Shown piece after piece: positions 1 through 64,000 of a DNA stretch of 64,000 nt. A program made the position numbers and the translations under genes. The stretch spans positions 965,039 to 1,029,038 of the forward strand of contig NZ_JABBPD010000004.1 of NCBI RefSeq assembly GCF_012927445.1, given 5' to 3'. This DNA comes from Rhodoferax sp. GTDB lineage: Bacteria > Pseudomonadota > Gammaproteobacteria > Burkholderiales > Burkholderiaceae_C. Position 1 is the stretch's first letter; each line of letters starts with the position of its first letter. The notes under the pieces were generated by a model. The model had not been told where the DNA came from, made no database searches, and saw only the letters and a list, made by a program, of their open reading frames with translations.

Positions 1-2
1 TT

Positions 3-179
3 TGTGCGCCAGTTAACCGAGTGGGTGAATGCCGGGTATTGGTATTTTCAGGATTGAGCCTGATTGGCTTGACTGCTTTTGCCGCCCATAAAAACCGTGC
101 CTTCGCCAAGCACATGCCGCTCGCCGAACTCAACCGCCGGTTACACAAAATTCGGGGCATCCGCCCAACTTCCCTATAA
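3..179 (+). CDS. C-terminal part of an unidentified protein (5' end outside window)
   Basis: An open frame runs from the window edge to a TAA 12 bases before the next gene. The visible residues include a short hydrophobic stretch (VLVFSGLSLIGLTAFAA) followed by a basic tail rich in Lys, Arg and His, so it could be the end of a membrane-anchored protein. I do not recognise the family. The close spacing to the PAP2 gene suggests co-transcription. The frame could also be chance, because only 58 codons are visible. Confidence 0.35.
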   Translation, partial: CAPVNRVGECRVLVFSGLSLIGLTAFAAHKNRAFAKHMPLAELNRRLHKIRGIRPTSL

Positions 180-191
180 GCTGACCGCTCA

Positions 192-797
192 ATGAACCAT
201 CTGGAAGCACTCAATCAAGCCTTTTTTCTGTCTATCAATGCCAGTTTGGCCTCGCCTGCCTGGGAAATCAGCTTAGCGGCCGTTATGGCTGATTATTTAA
301 TCTATCTGATACCTGTGGCCCTTGTTGGCCTGTGGTGTTGGCGTGATGAAACTCAACGCAATCTGGCACTCAAGGCCTGTCTTGTGGCCTTCGTCGCATT
401 GGGCGTCAATCAAATTATTATTCAGGTGTGGCCCCATCCAAGGCCTTTCATGATCGGACTCGGCCATATGTTTATTCCACATGCGCCGGATTCGTCTTTC
501 CCCAGCGACCATGCCACCATTTTCTTTGCGGTCGGCCTGACGTTGATCTTGGGCTATCTTCGCTCCGTGACAGGTTGGGCTATCCTTGTGCTGGGCGCCT
601 TAGTCGCCTGGGCGCGTATTTTTCTGGGCGTCCATTTCCCATTGGATATGCTGGGCGCTTTGGGTGTCGTCTGCGTCGTGTGGATGGGCATTACGATGGG
701 TTGGGCTCGCATCGGCACGATGGTCACGCGACAGATGGAACGCTTTTACCGGGTAATTTTTGCCCGCCCCATTGCACTTGGGCTGATTCGCCCATAA
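192..797 (+). CDS. Undecaprenyl-diphosphatase, PAP2 superfamily (BcrC-like)
   Basis: A 201-residue integral membrane phosphatase of the PAP2 family. It very probably dephosphorylates undecaprenyl diphosphate on the outer face of the inner membrane to recycle the lipid carrier for peptidoglycan. The three PAP2 motifs are present: HPRP near residue 80, FPSDH near residue 102 (catalytic His) and a final ARxxxGVHFPxD near residues 140-152 with the second His and Asp. Several hydrophobic segments surround them, and the length fits BcrC/YbjG proteins. The lysine often seen before the RP motif in other PAP2 enzymes is absent, as in BcrC-type members. A second PAP2 domain lies in the next gene, 43 bases downstream on the same strand. 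Confidence 0.85.
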   Translation: MNHLEALNQAFFLSINASLASPAWEISLAAVMADYLIYLIPVALVGLWCWRDETQRNLALKACLVAFVALGVNQIIIQVWPHPRPFMIGLGHMFIPHAPDSSFPSDHATIFFAVGLTLILGYLRSVTGWAILVLGALVAWARIFLGVHFPLDMLGALGVVCVVWMGITMGWARIGTMVTRQMERFYRVIFARPIALGLIRP

Positions 798-840
798 CCA
801 ACGACGAAAGCACACAACATGTGCTTCAAATGAAACGCCT

Positions 841-2253
841 ATGTTGCAGTACCTGATCAACCTCGTCGAGCAACTGGGACAGTGGGGCTATCTAGTTATC
901 TTCCTGGGTGCGATGCTGGAATCGGCCGCTTTTTTCGGACTGGTTATTCCGGGCGAAAGCCTGGTACTGGTGGCTGGCTTTCTGGCGGCGCAAGGACTGC
1001 TTGATCTTGACGTGCTGATTGCGGTCGTTGCCATTGGGGCGGCCGTGGGGGACAGCATCGGTTACGAAATGGGGCGCGGCATGGGGCGCCCGGCGCTGGT
1101 TAAGTACGGTAGTCGATTCGGTCTGACTGACGAGCGTATTAACAAGGCAGAGACATTTTTCGCGCGGCACGGAAGCAAAGCGGTTTTCTTGGGGCGATTT
1201 GTCGGCTTTGCCCGAGCGTTAATACCCTTTCTGGCCGGCTCGTCCCGAATGGCCTACCGGAAATTCCTGCCCTACAACGTATTGGGTGCCGTTCTTTGGG
1301 CATCTGCCGTCACCTTGCTCGGGTACTTCCTGGGCGCCAGCTGGCAAACAGCCGAACGCTGGATTGGACGCGCCAGCGCCATCATCGGCGCCATCCTGGT
1401 GTTTGCGTTGTTACTGGTCTGGCTCTGGCGCTGGGCGGTCCGGCATGAGTCCTTCATCAGACACGGCTGGGGCCGCTTTCTTCAGCGACCGCGCATCCAT
1501 GCGTTACGCGTTCGCTTCAGGCCACAAATTGCGTTTGTCCAGGCCCGGCTGTCGCCTCAGAGCTATCTTGGCTTGCAGCTCACGACAGGGGCACTGATCT
1601 TGATTGGCGCCAGCTGGTTATTTGGCGGAATCGCCGAAGATGTCGTCAGCGGTGACCCACTCACGCTTGTTGATCTGCGCGTGGCCCAGTGGTTTCACGA
1701 GCATGCCACACCGCTGTTGACCCAGACCATGCGGGTGGTCACGAACATCCACAGCACCCTCCCCATGACGACGGCTGTGGTGCTGATCGCCGCCTATTTG
1801 GCTTGGAAGAAAAACTGGTATTGGTTGATTTGCGTAACCATTACGGTCCCGTTCGGGATGCTGCTCAATGTCTTGATGAAGTATGCGTTTCATCGTGCGC
1901 GCCCAAATTTTGATGTCCCGATCCTTGAACTGGCGACTTACAGCTTCCCCAGCGGGCATGTGGCAGGCTCAACCTTGTTTTATGGCGTATTGGCTGGAAT
2001 GCTGGTTACGCAGATAGTGGCGTGGCGCTGGCGCGTGATGATCGTGCTCGTAGCACTCGCCATGGTGGTGCTGGTGGCCATTACGCGCATGTACCTTGGC
2101 GTTCATTATCTGAGCGATGTGCTGGCCGCTGTTGCGGAGGGGGTTGCATGGCTAGCCCTGTGTCTAACGGGTGTCCATACCTACTGGAATCATCGCGTCG
2201 AAACCGGATTTTCTGGCAAAGAAATGAGCCGCCCCCGCCGGGATCCATCTTGA
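841..2253 (+). CDS. DedA-family membrane protein fused to a PAP2 phosphatase
   Basis: A 470-residue two-domain membrane protein. Residues 1 to about 200 form a DedA (SNARE-associated) domain, with the typical GxxIPGE-like segment (FFGLVIPGES), GDxxGYxxGR near residue 77 and the FxRFVxFARxxxPFLAG segment near residue 120. Residues from about 240 form a PAP2 phosphatase with KYAFHRARP, SFPSGH and ITRMYLGVHYLSD motifs, all catalytic residues intact. DedA proteins have been shown to move undecaprenyl phosphate across the membrane, and PAP2 enzymes make that substrate from the diphosphate, so the fusion could couple the two steps; that coupling is my inference. The PAP2 domain could instead act on other lipid phosphates, as in LssY/LpxE-like proteins. 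No strong ribosome binding site is visible. Confidence 0.85.
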   Translation: MLQYLINLVEQLGQWGYLVIFLGAMLESAAFFGLVIPGESLVLVAGFLAAQGLLDLDVLIAVVAIGAAVGDSIGYEMGRGMGRPALVKYGSRFGLTDERINKAETFFARHGSKAVFLGRFVGFARALIPFLAGSSRMAYRKFLPYNVLGAVLWASAVTLLGYFLGASWQTAERWIGRASAIIGAILVFALLLVWLWRWAVRHESFIRHGWGRFLQRPRIHALRVRFRPQIAFVQARLSPQSYLGLQLTTGALILIGASWLFGGIAEDVVSGDPLTLVDLRVAQWFHEHATPLLTQTMRVVTNIHSTLPMTTAVVLIAAYLAWKKNWYWLICVTITVPFGMLLNVLMKYAFHRARPNFDVPILELATYSFPSGHVAGSTLFYGVLAGMLVTQIVAWRWRVMIVLVALAMVVLVAITRMYLGVHYLSDVLAAVAEGVAWLALCLTGVHTYWNHRVETGFSGKEMSRPRRDPS

Positions 2254-2347
2254 ACATGCCGCAGCAACGTTTTTGACAACGCGCAAACACCCGGCCCGAA
2301 CAAGTGGGACGATGCATCATCTCCATGCCTGCCCTACCTATCAAGTC

Positions 2348-2689
2348 ATGAGTTCCGATAAAACGGAAGTCACCCTGTACGACGCCTTGGAAGTCAGCCC
2401 CCGTGCGAGCGCCTTGGTGATCAAGGCTGCCTATCGTTGCCTGGCCCAAGTCAATCATCCCGATAAAAATTCGGGTTCCGCTGCCGCCAGTGAGAGGTTG
2501 GCGCAGATCAATCACGCCTATTCCGTTCTGTCTGATCCAGATAAGCGCCGACGCTATGACCAGACGATTGAGCGTCACGATCACCTCGTTGATCGTCGCG
2601 GTAAAGGCATGCATACGGGTGGCAGGCCAAGGCCTGTCGTTGACGAGCCTCTTGTGTCGCGAGCGTTCGTGTTTCGGCCGCTCACCTGA
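2348..2689 (+). CDS. Short J-domain (DnaJ-like) protein
   Basis: A 113-residue protein with an N-terminal J domain. It begins YDALEVSPRAS, which matches the usual YxxLGVxxxAS start, and carries the invariant HPDKN loop and a helix ending SDPDKRRRYD. It should stimulate the ATPase of a DnaK-type chaperone; no client-binding domain is present. I start at the ATG at 2348 (MSSDKTEV), because the upstream residues in frame are not J-domain-like. The tail after the J domain is low in recognisable features and runs up to the decayed IS30 copy, so the original C-terminus may have been replaced when the insertion sequence arrived. Confidence 0.7.
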   Translation: MSSDKTEVTLYDALEVSPRASALVIKAAYRCLAQVNHPDKNSGSAAASERLAQINHAYSVLSDPDKRRRYDQTIERHDHLVDRRGKGMHTGGRPRPVVDEPLVSRAFVFRPLT

Positions 2690-2714
2690 TGGTCCGTGTT
2701 CCGGTCTGAGGGCA

Positions 2715-3055
2715 GGCACAGACGCTGGCGGCGGCTGACACAAGCCATCATCGCGCTGCAGCGGCCTCACAAGAGCCGCTGCAAAACACTGACGTTTGAC
2801 AACGGAAACGAGTTTGCGGATCACGAATTCATCGCCCAATGCCTGCGGGCCAAGGTGTACTTTGCGCCCCCTACTGCTCCTGGGAGTCTGGGCTCAACGA
2901 GAACACCAACTTGCGGAAAATCGGACAGAACCAGGTCAATGAGGCGGTGTAGCCGTTCAACCACAGGCCTCGAAAATGTTTGGGCTATCGCACTCCGCAC
3001 GAGGTTTTTTATGGGTTGAGGATGAGCCCGATTAAACTACCAACGGATGCACTTT
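2715..3055 (+). pseudogene. Decayed IS30-family transposase fragment
   Basis: Translations in different frames give the C-terminal half of an IS30-family transposase: TLTFDNGNEF (around the second catalytic Asp), then, after a frame change near 2870, PYCSWESGLNENTN, and finally RPRKCLGYRTPHEVF. At least two frameshifts and an in-frame TAG near 2950 break it. The N-terminal half with the HTH is missing, and I could not find terminal inverted repeats. It is a relic with no transposition ability. Confidence 0.75.
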
Positions 3056-3080
3056 GTACTTGAATCCATGAGCCATATCA

Positions 3081-3130
3081 GCCTCTAGCCCTCGTGCAGC
3101 ATGCGCAAACAGCTATAAAAATAATAGCAA
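3081..3130 (+). repeat. Dispersed repeat copy 1 (intergenic, before PBP1A)
   Basis: It starts GCCTCTAGCCCTCGT, continues through ATGCGCAAACAGCTAT and ends AATAATAGC, matching the repeat family of this window in its forward orientation. It lies upstream of the PBP1A gene and contains in-frame start codons that are unlikely to be used. Confidence 0.85.
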
Positions 3131-3150
3131 CTTTACCCTCTGATTCCTGC

Positions 3151-5532
3151 ATGATCAATCTTTCCCAGCTCAAACCCCTTGTTGCAGACCGGCTGCGTCG
3201 CTTGCGCCGCCCCACCCGGCGCGAGTTGGCGTGGGCGCTGGCCGCCGTGCCGGCGCTATTTTTGCTCTACGTGCTGGCGCTGATTCCGTTCACGCCCGGC
3301 ATCAGCGACATCCGCAAGGCCAAGCTGGAGCAGCCGGCGCAGGTGCTGTCGGCGGACGGCAAGCTGCTGACCGAGTTCAAGTGGGCCAATCGTTCCTGGG
3401 TGCCGCTGGACCAGATCGCACCGTCGGTGGTGGCGGCCCTGATTGCCACCGAAGATCACCGCTTTTATCAGCACCACGGCCTCGACTGGCGGCGCACGGC
3501 CGCCGCCGCGTTGAGCACGTTTTCGGGTGAGTTGCAAGGTGGATCGACGCTGACGCAGCAACTGGCACGCAACCTGTATCCGGAGGAAATCGGCCGTGCC
3601 GCCACGCTCAACCGCAAGCTGAAAGAAGCCATCACCGCGCTCAAGATCGAGGCCCTCTACACCAAGCCGGAAATCCTCGAGACCTACCTCAACACCGTGC
3701 CTTTTCTGTACAACGCGGTCGGCATCGAGATGGCGGCGCGCACCTATTTCGACAAATCGGCCGCGCAGCTCGACCTGCTGGAGAGCGCCACGCTGGTCGG
3801 CATGCTCAAGGGCACCAGTTACTACAACCCGGTCCTCAATCCCGAGCGCGCCGAGCAGCGCCGCAACACCGTGCTGGCGCAAATGGTCAAGCGCGACAAG
3901 CTCGATGCCGCCAAGTTTGAGTCGCTGAAAAAACGACCGCTGCGCGTTGAATTTGAGCGCCAGCTCGAACCGATGGGCCCGGCACCGCACTTTGCCCAGC
4001 AACTGCGCAAATGGCTGATCGACTGGGCCGACCGCAACGACTACAACATCTACACCGACGGCCTGGTGGTGCACACCACCCTCGACGCGCGCCTGCAGCA
4101 GGTGGCCAACCAGGTTGTGGCGCGCCAGGGCCGCCAACTGCAAGGCGTGGCCGACGCCGCCTGGCGCCCGCGCACGGTCTGGGGTGAGCGCAACGAGTTG
4201 GTGCAAGCCTTTGTGCGCGAAACGCCCGAGTACCGTCGCGCCATGACCAGCGGGCTCACGGCCAAAGAGGCCCTGAAAAAACTGATGGCGGACACCACCT
4301 TCATGCGCACCCTGCGCGAGCAAAAAACCCGGGTGCAGGCCGGCTTTATGGCGCTGGACCCGAGAAGCGGCCAGATCCGCGCCTGGGTCGGCAGCCGCGA
4401 CTTCGAACAAGATCCGTTTGACCATGTGCAGCAGGCAAGGCGCCAGCCCGGCTCCACCTTCAAGCCCTTTGTTTACGGCGCCGCGTTTGAAAAAGGCGCC
4501 AGCCCCGACGACACCTTCATCGACCAGGCGGTGGAAATCCCACTGCAGGGCGGCGAAGTGTGGCGCCCCGCCGACGACGCCCCGCCCAGCGGCCGGCCCT
4601 TAAGCCTGCGCGACGGCTTGGCCTATTCCAAAAACACCATCACCGCCCAGCTCATGCAAACCGTCGGCCCCGACCGGGTCGCCAAACTGGCACGCGCCAT
4701 GGGCGTGCGGCAAAGCAAGCTCGACCTGGTGCCGTCGCTCGCGTTGGGCACCAGCCCGGTCACCTTGCGCGAGATGGTCAGCGCCTACGCCACCATCGCC
4801 AACGGCGGCGGCTACCTGGAGCCGGTGCTGGTCACCCGCATTGAAAACCGCCAGGGCAAAGTGCTGGCCGAGTTCCAGCCCGCCACCGCCGAGCCCGCGC
4901 TGTCCGCCCAGGCCAACTACACGCTGCTGGACGCGCTGCGCGGCGTGATCGACCGGGGCACCGGCGCCGCCATCCGCAACCGCTACGGCATCCGCGCCGA
5001 CCTCGCCGGAAAAACCGGCACCACGCAAGACAACACTGACGGCTGGTTCATTCTGATGCACCCGCAGCTGGTGGCGGGCGCCTGGGTCGGCTTTAACGAC
5101 GGCCGCGTCACGCTGCGCAGCGACTACTGGGGCCAGGGCGCGCACAGTGCGCTGCCGATCGTGGGCGATTTCACCTCGCAAGCGCTGCGCGCCCGCCTCA
5201 TTGACCCGCGCGTCCGTTTTCTGGAACCGAAAGACACCAGCCTGCTCGGCCCGTTGATGGGCGGCCTGGGCGGTTGGGTCAGGAGCTTGTTTGGCTCGAC
5301 GCCTGTACCGGTGAAACCACCGGAGCCCAGGCCGGCGCCCCTGCCCATCCCGGAGCCCATCCCCGAGCCGCCCCTCATGCCGACATCAGCGCCCGAGGTG
5401 CCGCTGGAGCCGCTGCCGGAAGAAATCATTTTGCCGTCAGAGCGCCTCGATCCGGTGAATGTGGTGCCGCCGGCATCCTCCACCAGTTTGCCCGCAGCAC
5501 CAGCCACGCCAGCGTCTGCACCCAGCTTCTAA
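3151..5532 (+). CDS. mrcA: Class A penicillin-binding protein 1A (glycosyltransferase-transpeptidase)
   Basis: A bifunctional peptidoglycan synthase of about 793 residues, anchored by one N-terminal membrane segment (AVPALFLLYVLALIPF). The GT51 glycosyltransferase domain follows with IATEDHRFYQHHGLDW (catalytic Glu) and GGSTLTQQLARNLY. The transpeptidase domain has S-x-x-K in PGSTFKPF near residue 435, SKN near 493 and KTGTT near 621. A Pro/Glu-rich tail of about 90 residues ends the protein. I start at the ATG at 3151 (MINLSQLKP), because the longer frame begins inside a dispersed repeat. The stop overlaps the convergent VOC gene by 4 bases. Confidence 0.93.
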   Translation: MINLSQLKPLVADRLRRLRRPTRRELAWALAAVPALFLLYVLALIPFTPGISDIRKAKLEQPAQVLSADGKLLTEFKWANRSWVPLDQIAPSVVAALIATEDHRFYQHHGLDWRRTAAAALSTFSGELQGGSTLTQQLARNLYPEEIGRAATLNRKLKEAITALKIEALYTKPEILETYLNTVPFLYNAVGIEMAARTYFDKSAAQLDLLESATLVGMLKGTSYYNPVLNPERAEQRRNTVLAQMVKRDKLDAAKFESLKKRPLRVEFERQLEPMGPAPHFAQQLRKWLIDWADRNDYNIYTDGLVVHTTLDARLQQVANQVVARQGRQLQGVADAAWRPRTVWGERNELVQAFVRETPEYRRAMTSGLTAKEALKKLMADTTFMRTLREQKTRVQAGFMALDPRSGQIRAWVGSRDFEQDPFDHVQQARRQPGSTFKPFVYGAAFEKGASPDDTFIDQAVEIPLQGGEVWRPADDAPPSGRPLSLRDGLAYSKNTITAQLMQTVGPDRVAKLARAMGVRQSKLDLVPSLALGTSPVTLREMVSAYATIANGGGYLEPVLVTRIENRQGKVLAEFQPATAEPALSAQANYTLLDALRGVIDRGTGAAIRNRYGIRADLAGKTGTTQDNTDGWFILMHPQLVAGAWVGFNDGRVTLRSDYWGQGAHSALPIVGDFTSQALRARLIDPRVRFLEPKDTSLLGPLMGGLGGWVRSLFGSTPVPVKPPEPRPAPLPIPEPIPEPPLMPTSAPEVPLEPLPEEIILPSERLDPVNVVPPASSTSLPAAPATPASAPSF

Positions 5533-5948
5533 ACGTCTTGCGGGCCGACCTCGGTCGCGGTGGGTGCCATGCTGATCAACTCCCACAGGTGCCCATCCAG
5601 GTCCTGATAACCATGGCCGTACATAAAGCCCTGGTCCACCGCCGGCCTGGGCGTGGTGGCACCGGCGGCCACGGCTTTCAACACCAACTCGTCCACCTGA
5701 TCCCGGCTCTCGCAGGAGAGACAGATCAGCACTTCGGTGCTTTGAGTGGCATCACAAATCGGTTTTGGGGTGAAGGTCTTGAAGAAGGGCTCTACCAGCA
5801 GCATGACGTAAATATCGTCGCTGACGATCATGCAGGCGGCGTTCTCGTTGGTGAACTGGGGGTTGAATTTGTAGTCCAGCTGGCGAAAGAACTCAACCGA
5901 CTTGGCCAGGTTTTTGACCGGCAGGTTCACATAGATTTGGGTAGCCAT
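5529..5948 (-). CDS. VOC/glyoxalase-family protein
   Basis: A 139-residue vicinal-oxygen-chelate fold protein of the PhnB/YaeR-like type. It begins QIYVNLPVKNLAKSVEFFRQLDYKF, the usual first beta-alpha unit, and ends GYQDLDGHLWELISM, the usual last strand with the metal-ligand-type Glu. The substrate cannot be told from sequence. A clear AAAGGAG precedes the ATG. It converges on mrcA. Confidence 0.8.
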   Translation of the reverse strand: MATQIYVNLPVKNLAKSVEFFRQLDYKFNPQFTNENAACMIVSDDIYVMLLVEPFFKTFTPKPICDATQSTEVLICLSCESRDQVDELVLKAVAAGATTPRPAVDQGFMYGHGYQDLDGHLWELISMAPTATEVGPQDV

Positions 5949-6064
5949 ACGTTCTCCTTTAACGACAAAATTTACAAAAATAGCAGAGGCGATTCACAGC
6001 GTCTAGCGGCAGAGAACACTATGGCGACCGGAGCAAAAATATTCAAACAGCGGGCAACCAGTTG

Positions 6065-6637
6065 TCACAGCGGCTTGAGTACAAAGCCAATCACCAGACC
6101 CTTGTCCGTCACCGTGATGCTGCCCGGCTGCATCCCCAAGCCATCGGCCACCGCCAGGTCTTGCGGGCGCAATTGGTGCAACACCACCTCCTGCAAGGAC
6201 TGCTGCGCCAATTCAGGCCCGTAGAGGTTGAGCAGCTCCGACGCTGCCGGTTGCAGGTCCGCAAAGTGCAGACGCTTAAAGCGCAATTGGTAGGCGCGCA
6301 GGGTGCGGTCACTGGCCTCGTAGCGCAGGGCAAAGTCCACATCGAAGGTGCCCGAGAGGCTGCGCTGCAGTGCCGGGCCGGCGGCCTCGACCGCCATCTC
6401 GGCGCTCACGCGGTTCTGCGCCGGCAGCAGACGCAGGCGCGGCGCCTGCAACGCCAGATCCATCAGGCCCGCCACCGGATACCGCAGCGGAAAACGCTGC
6501 GCCACCGCCTGCTGCAATTGCCCGGCAGACACGGTGTAGCTGGGCTGCGGCTGGGACTGCTCGTCCGGCAACGCCGACTGGGCCAGCCCACTGAGCGCCA
6601 GGCAAGGGACGGCAGTCAAAAAGAATCTGCGATGCAT
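6065..6637 (-). CDS. DUF1439-type exported protein
   Basis: A 190-residue protein with an N-terminal signal sequence (RRFFLTAVPCLALSGLAQSA) and then a body typical of DUF1439/YceB-like proteins: YTVSAGQLQQAVAQRFPLRYPV, a repeated beta-strand region and the ending ITVTDKGLVIGFVL. E. coli YceB is a lipoprotein; here a Cys lies inside the hydrophobic stretch (VPCLALSG), but the lipobox is not clearly formed, so it may be periplasmic or a lipoprotein. The precise role of the family is unknown. Confidence 0.7.
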   Translation of the reverse strand: MHRRFFLTAVPCLALSGLAQSALPDEQSQPQPSYTVSAGQLQQAVAQRFPLRYPVAGLMDLALQAPRLRLLPAQNRVSAEMAVEAAGPALQRSLSGTFDVDFALRYEASDRTLRAYQLRFKRLHFADLQPAASELLNLYGPELAQQSLQEVVLHQLRPQDLAVADGLGMQPGSITVTDKGLVIGFVLKPL

Positions 6638-6721
6638 TCATGTCCTCCAGAGCAGTCTTGATTGTGCGCCGCAGACCAGAATCGCCCAAGCTATGCGGTT
6701 ATTACCCAATGCGCCACCGGC

Positions 6722-6783
6722 CCCGCGCACCACCGCCGGCCGCGCCACAGATGCCGCCAGCATCCGGGTCACGCTCGGGAAAT
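6722..6783. repeat. Duplicated 3' fragment of the GST gene (left copy)
   Basis: These 62 bases match 7926-7987, the last coding part of the GST gene on the minus strand, with five mismatches and in the same orientation. Translated on the minus strand this copy reads FPSVTRMLAASVARPAVVRG, against FPNVTRVLAAFVARPAVVRG in the intact gene. The two copies bracket the nucleotidyltransferase gene, like the arms of an integration event. Confidence 0.85.
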
Positions 6784-6825
6784 TCTGCCTGCTCACCCGA
6801 AACATCACCACTAGATTCAATTTAT

Positions 6826-6869
6826 CGAATATAAATATACCGTAACTTATTGTTTTATATAAATATTCG
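6826..6869. promoter_or_regulatory. AT-rich inverted repeat upstream of the nucleotidyltransferase gene
   Basis: CGAATA at 6826 is mirrored by TATTCG ending at 6869, with AT-rich sequence (ATAAATATA, TTATATAAAT) between. The base composition is far lower in GC than the surroundings and contains several -10-like hexamers. It is a likely promoter region and possible operator for the gene starting at 6903; no protein is known to bind it. Confidence 0.4.
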
Positions 6870-6902
6870 GCAGACAACTTTAAATAGCATTAATATGCCG
6901 AA

Positions 6903-7844
6903 ATGCTAGAAACCAGTGCAACCATTTCGCGCCAATACATCGATGCCGTCTCGGTCTTCGAAGCCCTGGAAGAGGCCTTGGAAGAGGCGACCCAGGTTCG
7001 TGGCGGCATGTACTGGCATGCAGGTCCGCCCACATCACCCGACTCCAAGTACCTGGTGCGAACCACGCCGGCTGGTGCAGAGACCAGCCTGGGGGCGCGC
7101 ACGCCAGAGCTTGATGCCATCTACGCCCGATTCACGCAACGAAAGCGTGAAAGCGCCGAGCGCGTGTCTGGCCTGCAAGCGGCACTCGTACAACAACAGC
7201 GGCTCAATCGCGCCCTGCGCGTGGGCCGGGTGGACCCGCTGGTCGTGGCGTTACTGAACCGTTTGGCAAGCACCAAGCTGAGTGACTACTTTCGGGTGGT
7301 GGGCACCCACGCGCTGTATGCCTACGAGGCCGCCGCCGGGGTGCGCCTGGACGCAGAGGCATTGGCTACGCGTGACATCGACCTGCTGTGGGACACGCGT
7401 AAACGCATCATCTTTTCCACGCAGTTGGCGCGCGTGGACAGCTCCATGCTCGGTGTCTTGAAAAAAGTGGACAGCACATTTCGGATCCGCAAAAGTCAAA
7501 AATACACCGCCGTCAACAAAGACGGTTTTGAAGTGGACATCATCCGCCGGGAGCGCGCTGGTGACGACCCGCACCCCATCAAACTCAGCGATGAGGACGA
7601 AGACTTCTGGGTCGTCCAAGCGCAACGTGCCAACGTGCTGCTGGATTCACCCAGCTTCTCGGCGGTGATCGTGGCCAGCAATGGCACCATGGCGCGCATG
7701 AACACCGTCCACCCCGCCACGTTTGTGGCCTTTAAACGATGGATGTCCACCCAACCCGGGCGCGAAGCCATGAAACGCCGCCGCGACGTCCTGCAGGCGG
7801 ACACCGTCCAAAAGATGCTTGAAGAATACTTGCCTCACCTTTGA
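6903..7844 (+). CDS. GSU2403-family nucleotidyltransferase-fold protein
   Basis: A 313-residue protein with a central nucleotidyltransferase fold: VVGTHALYAYE near residue 132 (the hG-[GST] turn), TRDIDLL near 156 with the Asp-x-Asp pair (D158, D160) and GFEVDII near 209 with a third acidic residue (D212). This pattern is that of GSU2403-type proteins. Similar minimal nucleotidyltransferases act as toxins in AbiE-like systems, but no partner antitoxin is visible, so the cellular target is unknown. An AT-rich promoter-like region and a duplicated GST fragment lie upstream and the intact GST gene downstream, which suggests acquisition by transfer. Confidence 0.75.
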   Translation: MLETSATISRQYIDAVSVFEALEEALEEATQVRGGMYWHAGPPTSPDSKYLVRTTPAGAETSLGARTPELDAIYARFTQRKRESAERVSGLQAALVQQQRLNRALRVGRVDPLVVALLNRLASTKLSDYFRVVGTHALYAYEAAAGVRLDAEALATRDIDLLWDTRKRIIFSTQLARVDSSMLGVLKKVDSTFRIRKSQKYTAVNKDGFEVDIIRRERAGDDPHPIKLSDEDEDFWVVQAQRANVLLDSPSFSAVIVASNGTMARMNTVHPATFVAFKRWMSTQPGREAMKRRRDVLQADTVQKMLEEYLPHL

Positions 7845-7862
7845 TTTTTTGAATCAAATCAA

Positions 7863-7910
7863 GCACCAGCCCCCGTCACATCTTCGCAAGCCGCTATCAA
7901 ATCAGGACCG
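7863..7910 (+). repeat. Dispersed repeat copy 2 (overlaps the GST stop)
   Basis: Contains CACCAGCCCCCGTCAC, then TTCGCAAGCCGCTATC and AAATCAGGA, in the forward orientation. It overlaps the stop codon end of the minus-strand GST gene. Confidence 0.8.
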
Positions 7911-8606
7911 CTTAGGAATCTCCAGCCCGCGCACCACCGCTGGCCGCGCCACAAAGGCCGCCAGCACCCGGGTCACGTTCGGGAAATCTGGCATGCCGAC
8001 CAGCTCACCGGCCTCGTAGAAGCCGATCAGGTTGCGCACCCAGGGGAAGGTGGCGATGTCGGCGATGGTGTAGGTGTCGCCCATGATCCAGGCGCGGTTG
8101 GCGAGCCGCTGCTCCAGCACGGCGAGCAGGCGTTTGGACTCGGCCACATAGCGGTCACGCGGGCGTTTGTCTTCATAGTCTTTGCCGGCGAACTTGTGGA
8201 AGAAACCGAGTTGGCCAAACATCGGGCCGATGCCGCCCATCTGGAACATCAGCCACTGGATCGTCTCATAGCGCTGCGCCGCCTCCGGCGGGAGGCAGTG
8301 GCCGGTCTTTTCGGCCAGGTACAGCAGGATCGCACCGGACTCGAACAACGCCAGCGGCTTGCCGCCGGGCCCGTTGGGGTCGAGGATGGCCGGAATCTTG
8401 TTGTTGGGATTGAGCGAAAGAAACTCCGGCGACAGCTGGTCTTGCGTCTCAAAGCTGACCAGATGCGGCTCGTACGCCAGGCCGCTCTCCTCCAGCATGA
8501 TCGACACCTTGACGCCGTTGGGCGTGGGCAGCGAGTAGAGTTGCAGCCGCTCAGGATGCTGGGCGGGCCACTTGTGGGTGACGGGGAAGGCGGAGAGATC
8601 GGTCAT
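7902..8606 (-). CDS. Glutathione S-transferase-family protein (YfcG/YghU-like)
   Basis: A 234-residue cytosolic GST. The N-terminal thioredoxin-like domain has LYSLPTPNGVKVSIMLEE and the glutathione-binding segment NNKIPAILD...LFESGAILLYLAEKTG. The helical domain has the N-capping segment TYTIADIATFPW. The TPNG segment and FESGAILLYLAEKTG are close to E. coli YfcG and YghU, which reduce disulfides and organic hydroperoxides. I start at MTDLSAFP at 8606, preceded by AAGGA. The last 24 codons lie in a segment duplicated at 6722, and the stop lies in a dispersed repeat. Confidence 0.85.
   Translation of the reverse strand: MTDLSAFPVTHKWPAQHPERLQLYSLPTPNGVKVSIMLEESGLAYEPHLVSFETQDQLSPEFLSLNPNNKIPAILDPNGPGGKPLALFESGAILLYLAEKTGHCLPPEAAQRYETIQWLMFQMGGIGPMFGQLGFFHKFAGKDYEDKRPRDRYVAESKRLLAVLEQRLANRAWIMGDTYTIADIATFPWVRNLIGFYEAGELVGMPDFPNVTRVLAAFVARPAVVRGLEIPKRS
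7926..7987. repeat. GST gene 3' segment (right copy of the direct repeat)
   Basis: Right-hand partner of the 62-base direct repeat at 6722-6783. It belongs to the intact GST reading frame and is the likely original of the pair. Confidence 0.85.
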
Positions 8607-8634
8607 GGCGGTTCCTTGAAAGGGAAACGGGCGG

Positions 8635-8886
8635 TTAGTGGCCCACCACCGACCAACCGGCGTGCAGGTTGACCTTGTCGTTTTCGTACTCCCACTGGGT
8701 GCCGCAGCGTTCACAGCGGTACTTGGTGATGGTGACCTGACCGTGGCCGCGCGCTTCTTTGCGGTTGACGCCTTGCATCAGTTCAGGATGGCCGGGGGCG
8801 CCGCGCCAGTTGCGCTGGACGCCAGCGCACGACTCGCAAAGCTCCGGCTTGTTTACTTCGGTCTGTGGATTCAAATCTTGGGGCAT
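8635..8886 (-). CDS. Small zinc-ribbon-like protein
   Basis: An 83-residue protein with two Cys pairs, CESC near residue 17 and CERC near residue 58, probably binding one zinc ion. The rest is polar, with no membrane segment or signal. I start at MPQDLNPQ (8886) because the longer frame runs back through non-coding-like sequence. It lies 28 bases upstream of the GST start on the same strand, so the two are probably co-transcribed. I do not recognise a characterised homologue. Confidence 0.6.
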   Translation of the reverse strand: MPQDLNPQTEVNKPELCESCAGVQRNWRGAPGHPELMQGVNRKEARGHGQVTITKYRCERCGTQWEYENDKVNLHAGWSVVGH

Positions 8887-8986
8887 GTTGCTACTCTTAA
8901 ATAAAGTTGGTGATGGGTGGCCGCTTGGCCGGTCATCCGTGGATGGTCGATTGTCGCCCCTCGGCGGCCAAGGCTGAGCCACAAAC

Positions 8987-9034
8987 GCCGCCGGCATCAT
9001 CAACGGCACTAGCAACTACATCCTCTCGGAAAAG
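8987..9034 (+). pseudogene. Possible tiny remnant of homoserine dehydrogenase (hom)
   Basis: The forward translation reads AAGIINGTSNYILSE, the signature around the GIINGTxNYIL motif of homoserine dehydrogenase, with nothing matching on either side. It is too short to function. It may be debris from a rearrangement or a chance match, though the motif is specific. Confidence 0.45.
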
Positions 9035-9068
9035 TGGTGGGGTGAATGGCTGGCGGGGGTTACCGGGC

Positions 9069-9515
9069 TTAGTCCGGAATTTGTGGCTCAACCAGTGTGG
9101 CGAGTTGTGCGAGGGATTCTTGCCAGCCCAAGTAGCACATCTCCACGGGGATGACCTCGGGCACGCCTATCTGCACGATGCTCAGTTCGGTACCGCAGAC
9201 CACGGGCTTGAAGGTGACGGTGGTCTTCATGGTGCCGGGCAGGTTGGGGTCGTCAAACTTGTCCGAGTAGCAAATCTTGGCCGCCGTCACCAACTCCAGG
9301 TACTCACCACCAAAGCTGTGGCCGTGGCCGGTGCCGAAATTGGTGAACGACATTCTGAAGGTGCCGCCAACCTGGGCTTCCATGTGGTGGACCTTGCAGG
9401 TAAACCCATAGGGCGGTAGCCACTTGGCCAGGGCATCGGCCTCCAAAAAGGCCCGGTAGATGCGCTCGGGTTGGGCGCGAATGACGCGGTGAAGCTGAAC
9501 GGTGTTGGTAGGCAT
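9069..9515 (-). CDS. SRPBCC/AHSA1-family protein
   Basis: A 148-residue START/SRPBCC-fold protein of the activator-of-Hsp90 (AHSA1) type. It begins VQLHRVIRAQPERIYRAFLEADALAKWLPP, the usual first strand and helices, and ends GWQESLAQLATLVEP, the usual C-terminal helix. Such proteins bind hydrophobic ligands, and the specific ligand is unknown. I start at MPTNTVQL (9515), which has AAAGGAAA 7 bases upstream. Confidence 0.8.
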   Translation of the reverse strand: MPTNTVQLHRVIRAQPERIYRAFLEADALAKWLPPYGFTCKVHHMEAQVGGTFRMSFTNFGTGHGHSFGGEYLELVTAAKICYSDKFDDPNLPGTMKTTVTFKPVVCGTELSIVQIGVPEVIPVEMCYLGWQESLAQLATLVEPQIPD

Positions 9516-9674
9516 GGTCTGTTTCCTTTCAGTTTGAAGTGCCGCGACGCCTTGCTTTAAGCGTTCACGACGGGGCGTGAAATCAATTGTGTACAGCGGG
9601 CACGAAAAAATAGCACGAATAAAGGACAGTGTCCACATTGCCATCCATGCCTATTTGTTTAAAGTAAACCCCCA

Positions 9675-10319
9675 ATGGCCCTGTTTGACGACCTGCCCCC
9701 CGAGACCGCGCTGACGCAGATCGCGCCCGGCGCGGTGCTGCTGCACGGCTTTGCCAAGGACGGCGATGCCGCCCTGCTGCAGGCCATCGAGACCGTCCTC
9801 CAGCAAGCCCCGTTACGCCACTGGCAAACCCCCGGCGGCTACACCATGTCGGTGGCCATGAGCAATTGCGGCCCGCTCGGCTGGGTGTCCAGCGCCAGCG
9901 GCTACCGCTACGCTGCGGTGGACCCGCTCACGGACCAACCCTGGCCCGCCCTGCCCGCTTGCCTGCTGGACCTGGCCCAACGCGCCGCTGCGCAGGCCGG
10001 TTACGCCAACTTTTCGCCCGATGCCTGCCTGATCAACCAATACGTGCCCGGCGCCAAACTCTCGCTGCACCAGGACAAGGACGAACTCGACCTGCGCGCG
10101 CCCATCGTCTCGCTGTCGCTGGGTTTGCCGGCGGTGTTTCTGTTCGGCACCCCCAGCCGCCAAGACCGCCCGCAACGCTGGCGGCTGGTGCATGGCGACG
10201 TGGTGGTGTGGGGCGGCCCATCGCGGCTGGCCTACCACGGTGTGGCCGCACTGGCCGATGGCGAGCACGCGCTACTGGGGCGGCGCAGGTTGAACTTGAC
10301 ATTTCGGTGTGTGCGCTAG
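9675..10319 (+). CDS. alkB: DNA oxidative demethylase AlkB
   Basis: A 214-residue Fe(II)/2-oxoglutarate dioxygenase that removes alkyl lesions such as 1-methyladenine and 3-methylcytosine from DNA. The iron ligands are visible: H132-x-D134 in LHQDKDELD and H188 in LAYHGV. The 2-oxoglutarate-binding RxNxTFR segment (RLNLTFR) lies at residues 205-211. Length and motif order match E. coli AlkB (216 residues). Upstream there is only a weak ribosome binding site. It stands alone between minus-strand genes, with no sign of an Ada operon. Confidence 0.92.
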   Translation: MALFDDLPPETALTQIAPGAVLLHGFAKDGDAALLQAIETVLQQAPLRHWQTPGGYTMSVAMSNCGPLGWVSSASGYRYAAVDPLTDQPWPALPACLLDLAQRAAAQAGYANFSPDACLINQYVPGAKLSLHQDKDELDLRAPIVSLSLGLPAVFLFGTPSRQDRPQRWRLVHGDVVVWGGPSRLAYHGVAALADGEHALLGRRRLNLTFRCVR

Positions 10320-10336
10320 TGATATATACCAAATAG

Positions 10337-10385
10337 GCCTCTAGCCCCCGTCCCACCTGCGCAAGCCGCTATTAAATAAGGAGCG
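10337..10385 (+). repeat. Dispersed repeat copy 3
   Basis: One of the best copies: GCCTCTAGCCCCCGTCCC, then CTGCGCAAGCCGCTATTAAA and TAAGGAGCG. It lies between alkB and the 3' end of the minus-strand Fic gene. Confidence 0.9.
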
Positions 10386-10409
10386 ATATCGCCTCGCTGT
10401 CTTGGCAAC

Positions 10410-11597
10410 TCAACTCGTGGTGGGCTGATGCCAGCCTTCGACGTTGACGGCATAGCGGGTGGCCTTGCCGACGCCCTCCACTTTGAGCAAACCATGGCGC
10501 AACAGCTCTGACAGGTCGCGGGTGGCAGTGGCTTTGGAGGTGCCGGTAATCTGGCTGTATTTTTCCGCCGTCATGCCGCCAAGAAAGCCGCCGCCCAATT
10601 CACTGCTTCCCGCTTCCAGCAAACGATTCAACACCTTGCTTTGCCGCTCATTGACCGCGAGGCTGGTCGCGCGCTGCCTGAAGCGGGCCTTGTCCAGCGC
10701 CTGCTTCACCACCGCCTGCGACTGGATGCAGCCCTGCGTGAAAGCCTGCACAAACCATTGCACCCAGGGCGTCACGTCCAGCCCGCCGGACTGCGCCCGG
10801 TTCAAGGCGTCGTAATACGCGGCCCTAACCGCCAGCAGTTGCCGCGACATGCCCAACAGGCGTGCGGGTGCGCCCACCGCCTGCGCCAGCGCCAGGTCCA
10901 CAATGGCGCGCCCCAGACGGCCATTGCCGTCTTCAAAGGGGTGAATCGATTCAAACCACAAATGCGCCAGTGCGGCGCGGGCCAAGCCGTTGAGGTCGGG
11001 GGCGGCATTGCTGGTGGGGCGCGTGGCCTCAAACCAGGCCAGAAACTTCACCATGTCAGCCGCCACCTTGTCTGACGCAGGCGCGGTGTAATGCACCACC
11101 TCGTGCCCTTGCCGCCCGCTGACGATTTGCATCGGGTCAGTATGGTCACGGTAACGCCCGACGGCAATCCGATGCAGACCCGACGTGCCGCCCGGAAACA
11201 GGGCGGACTGCCAGCGACACAAACGGTCGCTGTCCAACACCGCTTGGTAGCCGCTGGTGGCGTCCTGCATCACCGCCACCAAACCATCCACATGGCGGTC
11301 GCGGGTGGAGGCATCGGCCAGCCCCAAGCGATGCGCCACCGACGACCGAACGGCCGTCAGATCGAGTTGTTCACCCTCAATCGCCGCCGTGGCGATGGCC
11401 TCTTGTACCCATAACTCACGGGCAATTTCCTGCGCGTCGGTCAAGCCAATGGCGTCCAGCAAACCCAATACCCGACCCATCTGCAAATGGGCCACAGTCA
11501 GGTCGTGCGCCACGGCCCCGGCATCAAACACGAGCGTCGGCCAGCCGGGGTGTTGCCAGATGTAAGTGGGCTGTGCGGTTTGCGATGGGGTGGTCAT
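10410..11597 (-). CDS. Fic-family protein with N-terminal DUF4172 and C-terminal winged helix
   Basis: A 395-residue Fic protein. The N-terminal YIWQHPGWPTLVFD is typical of DUF4172. An inhibitory-helix motif TAAIEG (S/T-x-x-x-E-G/N) lies near residue 70, so this is a class with intramolecular inhibition. The catalytic loop HPFEDGNGRLGR lies at about residues 219-230 with all key residues. The C-terminal 80 residues look like a winged helix-turn-helix (ITGTSKATATRDLSELLRHGLL). It should transfer AMP to a protein target. The start at 11597 or the ATG at 11606 are both possible. A perfect palindrome lies just upstream and may be its operator. Confidence 0.85.
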   Translation of the reverse strand: MTTPSQTAQPTYIWQHPGWPTLVFDAGAVAHDLTVAHLQMGRVLGLLDAIGLTDAQEIARELWVQEAIATAAIEGEQLDLTAVRSSVAHRLGLADASTRDRHVDGLVAVMQDATSGYQAVLDSDRLCRWQSALFPGGTSGLHRIAVGRYRDHTDPMQIVSGRQGHEVVHYTAPASDKVAADMVKFLAWFEATRPTSNAAPDLNGLARAALAHLWFESIHPFEDGNGRLGRAIVDLALAQAVGAPARLLGMSRQLLAVRAAYYDALNRAQSGGLDVTPWVQWFVQAFTQGCIQSQAVVKQALDKARFRQRATSLAVNERQSKVLNRLLEAGSSELGGGFLGGMTAEKYSQITGTSKATATRDLSELLRHGLLKVEGVGKATRYAVNVEGWHQPTTS

Positions 11598-11613
11598 GAG
11601 CCGCATTTTAGTC

Positions 11614-11640
11614 AATACGGCTCAATTTGCGAGCCGTATT
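11614..11640. promoter_or_regulatory. Perfect 10-bp inverted repeat upstream of the Fic gene
   Basis: AATACGGCTC at 11614-11623 is perfectly mirrored by GAGCCGTATT at 11631-11640 around a 7-base centre. It sits 8-17 bases upstream of the Fic start codons on the minus strand. A further CGGCTC follows at 11651. This fits autoregulation by the winged helix of the Fic protein (inference). The T-run after it on the plus strand also makes a weak terminator possible. Confidence 0.55.
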
Positions 11641-11691
11641 TTTGTTGAATCGGCTCAGGCGACGTGGCCTGACAGGTAAAACTTTATGAGG

Positions 11692-11744
11692 AATCAGGCT
11701 CTAGCCCGCATTAAATAATGCGTGAGAAGCTCTCAAATCAGGAG
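11692..11744 (+). repeat. Dispersed repeat copy 4
   Basis: AATCAGGCTCTAGCCCGC, a variant middle with GCATT/AATGC arms, then GTGAGAAGCTCTCAAATC. It lies directly downstream of the minus-strand toxin gene. Confidence 0.75.
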
Positions 11745-11754
11745 TTTTGATCAA

Positions 11755-12030
11755 TCAATAAACCGCGTCATGGTCGCCCACGTTCACCGGGATGATCTGC
11801 TGGTCTTGAATCAACAGCTCCAGCGTGATGCGGTACGACAAGTTGATGGACACCGAATGCAGGCCGTCGAACTTGCCGCGCAAGGCATGCAAACGCAACG
11901 AAGGGTGAGCGGGGTTGGCCTCCAGCAACTGGAGCGTCTTGAGGTAGGTGCTGCGCAACTCCGGGTGCTGCTTCAAAAACTTGGCAGCCCGGCGGTTGTA
12001 TTGCTCGGTAAAGAGCAGGGCAAACGGCAT
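11755..12030 (-). CDS. RelE/ParE-superfamily toxin
   Basis: A 91-residue basic protein of the RelE/YafQ-type toxin fold: FTEQYNRRAAKFLKQHPEL at the N-terminus, a central LRLHALRGKFDGLHSVSINLSYRI and the C-terminal VNVGDHDAVY. RelE-type members cut mRNA in the ribosome, while ParE members poison gyrase; this one looks more like the mRNA interferase branch. It starts 10 bases after the stop of the Phd-like antitoxin gene, the usual antitoxin-first order, and is probably translationally coupled to it. Confidence 0.8.
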   Translation of the reverse strand: MPFALLFTEQYNRRAAKFLKQHPELRSTYLKTLQLLEANPAHPSLRLHALRGKFDGLHSVSINLSYRITLELLIQDQQIIPVNVGDHDAVY

Positions 12031-12040
12031 GGCGACGCGC

Positions 12041-12295
12041 TCACAGCGCGGCCAGCCGCGCCAAATGGGCCTCGGGCGACTCTTGCACCGTGCGGCCGGC
12101 AGCCAGGTCGGTGCGGGTTTCGGCCAGCGCGGCGTCCAGCTCACATTCGCGCAGGTAGTGGTAATGCGCCATGTCCATCACCACAAACCGGTCTTTGCCC
12201 CGCACCGAAACAATGGCCTCGGGCGCCGTGCTGAGCGCGAACTCGATGGCGGCAATACCTTTGGTCTTGAGATCGTTGGCGCTGATGTGAGTCAT
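12041..12295 (-). CDS. Phd/YefM-type antitoxin
   Basis: An 84-residue antitoxin. The N-terminal part (THISANDLKTKGIAAIEFAL) is the DNA-binding Phd/YefM fold, RGKDRFVVMDMAHYHYLREC follows, and the acidic, flexible C-terminal tail should wrap the toxin. I start at MTHISAN (12295), preceded by a perfect GGAGGT. It lies immediately upstream of the RelE-like toxin in the same transcript. Such pairs normally repress their own promoter. Confidence 0.82.
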   Translation of the reverse strand: MTHISANDLKTKGIAAIEFALSTAPEAIVSVRGKDRFVVMDMAHYHYLRECELDAALAETRTDLAAGRTVQESPEAHLARLAAL

Positions 12296-12394
12296 TGGGA
12301 CCTCCAGAATGTGGTTAATAGTGCGATTGATGGTACGCCATATGCCACGATTAGGCAAACAGCTTGCGGGTTTGGAGGGCATGAATTTATAAGA

Positions 12395-12448
12395 AATCAG
12401 GCTCTAGCTCCCGTACTACATTCGTGAGAAGCTATTAAATAAGGAGCG
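12395..12448 (+). repeat. Dispersed repeat copy 5
   Basis: AATCAGGCTCTAGCTCCCGT, then TTCGTGAGAAGCTATTAAAT and AAGGAGCG. It lies downstream of the minus-strand VOC gene and upstream of the toxin-antitoxin pair. Confidence 0.88.
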
Positions 12449-12501
12449 AACGCTAATCGGATAAGCGCATCAAGTGACCCGCCTGCGCGCTGCGGTCTGA
12501 C

Positions 12502-12882
12502 TTAATTGGCGGGCCGATGTACCGCGCAGATCTTGTTGCCGTCCGGGTCACGCACATACGCCAGGTAGATCTGGCCCATCGAGAGCTCACGAAACCCCGG
12601 CGGGTCTTCGCAAGAGGTGCCACCGTTGGCGACGCCCGCCGCATGGAAAGCGTTTGCTTGCTCGGGTGACTGCATGGCAAACCCGATGGTGCTGCCATTG
12701 CCGTGCGTAGCGGGCTCGCCGTTGATGGGCGTTGAGATGCCAAAGGTGCCGGTGGGGCTGCTGTAGAAATACCGGTTCTTGTTGGCAACCCCTGGGCCGA
12801 TGCCAAGTGTTCCCAAAAGCGCGTCGTAAAACTTCTTTGAGGCCTCAAGATCATTCACACCCAGCATCACATGATTGAACAT
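12502..12882 (-). CDS. VOC/glyoxalase-family protein
   Basis: A 126-residue VOC-fold protein. It begins FNHVMLGVNDLEASKKFYDALL and ends YLAYVRDPDGNKICAVHR, the standard first and last units, and contains a central PINGEPATHGNGSTIGFAM. I start at 12882, with GGAGAAAG just upstream. Function is unassigned; relatives include glyoxalases, dioxygenases and antibiotic-binding proteins. It is unrelated in close detail to the VOC gene at 5.5 kb. Confidence 0.8.
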   Translation of the reverse strand: MFNHVMLGVNDLEASKKFYDALLGTLGIGPGVANKNRYFYSSPTGTFGISTPINGEPATHGNGSTIGFAMQSPEQANAFHAAGVANGGTSCEDPPGFRELSMGQIYLAYVRDPDGNKICAVHRPAN

Positions 12883-13023
12883 AGCTTTCTCCGTTGGAGC
12901 CCTTGATTGGGCGAAAGTGGACCGGGTGGATGGTAGGCGATCCGCGCCAGCGCCGCAGCTGACGAGGTACACCGCGCCCACTTGGCGGGATCAGCAGGTG
13001 CTGCACCTGCAAATTTATTGCTC

Positions 13024-13081
13024 GAATCAGGCTCTAGCCACCGTATTACCTGAGTGAGCAGCTATTAATTAATTAAATAGC
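13024..13081 (+). repeat. Dispersed repeat copy 6
   Basis: AATCAGGCTCTAGCCACCGT, then CTGAGTGAGCAGCTATTAAT and TAATTAAATAGC. It lies between the VOC gene and the small frame before the reverse transcriptase. Confidence 0.88.
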
Positions 13082-13108
13082 AACTAGAAATCCAAGGCAC
13101 CTCGGACA

Positions 13109-13360
13109 TTAGAAAAAACTGGCGCGGCGTATTTTGAGATTGCCGTTGAGTCGTCCGTTCAGGTCGATACGGCGCCCCATGCGCTGATTGCCCGTGCGGT
13201 AAAACGCCAGCGGCTCAATACCTTCCTGCGAATGGGGATCATGACGGCATGCCTCGGCAAACCCGGTGATCGTCAGGGGTGCCGCATCGTTCACGCCATT
13301 GGCCGGTGCCGGGATAAACCAGCGAACCGCGCCGGTCGCCGGAAAGGGGGGGGTTGGCAT
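13109..13360 (-). CDS. Hypothetical small protein, doubtful
   Basis: An 83-codon frame on the minus strand between the RT-nitrilase gene and a dispersed repeat. It has no recognisable motif, no signal peptide and no membrane segment, and its ATG follows a run of C residues with no convincing ribosome binding site. It may be a decayed end of an older gene or not coding at all. It is listed because it fills an otherwise empty stretch of about 300 bases. Confidence 0.25.
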   Translation of the reverse strand: MPTPPFPATGAVRWFIPAPANGVNDAAPLTITGFAEACRHDPHSQEGIEPLAFYRTGNQRMGRRIDLNGRLNGNLKIRRASFF

Positions 13361-13393
13361 GCCCGGTTAAATTTAGCGTTTTTTAGCTCATCT

Positions 13394-16300
13394 TTAGCCT
13401 GCCAAAGGTAAGACCTTCCTGTCGTGATTGATCTCGAACCCATCCGGCACCGGCTTGAACGGGCCCCTCGGTGAGCGATAGCTGGACTGGAACTGCCGTA
13501 GGGCATGAATATCGATCTCGCCAGTGACGCAATAGTCTTCAATGCCGCCCTTGACGCGCAGCACATCCCGTCGCCAGTTGTCCTGGTGGGGCATCCGAAT
13601 GCGGCTGTCGCCAAATTGGCGGTCATTACATTGGATGATGTAGGCGTGAATGTCCAGGGCAGCGGATTCCACCAGTGCATTGAAAGTCTCTGTGTCTTGG
13701 TTCCATTCCGGAATAAACAAGGCGTCCACCTGGCCGCGTAGGGCCGTACGGTACGCGATGTTTGTGAGCTCACTGCATACCAATATGGCGAAGCGGAAAT
13801 GGCCATGTTGCAGCACCGGCGGGGATGGAGACTTCCATGGTTTGTCGGGCTTCAACTCCACTCCTGCAAGGCGTTGTAACTCCTGCTCCTCATGCAGGGC
13901 TGGCCGTTGCTTGTCCTGCCGGTAGATCATCGTTGACGGAAATCCCAAGCCATCGTGCGACAACGCAGCCCACACCTGATTCCGCACACGGCCTTTGCTG
14001 GCATGCAGGTACTCGATGCCGGCGATGAGAGAAATACCGCGTCCTTGCAGTTTCAGCGCGATACGCATGAACCAATGCGCGGGCAAGGCCAGCTCGGGCA
14101 GGATTAAATAGCGGGCACCCTTGGGCTGCGAAATCACGCTGTTCACCAGTCGGTTCAGGCGCGCATAGCGGTCCAGATAATCGGGATCTGCCGTGCGTGT
14201 GACCGAGGCGACCCAACTGTTAAGGCGGGTCTTCCAGCTCGACACGGCAATGGTTTGTTTGGGTTGTGTCTCACCATCGGGGATCTGCAAAACGCCTCTG
14301 CCGTCGAAACAGGGCATTTTTTCACTCAGCGAGAAGCCTCGCAAGGCGAGCACTACTGCCTGTATGTCCTTTTGGCTGCTCTCGGCAAATGGCTCATTGA
14401 CCAGTACGAACAGTTCAGCCAGATTGAATGGCCGTGTAGGAAACAGCAGGCCACGGGGAAGGTCTTTGTTGAATTTGATCCAGCGAGCAAGCGTCGTGAC
14501 ACCATCCACGATGTTCGACGGCAAAAGCTGCGAAACGTCATTGAGAACCGTCACAGCCTTCCTATGCGGAACACCGCGTTGGGCGATCATTTCCTTCGGC
14601 AGACCGATAAAACGGAAAGGCATGTGGGCCAGATCGAGCGAGAACAGCCGCGCCTGATCCAACTGAATTCCTTTGATCGTTGGCGCAAATTGGTCATCGA
14701 AATCAGCAATGGGCCAAAGATCAGTCCAAGTCTCCTCCTTCTCCATTTCGTTCAGCCAGGACACTTTGCCTGCTTTGGAAAGACGTGGCGGGAACGCTGC
14801 GATAACACTTTCGCGCACCGACTTTAAGAGCTGGCGCCTCCAACGCTCGATAACGGCTGCATCTTCTTGTGGCGACTCTTCAGGGCAGGATTTGATGCTG
14901 GCGGAGCAGTATTTCTCAACACTTCGGCACATGTGCTCCAGCGCCCGGATGATTTTGCGCAGCTTCTCAAAATCCTCGCAAGCGGTTGCCAGCCGCACCA
15001 CGCGCGGCAGATAAGTAGCCAGCTCGAAGAAGTGTGGCAGTGTTATCACATGTTGAATGAAGGCACAAAAAAAGGCGTGGCGATGCGCTTGCCAAGCTTC
15101 TGGCGGAAGATCCCGTTCGTAGGCCTCAAAGTCGCGCAGCTTGATGGCAAAACCAGCGCGGCGCATTGTGAGTGCATCGGCCTTGCGCAGGTTGTCTGCC
15201 GCCACACCATCGCTTTGCGTTGCGGCCACCAAGTCCGTACCAACATCGCTGGCGGAGCGTGGTAGATTGGGCAAGGCCCGCCATTCACTGGCTCGTTCAT
15301 GAATCTGGTGGGCTATGGAGTCCACCAAGGTCTTGCCAGTTTCGCCTGCGAGCAAAAAAACCTTATTTTTACTATTGGTAAAGCGGATCTGACTGCCATC
15401 CAGATAGTCGGGATTAAACTGAATCGCCGTCTTTCCACCGTCAGTCCAGCCCAGCTTCTCATCTGAACGCTTGAACAGCCATTCCCAGAGTTGAATTGTG
15501 GATTGAAATTCCGCACCGTTTTCCATCACCAGAAGAATGTCGTCCACATAGCGTCCGTAATACAGCGGGGCCACCTGTTGCTCGAGCAGCCGATCAAGAT
15601 CGATAAGGGCGACGTTGGCCACCAAGGCAGAAGCAGGCAGCCCAACGGGCAACCCTTTTTTTAGCGGTGTTGTCTCAGCCCAAGCTTTTAGTGCCTTGAT
15701 AAACAGGTTATGGAGTTTTTGCTGCTCTAGCGAAAGTTTCAATTCCATCTTTTGGTTGAAGCGATCATCGAGCATAAAGTCCGGATTCAGCTCATGGTAA
15801 AAGGCGGTGACATCTGCAGTGAGGGCGACGACTTTCTTTTTGGCGGCCAGAGCGGTACGCATGGCCGCAATGCCTTCATCGCGCCAAGTGCGAAAGGGTC
15901 TTAGGTACGGCTCGAAGGAGCCTATAGAGAGTGGATTAATGCCTTTGTCCAGCTTTCTGCGCATGCGATTGCCGTAGGCGCAGCCTGTGAGATTGGCATC
16001 GTACTGGTGACCCACTTCGAGCATCCATAGAGTGGACAACACATGAAAATCTAGACTAACTTGAGCCATCAGGCGGAATTCGGCCTCCGGCTTTTTGTAC
16101 TCTGTAGTTTTTGCGAGTAACTCGCAGGTGTGTTTCCACTCGTCCTCGGGCGACGAGAAAATTAGTCCGTTGCCATGTTTCTCATGAAATTTTTTTCGGT
16201 CAGCCCAGGAAATAGACTTTGCGGCCAACGTCCAGCCGCCAAGAAAGGCGTTTTCGGTGATCCAGTTCTCATCAACCCCGTTGAGCCTGTCCAGCAAAGA

Positions 16301-16480
16301 CAGCAGGTTCTCGGGGAGCTTTTCCTCATACTTGGCTATCGAAAGTAAAGGTGCATCTGTTGAATAATATAAATCTACCTTGGCCTTGCGGTAGGCCATG
16401 CCAAGTTTTTCCAGAGTAAAGCTCATTTGATAGTCCGCCGTTTGACGTTGTTGCACTTGTGAATATTTGAATGAACACAT
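13394..16480 (-). CDS. Reverse transcriptase-nitrilase fusion, probable DRT-type defence protein
   Basis: A 1028-residue protein. The N-terminal third holds a reverse transcriptase domain: LTADVTAFYHEL with D223 (motif A), GLPVGLPASALVANV at 276-290, and YVDD at 311-314 (motif C) inside YYGRYVDDILLVM. A long linker of unknown fold follows. The C-terminal 250 residues form a nitrilase (CN-hydrolase) domain with its triad visible: E796 in LILPELALP, K857 in YRQDKQRPALHEE and C902 in ILVCSELTN. RT-nitrilase fusions belong to the UG/Abi reverse transcriptases (UG1 and relatives; DRT type 1), several of which block phage infection. The start may instead be the ATG at 16426, which has GGCGGA 7 bases upstream. 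It stands alone between a truncated helicase fragment and repeats, consistent with transfer. Confidence 0.9.
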   Translation of the reverse strand: MCSFKYSQVQQRQTADYQMSFTLEKLGMAYRKAKVDLYYSTDAPLLSIAKYEEKLPENLLSLLDRLNGVDENWITENAFLGGWTLAAKSISWADRKKFHEKHGNGLIFSSPEDEWKHTCELLAKTTEYKKPEAEFRLMAQVSLDFHVLSTLWMLEVGHQYDANLTGCAYGNRMRRKLDKGINPLSIGSFEPYLRPFRTWRDEGIAAMRTALAAKKKVVALTADVTAFYHELNPDFMLDDRFNQKMELKLSLEQQKLHNLFIKALKAWAETTPLKKGLPVGLPASALVANVALIDLDRLLEQQVAPLYYGRYVDDILLVMENGAEFQSTIQLWEWLFKRSDEKLGWTDGGKTAIQFNPDYLDGSQIRFTNSKNKVFLLAGETGKTLVDSIAHQIHERASEWRALPNLPRSASDVGTDLVAATQSDGVAADNLRKADALTMRRAGFAIKLRDFEAYERDLPPEAWQAHRHAFFCAFIQHVITLPHFFELATYLPRVVRLATACEDFEKLRKIIRALEHMCRSVEKYCSASIKSCPEESPQEDAAVIERWRRQLLKSVRESVIAAFPPRLSKAGKVSWLNEMEKEETWTDLWPIADFDDQFAPTIKGIQLDQARLFSLDLAHMPFRFIGLPKEMIAQRGVPHRKAVTVLNDVSQLLPSNIVDGVTTLARWIKFNKDLPRGLLFPTRPFNLAELFVLVNEPFAESSQKDIQAVVLALRGFSLSEKMPCFDGRGVLQIPDGETQPKQTIAVSSWKTRLNSWVASVTRTADPDYLDRYARLNRLVNSVISQPKGARYLILPELALPAHWFMRIALKLQGRGISLIAGIEYLHASKGRVRNQVWAALSHDGLGFPSTMIYRQDKQRPALHEEQELQRLAGVELKPDKPWKSPSPPVLQHGHFRFAILVCSELTNIAYRTALRGQVDALFIPEWNQDTETFNALVESAALDIHAYIIQCNDRQFGDSRIRMPHQDNWRRDVLRVKGGIEDYCVTGEIDIHALRQFQSSYRSPRGPFKPVPDGFEINHDRKVLPLAG

Positions 16481-16510
16481 TCACATTCCAAAAAAGGAAT
16501 AGAAGTTGCC

Positions 16511-16726
16511 TTAGGGTGTGTTCAAGCGCCAGTCTTTCACCATCAGAATCCCGCGCCGGGGGTGCATCACGCAGAAGTCGGGGTGCAAATTGCGCGGCCC
16601 CATCGGCACGTCGTACCAGAGCAGGTAATCGTCGTCGAGCTTGTGTTCCAGCCGCTCAGCCAGTCGGCGCTCGCCTGCGGTCATGCGCGACACGCAGGCG
16701 CCAAGCGCCGGTATCAAGGTAGCCAT
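16511..16726 (-). pseudogene. Truncated N-terminus of a NERD-domain helicase
   Basis: The 71 codons read MTAGERRLAERLEHKLDDDYLLWYDVP, then LHPDFCVMHPRRGILMVKDW, and match the start of the NERD (nuclease-related) domain found at the N-terminus of UvrD/PcrA-like helicases. The frame then stops. The conserved Glu of the E-x-K nuclease motif appears lost (MVKDW where relatives have an E-V-K-D-W pattern). No helicase motifs follow; the RT-nitrilase gene begins 31 bases after the stop. This is most simply a gene cut by insertion of the RT cassette or by a deletion. Confidence 0.65.
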
Positions 16727-16987
16727 TGTTCTTATCCCGTCCCTGAGAATGTTTGCGAGTCATTATGGACTCACGCTCTTTTTTTGTAACAGTTTGCTAG
16801 AAGTGTTAACGCAGCAGGCTCGCCCTGGCTGGCGCGCAGTGCCCTGTTCACGCTGCAGCGGGGTCGGCGCTGCACGGCTGTGCGCGGCACCGCACCGAGA
16901 AACGCCCCGTACAAATGCACAGTTCAAAGCTGTTCTACTGGGCGTCAAGAGGTCGGCCATAGACCTCAACCCACCCTGGAATCGCCC

Positions 16988-18721
16988 ATGTCACTCGCAA
17001 GCCCCGATCAAAACAAAAGCTATTGGAGTTTGACGTCGGCCATCTGGCTGCTGCTGATCGCGGCCATGTTCGCCACGGCGGTGCTGACGCAGCGCAGCCT
17101 GGCGCGCCTGGGGGATTCGCGCGAGGTGAAGACCCATTCGCTGCTCGTCAACAAGGCGCTGAATGACCTGATGAACCAGCTGCTGGACGCAGAGACCGGG
17201 CAGCGCGGTTTTCTGCTCAGTGGCCGCGCGCCCTATCTGCAGCCTTACTACACCGCGCTGACCCAAATGCGGGCGTCACGTGCCGCACTCGGTGTGGCGC
17301 TGAGCCAGGACCCGTCCGCCGTTGCGCCGCTTGGCGTGCTGGACAAGGCCATCGCTGCCAAGTTGCAAGACCTTGACCGTATCGTGAAGCTGAAGAGTGA
17401 AGGACGTTCCAATGAAGCAGTGGAATTGATACTGACCGACACGGACAACCAGACCATGAACGCGGTGCGCGCGGCGTGGCGTGGCTTGGGTACTGATCAG
17501 GCTCACCGCACGAGCCAATTGGAGGCCGAAATTGAGCAGGAAATCAAAAAATACTATCTGACACTGGGGGTGTCAATTTTGGTCAACCTGCTGTTGCTGG
17601 CCGGCCTGGTTCAGCGCTTTCGCAACGCGGCGATCCAGAAGGACGCCGCCCAGCAGGAGATGGATCAGCGCAATGTCGAGTTGTCGCGGCTGCTGGCGGC
17701 GGCGGCCACCCGCAATGAGCAGGTGCACGGCTTGTCCGAGCTGAGCCGCTTTTTGCAGTCTTGCGCGGACCTGGAGGAAGCGGCGGGCTTGCTCAAGCAG
17801 CACCTGCCGCCCTTGATGCGTGCGGCCAGTGGTGCGCTGTATTTGGCGGCGGCCGGGCACGACCCCTTGCGCCAAGCCTTCACCTGGGGTGACAAATCAT
17901 TTGTCGAATCGTTCGAGCCCAGCGAGTGCTGGGCCGCGCGGCTGCGGCAGCCGTTTCGGCAACCGTTTGAGACCGGTTCGGCCTCGTGTGCGCATCTGCA
18001 ATCCGAGTACGCGAGCGCGCACAACAACAACAATATCCAGTGCCTGCCGCTGATGGCCTACGGTGAACTGCTGGGCGTGGTGGTGCTGGAGGCGGATGCG
18101 GCAAGCGACGCGCAAGAGAGTCTGGAAAGCGAGGGCAGCCGGCGCTTTGCACTGGAGCAGGTCGGCTTCTCCATTGGCAACCTGAAGCTGCGTGAATCCT
18201 TGCGCCAGGCCGCCATCCGCGACGTGTTGACGGGCCTGTACAACCGTCGTTTCTTCGATGAATCATCACAGCGCGAAATGATGCGCGCCGTGCGCCAGCA
18301 GACCAAGGGCGATTACGCGGGCCTGGCGCTGATGATGATTGACATCGACCACTTCAAGCGCTTCAACGATACGCACGGGCATGAGGTCGGCGACCAAGTG
18401 CTGCGCGAGGTGGCGCAGGTGCTGCAAAGCCAGACGCGCGGCAGCGACGTGGCGGCGCGCTACGGCGGCGAGGAGTTCACCATCGTGCTGGCGGACATCA
18501 CGGACCAGCTGGCGTTTGAACGCGCGGAACTGGTGCGCCAGAAGGTTGAGCAGCTGGTGCTGCATGCGTCCGGCAAGGACGTGATGACGGTCACGATTTC
18601 CATCGGCCTGGCGCAGTTTCCGACCCACGGCACGACGGTGGACGCCTTGCTGCTGGCGGCTGACAAGGCGCTTTACGAAGCCAAGAGCGCCGGGCGCAAC
18701 CGGGTGGTGGTGGCGAGCTGA
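16988..18721 (+). CDS. Membrane-anchored diguanylate cyclase (CHASE3-GAF-GGDEF)
   Basis: A 577-residue inner-membrane signalling protein that should make cyclic di-GMP. Two membrane helices (residues about 15-35 and 190-210) flank a periplasmic four-helix CHASE3 domain with its ETGQRGFLLSG signature. A GAF-like domain follows, then a GGDEF domain with GGEEF in the active site and an RxxD product-inhibition site (RGSD) five residues before it. I start at MSLASPDQ (16988), because the upstream codons are not membrane-protein-like. No partner genes are adjacent, so the sensed signal is unknown. Confidence 0.88.
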   Translation: MSLASPDQNKSYWSLTSAIWLLLIAAMFATAVLTQRSLARLGDSREVKTHSLLVNKALNDLMNQLLDAETGQRGFLLSGRAPYLQPYYTALTQMRASRAALGVALSQDPSAVAPLGVLDKAIAAKLQDLDRIVKLKSEGRSNEAVELILTDTDNQTMNAVRAAWRGLGTDQAHRTSQLEAEIEQEIKKYYLTLGVSILVNLLLLAGLVQRFRNAAIQKDAAQQEMDQRNVELSRLLAAAATRNEQVHGLSELSRFLQSCADLEEAAGLLKQHLPPLMRAASGALYLAAAGHDPLRQAFTWGDKSFVESFEPSECWAARLRQPFRQPFETGSASCAHLQSEYASAHNNNNIQCLPLMAYGELLGVVVLEADAASDAQESLESEGSRRFALEQVGFSIGNLKLRESLRQAAIRDVLTGLYNRRFFDESSQREMMRAVRQQTKGDYAGLALMMIDIDHFKRFNDTHGHEVGDQVLREVAQVLQSQTRGSDVAARYGGEEFTIVLADITDQLAFERAELVRQKVEQLVLHASGKDVMTVTISIGLAQFPTHGTTVDALLLAADKALYEAKSAGRNRVVVAS

Positions 18722-18835
18722 ACCCGGGGTTGAAGGTGTAGCCGGCCCGGAAAAACATGACAAGCCTGTCAACTATTGCCGTGTTACGCACAGTTACCGG
18801 CTTTCTGTGCGCGCAGTGCGCAGTAAACTCGCAGC

Positions 18836-19666
18836 ATGTGCCAATTGCTCGGAATGAACAGCCACCTACCCGCCAGTCTGACCTTGAGTTTTACTGGGTT
18901 TTCACAACGTGGCGGTCTGACCGACCACCATGCCGATGGCTGGGGCATCGCCTTCTTTGAGAGCGAGGCGGCCACGCCGGACCAGCCGGGCAAAGGGGTG
19001 CGCTACTTCGTCGACAAGGAAGGGGCGTCCACCTCGCCCATCGCCAAGATGCTGCGCAACTACCCGATCAAAAGCCACAACGTCGTGGCCCATGTGCGCA
19101 AGGCCACGGTGGGTTCTGTCTCGCTGGAAAACTGCCACCCGTTTGTGCGTGAACTGTGGGGCCGCAATTGGGTATTCGCCCATAACGGCGACTTGAAAAA
19201 CTACGCGCCGGCACTGCACGGCAGTTTCCGGCCGGTGGGCAGCACCGACAGCGAACTGGCGTTTTGCTGGCTGCTGCAAGAGTTGGCCAAGTCACATGTG
19301 GGGGTGCCCACGGTTGAAGAGTTGACCCTGACCTTGACGGAGTTGGTGCCGCAAATTGCCAAATACGGCACCTTCAATTTTTTGCTGAGCAACGGTCAGG
19401 CTTTGTGGGCGCATGCCAGCACCAAACTGCATTACGTGCTGCGTCAGCACCCGTTCACGCAAGTGCACCTGAAGGATGACGACATCAATGTCGATCTGGC
19501 CATTTTCAACAGCCCGCAAGACCGCTTGGCGATCGTGGTGACCGAGCCGCTGACCACCAACGAAAACTGGGTGGCGATGGTGCCGGGCGAACTGCAGGTG
19601 TTTGTGGACGGCGTGATCGCGGGCTGTAGCAGCTCAACGCGCACGCCGGAGCTGGTCAGCCTTTAA
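18836..19666 (+). CDS. yafJ: Class II glutamine amidotransferase (YafJ-like)
   Basis: A 276-residue protein with the N-terminal nucleophile Cys at position 2 (MCQLLGMN) and the class II amidotransferase segments GGLTDHHADGWGIAF, NVVAHVRKATVG, NCHPF and FAHNGDL. It is the glutaminase domain alone, like YafJ and related to ergothioneine-pathway EgtC. The substrate of these stand-alone proteins is unsettled, although glutathione or gamma-glutamyl amide hydrolysis is possible. It converges on gshB with an 11-base overlap, next to the glutathione synthesis genes, which is suggestive but not proof of a link. Confidence 0.85.
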   Translation: MCQLLGMNSHLPASLTLSFTGFSQRGGLTDHHADGWGIAFFESEAATPDQPGKGVRYFVDKEGASTSPIAKMLRNYPIKSHNVVAHVRKATVGSVSLENCHPFVRELWGRNWVFAHNGDLKNYAPALHGSFRPVGSTDSELAFCWLLQELAKSHVGVPTVEELTLTLTELVPQIAKYGTFNFLLSNGQALWAHASTKLHYVLRQHPFTQVHLKDDDINVDLAIFNSPQDRLAIVVTEPLTTNENWVAMVPGELQVFVDGVIAGCSSSTRTPELVSL

Positions 19667-20603
19667 GGGCCAGTTCCAGCGCATCGATAAACATGGCGGC
19701 GACGTCAAAGCCGGTCTGATCAAAAATCTCCTGGAAGCAGGTCGGGCTGGTGACATTGATCTCGGTCAGGCTGCTGCCAATCACGTCCAGCCCCACCAGC
19801 AGCAAACCGCGGCGGTGCAGGATCGGGCCCAATGACTCGGCAATAAAGCGGTCGCGCTCGCTCAAGGGTTGCGCCACGCCTTTGCCACCGGCTGCCAGAT
19901 TGCCACGCACTTCACCACCCTGCGGAATCCGCGCCAGGCTGAAGGGCACCGGCTTGCCGCCAATGACGAGCACGCGCTTGTCGCCGTCCACGATCTCGGG
20001 CAGAAATTTTTGCACCATCAGGCTTTGTGCGCCATGGCGGTTGAGCGTCTCGGTGATGGAGCCCAAGTTCAGGCCGTCCGGCCCGACGCGGAAGATGCCC
20101 ATGCCGCCCATGCCGTCGAGCGGCTTGAGGATGATGTCCTGGTGCTCGGCGTGGAAACGTTTGATGTCGGCCTCGTCCCGCGTCACCAGCGTGGGACCGA
20201 TGAACTGCGGGAACTCCATGATGGCGAGCTTTTCCGGGTGGTCGCGCAATGCGGCCGGCTTGTTGAAGACGCGGGCGCCTTCGCGCTCGGCCTGCTCCAG
20301 CAGGTGCGTGGCGTAGAAAAACTCGGAATCAAAGGGCGGGTCTTTGCGCATCAGGATGGCGTCAAAATCTTTCAACGCCACGGCACGCGACTGGCTGACC
20401 TCAAACCATGCATCCGGCTGCCCGGTGAGCGCGATATCGCGCACATGGGCCATGACCAAGCCCCCGCTCTGCCACATCAAATCCTGCGGCTCGCAGGCGG
20501 CGACGCGGTGGCCGCGCTTTTGCGCCTCGCGCATCATGGCGAAGGTGGTGTCCTTGTAGATTTTGAAGGACTCAAGCGGATCGGAGATGAAAAGCAGGTT
20601 CAT
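19656..20603 (-). CDS. gshB: Glutathione synthetase
   Basis: A 315-residue ATP-grasp enzyme that joins gamma-glutamylcysteine and glycine to make glutathione. It begins LLFISDPLESFKIYKDTTFAMM, the typical GshB start with the DPxxxxxxxKDTTxAMM signature, and has the ATP-grasp segments DIILKPLDGMGGMGIFR and RVLVIGGKPVPFSLARIP, then EINVTSPTCFQEI near the end. Length equals E. coli GshB (316). It lies 64 bases downstream of kup, with gshA beyond. Confidence 0.95.
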   Translation of the reverse strand: MNLLFISDPLESFKIYKDTTFAMMREAQKRGHRVAACEPQDLMWQSGGLVMAHVRDIALTGQPDAWFEVSQSRAVALKDFDAILMRKDPPFDSEFFYATHLLEQAEREGARVFNKPAALRDHPEKLAIMEFPQFIGPTLVTRDEADIKRFHAEHQDIILKPLDGMGGMGIFRVGPDGLNLGSITETLNRHGAQSLMVQKFLPEIVDGDKRVLVIGGKPVPFSLARIPQGGEVRGNLAAGGKGVAQPLSERDRFIAESLGPILHRRGLLLVGLDVIGSSLTEINVTSPTCFQEIFDQTGFDVAAMFIDALELALKG

Positions 20604-20667
20604 GAAAAACTACCCAGGTAATGGCAAACAACGACCATCCACGCTTGGGATGGGGTTGAAAAATTGA

Positions 20668-22536
20668 TTAAATTTCGATCTTCGAGCCCAGCTCCACCAC
20701 TGAATTATTGGGCAGGTTCAGGAACTCGGCCGCCGCACTGGCATTGTGGTGCATCTGCGCAAACAGCTTCTCGCGCCACGGCGCCATGCCACTGCCGATC
20801 GTCGGGACAACGATGTCGCGCGAGAGGAAATAGCTGGTGGTCATCGGGTCGAGTTCAAAGCCGCGGCCCTTGATTTGCTGCAGCGCCTTGGGCAGGTCGG
20901 GGTCATTCTTGAAGCCGTAGTTGACCAGCACCTGCCAGCAATCGTGGCCCAGGGTTTCAACCTCCAGGCGCTTGGCCATGCCAATCCAGGGTACCTCGTG
21001 GTTACGCACCGTGACAAACAGGTTGTTCTCATGCAGCACCTTGTTGTGCTTGAGGTTGTGCAGCAAGGCATTGGGCACGGTGCCCGGCTCGGCCGTGAGG
21101 AACACCGCCGTCCCTTCCACCCGCACCGGCGGACTGATAAACACGGCTTCCAGAAAGCTGTTCAGGTCGATCGCGTCGGCCCGCAGCTTGACGTTCAGCA
21201 GGCGCCGGCCGTCTTTCCAGGTCAGCATCAGCACAAAGACGCCGCCACCGATCATGAGCGGGAACCAGCCGCCATCAAACAGCTTCATCATGTTGGAGCT
21301 GAAGAAGGCCAAGTCCACCACAAAGAAAAACCCGGTTGCACCGAGGCATAAAGACAGCGGGTATTTCCAGTTGTAGCGGAGCACGAAGAAGGTCAGGATG
21401 GTGGTGATCAGCATGTCCAGCGTGACCGCGATGCCATAAGCGGACGCCAGGTTGCTGGAGGAGCGGAACATCACCACGGCCAGCACGATGGCGACAAACA
21501 GGCCCCAGTTGACAAATGGCAGATAGACCTGCCCGGCATCTTTCACGCTGGTGTGCAACACCTGCAGGCGCGGCAGGTAGCCGAGCTGAATCACCTGCTT
21601 GGTGACCGAGAACGCGCCCGAGATCAAGGCCTGCGACGCAATCACCGTGGCCATGGTGGCCAGACCGACCAGCGGGATCAGGGCCCAGTCCGGGGCCATC
21701 ATGTAAAACGGATTCTTGACGGCGGCAGGGTTGTTCAACAACAAGGCACCCTGGCCAAAGTAATTGAGGGTGAGGCACGGCATGACGACGGAAAACCAGG
21801 CCAGCCGGATCGGCTTCTTGCCGAAGTGGCCCATGTCGGCGTAGAGCGCCTCGCCCCCGGTCACGCACAACACCACCGCGCCCAAAATGATGAAGGTGAT
21901 GCCCGGGTTGTCCCACATGAAGCTGAGCGCGTAATAGGGGTTGAGGGCCCACAAAATGGTGGGGTGGGTCACAATTTGCGCCACACCCAGCGCCGCGATG
22001 CAGAGAAACCAGACCACGGTGATCGGTCCAAAGAACTTGCCAATGCCGGCGGTGCCGCGCTTTTGCACGGCGAACAGGCCAAACAGGATGACCAGCGTGA
22101 GGGGAATCACAAACTTCTTGAAGGCCGGCGAGATAACCTCCAGCCCCTCCACGGCGGACAGCACGGAGATGGCGGGTGTGATGACGCCGTCACCATAAAA
22201 CAGGCAGGTGCCAAAAATGCCGACCAGCAGCAGCACGCGCCGCAACTGGGGCTTGTCCTTGACGGACTGCGAGGCCAGCGCCAGCATGGCCACCAGGCCG
22301 CCCTCGCCGTTATTGTCCGCACGCAACACCAGCGTGACGTACTTGAGCGAAATGATGACCGTCAAGGTCCAGAAAAAGATCGACAGAATGCCGTAAACGT
22401 TGTCCGGGGTGAACGGAACATGGCCGGAGCCAAACACTTCTTTGACCGCGTACAGAACGCTGGTGCCGATGTCGCCATAGACAACGCCGATGGCACCCAG
22501 CGTGAGCGCTGTGAGGGACGATTTGGATGCTGACAC
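20668..22536 (-). CDS. kup: Low-affinity potassium transporter Kup
   Basis: A K+:H+ symporter of the inner membrane with about twelve hydrophobic segments. The N-terminus [21 protein letters not shown] and the [18 protein letters not shown] segment are diagnostic of the KUP family. I prefer the GTG at 22536, which gives 622 residues, exactly the E. coli length; the frame continues upstream to 22626 but those residues are not conserved-looking. It sits between gshA (upstream) and gshB (downstream) on the same strand. Confidence 0.93.
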
Positions 22537-22703
22537 AAGTACGCCCCGTCTCGGTACTGCGGGGTTCCATTTGGATTTGGGATGGCCATTTTGCGCCCGC
22601 CAGACGGACATGCAATTGGACGACACGGTCTAAATTTGACTAGCTCCAGGAATGTTGCAGCGCAACAACTACCGGCCGCAAAGTTTGTTTACTTTGTCTG
22701 AGA

Positions 22704-23999
22704 TTACTCGTACACCTCGGCGTCCGGGTCGGTGGCTTCCAGCTCGTAGCTGGCGGCCAGCATGGCCAGACGGCCCACCACCCCGTACATATAAAAGCGA
22801 TTGGGGGCACTGGCGCCGGGCCGGATACCCGGCTGCGGCAAGTTGGCACTGGGCTCAAAAGCCAGTGGCACGAAGCTGGAGCCCGGTGCATTGAGGTTTT
22901 CATCAGCGCCGCGCCCGGCATGAATCCGGTAAAAGCCGCCAACCACGTAGCGGTCCATCATGTAAACCACCGGCTCGGCCACCGCGTCATTCATGCGCTC
23001 CTTGGTCAGCACGCCTTCTTGCACCAGAATATCGTGGGCTGGCGGACCTTCCCGCGTGCCGCTCATTTGGCTTTGCGCTTTGAGGCTGAGTGCTTCCAGG
23101 TCTTTGACATCGCGCACCGTCACGATGCCCAGGCCATGACTGCCGTTGTCGGTCTTGACCACCACGAACGGCTTTTCCTTGATGCCGTATTCCTTGTACT
23201 TGCGGCGAATTTTGCCGAGCAGGGCATCGACATGGGTACTCAGGCATTCCATGCCGACGCCCTCCGCCAGGTTGACTTCACCGCATTTCTCGAACATCGG
23301 ATTGATCAGCCAGGGGTCCACACCGAGCAACTTGCCAAGGCGCTTGGCCACTTCTTCGTAGCACTTGAAATGCTTGCTCTTGCGCCGGGTGGTCCAACCC
23401 GCATGCAGCGGCGGCAACAGGTATTGCTCGTGAATGTCTTCCAGAATGCCGGGGATGCCGGCACTCAGGTCGTTGTTCAGCAGGATGGTGCAGGGGTCAA
23501 AGTCTTTGACACCCAGACGACGCTTGTTGCGGATGACGGGCTCCAGCGTGATGCTGTCACCGTTGGGCAGTTCAATCGTGGTGGTTTTTTTGATCGCCGG
23601 ATCGATCGAGCCGATGCGCACGTTCAGGCCCGCCATGTGGAAGATGCGCCGCAGTTGCACCAGGCTGGACAGGTAAAACGTGTTGCTCGCGTTGTTTTCG
23701 GGGATCAACAGCAGGTTGCGGGCCTCGGGGCAGATCTTCTCAATCGAGGCCATGGCGGCTTGCACGGCGAGCGGCAGCATGGCGGGGGTGAGGTTGTTCC
23801 AGCCGGCCGGAAACAAATTGGTATCAACCGGCGCCAGCTTGAAGCCGGCATTGCGCACGTCGACCGAGCTGTAAAACGGCGGCGTGTGCTCCATCCATTC
23901 CAGGCGAAACCAGCGTTCAATGGCCGGCATGGAGTCCAGCACGCGCTGCTCAAGTTCATTGATGGGGCCAGTTAGCGCGGTGACGAGATGTGGAACCAT
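22704..23999 (-). CDS. gshA: Glutamate-cysteine ligase, Acidithiobacillus ferrooxidans type
   Basis: A 431-residue enzyme for the first step of glutathione synthesis. It belongs to the separate proteobacterial GshA family found in Acidithiobacillus and many betaproteobacteria, unrelated in sequence to E. coli GshA. Features include PVDTNLFPAGWNNL, LLLIPENNASNTFYL, VVVKTDNGSHGLGIVTVRD (ATP-grasp-like) and YMMDRYVVGGFYRIH. It is first in the minus-strand group gshA-kup-gshB. Confidence 0.9.
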   Translation of the reverse strand: MVPHLVTALTGPINELEQRVLDSMPAIERWFRLEWMEHTPPFYSSVDVRNAGFKLAPVDTNLFPAGWNNLTPAMLPLAVQAAMASIEKICPEARNLLLIPENNASNTFYLSSLVQLRRIFHMAGLNVRIGSIDPAIKKTTTIELPNGDSITLEPVIRNKRRLGVKDFDPCTILLNNDLSAGIPGILEDIHEQYLLPPLHAGWTTRRKSKHFKCYEEVAKRLGKLLGVDPWLINPMFEKCGEVNLAEGVGMECLSTHVDALLGKIRRKYKEYGIKEKPFVVVKTDNGSHGLGIVTVRDVKDLEALSLKAQSQMSGTREGPPAHDILVQEGVLTKERMNDAVAEPVVYMMDRYVVGGFYRIHAGRGADENLNAPGSSFVPLAFEPSANLPQPGIRPGASAPNRFYMYGVVGRLAMLAASYELEATDPDAEVYE

Positions 24000-24108
24000 G
24001 CGGCCCTCTTTAGAGAAATGATCGAAATATTTTACGAGGTGGGGCTGCTATTGAGCCATTCAAGCCCCACCCCGTCAAGGCCCGGGCCGGCACCTCGGCG
24101 TTCCCCAA

Positions 24109-25134
24109 TTATGAGCGGCGCGCCAGGGGCAGGTTCAACAATAAGTTCTGCGGCTTGAGCTTGAGCCGGTTTTGTTCGTCCATCGCCATGGCGAGGTACA
24201 CCGGCCGCCCCGCCACCTCGGCCAGCATGTCGGCCGGGTTGACAAATTCCAGGCGGAACAGGCACATCAGGCGGCGCATGCGGTCCTCCGCCACCTCGAC
24301 GCCGGTGTACAGGTCGTTCAGCAGGCTGCTGGCCTGCGCATCAAGCCCCACATGCCAGACCCAGTGCTCGTCCACGATCTCGCGATCGGTCTGGATGCGC
24401 ACCTCGACGCGCAGAAAATGCGCAATCCAGCGCTCCAGCACGCGGCACAGGGCATCCAGCGCTGGCTGGCCATGATTCAGGCTGACCACCAGGTCCAGGT
24501 GTTCACTGCGCGGCCAATAGGCCTCGGCATTCTCGGTGACCAGCACGTCCAGGTCCACGCTGCGCAGCGGCACGCCGCCTTGTTTGAGCAATTCGCCCAG
24601 GCTGCCAAAGCCACCGGAAAGGGCATGGCGCTCCACGGTTTCGTCATCGGCGGCCATGACGGCACCGTCTTCCAGAATGGAGATTTTTTGCGGGCGAAAC
24701 AGCATTTCGGCGGCACGGGCCTCCAGGGCGGAGGCTTCTGCACCCAGGATATGGCGCAGCAAAATCTGGGTCAGTTGCTGCACCATGACCGGCGGCACAT
24801 CCACCCCTTCGCCCTGGAACAAGGCCAGGTAACTGGCCTCCAGCGTCGGCCAGGCGAGCAAACGGGTCCGAAACCGCAGCCAGACCGCGTAGTTGTCCGC
24901 GGCGTCGCGGTCCTGCAGCGCGGCCAGCGCCGCGGGCGCAATCTCACTGCGCGGCGTTTGCAGCAGTTGTTCAAACAGCGCCAGCTCCGCCGCACAGGAT
25001 GCCGGCACGGGCGCGAGCTCCGGGCGCTGCAGCAGACTGCGCAAAAAGTCATCGCTGACGCCCAGATGGCCGGCGGCGGTGTGGGTTAGCAGGTCGTAGC
25101 CGCAGGTCGGCCAGAAATCATGCGCGTGTGCCAA
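24109..25134 (-). CDS. DUF6352-type protein, coupled to a cytochrome c gene
   Basis: A protein of about 341 residues of the betaproteobacterial family DUF6352, function unknown. It is soluble by sequence and rich in Leu, Ala and Trp, with DFWPTCGYDLL at the start and HWVWHVGLDAQASSLLNDLYTG near residue 265. I choose the TTG at 25134 as start because a perfect GGAGGT lies 7 bases upstream, inside the last codons of the cytochrome c gene; the frame itself opens 18 bases further up. Only one base separates it from that gene, so translation is probably coupled, suggesting a job in maturation or use of the cytochrome (inference). Confidence 0.7.
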   Translation of the reverse strand: MAHAHDFWPTCGYDLLTHTAAGHLGVSDDFLRSLLQRPELAPVPASCAAELALFEQLLQTPRSEIAPAALAALQDRDAADNYAVWLRFRTRLLAWPTLEASYLALFQGEGVDVPPVMVQQLTQILLRHILGAEASALEARAAEMLFRPQKISILEDGAVMAADDETVERHALSGGFGSLGELLKQGGVPLRSVDLDVLVTENAEAYWPRSEHLDLVVSLNHGQPALDALCRVLERWIAHFLRVEVRIQTDREIVDEHWVWHVGLDAQASSLLNDLYTGVEVAEDRMRRLMCLFRLEFVNPADMLAEVAGRPVYLAMAMDEQNRLKLKPQNLLLNLPLARRS

Positions 25135-25135
25135 G

Positions 25136-25465
25136 TTACTTACCTCCTTCAACCAGCCAATGAATCAGCGCCGTGGCCGATTCAGGGGTCAGTTGTTCAT
25201 GGGCGTCGATATGCTGGAACATTTCGCCAGTGAGAAATTTGGTGACAAGTTTTTGCTCGCCGTCCGGGTCGCCCTGATAGCGGGCGAGTTTGCTGGCCAG
25301 GCGCTCAAAACTGGGCGCTTCGCCGCTCAAAGCGGTGCCGTGGCAGTTGTAGCAACCTTTGTCGCTGGCCAGTTGGGAACTGGCCTGCCCGGCCAACGGC
25401 CAAGTCAGCGCGGCCAGCAACATGGCGGCGAGGGTGATTCGATGGGGCAGGGCGTGGCGCATCAT
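25136..25465 (-). CDS. Small periplasmic c-type cytochrome
   Basis: A 109-residue protein with a cleavable signal sequence ([21 protein letters not shown]) and one heme-binding motif CYNCH. A Met in FLTGEMFQH could be the distal heme ligand, so it resembles class I cytochrome c. It should carry electrons in the periplasm; partners are not evident. The start overlaps the proA stop by 4 bases, and the stop is 1 base from the DUF6352 start, so these belong to one transcript. Confidence 0.85.
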
Positions 25466-26796
25466 GTCCGCACTTCGCCGTCGCCCAGCACCACGTACTT
25501 GAGCGAGGTCAGGCCTTCAATGCCGACCGGGCCACGGGCGTGGAACTTGTCGGTGCTGATGCCGATTTCGGCGCCCAGACCAAACTCAAAACCATCGGCA
25601 AAGCGGGTGCTGGTGTTGACCATGACACTGGCGGAATCGACCTCGCGCAGAAACTGCTGCGCGTGCATGTGGTCGCGCGTGAGGATGGCATCGGTGTGGT
25701 GCGATGAATACTGGTTGATGTGGGCAATCGCCTGGTCCACGCCGTCCACCAGTTTGATGCTGATGATGGGTGCCAGGTATTCCTCGTACCAGTCGCTCTC
25801 CTGCGCCAGTACCAGACTGGGCGCCGAAGTTGCTCCTGAATTAATAGCTGCCAGCGCATGTACCACGGGGGCCAGAGGCATATTTGACTGCAAAATAGCC
25901 AGCGACTCGGCATCGCAGCGCATCTCGACCCCTTTGTCGGCGTAAATCCGGCCGATCAAGGGCAAGAATTCAGCCGCCACGCCGCGCGCCACCAGCAAGC
26001 CCTCGGTCGCGTTGCACGGGCTGTATTTGCTGGTTTTGGCGTTGTCGGCCACTCTGACCGCCATCGCGATGTCGCACGGATCATCGACATAGACATGGCA
26101 ATTGCCGTCCAGATGCTTGATGACCGGCACTTTGGCGTCGCGGCTGATGCGCTCGATCAAGCCCTTGCCGCCGCGCGGAATGATCACGTCCACGTACTGC
26201 GGCATGGTGATGAGCTGGCCCACCACCTCGCGGTCGGTGGTTTGCACCAGCTGCACCGCATCGACCGGCAAACCGCTGTCGGCCAAGGCCTGTTGCACCA
26301 GCAGCGCCAGTGCCTTGTTGGACTCAATCGCCTCCGAGCCGCCGCGCAAGATGCAGGCATTGCCGCTCTTGATCGACAGGCTGGCCGCTTCAATCGTCAC
26401 GTTCGGCCGGCTCTCGAAAATCATGCCGAAGACGCCAATCGGCACCCGCATTTGGCCGACCCGAATACCGCTGGGTTGCTGCTTCATGCCGATGATCTCG
26501 CCAATCACGTCCGCCATGGCGGCCAGCTGTTCACAGCCCTGGGCGCAGGTTTCCAGCACCTGGGGCGTGAGCTTGAGCCGGTCCACCATCGGCGCCGCCA
26601 AGCCCGCTGCCACCGCGCGCTCAATGTCTTTGGCGTTGTCGATTTGCAGTGGCGCCACGTTGGCGCGCAGCAGTTCGGCCAGCTTGCGCAACGCTCTGTT
26701 TTTGGTAGCAGCTTGCGCTTTAGCCATCAGGGCTGAGGCCTGTTTTGCCTTGGAACCCAGGGCCTGGGTGTAATCGACGATGTTGAGGACGTTCAT
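25462..26796 (-). CDS. proA: Gamma-glutamyl phosphate reductase
   Basis: A 444-residue enzyme of proline synthesis that reduces glutamyl-5-phosphate with NADPH. Motifs include the signature [13 protein letters not shown] and GNCHVYVDD near the active site, and the substrate-binding region [24 protein letters not shown] start at [10 protein letters not shown] (26796). Residues of about 305-320 ([17 protein letters not shown]) are translated from a copy of the dispersed repeat, an insertion that E. coli ProA (417 residues) lacks. It follows holA by 28 bases. Confidence 0.94.
25833..25880 (-). repeat. Dispersed repeat copy 7, inside proA and translated
   Basis: Read on the minus strand: GCCTCTGGCCCCCGTGGTAC, ATGCGCTGGCAGCTATTAAT, TCAGGAGC. 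It keeps the frame and encodes about 16 residues between two conserved blocks of proA. Confidence 0.85.
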
Positions 26797-26824
26797 GGTT
26801 AATTCTCTCACGGAGGTGCGCCTG

Positions 26825-27898
26825 TTAGCGCCCGCGCGGTGCCGGCGTCTGCACGGCACAGGGCTGGCACAGCAGCATCGCCAGGCGGTGCAAGGCTTGC
26901 CAGTTATCGGTGGGCCAGTCGGGCTGCTTCAGGCCTTTCACAATACCATCCACCTGGTGCGCCGCCTGCAGCAACTGCGCCAGCATGGCGTCGCTCAGGC
27001 GCGGCAGCACGCGTTCAAACAAACGTTCTTTCACGCCCCAGACCCGCTGCTCGCGCAGCGCCATCGGCATCGGGCGGCCCTGCGCCATGGCGTCCTTGAC
27101 CCGTTTGAGGGCACGAATATCCTCGGCCAGCGTGTAGTGCACCAGCACTTCGGCCTCGCCTTCGGCCTGCAGCCCGTCCAGCATGCGCTGCACGCGGGCG
27201 GTCTGGCCCGCCAGCACGGCTTCCGACAGTTTGAACACGTCGTAGCGCGCCACGTTCAGCACGGCGCTCTCAATCTGGTCAAACGTCAGCTCGCCGGGCG
27301 CAAACAAGAGCGCGAGTTTCTGGATTTCCTGATGCGCCGCCAGCAAATTACCTTCCACCCGATCGGCAAAAAACTGCAGGGTGCGCTGCCCGTCTTCGCC
27401 AGCGGCCACCCGCTGGCCTTGGCTGGCGAGCCGTTGCGCAATCCAGGAGGGCAAGGTGCCGCGCTCCACCGGTTCGACCGCAATCGTGATGCCAAAACTC
27501 TCCAGCGCACCAAACCAGGCGCCGCTTTTGGTCAGCTTGTCCAGCCGCGGCAGCATGATGAGGGTGAGCGTCGAATCGTTGTCGCGGGATTGCTCGGCCA
27601 GCTGTTGAATCGCAGCACTGCCTTCCTTGCCCGGTTTGCCGGAAGGAATGCGCAGCTCGACGATCTGCTTGTCGGCAAACAGGCTCAGGGAGCCACCCGC
27701 CGCCAGCACCTCGCTCCAGTCAAAGTGCGCGCCGGCCACGGTGTGCGAGGTGCGCTCGGTGAAGCCCTGGCTGCGGGCAAACGTGCGAATGGCGTCGGCC
27801 GCTTCCTGGATCAGCAGCGGCTCGTCGCCATGCAGGGTGTACAGGCTTTTCAGGCCTTTCTGCAACTGGTTAGCGAGTTGATTCGGGGCTAGCTGCAT
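26825..27898 (-). CDS. holA: DNA polymerase III subunit delta
   Basis: The delta subunit of the clamp loader, 357 residues, which opens the beta sliding clamp. The N-terminal [23 protein letters not shown] and [22 protein letters not shown] are typical of HolA, and [18 protein letters not shown] in the middle matches the AAA+ lid region. Its start overlaps the end of lptE by 29 bases, the usual arrangement in beta- and gammaproteobacteria (leuS-lptE-holA). Confidence 0.93.
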
Positions 27899-28400
27899 TG
27901 TTGAGATTGACTTTTGCCAGACGCCGCATGAGCTGCTGCACGATGTCGCTTTGCATGTCGCGGTACAACAGGCCCTCCTCGGCTTCCTTGGCCAGCACGG
28001 CCGATTCGTTGAAACTGATGTCGCGCTGTTGCAGAATTTCGGTGTCCGGCGTCAGTTCCGCGCCTTGCGGCGTGCGAACCCGGAACCTCACCCGGATGCG
28101 CAGCTGGAACTCACGCACCTGCCCCGATGAGTTGGTACTCACCACCGTTTTTTCCCGCAGTTCCTGCAGGATATCGAGCACCACCTGCGCGTTGGCCAGC
28201 GGCTCATTAAGCGGCAGCACCCGCACCGTGTTGCCAAAAGACCGGCGCAACTCAACGGCCAGCGGTCCGCCCGGATTGGGCATGATCGCAATCGTCTGGA
28301 AGGTATAGTTTTGCGGGCCGCGCAGCTTGAAGCCACAGCCTCCCAGCAGACCGGCCAGGCCGACCTGGCCCATAAGTGTGACGACGGAACGACGTTGCAT
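27870..28400 (-). CDS. lptE: LPS-assembly lipoprotein LptE
   Basis: A 176-residue outer-membrane lipoprotein that plugs LptD in the lipopolysaccharide translocon. The lipobox LLGGC lies near residue 22, followed by GFKLRGPQNYTFQTIAI, the family signature. The C-terminal half has the QLRIRVRFRVRTPQG strand segment and a final helical part. It lies 12 bases downstream of leuS and overlaps holA. Confidence 0.92.
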   Translation of the reverse strand: MQRRSVVTLMGQVGLAGLLGGCGFKLRGPQNYTFQTIAIMPNPGGPLAVELRRSFGNTVRVLPLNEPLANAQVVLDILQELREKTVVSTNSSGQVREFQLRIRVRFRVRTPQGAELTPDTEILQQRDISFNESAVLAKEAEEGLLYRDMQSDIVQQLMRRLAKVNLNNAASPESTR

Positions 28401-28412
28401 ATTGTTTTTGGT

Positions 28413-31109
28413 TTACACCACCAGATTGACCAGACGCCCCGGCACCACAATGATCTTCTTGGGGCTCGCCCCTTCGGCCAGCTTCAGAAAAATCTCGCTG
28501 CTCGTCGCCGCCAGTTCGATCTCGGCCTTGGACGCGCCCGCCGGCACCACGATGGCGCCGCGCAGCTTGCCGTTGATCTGCAGCATCAGTTCAATTTCAT
28601 CCTGCACCAGGGCCGCTTCATCCGCCACCGGCCAGGGCGCATCCAGCAAATCGCCGTACTGGGCCGCGTAGCCCAACTCGTCCCACAGCGCGTGCGTCAG
28701 GTGCGGCGTCGCCGGGTAAATACTGCGCAGCAGCATGCCCAAGCCTTCCCGCACCGCCGCCCGGCTGCCCTTGGAACTGTCGTCGTTGAAGTTTTCCAGC
28801 GCATTGAGCATCTTCATCGCGCCCGACACCACCGTGTTGTACTGCATGCGCTGGTAGTCGTAATCGATCTGTTTGAAGATGGTGTGGATTTCCAGCCGCA
28901 GGGCTTTGGCTTCCTTGCTGAAATTTATATCTTTCAGGCCTGTAGCCCCCGTCCCGCCTGCGCGACCAGCTCCTGTATCGATAGCAGACTGCTTGACGCC
29001 AAAATTCCAGACGCGGCGCAGAAAACGGTACGAACCCTCCACCCCGGCGTCGTTCCACTCCAGCGTGGCCTCGGGCGGTGCGGTGAACATGGTGTACAGG
29101 CGCGCCGTGTCGGCGCCGTATTTCTCGATCAGATCCTGCGGGTCGACGCCGTTGTTTTTGCTCTTGCTCATGGTGCCGACACCTTCGTAGGTGATGAGCG
29201 TGCCGGCCGGCAGATCGCCCTTGGCCTGGCGGAGTTTGGCGCCGATGACCTTGCCGGCTGCGTCCTGGATGTCTTCCACCTCGTGCGGCCAAAAGTACTC
29301 CATGCCGCCCTTGTCGGCTTTGCGTGAGTAGATGTGGTTCAGCACCATGCCCTGCGTCAGCAGCTTGGTGAAAGGCTCATCGACCTTGACCAGACCGAGG
29401 TCGCGCATGACCTTGGTCCAGAAACGGGCGTACAGCAAATGCAGGATGGCGTGTTCGATGCCGCCGATGTACTGGTCCATCGGCATCCAGTAGTCCGCGC
29501 CGGCGCCGACCATGGCCTGGTCGTTCTGCGGGTCGCAGTAGCGCATGTAGTACCAGCTGGAATCGACGAAGGTGTCCATGGTGTCGGTTTCGCGCCGTGC
29601 GGCCACGCCGCAGATCGGGCAGACGACGCCGGCGTGGAAGCCTTCATGCTTGTGCAGCGGGTTGCCCGAGCCGTCCGGCACGCAGTCCTGCGGCAACACG
29701 ACCGGCAAATCTTTCTCGGGCACCGGCACGGCGCCATGCTCCGGGCAATGAATGATCGGGATCGGTGTGCCCCAATAGCGCTGGCGGCTGACACCCCAGT
29801 CGCGCAGGCGCCAGGTGGTTTTTTTCTCGCCCAGGCCTTTCAGCAGCAGGGCATGGCTCACGGCGTTAACTGCATCCTTGAAGGCCAAGCCGCTGAAGCT
29901 GTCGGAGTTGATGGTGACGCCGCGCTGCTTGTCGCCATACCAGTCCTGCCACTGGTCGTAGTCGTATTCCAGGCCATCGACCAGCACCACTTCCACGATG
30001 TCAATGCCGTATTTCTTGGCAAAGGCAAAGTCGCGCTCGTCATGCGCCGGCACGCCCATGACGGCGCCGTCGCCGTAGCTCATCAGCACGTAATTACCAA
30101 CCCAGACTTCGACCTGATGGCCGGTCAGGGGATGGGTCACGAACAGGCCGGTCGGCATGCCTTCTTTTTCCCGCACCGCCAGTTCCGCCTCGGTGGTGCC
30201 GCCTTTTTTGCACTCTTCGATGAAGGCGGCCAGTTTTGGGTTGGTCTGGGCGGCATGCGTGGCCAGCGGATGCTCGGGCGCCACCGCGCAAAAGGTCACG
30301 CCCATGATGGTGTCAGCCCGCGTGGTGAAGACGTACAGGCGGCCATCGTCAATCAACTTGCCAGTGGCATTTTTGATGTCGTGCAGGAAGGCGAAGCGCA
30401 CGCCCTCGCTCTTGCCGATCCAGTTTTCCTGCATCAGCTTGACGCGCTCGGGCCAGCCCGGCAGGCCGGTCTTGACGTGCTCCAGCAGCTCGTCGGCGTA
30501 GTCGGTGATCTTGAGGTAGTAGCCCGGAATCTCGCGTTTTTCCACCACGGCGCCGGTGCGCCAGCCCTTGCCGTCGATCACCTGTTCGTTGGCCAGCACG
30601 GTCATGTCGACCGGGTCCCAGTTGACGACCTGGGTCTTGCGGTAGGCAATGCCTTTTTCCAGCATCTTCAGGAACAGCCACTGGTTCCATTTGTAGTATT
30701 GCGGATCGCAGGTGGTGACCTCGCGACTCCAGTCCACCGCCAGCCCCATCGCCTGCATCTGCTTCTTCATGTAAGCGATGTTCTCGTAGGTCCACTGGGC
30801 TGGTGGCACGCCGTTCTTCAACGCGGCGTTCTCGGCCGGCAGGCCAAAGGCGTCCCAGCCCATCGGCATCAGCACGTTGTACCCATTCATGCGCAGGTAG
30901 CGCGAGAGCATGTCGTTGATGGTGTAGTTGCGCACATGGCCCATGTGCAGCTTGCCGCTCGGGTACGGCAGCATGGAGCAGGCGTAAAACTTCTTTTTCT
31001 GCTTGCCCTGCGCGTCACGCGCGTCTTCCAGCACGCGGTAGGCATCCACCGCCGTCCATTGGGCGTGGGCCGCTTTTTCGACGTCGATATGGTTGTATTT
31101 TTCTTGCAT
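28413..31109 (-). CDS. leuS: Leucyl-tRNA synthetase
   Basis: A class I aminoacyl-tRNA synthetase of 898 residues. The HIGH motif is HMGH in [17 protein letters not shown] near residue 50, the editing domain contains [12 protein letters not shown] and the KMSKS loop is MSKSK at 647-651. E. coli LeuS has 860 residues; part of the difference comes from residues 708-726, translated from a dispersed repeat ([17 protein letters not shown]) in the C-terminal anticodon-binding region. It is followed by lptE and holA in one transcript. Confidence 0.96.
28935..28986 (+). repeat. Dispersed repeat copy 8, inside leuS and translated
   Basis: Forward orientation: AGGCCTGTAGCCCCCGTCCC, then CTGCGCGACCAGCTCCTG and TCGATAGCAG. 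It lies antisense to leuS, keeps the leuS frame and encodes a Gly/Ala-rich stretch of about 17 residues. Confidence 0.88.
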
Positions 31110-31152
31110 TTGGATTCACTCTCAGGCGATCAAAAGATCGCGGTCAACGATT

Positions 31153-31605
31153 TTAGGGTTTGCGGAGGGCCGCCGCAGCGGGTGCCACGGGCGCCGTCGG
31201 GTCGGCCACAAAACCGATTCGGTTCAAGCCCGCTTTTTGCGCTGCACCCATGACTTCCACGATGCGGCCGTAGGGCACGGCGGCATCGGCCCGCAACTGC
31301 ACTTCGGTGTCGGGATTCACCTTGGCCGTTTGCAGCAACTTGGCGGTCAACTCAGGCTGCGCCACCGGCTGGTCGTTGAGAAAAGCCTGTCCGGCACGGT
31401 CCACCACCACCGTCACGAATTTCGGGGCATCCCCGGGCTGGGCGGCTTCAGTTTTGGGCAGGTCCAGCTTGATGGAACTCGCCAGCAGCGGCGCCGTGAT
31501 GATGAATATCGCCACCAGCACCAGCATCACATCGACCAGTGGCGTCATGTTGATCTCGCTCATCGGCTGCGGGCCTTGGGAGCGTTCGAGACGGCCAAAA
31601 GACAT
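31153..31605 (-). CDS. exbD: ExbD/TolR-family proton-channel protein
   Basis: A 150-residue protein with one N-terminal membrane helix (VDVMLVLVAIFIITAPLL) carrying the conserved Asp in MTPLVDVMLVL, and a periplasmic domain ending VMGAAQKAGLNRIGFV. With ExbB/TolQ it forms the proton-driven stator that energises TonB or TolA. There is no tonB or tolA nearby, so ExbD or TolR cannot be decided from context. It lies 17 bases after exbB. Confidence 0.88.
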   Translation of the reverse strand: MSFGRLERSQGPQPMSEINMTPLVDVMLVLVAIFIITAPLLASSIKLDLPKTEAAQPGDAPKFVTVVVDRAGQAFLNDQPVAQPELTAKLLQTAKVNPDTEVQLRADAAVPYGRIVEVMGAAQKAGLNRIGFVADPTAPVAPAAAALRKP

Positions 31606-31622
31606 GTCGTGTCCCGGTCAGC

Positions 31623-32276
31623 TTAAGCCGGACGCGCGGACTGGCTGCTCGCCAACTCCCGCAGGTCACGGGCGAACCCTTCCAGCTCGGCCTCAATCCG
31701 TCCGATGGCGCGGCCCAGCACGTTGTAGGCCAGCACGGCCGGAATGGCGACCGCCAGACCGGCGGCGGTCATGATGAGCGCCTCGCCTACCGGGCCGGAA
31801 ATTTTGTCGATCGTCACCTGGCCGGCATTGGCAATGCCGGTGAGGGCGTGATAGATGCCCCACACCGTGCCCAACAAGCCGACAAACGGCGCGGTGGACC
31901 CGACTGTGGCCAGCAGCACCTGGCCATGCTGCAGTTTGGTCAAGGCCGCGTGCAGGGCGTCGCGCAGCACCCGGGTCAGCTGCTGGGACTTGTCACCAGC
32001 GGCCGCCAGCGTGCCAGGCGCTTCAATTTTTGTAGCAAGAACCATAGGAACGACAAGGGCTTCACGGTCAAAAGCTTTGAGCTTTTGCAGCGCCTCGGCC
32101 ACCGTGGCCGACTGCCAGAACGCCGCCACGCAGCGCACCACATCGCCACTGGCACGGTGCAGCAACCACGACTTCCACAGGATCACGACCCAGCTGCCGA
32201 CCGACATGGCCAGCAGCAGCAGCGCCACTGACCGGGTCACCGCATCGCCCTGCAAAAATAGCTGGACCGCGTTCAT
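31623..32276 (-). CDS. exbB: ExbB/TolQ-family proton-channel protein
   Basis: A 217-residue MotA/TolQ/ExbB protein with three membrane segments: near residues 15-35, then around [22 protein letters not shown] (120-141) and [23 protein letters not shown] (170-192), the two segments that line the channel. It partners with the ExbD gene downstream. Residues of about 70-85 ([17 protein letters not shown]) appear to come from a degenerate dispersed repeat in the cytoplasmic loop. Its start overlaps the end of dapB by 4 bases. Confidence 0.88.
32021..32066 (-). repeat. Degenerate dispersed repeat copy 9, inside exbB
   Basis: On the minus strand it reads GAAGCCCTTGTCGTTCC, then TATGGTTCTTGCTACAAAAA and TTGAAGC. 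It follows the repeat layout with many substitutions. It is the weakest member of the set. Confidence 0.5.
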
Positions 32277-33088
32277 TTCAGGTTGAGGACGTCAAACATA
32301 TCGAACAAACCGGTGGTTTGCCGTCCGAGAAAACGCACCGCGCGCAGACTGCCCTGGGCATAGGTGGCGCGGCTGGATGACTTGTGGGAAATCTCAATGC
32401 GCTCACCAATCCCGGCAAACAACACGGTGTGGTCGCCCACAATGTCGCCGCCCCGAATGGTGGCAAAACCAATGGACGACGGATCGCGTTCGCCAGTGAC
32501 GCCTTCGCGGGCATAGACCGCACAGTCCTTCAGGTCACGCCCCAACGCGTCGGCAATTACTTCGCCCATTTTCAAGGCGGTGCCTGACGGCGCGTCGACC
32601 TTGTGGCGGTGATGTGCCTCGATGATTTCAATGTCATAGCCGGTGGCCAGGGCCTTGGCCGCCATCTCCAGCAGCTTGAGGGTGACATTCACCCCGACAC
32701 TCATGTTGGGCGCCATCACAATGGCGATGTCGCGGGCTACCGCTGCAATCTCGGCCTTTTGCGAATCGTTGAAGCCGGTGGTGCCAATCACCACGTTGAC
32801 ACCCAGTTCGCGGCACACCCGCAAATGGGCCAGCGTCCCTTCAGGGCGGGTGAAATCGATCAGGGTGGTGGCATTTTTCAGTCCTGCCGCCAAGTCAGCC
32901 GTGATCGACACGCCACTCATCAGTCCGAGAAAGGCCATCGCATCGGCGCCAATGGCCGGACTGGTTGCGACGTCCAGCGCCCCGGCCAGGGTGCAATCAT
33001 CGGCGGCCCGGATGGCTTCGATCAGCATCTGCCCCATGCGGCCAGAGGCGCCCGCGACAGTGATTCGATGGGTCTTGAGTTCAGTCAT
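32273..33088 (-). CDS. dapB: 4-hydroxy-tetrahydrodipicolinate reductase
   Basis: A 271-residue enzyme of lysine and diaminopimelate synthesis. The N-terminal dinucleotide-binding motif is [10 protein letters not shown], the catalytic signature is [19 protein letters not shown], and [19 protein letters not shown] follows. I start at MTELKTHR (33088), which gives a length close to the E. coli enzyme (273). It lies 17 bases after bamE. Confidence 0.95.
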
Positions 33089-33105
33089 TGTGGAAGCGGC
33101 ACCCA

Positions 33106-33648
33106 TTAACGGCCAGCGGGCTCTAGCGGCGGGTAGCTCTCAGGCAACGGCGGCAGCGGCTTCGGCTCCTCCATTTTGGCCGGCACCGGCAATTGCTTCA
33201 AACTTTCTTCCGTCATCTCCAGCACCGGCACCTTGCCTGATTTGCGGCCGGAATCCAGCGAGGCGACGAACTCGGCTTCCGTGGGCAAGGGATCGGCTTC
33301 AATCCGCTCCAGCACATCACCCTGGAAAAACACAGTGACTCTGCGCTCCTGCGGCGCCAGGTTCTGGCGCTTGAAGGTAAAAACATAGTCCCAGCGGTCG
33401 GCATGGAAAACACTGGTCAGCAAAGGCGTGCCCAGAATATCGCGCACCTGCATGCGGCTCATGCCCGGCTGGATGGCTGCCGCTTGTTCTTTGGACACAA
33501 AATTGCCTTGGACAATGTCAATTTTGTAGGGCGTCACCCAACCGGCAATATTGTTACTTGCGGAATTCATGCTGCCACAAGCCACCAGACTTGCGCTCGC
33601 GGCAAAGAGCAGGATCAAACTGGCACTACGATGTTGAAAATCAGACAT
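33106..33648 (-). CDS. bamE: Outer-membrane assembly lipoprotein BamE (SmpA/OmlA)
   Basis: A 180-residue lipoprotein component of the BAM complex that folds outer-membrane proteins. The lipobox is LVAC near residue 24, and the SmpA/OmlA core runs from [19 protein letters not shown] through [17 protein letters not shown] to [12 protein letters not shown] Pro-rich tail of about 50 residues extends beyond the core, longer than E. coli BamE (113). It is divergent from fur, with 83 bases between them, as in many betaproteobacteria. Confidence 0.93.
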
Positions 33649-33731
33649 GGGATGAGGTGTGGCGATATGATCAGTTCATTGTACTGGCTGTCCCCGCAAG
33701 GGTAGCCTGCTGCTGGCACGAGAGAAACCCC

Positions 33732-34223
33732 ATGACCAATATCGACGAACTCAAAAGCACCGGACTCAAGGCCACCTTGCCGCGGCTGAAAATACTGGAA
33801 ATATTCCAGAAAGGCACCCAGCGCCACATGACGGCCGAGGATGTTTTTCGCATTTTATTGCAGGATCGCGCCGATGTCGGTTTGGCCACGGTTTACCGTG
33901 TTCTAGCCCAGTTTGAGCAGGCAGACATTCTGAGCCGCAGCCATTTTGAGAGTGGCAAGGCCGTGTACGAACTGAATGAAGGGCAGCACCACGACCATCT
34001 GGTGTGCCTGGATTGCGGCAAAGTGGAGGAGTTTTATGACGCCGAAATTGAACGGCGGCAGCACGCGGTCGCCAAGACCAAAGGCTTTGCCATCGCCGAC
34101 CATGCGTTAAGCCTGTACGCCCACTGCACCACAGAAAACTGCCCGAACCGGCCGGCAACCCCCGGCAGCCCAGATGAAAAAAGTCCCACGAAGCGCCACT
34201 TGACACCAGCAGGACTAAAGTAA
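33732..34223 (+). CDS. fur: Ferric uptake regulator Fur
   Basis: A 163-residue iron-responsive repressor. The winged helix contains GLKATLPRLKILEIF and DVGLATVYRVLAQFEQADIL. The metal-binding part has HHDHLVCLDCGKVEEF and a second Cys pair CTTENC. I start at the ATG at 33732 (MTNIDELK). The tail after the last Cys pair is about 20 residues. It converges on hprK (3 bases between stops). Confidence 0.95.
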   Translation: MTNIDELKSTGLKATLPRLKILEIFQKGTQRHMTAEDVFRILLQDRADVGLATVYRVLAQFEQADILSRSHFESGKAVYELNEGQHHDHLVCLDCGKVEEFYDAEIERRQHAVAKTKGFAIADHALSLYAHCTTENCPNRPATPGSPDEKSPTKRHLTPAGLK

Positions 34224-34226
34224 GTT

Positions 34227-35177
34227 TCAGTCCGCCGGGTCCATGGCTTTGCGGTGGCGCTCGACAAACTCCTGGTACGTGTCGATCCCGCGCAGCTGGA
34301 GAATGGTGTTGCGCACCGCGGCTTCCACCAGCACGGCAATGTTGCGGCCCGCCACCACCTGAATCACCACTTTGCGCACCGGCACGCCCAGCACATCCTG
34401 GGTCAGCGGCTCATAGGGAATGCGCTCATACTCGCGCTCCATCGTTTCGCGCCGCACCAGATGCACGATGAGCTTGAGCCGCATCCGGCGCCGCACGGCG
34501 GTTTCACCAAAGATGCAGCGGATATCGAGCAGGCCGATCCCCCGCACTTCCAGCAGGTTCATCAGTAATTCAGGGCAACGACCCTCGATGGTGTCCTGAT
34601 TAATGCGAAACAGATCGACCGCATCGTCAGCCACCAAGCCGTTGCCACGCGAGATCAGCTCCAGGCCCAACTCGCTTTTGCCCAGCCCGGACTCGCCCGT
34701 GATCAGCACGCCCAGACCAAGAATATCCATGAACACGCCATGCATCAGGGCGCGGTCGGCAAAGTGCTTGGACAGGTAAGCCCGCAGCACATCAATCACG
34801 AACGCCGAGGAACTCTGCGTGGCGAACATGGGAATCTGGGCCCGCTCGCACATTGACAGCAGCGCCTCCGGCGCAACCTGGCTATCCGCCAGAATCAGCA
34901 CGGGCGGCTCCAGTGTGACGATGCGGGAAATTCGGCGCGCACAGTCTTCCGGCGTGGCGTTGGTGAGGTAGGCAATCTCGCGCTCACCCAGGATCTGGAC
35001 GCGATAGGGATGGATGTAATTGAGGTGACCGACCAGATCGGCGCCGGAGCGGGCCGCCCGTACCGCGCCCTCGTCAAAGCGGCGCTCTGACGCGCCCAGT
35101 CCGGCCAGCCACTCCCATTTCAGGGTGCCACGAAATTCCTCGAACAACACATCAGCGCTGACAACGGTAGGTTTCAC
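34227..35177 (-). CDS. hprK: HPr kinase/phosphorylase
   Basis: A 316-residue enzyme that phosphorylates and dephosphorylates HPr on Ser46. The Walker A motif is [11 protein letters not shown] near residue 154, preceded by the [11 protein letters not shown] segment, and the signature [16 protein letters not shown] lies near 205. In betaproteobacteria it is part of the regulatory nitrogen PTS. Its gene lies 39 bases downstream of ptsN. Confidence 0.94.
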
Positions 35178-35216
35178 ATTCAGTCCAGTCGCAGCAAGCA
35201 GGAAGAGAAAACGCGA

Positions 35217-35684
35217 TCAGGCCATTTGCGCCGATTGCCAGTTGGCAATGAGGCCATGCAAATCAGCCGCACTGGCACTGGCGGCCAGTTTTTCACGTAA
35301 ATTTGAATCACTGAGCATTTCAGCAATTTCGGACAGGATTTCGAGGTGTTTTTGCGTTGCGGCCTCAGGCACCAGCAAAAAAATCAACAAATTAACAGCT
35401 TGCTCGTCCGGTGCATCAAAGCCGATCGGGCGCTCCAGCAAGAGGACCGCTGCCATCGGTGCCTTGAGGCCCTTGATACGGCCATGCGGAATCGCAACGC
35501 CATGCCCCAGGCCGGTGGACCCCAGCCGCTCGCGAGAAAACAGGCTATCCGTCACCAGCGAACGACTGAGGCCGTGAAGGTTTTCAAACAGCAAGCCAGC
35601 CTCTTCAAAAGCTCTTTTTTTGCTGGTGGCATCAACATGCACGAGCACTTGTTGAGCAGACAGGATGGACGCTAGTCGATTCAT
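35217..35684 (-). CDS. ptsN: Nitrogen-PTS EIIA protein PtsN
   Basis: A 155-residue EIIA-Ntr regulatory phosphocarrier. The active His lies in GHGVAIPHGRI near residue 70. I start at MNRLASILSA (35684); the longer frame reaches back through the terminator of hpf. It is encoded between hpf and hprK on the same strand, the usual neighbourhood, but rpoN is not in the window. Confidence 0.92.
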   Translation of the reverse strand: MNRLASILSAQQVLVHVDATSKKRAFEEAGLLFENLHGLSRSLVTDSLFSRERLGSTGLGHGVAIPHGRIKGLKAPMAAVLLLERPIGFDAPDEQAVNLLIFLLVPEAATQKHLEILSEIAEMLSDSNLREKLAASASAADLHGLIANWQSAQMA

Positions 35685-35724
35685 AATTCGGTAGGCGATT
35701 ATGCACTCAAGCCATTTGGGATAT

Positions 35725-35755
35725 AAAAAAGCCGCGCGGGTGAGCGTGCGGCTTT
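35725..35755 (-). terminator. Rho-independent terminator after hpf
   Basis: On the minus strand a GC-rich stem AGCCGCACGC / CCGCGCGGCT is followed by a run of T (TTTTTTAT). It lies between the hpf stop and the ptsN start, so ptsN either has its own promoter or depends on read-through. Confidence 0.75.
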
Positions 35756-35776
35756 GTCGGGGTTCAGGCGGGGGCC

Positions 35777-36106
35777 TCACATCAATCGTTTCGGCGCCTC
35801 ATGATGATGGCTCTGCAAACGGTCTTTGTGTCGAACGACCTGGCGATCAAGTTTGTCCACCAACTCATCCACAGCAGCGTACAAATCAGCGTGGGAACTT
35901 TCGGCAAACATGTCATTGCCCTTGACATGAATATTGCACTCGGCACGTTGCCGTCGCTCTTTTTCCTTTTGCTTCTCCACGGTAAGCAGCACTTTGACAT
36001 CCACAACCTGGTCAAAATGCCGAACGATTCGATCAAGCTTGCTTGTAACGTAACTACGCAGGGCCGGGGTGACCTCAAGGTGATGACCGCTGATCGTCAA
36101 GTTCAT
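35777..36106 (-). CDS. hpf: Ribosome hibernation promoting factor (HPF/RaiA family)
   Basis: A 109-residue protein of the short HPF type that binds the 30S decoding region in stationary phase and drives 100S dimer formation. It begins [31 protein letters not shown] and contains [35 protein letters not shown], the family signature. I start at 36106, with AGGAGG 6 bases upstream. It is followed by a terminator and then ptsN-hprK. Confidence 0.93.
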
Positions 36107-36527
36107 AAATAGCCTCCTGTTGCTCTCGGGGTTGAAAAAGCCATCTACGAAATGCAGACAGCACACAAACCAAAATTCAATAAAACACTGTTCACAAATT
36201 AACTATGCGGCTGGTAAACCGAAAATGCAATACTTTTCGTTGACGCATTGCAACAAAACCGGCATTAACACCCCCTTCATTTGCGCGATTTTTTGTCTTT
36301 TTGGGCTTGCCATCCCGCATTTTTATTCAGGAAAGGCCCCTCTTTTGTAGTTTATTGCGGTTGGGTACTGGCGCTGCAATGCGATAATTTCGACATCTTG
36401 ACTCTCGGAGAAAACTCCTTGGAAACCTGCCCTAGTTGGTAGCTTTCAACTCCCTTAGCTGCATCGGGGTTGAAAGCGATACCCCTCGATCTCTGCCAGA
36501 TGCAATCAATTACAAGGGAGTGAGCCC
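36107..36527 (+). promoter_or_regulatory. Intergenic region and structured 5' leader of corA
   Basis: No gene is convincing here. A sigma70-like promoter (TTGGGT at 36361-36366, 16 bases, GATAAT at 36383-36388) would start a leader of about 135 bases. The leader has a small hairpin GGAG-AAAA-CTCC at 36407-36418 and a strong hairpin at 36442-36477 (GCTTTCAAC-TCCC / GGGG-TTGAAAGC). ACTCCCTT at 36449-36456, within and just beyond the 5' arm, is perfectly complementary to AAGGGAGT at 36514-36521, the ribosome binding site of corA, so two exclusive structures are possible. I do not recognise a known riboswitch class. Confidence 0.55.
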
Positions 36528-37517
36528 ATGCTCAACATCTTTACGCTCGCCAATGGTCGACTCTTCCAGGAAGAGATCGAGTCACTGGAAGAACTGTCAA
36601 ATTTCCAGCCGATCTGGGTCGATCTGGAATCACCGACCCTCGAAGAAAAACGCTGGGTCAAGCAGTATTACGGCCTGTCCATCCCGGAAGATGCGATGGA
36701 CGAGGACATTGAAGAGTCGGCACGCTTTTACAAAGAAGACAACGGCGAGCTGCATATTCGCAGCGACTTTTTGGTCGCCGACGACACCGAGCCCCACACG
36801 GTGCGGGTCGCCTTCATCCTGAACCTGGTGAATGACGAGCTCAAGAGCAAGGGCGTACTCTTTTCCATTCACGATGAAGACGTCCCCGTGTTCCGCTTGC
36901 TGCGGATGCGGGCACGCCGCGCCCCCGGTCTGATTGAAGACGCGAAGGAAGTGCTGCTCAAGCTGTTCGACGCCGACGCCGAATACTCGGCCGACACGCT
37001 GGAAGGCATTTACGATGAACTTGAAATCGTCAGTAACAAAGTGCTGTCCGGCAACATGACAGATGCCTTGGCCGGCGAGGTGCTGGGCGCCATTGCCCGC
37101 CATGAAGACATGAGCGGGCGCATTCGCCGCAATGTAATGGACACCCGCCGGGCCGTGAGTTTCATGATGCGCAGCAAGATGCTCAATGGCGAGCAGTTTG
37201 AAGAAGCGCGCCAAATTTTGCGCGACATGGATTCGCTGGACTCGCACACGGCATTCCTGTTCGACAAGATCAACTTTTTGATGGATGCCACCGTGGGTTT
37301 CATCAACATCAACCAGAACAAGATCATCAAGATTTTCTCGGTGGCCAGCGTGGCGCTGCTGCCGCCGACCTTGATTGCCAGTGTCTATGGCATGAACTTG
37401 AAGTTTCCGGAGCTGGAGTTTCTCGGGGCTTTGAGTTACCCGTACACGGTGGCCCTGATGGTGGCCAGCGCGCTGGTGCCCATGTGGTATTTCCGCAAAC
37501 GTGGCTGGCTTAAGTAA
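36528..37517 (+). CDS. corA: CorA-family divalent metal transporter
   Basis: A 329-residue pentameric magnesium/cobalt channel. The long cytoplasmic N-terminal domain precedes two C-terminal membrane helices; the first ends with the defining YGMN motif (SVYGMNLKFPELE), the second is YTVALMVASALVPMWYF. A basic end RKRGWLK follows. The AAGGGAG ribosome binding site lies 7 bases before the ATG and can be sequestered by the upstream leader. Confidence 0.94.
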   Translation: MLNIFTLANGRLFQEEIESLEELSNFQPIWVDLESPTLEEKRWVKQYYGLSIPEDAMDEDIEESARFYKEDNGELHIRSDFLVADDTEPHTVRVAFILNLVNDELKSKGVLFSIHDEDVPVFRLLRMRARRAPGLIEDAKEVLLKLFDADAEYSADTLEGIYDELEIVSNKVLSGNMTDALAGEVLGAIARHEDMSGRIRRNVMDTRRAVSFMMRSKMLNGEQFEEARQILRDMDSLDSHTAFLFDKINFLMDATVGFININQNKIIKIFSVASVALLPPTLIASVYGMNLKFPELEFLGALSYPYTVALMVASALVPMWYFRKRGWLK

Positions 37518-37520
37518 AAA

Positions 37521-37572
37521 AGGCTTGCAGCCCTTGCACCACCTGCACAAGTCGCTACTTTTTTGGTAGCAG
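37521..37572 (+). repeat. Dispersed repeat copy 10 (between corA and mtn, overlaps the mtn stop)
   Basis: AGGCTTGCAGCCCTTGCACC, then CTGCACAAGTCGCTACTTTT and TGGTAGC in forward orientation. The stop codon and last residues of the minus-strand mtn gene lie inside it. Confidence 0.75.
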
Positions 37573-38316
37573 CTGCAAGAACTGCCCGATGATGGCCTGG
37601 GCGTAATGGCGGGCGACCTCGGTCACGAACTGGGGGAAATCCACATGCGCCTGGTCATCGGCACGGTCCGAGATGGTGCGCATCGCCGCAAACGGTACCC
37701 CGTAGTCAAAACACACCTGCGCGACGGCGGCGCCCTCCATTTCCACGGCCAGCGGGATAAAACCGCCCGCCTGCAAGGCCTCTTGCAAAACACGTGATTC
37801 GGAGGCGCCGGAAACAAAGCGATCCCCGCTGGCAATCAGCCCGGAATGGACCGAGGCACTTGCATGCCACTTATTTTGCTCAAAATGGCTTCCAGCCCCC
37901 GTCAATCCTGCGTGAACAGCTTCCAAAAGGATAGCACTCAGGGCCTCATCGCAGGCAAAGCGGGAGCGGTCATAGAGCGGAATCTGGTAGCGCGGGAAAA
38001 TCGGCGAGGCATCCATGTCGTGCTGCACGAACTCCGTGGCCACCACCACATCGCCCACCTGAACCCCCGGCCCGACACCGCCCGCCACCCCGGTGAAAAC
38101 AATCCGGTTAACGCCAAACGCCTCGATCAGGGTCGTGGCGGTGGTCGCCGCCGCCACCTTGCCCACTCTGGACAGGCCCAGCACGACGCGGTGGCCGTGC
38201 AGTTCCCCGCGCCAAAAGTCGCGTCCGGCCCGTGTGAGTTGGACCGGGTTCGTCAGTTGCTCAAGCAGGCCCTGCTGTTCTTCGAGCAGGGCACTGAGAA
38301 TGGCGGTCGTGGTCAA
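37555..38316 (-). CDS. mtn: 5'-methylthioadenosine/S-adenosylhomocysteine nucleosidase
   Basis: A 253-residue nucleoside hydrolase that recycles SAM by-products. Signature parts are ILSALLEEQQGL, FTGVAGGVGPGVQVGDVVVA, VEMEGAAVAQVCF (the nucleoside-binding Glu-Met-Glu) and ISDRAD with the catalytic Asp. Residues of about 127-143 (LLEAVHAGLTGAGSHFE) are translated from a dispersed repeat, and the C-terminal residues come from another copy. This makes it longer than E. coli MtnN (232). It lies immediately downstream of fadD's convergent-free end on the same strand. Confidence 0.92.
   Translation of the reverse strand: MTTTAILSALLEEQQGLLEQLTNPVQLTRAGRDFWRGELHGHRVVLGLSRVGKVAAATTATTLIEAFGVNRIVFTGVAGGVGPGVQVGDVVVATEFVQHDMDASPIFPRYQIPLYDRSRFACDEALSAILLEAVHAGLTGAGSHFEQNKWHASASVHSGLIASGDRFVSGASESRVLQEALQAGGFIPLAVEMEGAAVAQVCFDYGVPFAAMRTISDRADDQAHVDFPQFVTEVARHYAQAIIGQFLQLLPKK
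37887..37935 (+). repeat. Dispersed repeat copy 11, inside mtn and translated
   Basis: GGCTTCCAGCCCCCGTCAAT, then CTGCGTGAACAGCTTCCAAA and AGGATAGC in forward orientation, antisense to mtn, frame preserved. Confidence 0.82.
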
Positions 38317-39996
38317 TTATTTAACGCGCAGTTCCCGGCGCAGAATTTTGCCGACCGGGGTTTTTGGCAATTCCGTGCGGAACTCGATGATCTTGGGCTG
38401 CTTGTAGCCGGTGAGGTTTTCTTTGCAGTAGGCACGAATCTCGGCCTCGGTCAGGTCCTGGTTTTTCTTGACGATCACCAGCTTGACGGCCTCCCCGGTT
38501 TTTTCATCCGGCACCCCGACGCAGGCGCACTCCAGCACCCCTGCCAGCTGGGCCACCACATCTTCCAGCTCGGTCGGGAAGACATTGAAGCCGCTGACCA
38601 GAATCATGTCTTTCTTGCGATCCACGATTTTGAAGAAACCGCGTTCATCCATCACGCCGATGTCGCCCGATTTAAAGAAACCATCCGCCGTCATGACCTT
38701 GGCGGTTTCATCCGGGCGCTGCCAGTAACCGGCCATCACCTGCGGCCCTTTGATGGCAATCTCGCCCGACTGGCCGACCGCGACCTCATGGCCGTCATCG
38801 TCCAGCAACTTCATGAAGGTGCTGGGCAGCGGCACGCCAATGGTGCCGGTGTATTCCTTGGACGTTACCGGGTTGCAGCTGGCGGACGGCGAGGTCTCGG
38901 ACAGGCCATAGCCCTCGCAAATCGGACAGCCGGTTTTTTCAAACCACAGCTTGGCAACACTGCTTTGAACCGCCGACCCGCCGCCCACCGAAACCTTGAG
39001 GTGACTCCAATCCACCGTCTTGAAATCCGGATGGTTGGCCAGCCCGTTGAAGAGCGTATTGACGGCCGGCAGGCTGTGAATGGTGTGCTTGGACAGCTCT
39101 TTGAGCACCGCCGGCAAATCACGCGGATTGGGAATCAAAATCAGCTTGCCGCCGGTGCGCATGGACAACATCATGCCCACGGTAAAGGCAAAGATATGGT
39201 ACAGCGGCAAGGCGCAGACGCTGGTGGGCTGCTCGGTAGCGGGCACCAGTTGCATGACGGGCTGATTCCAGGCTTCCGACTGGAGCACATTCGCCACGAC
39301 ATTGCGATGCAGGAGCACCGCCCCTTTGGAGATTCCGGTGGTGCCGCCGGTGTATTGCAGCACCGCGACATCGTCGGGCTTGATGTTGACTTTTTTAAGC
39401 GAACTCCGGGCGCCCAGTGCCACCGCTTCATTGAAGCGCACGGCGCCGGCCAAATTGAAATCAGGCACCATCCGTTTGACATGGCGTACCACGTAGTTGA
39501 CCAGCGCCCCCTTCAGGAAGCCCAACTGATCACCCATGGCACACAGCACCACGTGCTTGACCGGCGTGGCGACAATGCACTTGTCCAGCGTGGCGGCGAA
39601 ATTCTCGATGATGACAATGGCTTTGGCGCCAGCGTCCTTCAGTTGGTGCTCCAACTCACGCGGCGTGTACAAGGGGTTGATGTTCACCACCACATAACCG
39701 GCGCGCAGAATGGCAGCCACGGCCACCGGGTATTGGGGCACATTGGGCATCATGATGGCCACGCGATCGCCCTTGACCAAGCCAAGGCTCTGCAAGTAAG
39801 CGGCAAAGGCCTGGCTGAGGCTGTCGGTTTGCCCGTACGTCACATCCCGGCCCATGAAACTGTAGGCGGTGCGATTGGCGTACTTTGTGAAGCTCTCCTC
39901 CATCAGGGCCACCAGCGAAGGGTACTGCGCGGTATCCAAATCGGCAGGAACACCTGGCGGATAGCTCTTGAGCCAAATACGGTCTGTCATTGTCAT
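38317..39996 (-). CDS. fadD: Long-chain acyl-CoA synthetase
   Basis: A 559-residue AMP-binding enzyme that activates fatty acids to acyl-CoA. The P-loop is YTGGTTGISKGA near residue 215, with GYGLSETSP near 345, GDIGVMDERGFFKIVDRKKDMI near 425 and the C-terminal catalytic Lys in PKTPVGKILRRELR. The length is the same as E. coli FadD (561). The gene ends directly at the mtn start region on the same strand; no other beta-oxidation genes are near. Confidence 0.92.
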   Translation of the reverse strand: MTMTDRIWLKSYPPGVPADLDTAQYPSLVALMEESFTKYANRTAYSFMGRDVTYGQTDSLSQAFAAYLQSLGLVKGDRVAIMMPNVPQYPVAVAAILRAGYVVVNINPLYTPRELEHQLKDAGAKAIVIIENFAATLDKCIVATPVKHVVLCAMGDQLGFLKGALVNYVVRHVKRMVPDFNLAGAVRFNEAVALGARSSLKKVNIKPDDVAVLQYTGGTTGISKGAVLLHRNVVANVLQSEAWNQPVMQLVPATEQPTSVCALPLYHIFAFTVGMMLSMRTGGKLILIPNPRDLPAVLKELSKHTIHSLPAVNTLFNGLANHPDFKTVDWSHLKVSVGGGSAVQSSVAKLWFEKTGCPICEGYGLSETSPSASCNPVTSKEYTGTIGVPLPSTFMKLLDDDGHEVAVGQSGEIAIKGPQVMAGYWQRPDETAKVMTADGFFKSGDIGVMDERGFFKIVDRKKDMILVSGFNVFPTELEDVVAQLAGVLECACVGVPDEKTGEAVKLVIVKKNQDLTEAEIRAYCKENLTGYKQPKIIEFRTELPKTPVGKILRRELRVK

Positions 39997-40059
39997 GTCT
40001 CCAAATCTTGAATGCGCGGCGAATTGTTGCCGCGGGCACCGCTCTTGACGGCGGTGTTC

Positions 40060-40077
40060 GCCCTGAAATTACAGGGC
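40060..40077 (-). terminator. Hairpin downstream of pntB, possible weak terminator
   Basis: GCCCTG and CAGGGC form a perfect 6-bp stem around AAATTA, placed 15 bases after the pntB stop on the minus strand. There is no clear T-run, so termination is uncertain. Confidence 0.4.
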
Positions 40078-40091
40078 GTTGCGTCGCTCGC

Positions 40092-41528
40092 CTATTCGAT
40101 CGCCTTGCCCATGTCCTCAACCACTTTTTTGGCATCGCCAAACACCATCATGGTCTTGTCCATGTAGAACAATTCGTTGTCCAGGCCGGCATAACCGGCG
40201 GCCATGCTGCGCTTGTTCACAATAATGGTTTTGGCCTTGTAGGCTTCCAGAATCGGCATGCCGTAAATCGGGCTGCCCTTCACGTGCGCCGCCGGGTTCA
40301 CCACGTCATTGGCGCCGAGAATAATGGCGACATCGACCTGGCCAAATTCGCCGTTGATGTCTTCCATCTCGAACACCTGGTCGTACGGCACTTCGGCCTC
40401 GGCCAGCAACACATTCATGTGACCCGGCATGCGCCCCGCCACCGGGTGAATGGCGTACTTGACCGTGATCCCTTTGTCGGTGAGTTTTTGCGCCAGTTCC
40501 TTGACCGCATGCTGGGCCCGGGCCACTGCCAGGCCGTAGCCGGGGACGATCACCACTGTTTCGGCATTGCTCAAGACAAAGGCGGCGTCGTCGGCACTGC
40601 CACTCTTGACGGGACGTTGTACTGCGGCACCAGCGACGGCAGTCGCCGTCTCGCCGCCAAAGCCGCCCAAAATCACGTTGAAGAACGAGCGATTCATCGC
40701 CTTGCACATGATGTAGCTCAGAATCGCGCCCGAACTCCCCACCAGTGAACCGGCGACGATCAGCATGGCGTTGTTCAAGCTGAAACCAATACCGGCGGCG
40801 GCCCAGCCGGAATAGCTGTTCAGCATGGACACCACCACCGGCATATCGGCCCCGCCAATCGGGATGATGATGAGCACGCCCATCACAAAGGCCAGCGCCA
40901 GCATGGCAAAGAAGGCCGACCAACTCCCGGTGAAGGTGAACACCAGCCCGAAGGCGAGCATCGCCAGCCCCAGCACCAGATTAAGCTTGTGCTGACCGGG
41001 AAACTGCACTGGTGCGCCGCGGAACAAACGGAACTTGTACTTGCCCGACAGCTTGCCAAACGCAATCACCGAGCCGCTGAACGTGATGGCGCCGATCGCG
41101 GCGCCCAGGAACAACTCCAACCGGTTACCCGTCGGAATGGCCAGCCCCTTGGCGGTGATGCTGAAGGCCCAGGGCTCGGCCACCGCCGCCACCGCAATGA
41201 ACACGGCGGCCAGGCCAATCATGCTGTGCATGAACGCCACCAGCTCCGGCATCTTGGTCATCTCGACGCGTTTCGCCATCACGGTGCCGGCGGTGCCGCC
41301 CACCAGCAGCGCGCCCAGCACCCAGGACATGCCGGCGGCGCCGTTTTGGCCCATCTGCCCGGCCAGCTTGTAGATCAAGGCGGCGGTGGTGACGATTGCC
41401 ACCCCCATGCCGATCATGCCGAACAGGTTGCCGCGGATCGAGGTGGTGGGATGGCTCAAGCCTTTAAGCGCCTGAATGAAACAGACGCTGGCAAAGAGGT
41501 ACAGCAGGGTAACGAGGTTCAGGCTCAT
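40092..41528 (-). CDS. pntB: NAD(P) transhydrogenase subunit beta
   Basis: A 478-residue inner-membrane subunit of the proton-translocating transhydrogenase. About nine hydrophobic segments are followed by the NADP-binding dIII domain with VVIVPGYGLAVARAQHAVKEL, AGRMPGHMNVLLAEAEVPYD and ILGANDVVNPAA near the end. It is last in pntA1-pntA2-pntB; its start overlaps the pntA2 stop by 4 bases. Confidence 0.95.
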   Translation of the reverse strand: MSLNLVTLLYLFASVCFIQALKGLSHPTTSIRGNLFGMIGMGVAIVTTAALIYKLAGQMGQNGAAGMSWVLGALLVGGTAGTVMAKRVEMTKMPELVAFMHSMIGLAAVFIAVAAVAEPWAFSITAKGLAIPTGNRLELFLGAAIGAITFSGSVIAFGKLSGKYKFRLFRGAPVQFPGQHKLNLVLGLAMLAFGLVFTFTGSWSAFFAMLALAFVMGVLIIIPIGGADMPVVVSMLNSYSGWAAAGIGFSLNNAMLIVAGSLVGSSGAILSYIMCKAMNRSFFNVILGGFGGETATAVAGAAVQRPVKSGSADDAAFVLSNAETVVIVPGYGLAVARAQHAVKELAQKLTDKGITVKYAIHPVAGRMPGHMNVLLAEAEVPYDQVFEMEDINGEFGQVDVAIILGANDVVNPAAHVKGSPIYGMPILEAYKAKTIIVNKRSMAAGYAGLDNELFYMDKTMMVFGDAKKVVEDMGKAIE

Positions 41529-41845
41529 TGGGCACCTTCCTTGACAGCCACTTTTTTATCTTTCTTCTTGAACATTTCCAGCATGCGTCGGGTCACCATG
41601 AAGCCACCGAACACATTGACAGCCGCCAGCGCCACCGCCAGCACGCCCATGCTTTTACCGAGCGTGGTTTCCGTCAGGGCGGCGGCCAGCATGGCGCCAA
41701 CAATCACAATGGCCGAAATGGCATTGGTCACGGCCATCAACGGGGTGTGCAGCGCCGGCGTGACGGTCCAGACGACGTGGTAGCCCACATAAATGGCCAG
41801 CACAAAGATGATCAGGTTAGTGATCGTGGGGGACAGAATATCCAT
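41525..41845 (-). CDS. pntA2: NAD(P) transhydrogenase subunit alpha, membrane part
   Basis: A 106-residue protein with four membrane segments (IFVLAIYVGYHVVW, LMAVTNAISAIVIVGAM and others) and the conserved TPLMAVTNAISAI. It corresponds to the C-terminal third of E. coli PntA, encoded separately here as in many alpha- and betaproteobacteria. Confidence 0.93.
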   Translation of the reverse strand: MDILSPTITNLIIFVLAIYVGYHVVWTVTPALHTPLMAVTNAISAIVIVGAMLAAALTETTLGKSMGVLAVALAAVNVFGGFMVTRRMLEMFKKKDKKVAVKEGAQ

Positions 41846-41910
41846 ACTTATCTTCTCCAGTTGGGGACAGCGCTTGCCGCCATGCGGCTACGGCTTGTCC
41901 CACAAGGTCA

Positions 41911-43038
41911 TTACTTGCGTTTGACTTCGCCCGCCTGAGTCATCAGGCAGGCCGCGACGATGTCATCATTCAGGTCAATGTTCAGCGCGCCCTCTTTGCT
42001 GATGATCAGCTTGAGAAAGTCGAGCACATTGCGGGCATACAGCGACGACGCATCGGCCGCCACCAAGGCCGGCAGATTGGTCTCGCCCACCAGGGTGACG
42101 CCATACTTCACCACCGTTTTGTCAGCCTCGGACAGCGGGCAGTTGCCGCCGCCATTGGGGCCCTTGCCAGCGGCGATGTCGATGATCACCGAACCCGGCT
42201 TCATGCTTTTGACCATCTCTTCGGTGATCAGCGTCGGGGCCGGTCGACCCGGGATGAGCGCAGTGCTGATCACGATGTCGGCCATGGCAACGCGCTTGGC
42301 GACTTCCGTTTTTTGCCGGTCCAGCCAGCTTTGCGGCATCGGCTTGGCATAACCACCGACGCCGACCGCCGCTTCTTTTTCTTCCGGCGTGTCATACGAC
42401 ACATCGATGAACTTGCCGCCGAGCGATTCGACCTGTTCTTTCACGCTGGGGCGCACATCCGACGCCTCGATCACGGCGCCGAGCCGCTTGGCGGTGGCAA
42501 TGGCCTGCAAGCCCGCCACCCCGACCCCCAGAATGACGACGCGGGCCGCTTTCACGGTGCCGGCAGCGGTCATCAGCATGGGGAAAAAGCGCTGGTATTG
42601 GTTGGCGGCAATGATCACGGCTTTGTAGCCAGCAATATTGGCCTGACTCGACAGCACGTCCATGCTTTGGGCGCGCGAGGTGCGGGGCGCTGCCTCCAGC
42701 GCAAAGCCGGTTAAGCCGGCCTGCGCCAGCTGCTGCAAGCCGGTGGCATCAAACGGGTTGAGCATGCCCACCACGCAGGTACCGGGCTTCATCAGCGTCG
42801 CTTCCGTCTCCGACGGACTGCGCACTTTGAGGACCAGCTCACAACTGAAAGCGCCTGCGGCATCGGTAATTTCTGCACCGGCGGCGGTGTAGGCGTCATC
42901 CGGCACGCTGGCCGACACGCCCGCACCGGACTGGATGCGAATCGTGTGACCTTGCGCTTTGAGTTTTTTCGCCGTCTCGGGGGTGACGGCAACACGGGTT
43001 TCTCCCACTGTAGTTTCAGTGGGTACACCAATCAGCAT
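41911..43038 (-). CDS. pntA1: NAD(P) transhydrogenase subunit alpha, NAD-binding part
   Basis: A 375-residue soluble dI subunit. It begins LIGVPTETTVGETRVAVTPE, and the NAD-binding fold has VVILGVGVAGLQAIATAKRLGA and SVIIDIAAGKGPNGGGNCPL. With pntA2 and pntB it uses the proton gradient to make NADPH from NADH. It is first of the three genes; promoter elements should lie in the gap before the divergent nudix gene. Confidence 0.95.
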   Translation of the reverse strand: MLIGVPTETTVGETRVAVTPETAKKLKAQGHTIRIQSGAGVSASVPDDAYTAAGAEITDAAGAFSCELVLKVRSPSETEATLMKPGTCVVGMLNPFDATGLQQLAQAGLTGFALEAAPRTSRAQSMDVLSSQANIAGYKAVIIAANQYQRFFPMLMTAAGTVKAARVVILGVGVAGLQAIATAKRLGAVIEASDVRPSVKEQVESLGGKFIDVSYDTPEEKEAAVGVGGYAKPMPQSWLDRQKTEVAKRVAMADIVISTALIPGRPAPTLITEEMVKSMKPGSVIIDIAAGKGPNGGGNCPLSEADKTVVKYGVTLVGETNLPALVAADASSLYARNVLDFLKLIISKEGALNIDLNDDIVAACLMTQAGEVKRK

Positions 43039-43175
43039 GGGGTGACTCCTCTTTTAGTTGATTTTTAGCTTGCCGCAAGCTTACATCAGTTTTATTGGCT
43101 TTTTGAGGCGGGTTAGCCCGGCCTGTCGCCTGCTTGCCGGTCACATTTTCGTGTGGAAGTTGCGCATAATCCGGC

Positions 43176-43685
43176 ATGAACACAAGATGGAAACCCAGCG
43201 TCACGGTGGCCGCGATCATTGAGCAGAACGGCAAATTCCTGCTGGTGGAAGAACACACCCCCGAGGGCCTCAAGCTCAACAACCCGGCCGGGCACCTCGA
43301 TCCCGGCGAAAGCCTCATCGAGGGCTGCGCCCGCGAGGCCCTGGAGGAGACCACACAGCCCTTCCGCCCCACCGCGCTGGTGGGCGTTTATATGTCCCGG
43401 TTCCAGCGCCTCGCCAGTGGCGAAGCCGATGCCGAGGACATCACCTATTTGCGCTTCGCTTTTTGCGGCGTCGTGGGCGAAGTGCAAGCCGGCCGGTCCC
43501 TCGATACGGGCATCGTGCGAACGCTCTGGATGACGCCGGATGAAATTCGTGCCAGCGCGGCACGGCACCGCAGCACCTCCGTCGTGCGCTGTATGGACGA
43601 CTATCTGGCGGGGCAGCGTTACCCCCTGAATTTTTTGTACACCGATCCGACGGTGGCGGATCAACAGGGGCTGCGACTGGGATAA
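43176..43685 (+). CDS. nudJ: Nudix hydrolase, NudJ-like
   Basis: A 169-residue Nudix enzyme. The Nudix box [21 protein letters not shown] lies near residues 39-59 with all required Glu and Arg residues. The start [22 protein letters not shown] and the end YPLNFLYTD match NudJ-type phosphatases, which hydrolyse nucleoside di- and triphosphates and HMP-PP. It lies 10 bases before mnmA on the same strand, a common arrangement. Confidence 0.85.
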
Positions 43686-43695
43686 TCCCATCCCT

Positions 43696-44811
43696 ATGGA
43701 CAAGCAACACATTGGACAACGGGTGGTAGTGGGTTTGAGCGGAGGCGTCGACTCGGCGGTGACCGCCTGGCTGCTGAAGCAACAAGGCTATGAGGTCATC
43801 GGCATCTTCATGAAGAACTGGGAAGATGACGACGACTCGGAGTTCTGCTCTTCCAACATCGATTTTGTCGACGCGGCCGCCGTGGCCGACGTCATTGGCA
43901 TTGAGATTGAGCACGTCAACTTTGCAGCGGAGTACAAAGACCGAGTATTCACCGAGTTCTTGCGCGAATACCAGGCCGGGCGCACGCCGAACCCGGATAT
44001 TTTGTGCAATGCCGAGATCAAGTTCAAGGCGTTTCTGGACCACGCGCTGCGCCTTGGTGCGGAAAAAATTGCCACCGGCCATTACGCCCGGGTCCGCCTG
44101 AACGACGCCACCGGCAAGCATGAGCTGCTCAAGGGCCTGGACCCGTCCAAGGACCAAAGCTACTTTCTGCACCGGCTGAACCAGGCGCAGCTGTCCAAAA
44201 CGCTGTTCCCGGTGGGCGAACTGCTCAAAACCGAGGTGCGTCGCCTGGCCCTGGAGATTGGTCTGCCGAACGCCAAAAAGAAGGATTCCACCGGCATCTG
44301 CTTCATTGGCGAGCGGCCGTTCCGCGACTTCCTGAACCGCTACATCGCCAAGGAACCCGGCCCCATCAAGGATGACAAGGGTCGCACCATTGGCCAGCAT
44401 GTCGGCTTGAGCTTTTACACGCTGGGCCAGCGCCAGGGTCTGGGCATCGGCGGCATCAAAGCCAAAGGCGCACAAAAAGGCGGTGGCGAGCACGCCCCCT
44501 GGTTTGTCGCGCGCAAGGACATGGAAAAAAACACGCTGTGGGTGGTGCAGGGGCACGAGCATCCGTGGCTGCAGTCCTTCACGTTGACGGCGCAAGATGC
44601 CAGCTGGGTTGCCGGCACGGCGCCGGTCGCCGGTCAGTTGTCGGCCAAAACCCGCTATCGCCAGGCCGATGCCACATGCACACTGGCCGCGGGCGCCGGT
44701 GACACATTCAACCTGACGTTTCCCGACCCGCAGTGGGCCGTGACGCCCGGCCAGTCGGCGGTGCTGTACGACGGAGAAGTGTGCCTGGGCGGCGGCGTGA
44801 TTAGCGCTTGA
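43696..44811 (+). CDS. mnmA: tRNA-specific 2-thiouridylase
   Basis: A 371-residue enzyme that thiolates U34 of Lys, Glu and Gln tRNAs. The PP-loop is [15 protein letters not shown] at residues 11-25. The catalytic Cys pair lies in [12 protein letters not shown] and [15 protein letters not shown]. The C-terminal domains end with [17 protein letters not shown]. It is in a two-gene unit with the nudix hydrolase. Confidence 0.95.
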
Positions 44812-44813
44812 TA

Positions 44814-44867
44814 CGCTATTAATTTAATAGCTACTTGCGCACAATTGACGGGGGCTAGCGCCCAATT
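44814..44867 (-). repeat. Dispersed repeat copy 12 (after mnmA)
   Basis: The clearest copy for structure. On the plus strand GCTATTAATTTAATAGC is a perfect palindrome, followed by ACTTGCGCACAATTG and ACGGGGGCTAGCGCCC. It lies 2 bases after the mnmA stop, between convergent genes. Confidence 0.9.
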
Positions 44868-44881
44868 TCCTATAAATCCGC

Positions 44882-45172
44882 TTAACCCATGCGGGCCAGC
44901 AGGGCTTCCATGTCTTTCAGCATGTGGTCCAGCGCGGGTTTCTGGGCCTCATCGGGCTGCATGCAGGTTTCAAGCTCCTGCTCCATGAAGCACATCGTCA
45001 TCCGCAGGTAGGTGCTGTCCAGCGCTTTGCGCACAGCCGAGAATTGTTGCCCGATCTTGAGACAACTTTCGCCCTCTTCGATCATGCGTTGCACGCCCCG
45101 AATCTGCCCCTCGGCGCGGCGCAGACGATTGAGGATGTCGGTCCGGGCGGTGGCGTCCGTCAGTTTAGTCAT
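44882..45172 (-). CDS. Atypical CsoR/FrmR-family transcriptional repressor
   Basis: A 96-residue all-helical DUF156 protein: ILNRLRRAEGQIRGVQRMIEEGESC and FSAVRKALDSTYLRM match CsoR/RcnR/FrmR/CstR proteins. The first ligand Cys is kept (C37), but the partner positions are changed: the usual His-x3-Cys is replaced by F62 and E66, while C61 and C70 lie nearby. That excludes a standard Cu(I) site and could suit thiol or persulfide sensing as in CstR (inference). It is last in a seven-gene operon for sulfide oxidation and efflux, joined to the preceding gene by an ATGA overlap, and probably represses the operon promoter at 52.85 kb. Confidence 0.88.
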   Translation of the reverse strand: MTKLTDATARTDILNRLRRAEGQIRGVQRMIEEGESCLKIGQQFSAVRKALDSTYLRMTMCFMEQELETCMQPDEAQKPALDHMLKDMEALLARMG

Positions 45173-46347
45173 TGGTATTTCCTCAAATACAGCCACTCAA
45201 ATCCGCGCTTGGCCCAATGAAACAAACGGGATGGGGGCAAGATGATGTTGCGCTGGGGCGTACGCCATACCAGCGTGCCATGGTCAAGGGCGTCGATGAT
45301 ACAGATCAGCTCCACCTTGAAAGTTGCATTGGCGGCCTGCCCCTGCAAGCCGGCCAGCAGGTTCGCGGCCGCCGCGGCAGCCTGCAAGTCCGCCATGTGG
45401 GCTTGTTTCGGCATCCAGTCCGGGCCGGGGAAACTGCCCGAATCCCCCACCACATAGACATGCTCAGCCCCCTCCACACGGCAGTGCGCATCGGCCTTCA
45501 GCAACCCACCGGGTGAACGCGCCAGCTCCGTCTGGTCAAACCACAGGTTGCCGGTCATGCCCGGCATGAACAGAATCATGTCGGCTTTGAATTCGCCACC
45601 TTCGGTGACGATCTTGTCGGCTTCAAACGCTTTCAGTTTGTGGCCCAGATGCGTGTGGATGTCCCGCCGCGCCATTTCATCCAGCAAATGGCGTACCGCC
45701 TTGGCGCCCAGACGGTTACCCGGCTCGGTCGACGGATTGAAGAACACCAGCTCAAACTTGTCACGCCGCCCTTCGCGTTTGAGTTGCGCGTCAAGGCCAA
45801 ACAAAAATTCAAATATGGGCCCGCCGCGCACCGCACTGGGTTCGTTCGGGTTGCCGGCAAAGCCGCAGGCAATGGTGCCGCCCTGCATTTGTTGCAGTTG
45901 GTCGCGGATGCGCTCCGCCGACGCAATGCCTTCACACGGCGTGATGGCGTGCTCGATGCCCGGCAGCTTCTTGAGGAAGCGCCCACCCGAGGCGATCACC
46001 AGCGCGTCATTGCGCACTTCGCTCGCGACGCCATTGGTGATGAGGTCCACGATGCGCCCACCGGCACGCAGGCCGGTGACGTCGCCCGCCACATGCTGGA
46101 CACGCATGCGGCGAAAGAAATTATCCAGCGGCACCACCAGTTGCTCACGCGTGCGCAAGCCACTGGGAATCCAGATGATGCCGGGCAAATAGTGCAACTC
46201 GGCGCGCGGTGCAATCAAGGTGATGTCAACGCAGGCATCCCGCCGGCGCAACTCCCGCACGACCGACAGCGCGCCAAAGCCCGCCCCAATCACGGTCACG
46301 CGGGAGGGGCCGGCAGCATTCATCGATAGATTCCCGGTTGAACTCAT
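45169..46347 (-). CDS. Sulfide:quinone oxidoreductase-like FAD protein (second paralogue)
   Basis: A 392-residue flavoprotein. The FAD-binding motif is VIGAGFGALSVV near residue 19, a second one AGDVTGLRAG near 87, and YVVGDSGSFPGPDWMPKQAHMA near 298 is the usual end-of-fold FAD contact. Cysteines C138, C161 and C349 sit at spacings like those of the redox and active Cys of sulfide:quinone oxidoreductase, although the sequence around them differs from the true SQR two genes upstream. It may oxidise sulfide or another sulfur compound, or act as a persulfide reductase. Its start overlaps the OsmC stop by 4 bases. Confidence 0.8.
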   Translation of the reverse strand: MSSTGNLSMNAAGPSRVTVIGAGFGALSVVRELRRRDACVDITLIAPRAELHYLPGIIWIPSGLRTREQLVVPLDNFFRRMRVQHVAGDVTGLRAGGRIVDLITNGVASEVRNDALVIASGGRFLKKLPGIEHAITPCEGIASAERIRDQLQQMQGGTIACGFAGNPNEPSAVRGGPIFEFLFGLDAQLKREGRRDKFELVFFNPSTEPGNRLGAKAVRHLLDEMARRDIHTHLGHKLKAFEADKIVTEGGEFKADMILFMPGMTGNLWFDQTELARSPGGLLKADAHCRVEGAEHVYVVGDSGSFPGPDWMPKQAHMADLQAAAAAANLLAGLQGQAANATFKVELICIIDALDHGTLVWRTPQRNIILPPSRLFHWAKRGFEWLYLRKYQ

Positions 46348-46790
46348 TTCAGCCGCACGCCCAGCGCATCGACCACCTCGATACTGACCGGAATACCTTG
46401 CCCCACGCTCTGCGTCACCGTGCAGTAGGCTTCAAACTGTTCGAGCACACGGTCCAGGTGCGCTAACGCGGCGGCGGGCACCCCCAGCGTCAGTACCGCC
46501 TTGATGCCCAGCACCCGGATTCGCCCCTCGGGATTGCGGCCGACATCGGCTTCCACTTCGCACCGAATCGGTTCGGGGGCCTGCTTGAATTTACGCAACG
46601 CAAACAGCAAGGAATCCGACAGGCAGCAGCCAACCGCCGACGCCAGCAACTGCACCGGCGACGGGCCTTGCCCACTTCCCAGCGGCGCGGGTTCATCACC
46701 TAACAGCGACGGAATCGCATTCCCGAAATGAATGTCAAACTGGTAGTCCTGCTTTTGCTGGAGCTGAACGTGGATGCTGGTCTCACTCAT
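46344..46790 (-). CDS. OsmC-family protein
   Basis: A 148-residue OsmC/Ohr-fold protein. It contains GPSPVQLLASAVGCCLSDSLLFALRKF with a Cys pair of the peroxidatic/resolving region, and ends HLDRVLEQFEAYCTVTQSVGQGIPVSIEV. The family reduces organic hydroperoxides, and some members act on persulfides or polysulfides. The place between DUF2892 and two SQR-type genes favours a sulfur role here (inference). Confidence 0.85.
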   Translation of the reverse strand: MSETSIHVQLQQKQDYQFDIHFGNAIPSLLGDEPAPLGSGQGPSPVQLLASAVGCCLSDSLLFALRKFKQAPEPIRCEVEADVGRNPEGRIRVLGIKAVLTLGVPAAALAHLDRVLEQFEAYCTVTQSVGQGIPVSIEVVDALGVRLK

Positions 46791-46835
46791 GGCGTTTCCT
46801 GAAAAAATGTGAAGCGATATCGCTGACTTGCGATC

Positions 46836-47060
46836 TCAGTTGGCGCAGCCGATTTTCGACTCAGGCACACCGAGTTTTTTCAGGATGATGCCCAGCGGAC
46901 AAAAATTGGTAAAGCCCGACTGGAACAGATTGGCGCCGACAAATGCCGTGAAGGCAAGCGCCCATTTACTGACGAAGAAGGGGCTGCCCTCCACCCCCAG
47001 CGCCAGTGAAATCATGATGAAAAGGCCGGCAATGACAACGATGTAGCGTTGAACGGTCAT
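46836..47060 (-). CDS. DUF2892 membrane protein (YgaP C-terminal-like)
   Basis: A 74-residue protein with two membrane helices (YIVVIAGLFIMISLALG and KWALAFTAFVGANLFQSGF) and the NFCPLGIILKKLGV ending, as in the membrane part of the rhodanese YgaP. Such proteins are common in sulfide-related operons and may move or anchor thiocyanate- or sulfur-handling proteins; the function is not established. AGGAG lies 7 bases before the ATG. Confidence 0.88.
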   Translation of the reverse strand: MTVQRYIVVIAGLFIMISLALGVEGSPFFVSKWALAFTAFVGANLFQSGFTNFCPLGIILKKLGVPESKIGCAN

Positions 47061-47100
47061 GGTGAAACTCCTATAAACAATTTAAACAAAAGGGTGAAAT

Positions 47101-48426
<1,326 letters not shown>

Positions 48427-51400
48427 TTAAGTAGGATGAACCTTAGGAGCATTCGCGTCTGCGCGCGATTCCATACGCCGTCTGAACAACGCGTAATAGA
48501 GGACAGGAATGACCACCAGCGTGAGCAGGGTCGACACCAGAATACCAAAAATCAGGGTGATGGCGAGCCCGTTAAAGATCGGGTCATCGAGAATAAAAAA
48601 GGCGCCGATCATGGCGGCCAGGCCGGTCAATGCGATCGGTTGCGCCCGTACCGCAGCCGACTGCACCACGGCGTCTTTGAACGGCATACCCTGTCTGACT
48701 TGCAGCTCGATAAAATCCACCAGCAAAATCGAGTTGCGCACAATGATGCCGGCCAGTGCAATCATGCCAATCATGGAGGTGGCTGTGAACTGCGACCCCA
48801 GCAGGGCGTGCCCGGGCATCACACCGATGAGGGTGAGCGGAATGGGGGCCATGATGACCAGCGGCGTCAGGTAACTGCGAAACTGCGCCACCACCAGCAG
48901 GTAAATCAGAATCAGGCCCACACCATAGGCAGCCCCCATGTCACGGAAAGTTTCATAGGTAATCTGCCATTCGCCATCCCACTTGATCGCGTACTCACGG
49001 TACGGATCGGCAGGCTGGTGAATCCAGTACTCGCCCAGCTTGCCGGTCCCCGGCAAGGCCGCAGCGGCCAGTTTGTCGCGGATGGAAAAAAGACCATACA
49101 ACGGTGAATCCAGCTTGCCTGCCATGTCGCCGAACACATAGCTCAACCCCTGCAGGTCCTTGGTGAACAACGGTTTGTCAATCACGCCACGCTCGATCTG
49201 CACCAGTTCGGACAAGGGCACCATCTGGCCGTTGGCGGCACGCAGTGGAATGGCCAACAAGGCATCCAGACCGATCTGGGAAGTCTGCGGCAGTTGCAAG
49301 CGCACCGGCACCGGGTATTTGGACTGCCCATCGTGCAGGTAAGCCGCATCCGTTCCCGACAGGGCCATCGCCGCACTCCGCGCAATCACCGAAACAGGAA
49401 TGCCCAATGATTCGGCCTGCTGGCGGCGCACCCGCAAGAAGGCCCTCGGTGCATTTTCTTTCAGCGAAGTGTCAATGCCGACGATGTCGGGCGTATCGGC
49501 AAAAGCCTTCGCCACGCGGCTGGCCACTTGCTGGCGCCCCGCTTCGTCCGGACCATAGACTTCGGCCATCAAGGGCGACATCACCGGCGGGCCAGGCGGC
49601 ACCTCGACCACTTTGATGCGGGCGTTGTGTCGCAGGCCAATTTTTTCCAGATCGGGGCGCAGCCGCTGTGCAATCACATGGCTCTTTTCGCTGCGATGGT
49701 GCTTGTCCACCAGGTTCACCTGCAGGTCACCCTGCTCCGCATCGGCTCGCAAATAATACTGCCGCACCAACCCATTGAAGGTGATCGGCGACGCGGTTCC
49801 CGCATAGGCTTGCAAGTTCAAAACATCGGGCTGTTTTGCCAAAAAAGCGCCCAACTCATGCAGCGTGGCCGCTGTGTTTTCCAGCGGTGTGCCGGCCGGC
49901 ATTTCCACTACCACCTGGAACTCGCTTTTGTTGTCAAACGGCAGCATCTTCATCACGACCCATTCAACCAGCGTCAGGCCCACGGACAGCAGGAGGGCCA
50001 CCAGAATGCCCGCCAACAGCAACCAACGCTTGCGGGCGCTGTCCAGCAGCGGGGTCAGTACCCGCGTGAACAGGGTTTGGAGTTTCGGACCCAACCCTTT
50101 GGCACTACCGGGGTCAGCCGGTGCATGCCCTTGCGGCTTCATCAGCTTGAGCGCGAGCCAGGGCGTGACCGTGAACGCGATCGCCAGGGAGATCGCCATG
50201 CCCAGACTGGAGTTGATCGGGATCGGACTCATGTAGGGGCCCATCAGGCCGGACACAAAGGCCATCGGCAGCAAAGCTGCAATCACGGTCAGGGTGGCAA
50301 GGATGGTGGGGCCGCCGACCTCATCCACCGCGCGGGGAATGATGTCCTTGAGGGTGGCATCCGGCGTCAGTTTCTGGTGACGATGAATGTTTTCGACCAC
50401 CACAATCGCGTCATCCACCAAAATACCAATCGAAAAAATCAGTGCAAACAGCGACACGCGGTTGAGCGTAAAACCCCAGGCCCAGGAGGCAAAGAGCGTG
50501 GCAGTCAGCGTGAGAATGACCGCTGCGCCCACAATCACCGCTTCGCGCCGACCCAAGGCAAAGCCAACCAGCAAGATGACCGAGCCGGTGGCAAAGGCCA
50601 GCTTCTGGATCAGCTTGTTGGCCTTTTCAGCCGCCGTCTCCCCGTAATCACGGGTGATGGTGGTTTCCATGTTGGCGGGAATCACGGTGTTGCTCAGGGC
50701 CTTGATGCGCTCACGGACGGCCTGCGCGACATCAACCGCATTTTCTCCCGGCTTTTTGGTGACGGTCAGCGTCACCGCCGGGTACACACTGCCGGCCACC
50801 TTGTCCGTCGTCGATGCCACGGGCTGTGCAGCGGCGTCGCCGGGGGTAAACCAGACATAACGCTGTGGTATTTGAGCACCGGACTCAACCCGTGCCACCT
50901 CACGCAAATAGACCGGCAGCCCCTTGCTCACGCCGACGACGAGGTCACCCACGTCCTGCGCCGAACGCAAAAATTCACCCGCCTCAATACTGAGCATCTG
51001 GCCCGATGGCGTCGTCGCATCCAGCACTGACCCGGAGGGCATGCCAAAGTTGGCCGCCGCCAGCGTCTGCTTGAGACTCATGATATCGATGCCCCGATCA
51101 CGCAGTCGTGCCGGATCCAACCATACATGCACCGCCCGACCCGGCCCGCCAATGGTCTGCACCTCGCGCGTACCGGGCACGCGCTTGAGCTCGATCTCCA
51201 CCGCATGGGCGACCCGCTCCAGTTCGTAGGCAGGCAAGGCCTCGCGGCTCCACAAGGTCACCCCGAGCACCGGCACATCATCAATACCTTTGGGTTTCAC
51301 TATGGGGCTTAGCGTGCCCAGATCGCGCGGCAGCCAGTCCTGATTGGCATTGAGCACGTCATACAAACGCACCAAAGCTTCCGTGCGCGGCACACCCACT

Positions 51401-51723
51401 TTGAATTGCACGGTCAGCACGGCCAAACCGGGCCGCGCCACGGAATAGGTGTGCTCGATGCCGGCGATCTGACTCAGTACCTGCTCGGCCGGTCGCGCCA
51501 CCATGTTCTGCACATCCACACTGCTGGCGCCTGGGAAAGGAATCAGCACGTCGGCCATCGTCACATTGATTTGCGGCTCTTCTTCACGCGGCGTGACCAA
51601 CACCGCGAACAGGCCCAACAGCAAAGCGACCAGCGCCAGCAAGGGCGTGAGTGCATTGGTCTGGAATGCCGCCGCAATCCGGCCGGAAATGCCCATGGAT
51701 GGCTTGTCTTTCATGTCCATCAC
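48427..51723 (-). CDS. RND efflux permease
   Basis: A 1098-residue AcrB/HME-type inner-membrane pump subunit. Two sets of six membrane helices and two large periplasmic loops are visible. The proton-relay Asp pair lies in IFSIGILVDDAIVVVENIHRH (TM4), and the TM10-12 region has SMIGMIALAGIIVRNSILLVDFIE. The substrate is unknown; the cationic residues typical of heavy-metal HME pumps are not evident. The start is GTG at 51723 or the ATG at 51720; both overlap the adaptor stop. It heads into sqr, which suggests a sulfur-containing substrate (inference). Confidence 0.9.
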   Translation of the reverse strand: MMDMKDKPSMGISGRIAAAFQTNALTPLLALVALLLGLFAVLVTPREEEPQINVTMADVLIPFPGASSVDVQNMVARPAEQVLSQIAGIEHTYSVARPGLAVLTVQFKVGVPRTEALVRLYDVLNANQDWLPRDLGTLSPIVKPKGIDDVPVLGVTLWSREALPAYELERVAHAVEIELKRVPGTREVQTIGGPGRAVHVWLDPARLRDRGIDIMSLKQTLAAANFGMPSGSVLDATTPSGQMLSIEAGEFLRSAQDVGDLVVGVSKGLPVYLREVARVESGAQIPQRYVWFTPGDAAAQPVASTTDKVAGSVYPAVTLTVTKKPGENAVDVAQAVRERIKALSNTVIPANMETTITRDYGETAAEKANKLIQKLAFATGSVILLVGFALGRREAVIVGAAVILTLTATLFASWAWGFTLNRVSLFALIFSIGILVDDAIVVVENIHRHQKLTPDATLKDIIPRAVDEVGGPTILATLTVIAALLPMAFVSGLMGPYMSPIPINSSLGMAISLAIAFTVTPWLALKLMKPQGHAPADPGSAKGLGPKLQTLFTRVLTPLLDSARKRWLLLAGILVALLLSVGLTLVEWVVMKMLPFDNKSEFQVVVEMPAGTPLENTAATLHELGAFLAKQPDVLNLQAYAGTASPITFNGLVRQYYLRADAEQGDLQVNLVDKHHRSEKSHVIAQRLRPDLEKIGLRHNARIKVVEVPPGPPVMSPLMAEVYGPDEAGRQQVASRVAKAFADTPDIVGIDTSLKENAPRAFLRVRRQQAESLGIPVSVIARSAAMALSGTDAAYLHDGQSKYPVPVRLQLPQTSQIGLDALLAIPLRAANGQMVPLSELVQIERGVIDKPLFTKDLQGLSYVFGDMAGKLDSPLYGLFSIRDKLAAAALPGTGKLGEYWIHQPADPYREYAIKWDGEWQITYETFRDMGAAYGVGLILIYLLVVAQFRSYLTPLVIMAPIPLTLIGVMPGHALLGSQFTATSMIGMIALAGIIVRNSILLVDFIELQVRQGMPFKDAVVQSAAVRAQPIALTGLAAMIGAFFILDDPIFNGLAITLIFGILVSTLLTLVVIPVLYYALFRRRMESRADANAPKVHPT

Positions 51724-52826
51724 TTGACCTCAGCCGGCTGGGCGGCGGCTTGCGACATCGCTTGTGCACCCGCCAGACCGGCTTTCACCGGGTCCAGCGC
51801 CACGCGGTCACCCGTCATCAGACCGGCCACCACCTCAACACCCTCGGCCCCGTGGTCAACCCCCAAACGGACTGCCTTGAGTACAAAGCCCTTGCCCGAC
51901 ACCACATAAACGGCGGTCAACTCACCTCGCCGCAACACCGCGGCGCCAGGGACCAGCGTGCGATTAGCCTGCCCGCCGGTAAAACGCACCCGCACCTGCT
52001 GGCCTGGCAACAAGGTCTTTGCCGCCTCCGATGGCAATTCAAGACGCCATTCAATGGTTTGCGACACCGGATCCGCCGTGGGCACGGTGCTGCGCGACAC
52101 GGGTCGAATCCATTGGGTTCCCCCTTCACTGTTTTGCATCAACACATCCACGGCACCCGACGCACGCACCTGGCTCGCGCGCGAGACAGGCACCTGGACA
52201 ACCGCCCGAATAGGCAACGGCGCATAGAGGGTGAGAAGCGGTTTTCCCGGGACCGCCAGATCGCCTGCTTCGACCTGCGTCTGCAGCACCCAGCCCTCAA
52301 AAGGAGCGGTCACGCGGGTAAAGCCCTGCGCCAAGGCCGACTGCCTGGCGCCCGCACCGGCCTGGTCTCGCCCGGCCAATGCCCCCTTGAGTTGGGATTC
52401 GGCCGTGTCCAGTGCCGCGGCACTGACAAAGCCCCTGGTCTGCAAATCACGTGTGCGATCAAAATTGGACTGCGCATTGCGGAGCTCGGCTTGCGCCTGC
52501 GCCACCTGCGCCTGGCTACGCTGAACCCCGGTTTGGGTCTCGCGGTCATCAATGATGGCCAGCAACTGACCCGCCCGCACTTTGTCGCCAGCCTTGACGG
52601 CCAGCGTGGCAATGCGCCCGCTCGTCTGCGCCGAAATCGTGCTCTGCTTGACCGGCTGAATCACCCCATCCAACTCAAATACAGTCCCCACCGCCTTGGC
52701 CTGCACCTGCACGGTTGGCACTTGAATCACGCCCTGCGCCGCAGCGAAAGACATGACAACGGCACCCAACCACGGCATGGCGTGACGGGCAGAACGGAAA
52801 AAGACGGGGAATGCAAGTGAACTCAT
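51720..52826 (-). CDS. RND periplasmic adaptor (membrane fusion protein)
   Basis: A 368-residue periplasmic adaptor. It has an N-terminal signal (WLGAVVMSFAAAQG), a biotinyl-lipoyl half motif (GRIATLAVKAGDKVRAGQLLAIID), a coiled-coil hairpin rich in Gln and Ala (QAQVAQAQAELRNAQSNFDR) and the beta-barrel part. It should link the permease to an outer-membrane channel, which is not encoded here. I start at MSSLAFPV (52826), just after a strong promoter at 52851-52879. Confidence 0.9.
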   Translation of the reverse strand: MSSLAFPVFFRSARHAMPWLGAVVMSFAAAQGVIQVPTVQVQAKAVGTVFELDGVIQPVKQSTISAQTSGRIATLAVKAGDKVRAGQLLAIIDDRETQTGVQRSQAQVAQAQAELRNAQSNFDRTRDLQTRGFVSAAALDTAESQLKGALAGRDQAGAGARQSALAQGFTRVTAPFEGWVLQTQVEAGDLAVPGKPLLTLYAPLPIRAVVQVPVSRASQVRASGAVDVLMQNSEGGTQWIRPVSRSTVPTADPVSQTIEWRLELPSEAAKTLLPGQQVRVRFTGGQANRTLVPGAAVLRRGELTAVYVVSGKGFVLKAVRLGVDHGAEGVEVVAGLMTGDRVALDPVKAGLAGAQAMSQAAAQPAEVK

Positions 52827-52848
52827 GAGGCACCTTAAGATACTGAGC

Positions 52849-52879
52849 GGAGTATATATCCATACCCCCCACAGTACAA
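52849..52879 (-). promoter_or_regulatory. Promoter and overlapping operator of the RND-SQR operon
   Basis: On the minus strand TTGTAC (52874-52879) and TATACT (52851-52856) are separated by exactly 17 bases. Between and over them lies an inverted repeat, GGGGTAT-GGATAT-ATACTCC (52849-52868), seven-base arms with one mismatch. G/C ends with an inner TAT/ATA resemble the operators of CsoR/CstR-type repressors. Transcription would begin about 18 bases before the adaptor start. Confidence 0.7.
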
Positions 52880-52913
52880 GATTCGACAAGTGTCTGTGGT
52901 GGTCTAATTTAAA

Positions 52914-53299
52914 AACTGATGTTACGCAACCGCTCGGAACAGCTGAAGCTGGGCATAGGCAGTGCGAGATGCGTTGATAAGTAGCTTGCGACAAAGCGCA
53001 AAGGGGTTGAGCTTGTTTGTAATGCTCAAGCATTCCAGCTTGAACGTGGCGTAAATGGCCATGAAGACGTGGTTGCTTTGGGTTCGCAGCGTCCGCGTGG
53101 GGGACTTGGCCAGGTTGGCATTGGACTTCAATGATTTGTGAAATACCTCCACTTGCCAGCGTTTTTTGTAGGTCGTGGTGATGGCGCCATAGTCGCAAGT
53201 CAAGTCACTGCAAGGTGCTCAACAAATAGTCCGTGTACAAATCCAGGTCAGGTTTTTTCATCCATGAAGCCTATCAGGGGTGGCTGCGTAACATCAGTT
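52914..53299 (-). mobile_element. Internally deleted IS4-type insertion sequence with perfect terminal repeats
   Basis: AACTGATGTTACGCA at 52914-52928 and its exact reverse complement at 53285-53299 form 15-bp terminal inverted repeats. On the minus strand the first codons of an IS4-type transposase (KKPDLDLYTDYLL) are followed, after a deletion and frame change, by its C-terminal part (YKKRWQVEVFHKSLKSNANL). At 386 bp it is a non-autonomous remnant that could be moved by an intact relative. Confidence 0.85.
52922..53203 (-). pseudogene. C-terminal fragment of IS4-family transposase
   Basis: The frame reads YKKRWQVEVFHKSLKSNA, then SPTRTLRTQSNHVFMAIYATFKLE, the Y-(2)-R-(3)-E-(6)-K part of DDE transposases of the IS4 superfamily. 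The catalytic Asp-containing parts are deleted. It lies inside the 386-bp IS remnant. Confidence 0.8.
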
Positions 53300-53333
53300 A
53301 AAAAGATACAACGATAGGTTTTTTCAAACCTAA

Positions 53334-53594
<261 letters not shown>

Positions 53595-53769
53595 TCACTC
53601 CTACTACCAACTGAACCTATCCCAGCCGTGCGTGGCATCCCTCACGATCAGCATCAGCCCTTCGCTGCTGCCACCTTCTGCGTATCGCAAAGATGTGAAC
53701 TTTATAGGTCCTTTGACCCGCCCAGCATCGCAACCCAGACTCGGCATGTAGCGACCATTGCGGCCCCAG
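53595..53769. other. Short gap with no recognisable gene
   Basis: I see no gene, repeat or clear regulatory site here. It probably contains debris from insertion-sequence decay. Confidence 0.4.
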
Positions 53770-53967
53770 TCAGCCCGGAGCTTTGACTCTTTCCATCAAC
53801 TCGTTTGAATGCTCAATCGCCGCACTTCGCATCACTGAATCAAGTTCAAACTGGAGGTCTTGCAGCATCAGCGAGGCATTAATCAACGTGTCTCGCAGTT
53901 CATTCAAGGCAACAACGAGATCAGAAACAGTTGCCTCAGTGCTCTCGTGTGAGTTGGAATTTGTCAT
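53770..53967 (-). CDS. Small helical protein downstream of an MCP gene
   Basis: A 65-residue acidic protein, predicted helical (SDLVVALNELRDTLINASLMLQDLQFELDSVM) with heptad-like spacing of Leu, Val and Met. It has no signal or membrane helix. It lies 27 bases after the MCP stop on the same strand and may belong to the chemotaxis operon. I do not recognise it. Confidence 0.5.
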   Translation of the reverse strand: MTNSNSHESTEATVSDLVVALNELRDTLINASLMLQDLQFELDSVMRSAAIEHSNELMERVKAPG

Positions 53968-53994
53968 GGTTGCGGCACCAGTCGATGATTTCGG

Positions 53995-55752
53995 TTAGAA
54001 ACTTTCCCAATCGTCGCCGCCCGTTTTCGCGGCCCTGTCATGCGCAACCTTGGGCGTTGCTGCGGGCGCACCCAATGCCACTGGCTTGGAGGCGGCCTTG
54101 AACTTGGGCGCAGCCTTCCTGACTGGGGCAAACTGCTTCGGCGCGCTGTGGCTTAGCGGCGTGACTGCATGATGGCTGCCAGGTGCGAAGCCACCCTCTC
54201 CTTGCGCCAGCTTGAATACTGCCACCGTGCCGACCAAATCCTGCGCCTGCGATTTGAGGCTGCTTGCTGCTGCTGCCATCTCTTCCACCAGCGCTGCATT
54301 TTGCTGCGTCACCTGATCCATCTGTTGCACCGCCTCGCCGATCTGCGCCACGCCCTGGCTCTGCTCGGTGCTGGCCGCGCTGATCTCGCCCATGAGGTCG
54401 GTGACCCGGCGGATTGAGCCCACCACCTCGGTCATGGTGGCACCCGCCTGATCAACCAGAACCGTGCCTTGTTCGACCCGCTCCACGCTGGCGTTAATCA
54501 AGCTCTTGATTTCTTTCGCGGCATCCGCCGAGCGCCCGGCCAGACTCCGCACTTCAGTGGCCACCACGGCAAAGCCGCGGCCCTGCTCACCGGCCCGCGC
54601 CGCTTCCACGGCGGCGTTTAATGCCAGAATATTGGTCTGGAAGGCAATGCCGTCGATCACGCTGATGATGTCGGCAATTTTCTTGGACGAATCGTTGATG
54701 CCCTTCATGGTGTCCACGACCTGGGCGACGACTTCGCCGCCCTTGACGGCGACGGTGCTGGCGCTTTGGGCCAACTGGTTGGCCTGTTTGGCGCTGTCGG
54801 CGTTTTGCTTCACTGTGGCGCTGAGCTGCTCCATCGAGGCTGCTGTTTCTTCCAGTGCGCTGGCCTGCTCCTCGGTACGCTGGCTCAGGTCGTTGTTGCC
54901 CTGGGCGATTTGTGCACTGGCCGTGGCCACGCCCTCGGAGCCCTCACGCACGGTGCTCACCACCTTGGCAAGGCTGGTCTGCATCGCCTTGATCGCGATC
55001 AGCAGTTGTGCAGTTTCGTCCTTGCCTTCGGCGTTCAGCTCCACCGTCAGGTCGCCGACGGCAATGCGCTCGGCGGCGTTGACGGCTTGCGCTATCGGGC
55101 GGGTGATCAGCCGCGTGATCCACACCGCCAGCAGCGCCGCGATGACAATGGCGCTGCCCAACATGCCGATGACCCAGGCACGCGCTTGCGAGTAGGTGGC
55201 CTGTGCGGACTTGTAGGCCACGTCAGAGCCCTTATTGTTGATCTCGATGAGGATCTCTATGTCCTCGTCCATCGCGGCGAATGCGTTGCGCGATTCGCCG
55301 CGGTAGTAGGCTTTGGCTTGCTCTAGCGTCTTGTCGCCGCCGCGTGACAGCGGCAGCAGCTTGAGGTGGGTGGCAAAGAAGGCATCGCGATGCTGCTTGT
55401 ACTGCTCGTAGGTCTTCTTCTCCTCGCCGGCGGTGATCATCGGTTCATAGGCGGTCTGCTGTTCGGCGAGCTTCTTCTTGAGCTCTTCGAATCGCTTCTC
55501 GACGGTGTCCATCTCCTTGTCATCGACGGTCATGATATGGATAGCCTGGGCACGGCGGAATTGGTTCGTCGTGCTCTGTATCTGTCCCAGCACCTTGATG
55601 CTGGGCAGCCAGCTGGTGGCGAGGTCTGCGGTGCTGTCGTTGATTTTGGCGAGCTGGGTGACGGCGAAGCCACCGAGGCTGGCGGTCAGCAAGATCACGA
55701 CAAAAAAGGCTGCACCGAGCTTGGCGCCGATTTTGAAGTCAGAGAATTTCAT
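53995..55752 (-). CDS. Methyl-accepting chemotaxis protein
   Basis: A 585-residue transmembrane chemoreceptor. A first membrane helix (residues about 10-30), a periplasmic four-helix-bundle ligand domain, a second helix near 195-213, a HAMP domain ([22 protein letters not shown]) and the signalling domain with tip [20 protein letters not shown] follow in order. The last residues DDWESF form an NWETF-type CheR-docking tail, so it can be efficiently methylated. The cheW gene lies just upstream on the same strand, 32 bases before. Confidence 0.92.
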
Positions 55753-55784
55753 GATGTTGTCCTTTGATGTCTGAGGTGAGAGGC

Positions 55785-56309
55785 TTACTGCAAGGTTGGC
55801 GCGACCAGCCCCATCTCGGCGCTGGTCATGAGTTTTTCGATATCGAGCAGAATCAGCATGCGGTTTTCCAGCGAGCCGATGGCCAGCAGGTGGTCGCTGC
55901 CAATAGCTGAGGAGAACTCGGGCACCGGGCGCATCTGCTCCGGCGTCAAGGTGATTACGTCGGAAACACCATCGACCACCATGCCCACCACCTGCTTGCC
56001 GATGTTGAGCACGATCACCACCGTGAAGGTGTCGTAGTTCACCTGCGCCAGGTTGAACTTGATGCGCATGTCGATGATGGGCACGATCACGCCACGCAGG
56101 TTGACCACGCCCAGGATGTAAGCCGGGGCGTTGGCCATGCGGGTGGGGCGCTCAAAGGAGCGGATTTCCTGCACGCGCAGGATGTCCATGCCGTATTCTT
56201 CATCTCCGAGTTTGAAGGCGAGGAACTCGCGAATCGTGAGTTCCGGTGAGCCCGATTTCGGGTTCGAATTTGCTATCGCGTTGCTTACCGCAACATCTGT
56301 TTGATCCAT
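55785..56309 (-). CDS. cheW: Chemotaxis coupling protein CheW
   Basis: A 174-residue adaptor joining receptors to CheA. The core starts [20 protein letters not shown], with [23 protein letters not shown] (the conserved NLRG turn) near residue 63 and [21 protein letters not shown] near 112. An N-terminal extension of about 25 residues precedes it. A run of 15 G residues lies about 52 bases upstream of the ATG on the minus strand and could affect its promoter. Confidence 0.93.
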
Positions 56310-56360
56310 CTCAACACCGTCCCTATTTTAAAATGCCAGGGGGTCATTGTTATTCAGTTA

Positions 56361-56375
56361 CCCCCCCCCCCCCCC
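56361..56375. repeat. 15-base homopolymer (poly-C on plus, poly-G on minus) upstream of cheW
   Basis: An uninterrupted run of 15 C followed by GGG. Tracts of this length change by slipped-strand mispairing. It lies 52-66 bases upstream of the cheW ATG, in the likely promoter region of cheW-mcp. It could also be a place of sequencing error. Confidence 0.9.
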
Positions 56376-56672
56376 GGGTTTACCCTTATATTGTTGACAT
56401 GCATTCGAAATGTGACCATTGCGAGCGCGGGTGGCGAACCTGAACAGGTGTCCAACCCGCAACGCTTGAATCCAGGCGACAACCGTTGACTACGGCTTGT
56501 CCGGTCCCGGAAACCATGAAGTAGTCAATCCACCCCCATACCTGCTCCTTGTTTTCGCCATGGCTCGATTCGCGCCAATCCGCAACGCGTAGACATCATA
56601 AACGGTTGATAGGCAACATTGTATGTCCTTCATATTTTTCAGTTGGGAGACGACCATCCATGTTGTTTGAGA
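56376..56672. other. Intergenic region between cheW and an XRE regulator
   Basis: I find no supported gene. It must contain the divergent promoters for cheW-mcp and the XRE-family gene. Confidence 0.5.
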
Positions 56673-57050
56673 ATGCCCATGACCCCCCAACAACAAAAAC
56701 GAATCGCCAAAGCCGTTGGCGCGCTCATCGCCCGCGCGCGAGCTCAGACTCAAATGACCCAAGAGGATGTAGCCGAAGCGTTGGAAGTGGGCGCCGAGAC
56801 GGTTTCGCGGATCGAGCGAGGCATGGTGCCGCCGACCCTGGCCCGTCTATTTGAGTTCGCGGAGCTCTTCGGCTGCCGCGTGGACGAGCTGCTGCTCGAA
56901 GCCAGCAATCGGAGCGCGGACCAAGCCGCTGCCATTGCTAGCCAACTCGCGGAGCTGAATCCTGACGACCGTGCGATGGTCGCCAACATCGTTAATCAAA
57001 TGGCGACGCACCTGCGCGCCAAAAAGCTCCAGACCAAACGCCAGCACTAA
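56673..57050 (+). CDS. XRE-family transcriptional regulator
   Basis: A 125-residue protein. The N-terminal helix-turn-helix contains TQMTQEDVAEALEVGAETVSRIERGMVPPTLARLFEFAELFGCRVDELL, a complete XRE/Cro-CI fold. The C-terminal 50 residues are helical and polar. The start at 56673 (MPMTPQQQ) or 56679 is uncertain. Its targets are unknown; no phage genes are near. It converges with a doubtful minus-strand small gene (overlap of stops). Confidence 0.8.
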   Translation: MPMTPQQQKRIAKAVGALIARARAQTQMTQEDVAEALEVGAETVSRIERGMVPPTLARLFEFAELFGCRVDELLLEASNRSADQAAAIASQLAELNPDDRAMVANIVNQMATHLRAKKLQTKRQH

Positions 57051-57208
57051 GCCGCGAGGCTTGATGGCGTGAGTTGCTTCGCGTCCAAGTGGTCCCAAAA
57101 CTCGACGACATCGTCGTCGTAACCGATCGCAAGGTAAGCCTCAACAAGCGATTGCCGTATCTCTGTCGATGAAAATTTCAGCACCCGCATGCGGCCATCA
57201 AGAACCAT
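57047..57208 (-). CDS. Possible 53-residue protein or gene remnant
   Basis: The frame reads VLKFSSTEIRQSLVEAYLAIGYDDDVVEFWDHLDAKQL, which looks like a genuine amphipathic helical protein rather than random translation. No family is recognised and the upstream part of the frame is non-coding-like. It may be a remnant of a longer gene. Apart from this I see nothing between 57051 and 57382. Confidence 0.3.
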   Translation of the reverse strand: MVLDGRMRVLKFSSTEIRQSLVEAYLAIGYDDDVVEFWDHLDAKQLTPSSLAA

Positions 57209-57382
57209 CTTGATCCATGTCGATGACTTGGACAAAGCGGTCAAGGAATGCCTGAAATGAAATTTTCTCTGCAGGCTGTCGACTGGATGGACGCCCGGGC
57301 TGAGTGAAGGGCGGCGGCAGACCCCTCCTGCCGCCCTTGCAGGATGCCTGGCTTGCACACACTCCAACTCAGTTGGGCTAGG

Positions 57383-57616
57383 ATGAACAAAATGAAACTC
57401 ACCAAATTCAATGACCTCGTCTACCGTGTCCTGACGGACCAGGGTGAACATGTAGGCAACCTGAAGCTGATCAACGGGACATGGAAGTTCAAGGCCATTG
57501 GTTACGAGCAGAATGGCGACGTCATTCCCGGTGGCGGCCCGCTGACCGACCGGCATAACACCACCTTCGACTCGCTCGACGAGGCGCTGATTAGCGCCAA
57601 GCTTGGCCCGACTTGA
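57383..57616 (+). CDS. Conserved-looking small protein of unknown function
   Basis: A 77-residue protein: KLTKFNDLVYRVLTDQGEHVGNLKLINGTWKFKAIGYEQNGDVIPGGGPLTDRHN. It resembles a small beta-barrel fold, with a GTWKFKAIGY strand. It has no signal or membrane segment. GGCTAGG precedes the ATG at 57383. It ends 23 bases before a strong bidirectional terminator, which supports real transcription. I do not recognise the family. Confidence 0.55.
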   Translation: MNKMKLTKFNDLVYRVLTDQGEHVGNLKLINGTWKFKAIGYEQNGDVIPGGGPLTDRHNTTFDSLDEALISAKLGPT

Positions 57617-57639
57617 GTTACTGGCGACTCACCCCGTCA

Positions 57640-57678
57640 AGAAAAAAGGCCCGTAGCGTTGATGCCACGGGCCTTTTT
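57640..57678. terminator. Bidirectional Rho-independent terminator
   Basis: AAAAAAGGCCCGT and its mirror ACGGGCCTTTTTT form a long stem flanked by A- and T-runs, so it works in both directions: for the small gene on the plus strand and for ssb on the minus strand. Confidence 0.88.
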
Positions 57679-57694
57679 TACAAAAACGTGCTGA

Positions 57695-58192
57695 TCAAAA
57701 TGGAATGTCGTCGTCCATATCGTCAAACCCACTCGCAGGCTTGGCTTGTGCCGGGGCCTGACGTGGCGCAGACGCCGGAGCCTGGGGACGTGAGGCGGGT
57801 GCCGGGCGGGAATAACCGCCGCCAGAGCCTTCATCGTCGTGGGAGGGTTCGCCCATGCCTTCACGGCCACCGAGCATCTGCATTTCATTGGCGATGATGT
57901 CGGTCGCGTATTTCTCTACGCCGTCTTTGTCGGTGTACTTGCGGGTCTTGATGCGGCCTTCCACATAGACGGGACGGCCCTTCTTCAAATACTGGCCCGC
58001 GATTTCGGCCAACTTGCCGAAAAACGTGACACGGTGCCACTCGGTCTCTTCGACCATGTTGCCATCCTTGCCCTTGTACTTGCTGCTGGTGGCAATGGTG
58101 ATATTGGCCACAGCGTCGCCACTGGGCAGGTAACGGACTTCGGGGTCGCGCCCCAAGTTGCCCACGAGAATGACTTTATTAACGGATGCCAT
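57695..58192 (-). CDS. ssb: Single-stranded DNA-binding protein
   Basis: A 165-residue SSB. The OB-fold begins [24 protein letters not shown], with [29 protein letters not shown] near residue 50. A Gly/Pro/Ala-rich linker leads to the acidic tip DMDDDIPF that docks repair and replication partners. It is flanked downstream by a strong terminator and upstream by the MFS gene. Confidence 0.96.
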
Positions 58193-58270
58193 GGTTTTCC
58201 TTTTTAAAGTGTTGAGGACAGAGCTTGCAGCGATGCTGCGACGGTCGGTCCCGCAAGATCCAGAATTTGA

Positions 58271-59482
58271 TTATCCCGCCTTTGCCACCAGCCCCGGCGC
58301 ATTGGCAACCGGGGCCCGCATCGGCCAGGCCACCACCAGCCACAACAGCATGCCTGCGGCACAGCCGGCAAACAGGCCCTGCGCGCCCAGGTGCTTGACC
58401 AGCCAGCCGCCCAGCACGCCACCGGCAAAAAATCCCAGTGATTGCAGCGTGTTGTAGACCCCCATGGCGGCGCCGCGGGCATGCGCCGGGGCCACACGCG
58501 ACGCCAGGCTGGGTTGACTGGCTTCCAACACATTGAAGCCACAGAAAAATACAAATAACAAAACAGCCAGAGCGCTCACACTCGGTGCGCCTGAAGCGGC
58601 CACAAGCCAAAAGCCGAGCTGTACCACGGCGATCAAGCCCACCGCGGTCAAAAACACAGCCCGCAGGTAACCCCGCTTCTCCAGCGGGAACAGCGTGCTG
58701 CCCATGACAAAGAACGAGGCCAAGACCGCAGGCAGGTACACCCACCAATGGTGCTCATGCGGCAAACCCGCTTGCACCAGCAGGGCGGGCACCGCCATCC
58801 ACATGGCCAGCTGGACCGCGTGCAGCACAAACACGCCAAAATTGAGACGCAGTAAGGCCGGCAGGCGCAGCACCTCCAGCAGACGGCCACGCGGCATGTT
58901 TTTATGTTGCAAAGGCTCGGCCGGCACCCACCAGATGACCACGGCCACGCCCGCCAGCGCCAAAGCGCCCGTCATCACAAACAGCCCCGCCAGCCCGATA
59001 TGCGCCACCAGCAAAGGAGCAGCCACCAGTGACAGCGCAAACATCAGCCCGATGCTGGCCCCCACCAGCGCCATGGACTTGGTGCGCACCACATCCCGGG
59101 TCTGGTCTGCCAGCAAGGCGGTCACAGCCGCCGAGACGGCGCCGGCCCCCTGCACCGCACGGCCAATCGCCAGCCAGGTCAGGCTGGGCGCCCAGGCTGC
59201 CACAAAACTGCCGGCGGCGAACAGCAGCAAACCAAACACAATGACCCGTTTGCGCCCCAGCCGGTCCGACGCCATGCCATACAGGAATTGCAGCATGGCC
59301 TGCGTCAAGCCATAAATACCCATGGTCAGGCCAATCAGGGTCGGATCATCCCCGCCGGGGTACTTGGCCGCTTCGATCGCAAACACCGGCAATATCAGGA
59401 ACAGCCCCAGCATGCGCAGGGCAAAAATAGTGGCCAGCGAAAAGCTGGCGCGCCGTTCCTCAGGCGTCATCACGCTGGCCAT
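58271..59482 (-). CDS. MFS transporter
   Basis: A 403-residue major-facilitator protein with about twelve membrane segments. It has GLTMGIYGLTQAMLQFLYGMASDRLGRKRVI, with the D-R-x-G-R-K-R signature of loop 2-3, and a second-half match near GVYNTLQSLGFFAGGVLGGWL. It looks like a drug/proton antiporter (YajR/EmrD-like), substrate unknown. I start at MASVMTPEE (59482); the longer frame upstream is not membrane-protein-like and runs toward the divergent uvrA. It is a common neighbour of uvrA-ssb in betaproteobacteria. Confidence 0.87.
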   Translation of the reverse strand: MASVMTPEERRASFSLATIFALRMLGLFLILPVFAIEAAKYPGGDDPTLIGLTMGIYGLTQAMLQFLYGMASDRLGRKRVIVFGLLLFAAGSFVAAWAPSLTWLAIGRAVQGAGAVSAAVTALLADQTRDVVRTKSMALVGASIGLMFALSLVAAPLLVAHIGLAGLFVMTGALALAGVAVVIWWVPAEPLQHKNMPRGRLLEVLRLPALLRLNFGVFVLHAVQLAMWMAVPALLVQAGLPHEHHWWVYLPAVLASFFVMGSTLFPLEKRGYLRAVFLTAVGLIAVVQLGFWLVAASGAPSVSALAVLLFVFFCGFNVLEASQPSLASRVAPAHARGAAMGVYNTLQSLGFFAGGVLGGWLVKHLGAQGLFAGCAAGMLLWLVVAWPMRAPVANAPGLVAKAG

Positions 59483-59671
59483 GACAGGGATTTTTCCAGC
59501 CGACGGGGTAGCAACTTTAGGCAAAACAGCGTTCTCCAACAAACAAGTCCGTGAACGATCACGGCGGCACAAGCGCTGAATTGTCCCCGATCTGCCGCCG
59601 CCCTGGCCCGGCCGCGTGTCAACACGGCCATCTTTCACTATCATTGTGGGTTTTCCCGAGCACATTTCACC

Positions 59672-62600
59672 TTGAACTCCCCCACCGACGGCACCTCCCT
59701 CGCAGCTTCCTTGCAGCTGCAGACCATCAGCATTCGGGGTGCGCGCACCCACAACCTCAAGAACATTGATCTTGATATTCCGCGCAACCAGCTGGTGGTC
59801 ATCACGGGGTTGAGCGGTTCCGGCAAATCCAGCCTGGCGTTTGACACGCTGTATGCGGAGGGCCAGCGCCGTTACGTGGAGAGTCTGTCAACCTATGCGC
59901 GGCAGTTTTTGCAGTTGATGGACAAGCCCGATGTGGATGTGATCGAGGGCCTGAGCCCCGCCATCTCGATCGAGCAAAAGGCCACCTCGCACAACCCGCG
60001 CTCCACGGTGGGCACGGTGACCGAGATCCACGACTACCTGCGGCTGCTGTTTGCCCGCGCCGGCACCCCCTTTTGCCCCGACCATGGCCTGCCGCTGCAG
60101 GCCCAGACCGTGAGCCAGATGGTGGACGCGGTGCTGGCCATGCCCGCCGAGACCCGGCTGATGATTCTGGCGCCGCTGGCGCGTGAGAAAAAGGGTGAGT
60201 TCCTCGACGTCTTTGCCGACATGCAGGCGCAAGGCTATGTGCGCTTTCGCGTCAACGGGCAAGCGTATGAATTTGACCAGTTGCCGCCGCTGAAGAAAAC
60301 CGAAAAGCACGACATTGACGTCGTGATTGACCGCGTCAAAGTGCGCCCGGACACCGAGCCGCTGGCGCGAGACCAGCTGCGCCAGCGGCTGGCCGAGAGC
60401 TTTGAAGCCGCCTTGCGGGTCGCCGGCGGCCGCGCCATTGCCCTAGAAATTGATAGCACGCCACGCAATGGCGACGGGGGCCAGAGCCCCAAAGAGCACT
60501 TATTTAACGCCAAATTCTCCTGCCCGGCGTGCAGCTACTCGATCAGCGAGCTGGAGCCGCGCCTGTTTTCCTTCAACTCGCCGGTCGGCGCCTGCCCGGC
60601 CTGTGACGGCTTGGGCATGCAAGAGTTTTTCGATCCAGTTCGGGTGGTCGCGTTCCCGTCGCTCAGTCTGGCCAGCGGCGCCATCAAGGGCTGGGACCGG
60701 CGCAACGGTTACTACTTTGCCTTGCTGGAGAGCCTGGCCAAGCACTATAAGTTTGACATTGAGCAGGCCTTTGAGTCGCTGCCGGCCGAGATTCAGCACG
60801 CCGTACTGCAGGGTTCTGGCGAGGAAGAAATCAAGTTCAGCTACGTGATGGACTCGGGTCCCGCCCGAGGCGACACCAGCATCGCACAAGGCAAAAAGCT
60901 CAGCAAGAAGCATCCGTTTGAGGGCATCATTCCCAACATGCAGCGGCGCTACAAGGAGACCGACTCGGCGCTGGTGCGCGAAGACTTGGCACGCTACCGC
61001 AGCACCCAGCACTGCACTGAATGCGCAGGCTCCCGGCTGCGGCGGGAAGCGCGGCACGTCAAGATTGGCGAGGGCGCGCAAGCCCGTGCCATCTTCGAGA
61101 TCAGCCACGCCACCCTGCGCGACGCCTTTACTTACTTCAACACCCTGCAAATGCACGGTGCCAAGGGCGAAATCGCCGCCAAAGTGGTGCGTGAAATCGG
61201 CTTGCGGCTGAAGTTTCTCAACGACGTGGGACTGAACTACCTCAGCCTGGACCGCAGCGCCGAAACCCTCAGCGGCGGCGAGTCGCAGCGCATCCGGCTG
61301 GCGAGCCAGATCGGCTCCGGCCTGACCGGCGTGATGTACGTACTGGACGAGCCCAGCATCGGCCTGCACCAACGCGACAACGACCGCCTGATCGACACCC
61401 TGAAACACCTGCGCAACATCGGCAACAGCGTGCTGGTGGTCGAGCACGACGAAGACATGATGCGCGCCGCCGACCATGTGATTGACATGGGGCCGGGTGC
61501 CGGCCTGCATGGTGGGCGCGTGATGGCGCAGGGCACGTTTGACGAGGTCAAAGCCAACCCGGATTCACTGACCGGCCAGTATCTGGCGGGCAAGCTCAAA
61601 ATTGCGATCCCGAAACACCGCACGCCCTGGCTGCCCACGGTGCACGCGGCGCATTCGGCTGACAAATACCAATCCAAGCACCACGCGCCCAGCCCGGCCG
61701 CCGAGCGCCGGGCGGCGCGTGAGGCCAACCACCTGGCGACCCAAGGCGACATGCAGTCACTCCGGGTGATCGGCGCCACCGGTCACAACCTCAAAGACGT
61801 GACGGTGGAGTTCCCGGTCGGCCTGTTCACCTGCGTCACCGGCGTCTCAGGTTCCGGTAAATCCACCCTGGTCAACGACACGCTGTACACGGCAGTCGCG
61901 CGCACGCTGTACCGCGCCCACGACGAGCCGGCGGCGCACGAATCGATCGAAGGCATCGAGCATTTCGACAAAGTCATCAACGTCGACCAATCCCCGATTG
62001 GCCGTACGCCGCGTTCCAACCCAGCCACCTACACCGGCCTGTTCACACCGATTCGCGAGCTGATGGCCGAGATGCCAATGGCGCGCGAACGCGGCTACGG
62101 CCCCGGGCGCTTCAGCTTCAACGTGGCCGGCGGCCGCTGCGAAGCCTGCCAGGGCGACGGCATGGTCAAAGTGGAAATGCACTTTTTGCCCGACGTCTAC
62201 GTGCCCTGTGACGTTTGTGCCGGCAAGCGCTACAACCGCGAAACACTGGAAGTGCTGTACAAGGGCAAGAACATCGCGCAAATTCTGGACCTCACGGTGG
62301 AGGCCGCCTACGAGTTCCTGAAAGCACTGCCCAGCATTGCCCGCAAGCTGCACACGCTCCTGGACGTGGGTCTGAGCTACATCCGCTTGGGACAAGCCGC
62401 CACCACGCTGTCTGGCGGGGAAGCGCAGCGCGTCAAACTGGCGCTGGAGCTCAGCAAACGCGACACCGGGCGCACGCTCTACATCCTGGACGAACCGACC
62501 ACCGGCCTGCACTTTGCCGATATCGACTTGCTGCTCAAAGTGTTGCACCAGCTGCGAGATGCGGGCAACACGATTGTGGTCATCGAGCACAACCTGGACG

Positions 62601-62761
62601 TCATCAAGACTGCCGACTGGCTGATCGACATGGGCCCGGAAGGCGGCGCTGGCGGCGGCCAGGTGGTGGGCGTGGGCACGCCGGAAGACATTGCCGCCAA
62701 CCCGGCCAGCCACACCGGGCGCTATTTGAAGCGGCTGCTGTCACCGGCGGCCAGCGACTGA
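59672..62761 (+). CDS. uvrA: Excinuclease ABC subunit A
   Basis: The DNA-damage recognition ATPase of nucleotide excision repair, 1029 residues. Walker A motifs are GLSGSGKSS near residue 46 and GVSGSGKST near 724; ABC signatures are LSGGESQ near 533 and LSGGEAQ in the second half. Zinc-binding Cys pairs are CPAC...CPAC near 285-310 and CEAC...CDVC in the second half. E. coli UvrA has 940 residues; extra length includes a linker near 640-700 and residues 259-273, translated from a dispersed repeat. The start is TTG at 59672. The end overlaps the convergent GGDEF-EAL gene by 40 bases. Confidence 0.95.
60446..60490 (-). repeat. Dispersed repeat copy 13, inside uvrA and translated
   Basis: On the plus strand AAATTGATAGCACGCCACGC, then AATGGCGACGGGGGCCAGA, reverse orientation of the family. 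It lies at residues 259-273, just before the first zinc module, with frame preserved. Confidence 0.85.
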
Positions 62762-64000
62762 CGCACAAACGCCTCGAACGGCTCGGCCAGCAGCGGCTCG
62801 CTGTACAAGTAACCCTGGACTTCGTCACAGCCCTGTGCGCGCAAAAATGCCAGCTGCCCTTCAGTCTCCACCCCTTCGGCAATGGTCAAAAAGCCCAGGC
62901 TGTGCGCCAGTGCGATGATGGCGACGACGATCGCTTTGTCGTCCGGATCATCGGTGATGTCACGAACAAACGACTGGTCGATCTTGAGCTTGTAAACCTG
63001 AAAGCGCTTGAGGTAGTTGAGCGACGAGTAGCCGGTGCCGAAGTCGTCAATCGACATCCGCACACCGCGCTCATGCAGCTTGTTCATGACCGCGATGGCG
63101 CCCAGGGGGTCGTTCATCGCCACCCCCTCCGTCAGCTCAAGCTCCAGGAACTGCGGCGGCAGGCCAGCCTCGGCCAGCACCTGGGTCACCAGCTCCGGCA
63201 GATTGGCATGGCGAAATTGCACGGCCGACAGGTTGACCGCCATCTGCTGGATCGGCAGCCCGGCATCCAGCCAGACCCGCAGTTGCCGGGTGGCGGTACG
63301 CAGCACCCATTCGCCGATCGACAGAATCAGCCCGCTGTCTTCTGCCACCGGAATGAATTCAGCCGGTGACACCTGGCCCAGCGTCGGATGGTCCCAGCGC
63401 AGCAGGGCTTCCATGCCGACCACCCGGCCATCCTGCAGCGACACCTGCGGCTGGTACACCAGATGAAACTGCTGCAACTCCAGCGCACGGCGCAAACCGT
63501 TTTCCAGTTGCAAGGTGCGGGCGGATTCGGTCTGCATCTGCGCCGTGAAAAAGCGAAAGACGTTCCGGCCGCCCTGCTTGGCCCGGTACATGGCGGTGTC
63601 GGCACTCATGGACAGCGCCTCGAACGAGTCGCCGTCGGTGGGGAACAGGGCAATGCCGATCGAGAAGGTGATGGCCAGTTCTTGTTGATCGATGGTGTAG
63701 CGCTGCGCAGCAACCTCCTGCACCTTGTTCGCCACATGCGCCGCGCCCGCTGCGTCCAGGCCCGGACACAGCAAGACAAACTCATCCCCCCCCAGACGAC
63801 ACACCGTGTCCTCTTCACGCAGCGTCGATTTGAGGCGCTGCGCCACCTGAATCAGCAACTCATCGCCAATGTGATGACCCAGTGAATCGTTCACGTTTTT
63901 GAACCGGTCCAGATCCAGGAACATCAAGGCCAACGGTTCCCCGTGACGCTGCGCATGGCTCAAGGCGCTGTCGACCCGGTCCCGCAGCAGGCGCCGATTG
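62722..64000 (-). CDS. GGDEF-EAL cyclic di-GMP protein (N-terminus outside window)
   Basis: The visible 425 residues hold a GGDEF domain ([10 protein letters not shown] active site, [20 protein letters not shown]) and an EAL domain with [26 protein letters not shown] and [13 protein letters not shown], all with catalytic residues, so it should hydrolyse c-di-GMP and might also make it. The frame continues to the window edge with [10 protein letters not shown], so its sensory N-terminus is not visible. Its last 40 bases overlap the 3' end of uvrA. Confidence 0.92.

Follow-up and report, generated by a model that had tools for sequence, protein, structure and literature searches.

The uptake sequences (DUS/USS) of Neisseriaceae and Pasteurellaceae occur in both orientations, within genes and at gene ends, and are maintained by drive; to our knowledge, the uptake sequences known so far are short. 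REP elements with RAYT are present as hundreds of short copies, prefer gene ends and form genome-specific types. In Neisseriaceae, dialects of the uptake sequences exist (PMC3630211). Rickettsia palindromic elements (Ogata 2000, 2002, as cited in PMC10969869) are about 150 bp long, palindromic, and located in frame in unrelated conserved genes. In the beta-proteobacteria, including Comamonadaceae, Hot 2011 (PMC3110155) describes BRE, the Beta-proteobacterial repeat element, a repeat of about 90 bp with 69% GC in Bordetella, tandem at some loci, with some copies in coding sequences and four copies in R. ferrireducens.

The repeat described here was found in a 64-kb window, which is the whole stretch of DNA analysed, of genome G000, which by kinship belongs to the genus Rhodoferax (3.94 Mb, 10 contigs). 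BRE is the nearest named beta-proteobacterial repeat, and in behaviour the DUS dialects and the Rickettsia elements are the nearest systems. Like DUS/USS, the repeat has a dominant variant in genomes such as G000 and related variants in relatives, occurs in both orientations, within genes as well as at gene ends, and is kept as a DNA sequence. Unlike DUS/USS, it is a two-arm unit of about 66 bp rather than a short core, is present in hundreds rather than thousands of copies, includes true insertions and is mixed in some genomes; an uptake role would be assigned by analogy. Similarly to the Rickettsia palindromic elements, it comprises short repeats translated in frame in unrelated conserved genes. 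This likeness, drawn by the initial annotation, holds for the translated in-frame copies but is not supported as a mechanism, since the arms of the G000 dialect do not pair, the unit has about 66 rather than about 150 bp, the copies examined are mostly intergenic (19 of 104 are genic) and maintenance is at the DNA level; old sites shared across species and an insertion-free site in proA also oppose it. With REP/RAYT the repeat shares copy number, gene-end preference and genome-specific types, and it is palindromic in some dialects. On the other hand, it is longer than REP elements as sized in PMC3733652, the arms of the G000 dialect are unpaired, and Y1 does not suffice for copies, some copy-bearing genomes of the family sample doing without it. 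Like BRE, it is a short beta-proteobacterial repeat with some copies inside coding sequences; identity with BRE was set aside on the features compared, as the length of about 66 bp, the GC content of 44% and the copy number differ from those published for it.

A profile trained on 94 copies, all outside the window, was run on the 64-kb window. It recovered 12 of the 13 places listed in the initial annotation; the weakest of them scores 14.3 bits (E 0.0013) and the strongest 64.5 bits (E 3e-19), and the control ceiling for this profile was 7.5 bits (21 sequences of 64 kb). The proposed family of at least thirteen dispersed copies is thus confirmed at twelve places by an independent profile, and both orientations are present, as proposed. 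The remaining place, position 32021 in a tolQ/exbB-like gene, is not a copy (0.4 bits, E=29 with the out-of-window profile); four of the five proposed in-frame genic copies are confirmed, those in proA, leuS, mtn and uvrA. Beyond the original list, an extra element-like stretch was found at the start of proA (26690-26750; 15.9 bits, E 4e-4). The places are as follows:

3068..3132, + strand: intergenic copy (54.7 bits, E 3e-16)
7846..7907, + strand: copy filling a gap between convergent genes (34.3 bits); one gene ends 2 bp short of it, and the other runs into its far end
10321..10387, + strand: copy between convergent genes (56.8 bits)
11682..11745, + strand: diverged copy with a spacer one base longer (24.0 bits)
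12385..12450, + strand: intergenic copy (46.0 bits)
13017..13085, + strand: intergenic copy (34.7 bits)
25828..25895, - strand: copy in proA, on the gene's own strand, encoding a 19-residue peptide (52.9 bits)
26690..26750, - strand: element-like stretch at the start of proA, formed in place without insertion (15.9 bits)
28921..28988, + strand: copy in leuS, antisense to the gene (30.7 bits)
37510..37574, + strand: copy across the 3' end of mtn and its stop codon (18.7 bits)
37873..37937, + strand: copy in mtn, antisense to the gene (30.2 bits)
44811..44877, - strand: copy filling a gap between convergent genes (64.5 bits)
60463..60504, - strand: diverged copy in uvrA, antisense to the gene (14.3 bits, E 0.0013); the weakest accepted copy, its match limited to model positions 3-44; the UvrA identity is by NCBIfam

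Matches are also abundant outside the window, in the search on which the initial annotation had staked the family. In the whole G000 genome, CTAGCCCCCGT-N7-GCGCAAGCAGCTAT with at most 3 mismatches is matched 200 times, 99 and 101 times per strand, and the reversed control pattern gives 0 matches. Rfam gave no match to the window at gathering scores, viral contigs contained two exact element matches, and plasmids contained one weak match. A literature search, with subscription journals mostly outside its scope, returned no description of the element among the matches listed; REP literature checked for the genus names contained none, save one mention of betaproteobacteria.

The anatomy of the unit was derived from 99 G000 copies with at most 3 core mismatches. 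Around the core, the information content exceeds that of the flanks between about -19 and about +46, which gives a unit length of about 66 bp. The arms around a spacer stand as first described, but the length of 45-60 bp proposed with them was too short. The order is an AT-rich start, the left arm GCC(T/G)CTAGCCCCCGT, a free 6-base spacer, the right arm TGCGCAAGCAGCTAT and an AT tract, which ends mostly in TAGC or GAGC. The ends of the element are sharp, and the flanks are unrelated from copy to copy. Of the 12 window copies, 11 have the same arm spacing and one, at 11682, has an extra base; the constant spacing genome-wide is uninformative because the search pattern fixes it. In the G000 dialect, no pairing of the arms was found: the alignment fold retains three pairs only (energy -0.31), and the strongest covarying column pairs in the alignment are neighbouring columns. 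A 3' hairpin, GCTAT..ATAGC, is possible, with its five pairs present in 99, 97, 97, 76 and 94 of the 99 copies; it is short and AT-rich, and its changes are mostly one-sided, with four double changes. As for the traits of a MITE, no inverted-repeat ends were seen in the consensus, and the copy-free sites are too diverged to show target duplication or the exact ends of the insertions. In addition, nine sub-patterns representing a shorter core were not enriched once full copies were masked. The sense strand of the consensus has a sole stop-free frame, PLAPVxxAQAAIK, and the other two frames hit TAG or TAA. This implies that in-gene copies are in frame because the other sense frames carry stops and would break the gene.

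Copies were counted in 60 genomes of the genus, including G000, with a pattern that skips the dialect-specific letters. The counts are bimodal, with 50 to 553 copies in 25 of the 60 genomes, at most 12 in 34 of them and 26 in one; the reversed control pattern gave 0 to 5 in the same genomes. Some low counts stem from incomplete genomes, and G205 is 100% complete. G000 has 276 copies and its sister G205 has 4 (control 1). On a Tex tree of 30 genomes, built with the insert removed, G000 and G205 group with a support of 95/92, and a second copy-poor clade (G255, G219, G202 and G253, with 2 to 4 copies) lies amid copy-rich genomes. At tex, the profile score of the copy rises with the number of copies in the genome (Spearman 0.875, n=30; 0.866 minus G000), and the score of the proA insertion does likewise (Spearman 0.81, n=20; 0.78 minus G000). 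These correlations overstate independence because the genomes are related. The tex and proA copies of G000 were part of the profile training; the leuS, mtn and proA N-terminal sites of G000 were not. Firmer evidence comes from the two losses on the Tex tree. The copy-rich exceptions are G258, G204 and G268, with 6 to 11 bits at tex, and G212 and G201, with 0 at the proA insertion.

Among 200 sampled genomes of the family, the G000 form is matched at least once in 42 and a palindromic form at least once in 30. G000 is nearly uniform, with 0 palindromic-form matches versus 200 of its own form; G121, G221 and G245 are mixtures of dialects. Forms such as TAGCCCATGT..TGCTCAAGC are found in G035, the form TAGCCGGCGT in G113, many copies of GCCCTTAT..ATAAGGGC in G268 and G238, and many of GCGCTTAT..ATAAGCGC in G121. 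Between species, GCCC with GGGC and GCGC with GCGC differ by a compensatory change, which suggests that a hairpin may matter in those dialects.

By comparing a 19.9-kb stretch of the window, containing five copies, with the alignable parts of seven relatives, the age of the sites may be judged. All five copies of this 20-kb stretch are matched in at least one of the seven relatives, the mtn copy weakly; the copies are old and common to several species at the same sites. The leuS copy has counterparts in G212, G121, G249 and G269, and the 44.8-kb site has them in G249, G212, G260 and G269. The 37.5-kb site at the mtn 3' end recurs in G212 and G249, whereas the mtn copy at 37873 is matched weakly, in G121 (11.2 bits). 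Counterparts of the proA insertion with at least 33 bits are present in G221, G121 (48.5 bits), G204, G211, G218 and G209. The syntenic 19.9 kb of G205 contains no match, and the proA insertion scores 0 there; G250 has none of the five copies, its single match being the proA N-terminal stretch. Copies in relatives without a G000 counterpart lie at 36.8 kb (G260 and G269), at 38.5 kb (G269) and twice at about 46 kb (G212). These relative-specific copies, together with the lack of all five in G250, show a turnover of the copy set. At the best-sampled intergenic site, that at 44.8 kb, the arms are kept while the spacer is randomised: among 10 species pairs, the arm agreement is 0.73 and the spacer agreement is 0.28, about the same as the spacer agreement between unrelated G000 copies (0.305). 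The 37.5-kb site has no arm-over-spacer contrast (arms 0.57 versus spacers 0.61, 3 pairs).

The placement of 104 copies, 99 of them with at most 3 core mismatches, was obtained with a simple codon-score gene caller; old diverged copies are under-counted, because the 104 are mostly the best-matching ones. Nineteen copies are genic, 26 lie in convergent gaps, 49 in tandem gaps and 5 in divergent gaps, and 5 were left unassigned by the caller. The intergenic bases of the window comprise 335 convergent, 6198 tandem and 1888 divergent bases (total 8421). Convergent gaps hold 26 of the 80 intergenic copies but make up 335 of these 8421 bases, and are thus strongly favoured. Clustered copies also occur (L012).

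A stricter in-gene test gave 14 candidates, of which 9 use the PLAPV frame, 3 an open antisense frame and 1 another sense frame; the fourteenth, the L015 2228 match, is probably due to chance (4 mismatches). Besides the in-frame hosts of the window (proA, leuS, mtn and uvrA), the hosts are purL with two copies, tex, mutL with a copy between its two domains, cobU, and genes for an enoyl-CoA hydratase, an AddA-like helicase, a CaiB-type transferase, a putative aminopeptidase and a YdjC-like protein. The tex host protein has no NCBIfam match at E 1e-30. Relative to solved structures, the insertion amounts to about 18 residues in proA (4ghk), about 17 in tex, and about 7 and 11 net residues for the first and second purL copies, respectively. 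The extra proA segment is present in part of the genus and absent from the other congeners and from nine sequences of other families, and much of the genus has the tex copy, decayed to differing degrees. The extra residues of proA, tex and purL are absent from the other families compared and from the solved structures. The orthologues of other families, which the initial annotation had named as the comparison that could overturn its view, thus lack these residues, and a dispersed Comamonadaceae family with in-frame copies in conserved genes is supported. Within genes, conservation is at the DNA level, and the encoded peptide is tolerated in loops.

The start of proA provides codon-level evidence. 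The 14-residue stretch at the ProA N-terminus has an equal length and similar residues in congeners and outgroups, with no insertion; in copy-bearing genomes, the codons resemble the motif with up to 32.6 bits (G212), and the resemblance extends to the right arm AAGCGCAAGCAGCTA and the AT tract. This site first came to notice when about 20 kb were scanned in 8 genomes, where its E-values were 7e-6 (G000) and 1.5e-9 (G212). In the test applied, codons were resampled from the gene's own usage with the protein kept, 300 times per genome. At the proA N-terminus, 0 of 300 resamples match the observed score in 12 of 12 genomes with at least 12 copies, the observed scores ranging from 6.5 (G201) to 32.6 (11.1 in G203), and the score is 0 bits in 10 of 10 genomes with at most 8 copies and in 3 of 3 outgroups. 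The resamples reached at most 17.2 in the 12 genomes, and one G205 resample hit 18.9. Uptake-like origin and upkeep by substitution are thus found at the proA N-terminus; this is one case, and insertions also occur.

The same resampling was applied to leuS and mtn. The leuS sample comprised 86 loci, with G212 and G205 each given twice; 17 of the 66 readable loci scored above all resamples, 12 of them at more than 17 bits. The loci with an excess include those of Rhodoferax antarcticus and R. bucti, and others with nearly the same peptide give none. For mtn, 5 of 8 readable copy-rich genomes beat all 300 resamples (G000 with 29.3 bits, the others with 3.7 to 12), two were near the edge (1 and 2 of 300), and G220 scored 0; all 6 readable copy-poor genomes scored 0, and 2 of the 16 loci were unreadable.

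The results presented above establish that the repeat is maintained in place at the DNA level at several sites, that it has dialects, that its copies are lost collectively and that in-frame copies are tolerated; the view that the repeat is simply a mobile insert is not supported. We tentatively favour, with a little less than even confidence, the reading that this unit of about 66 bp is a DNA recognition motif, maintained in place by a putative trans-acting system. A putative trans-acting DNA-binding factor would recognise the motif, and the loss of this factor would let all copies decay. The maintaining force may be drive, for example sequence-biased DNA uptake followed by recombination, as with the uptake sequences of Neisseria and Haemophilus; this part is less sure, preferred but unproven. 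We infer drive because one site among hundreds would otherwise be too weakly selected to steer the synonymous codons of proA, while drive would act at any site and could steer such codons. Against this reading, uptake drive alone does not make real insertions such as those of proA and tex, pure drive does not necessarily predict the preference for convergent gaps, and the absent short core counts against uptake. The turnover of the copy set, the missing contrast at the 37.5-kb site, the decayed copies of some copy-rich genomes, the low proA N-terminal scores of G201 and G203 and the G205 resample at 18.9 also count against it. A wider proposal is that the repeat is an undescribed long signal of Comamonadaceae, a composite uptake-like or self-recognition motif with species dialects, which would spread by both insertion and substitution, enter synonymous codons and loops, collapse on loss of its reader and leave peptide scars; we consider this doubtful. 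The sister pair with hundreds of copies versus almost none is a natural experiment, in which the maintaining factor may be findable by comparing gene content. Over long times, a genome-wide motif may steer codon choice and add loops to essential enzymes, so that the unusual loops of Comamonadaceae proteins may have been left as scars by DNA-level drive and may not be adaptive.

The motif reading has to be weighed against a short, selfish mobile element, of the REP/RAYT or Rickettsia-palindromic kind, that inserted in bursts; its conserved copies would be the younger ones and its in-frame copies would be harmless. The real insertions in proA and tex, the preference for gene 3' ends, the sharp ends, the relatives' copies without a G000 counterpart and the palindromic form of some other dialects all fit such an element. 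In addition, Y1_Tnp is present in 53 of the 60 genus genomes, that is, in 26 of 26 with at least 26 copies and in 27 of 34 with at most 12; the seven congeners free of it are all copy-poor, several of them being incomplete (Fisher p 0.016). The single Y1 transposase gene of G000 ends inside a copy, and a copy is similarly placed past the Y1 domain in G000, G120, G121, G035 and G146. However, the copy-poor genomes carrying Y1_Tnp include G205, G202, G219 and G254, and in the family sample it is found in 17 of 21 genomes with at least 10 matches versus 130 of 179 others (p 0.6). The four matched genomes without it are G141, G095, G196 and G040 (74% complete), and G141, which is 99% complete, has 28 matches to one form and 44 to the other. 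Twenty-one Y1 loci taken from copy-bearing genomes (70 kb) contain 7 matches at E<0.01, which is not above the general density. Since Y1 is present in most copy-poor congeners and missing in G141, it is not sufficient and is not everywhere it would be needed, and a Y1/RAYT transposase as the sole driver fits poorly. The sites of the five copies of the 20-kb stretch shared across species and the insertion-free proA N-terminal site also argue against a selfish element, as does the pairwise similarity at variable positions, which is barely above that of column shuffles and gives little sign of recent copying. Overall, a selfish element appears rather unlikely.

The main alternative that keeps a trans-acting reader is a chromosomal DNA-binding protein, nucleoid or replication related, with each of its sites held by ordinary purifying selection. 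From it, the conserved arms with a free spacer, the about equal strands and the DNA-level constraint in genes would follow. This reading is unlikely, since hundreds of sites kept singly demand strong selection on each, clusters such as L012 exist and copy-poor sisters live without the copies. Transcription terminators or other RNA elements at gene ends would match the 26 convergent versus 5 divergent intergenic copies, the strong hairpin of the palindromic dialect and the 3' hairpin possible in most G000-dialect copies. However, the arms of the G000 dialect are unpaired, that 3' hairpin, short and AT-rich, varies mostly on one side, and sense copies lie in essential genes, where termination would be harmful; such a role is very improbable. 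An inert repeat homogenised by ectopic gene conversion between copies is harder still to credit. The genome-specific dialects agree with it, as do the 20 pairs of identical spacers versus 3.7 under column shuffling, but conversion would copy the spacer too, and the G000 paralogues have a spacer agreement of 0.305 versus an arm agreement of 0.92, the latter inflated by the picking of low-mismatch copies. Between species, the spacer agreement is 0.62 at leuS and 0.41 at tex, where the spacer is common to G000, G260 and G269; this argues against overwriting from other copies, although coding constraint contributes. Among the copies there is a slight excess of similar pairs, with one clear case, L028/L072.

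A single gene for a Y1 transposase (RAYT-like) was detected in the window's genome. It lies on sequence stretch L031, where an element copy (L031:1118-1175) supplies the final residues and the stop codon of the gene. Copies of the element are also located at a similar distance beyond the Y1 domain in four other genomes (G120, G121, G035 and G146). A further genome, G015 (stretches L121 and L327), contains 180 matches to the palindromic form of the element, together with 20 Y1 transposase matches.

Between species, the arm dialects GCCC/GGGC (G238 and G268) and GCGC/GCGC (G121) differ in a compensatory manner. At L113:1470-1570, the element adopts a long inverted-repeat form followed by T runs, and this arrangement looks like a two-way terminator.

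In the genome of the window, element copies are densely clustered within approximately 12 kb of contig C5, at approximately 85-99 kb (L012 and L036-L039). The window itself also carries a 76-bp direct repeat (6722-6797 and 7926-8001), whose units are 86% identical and spaced 1.2 kb apart; this is perhaps a duplicated part of a gene.
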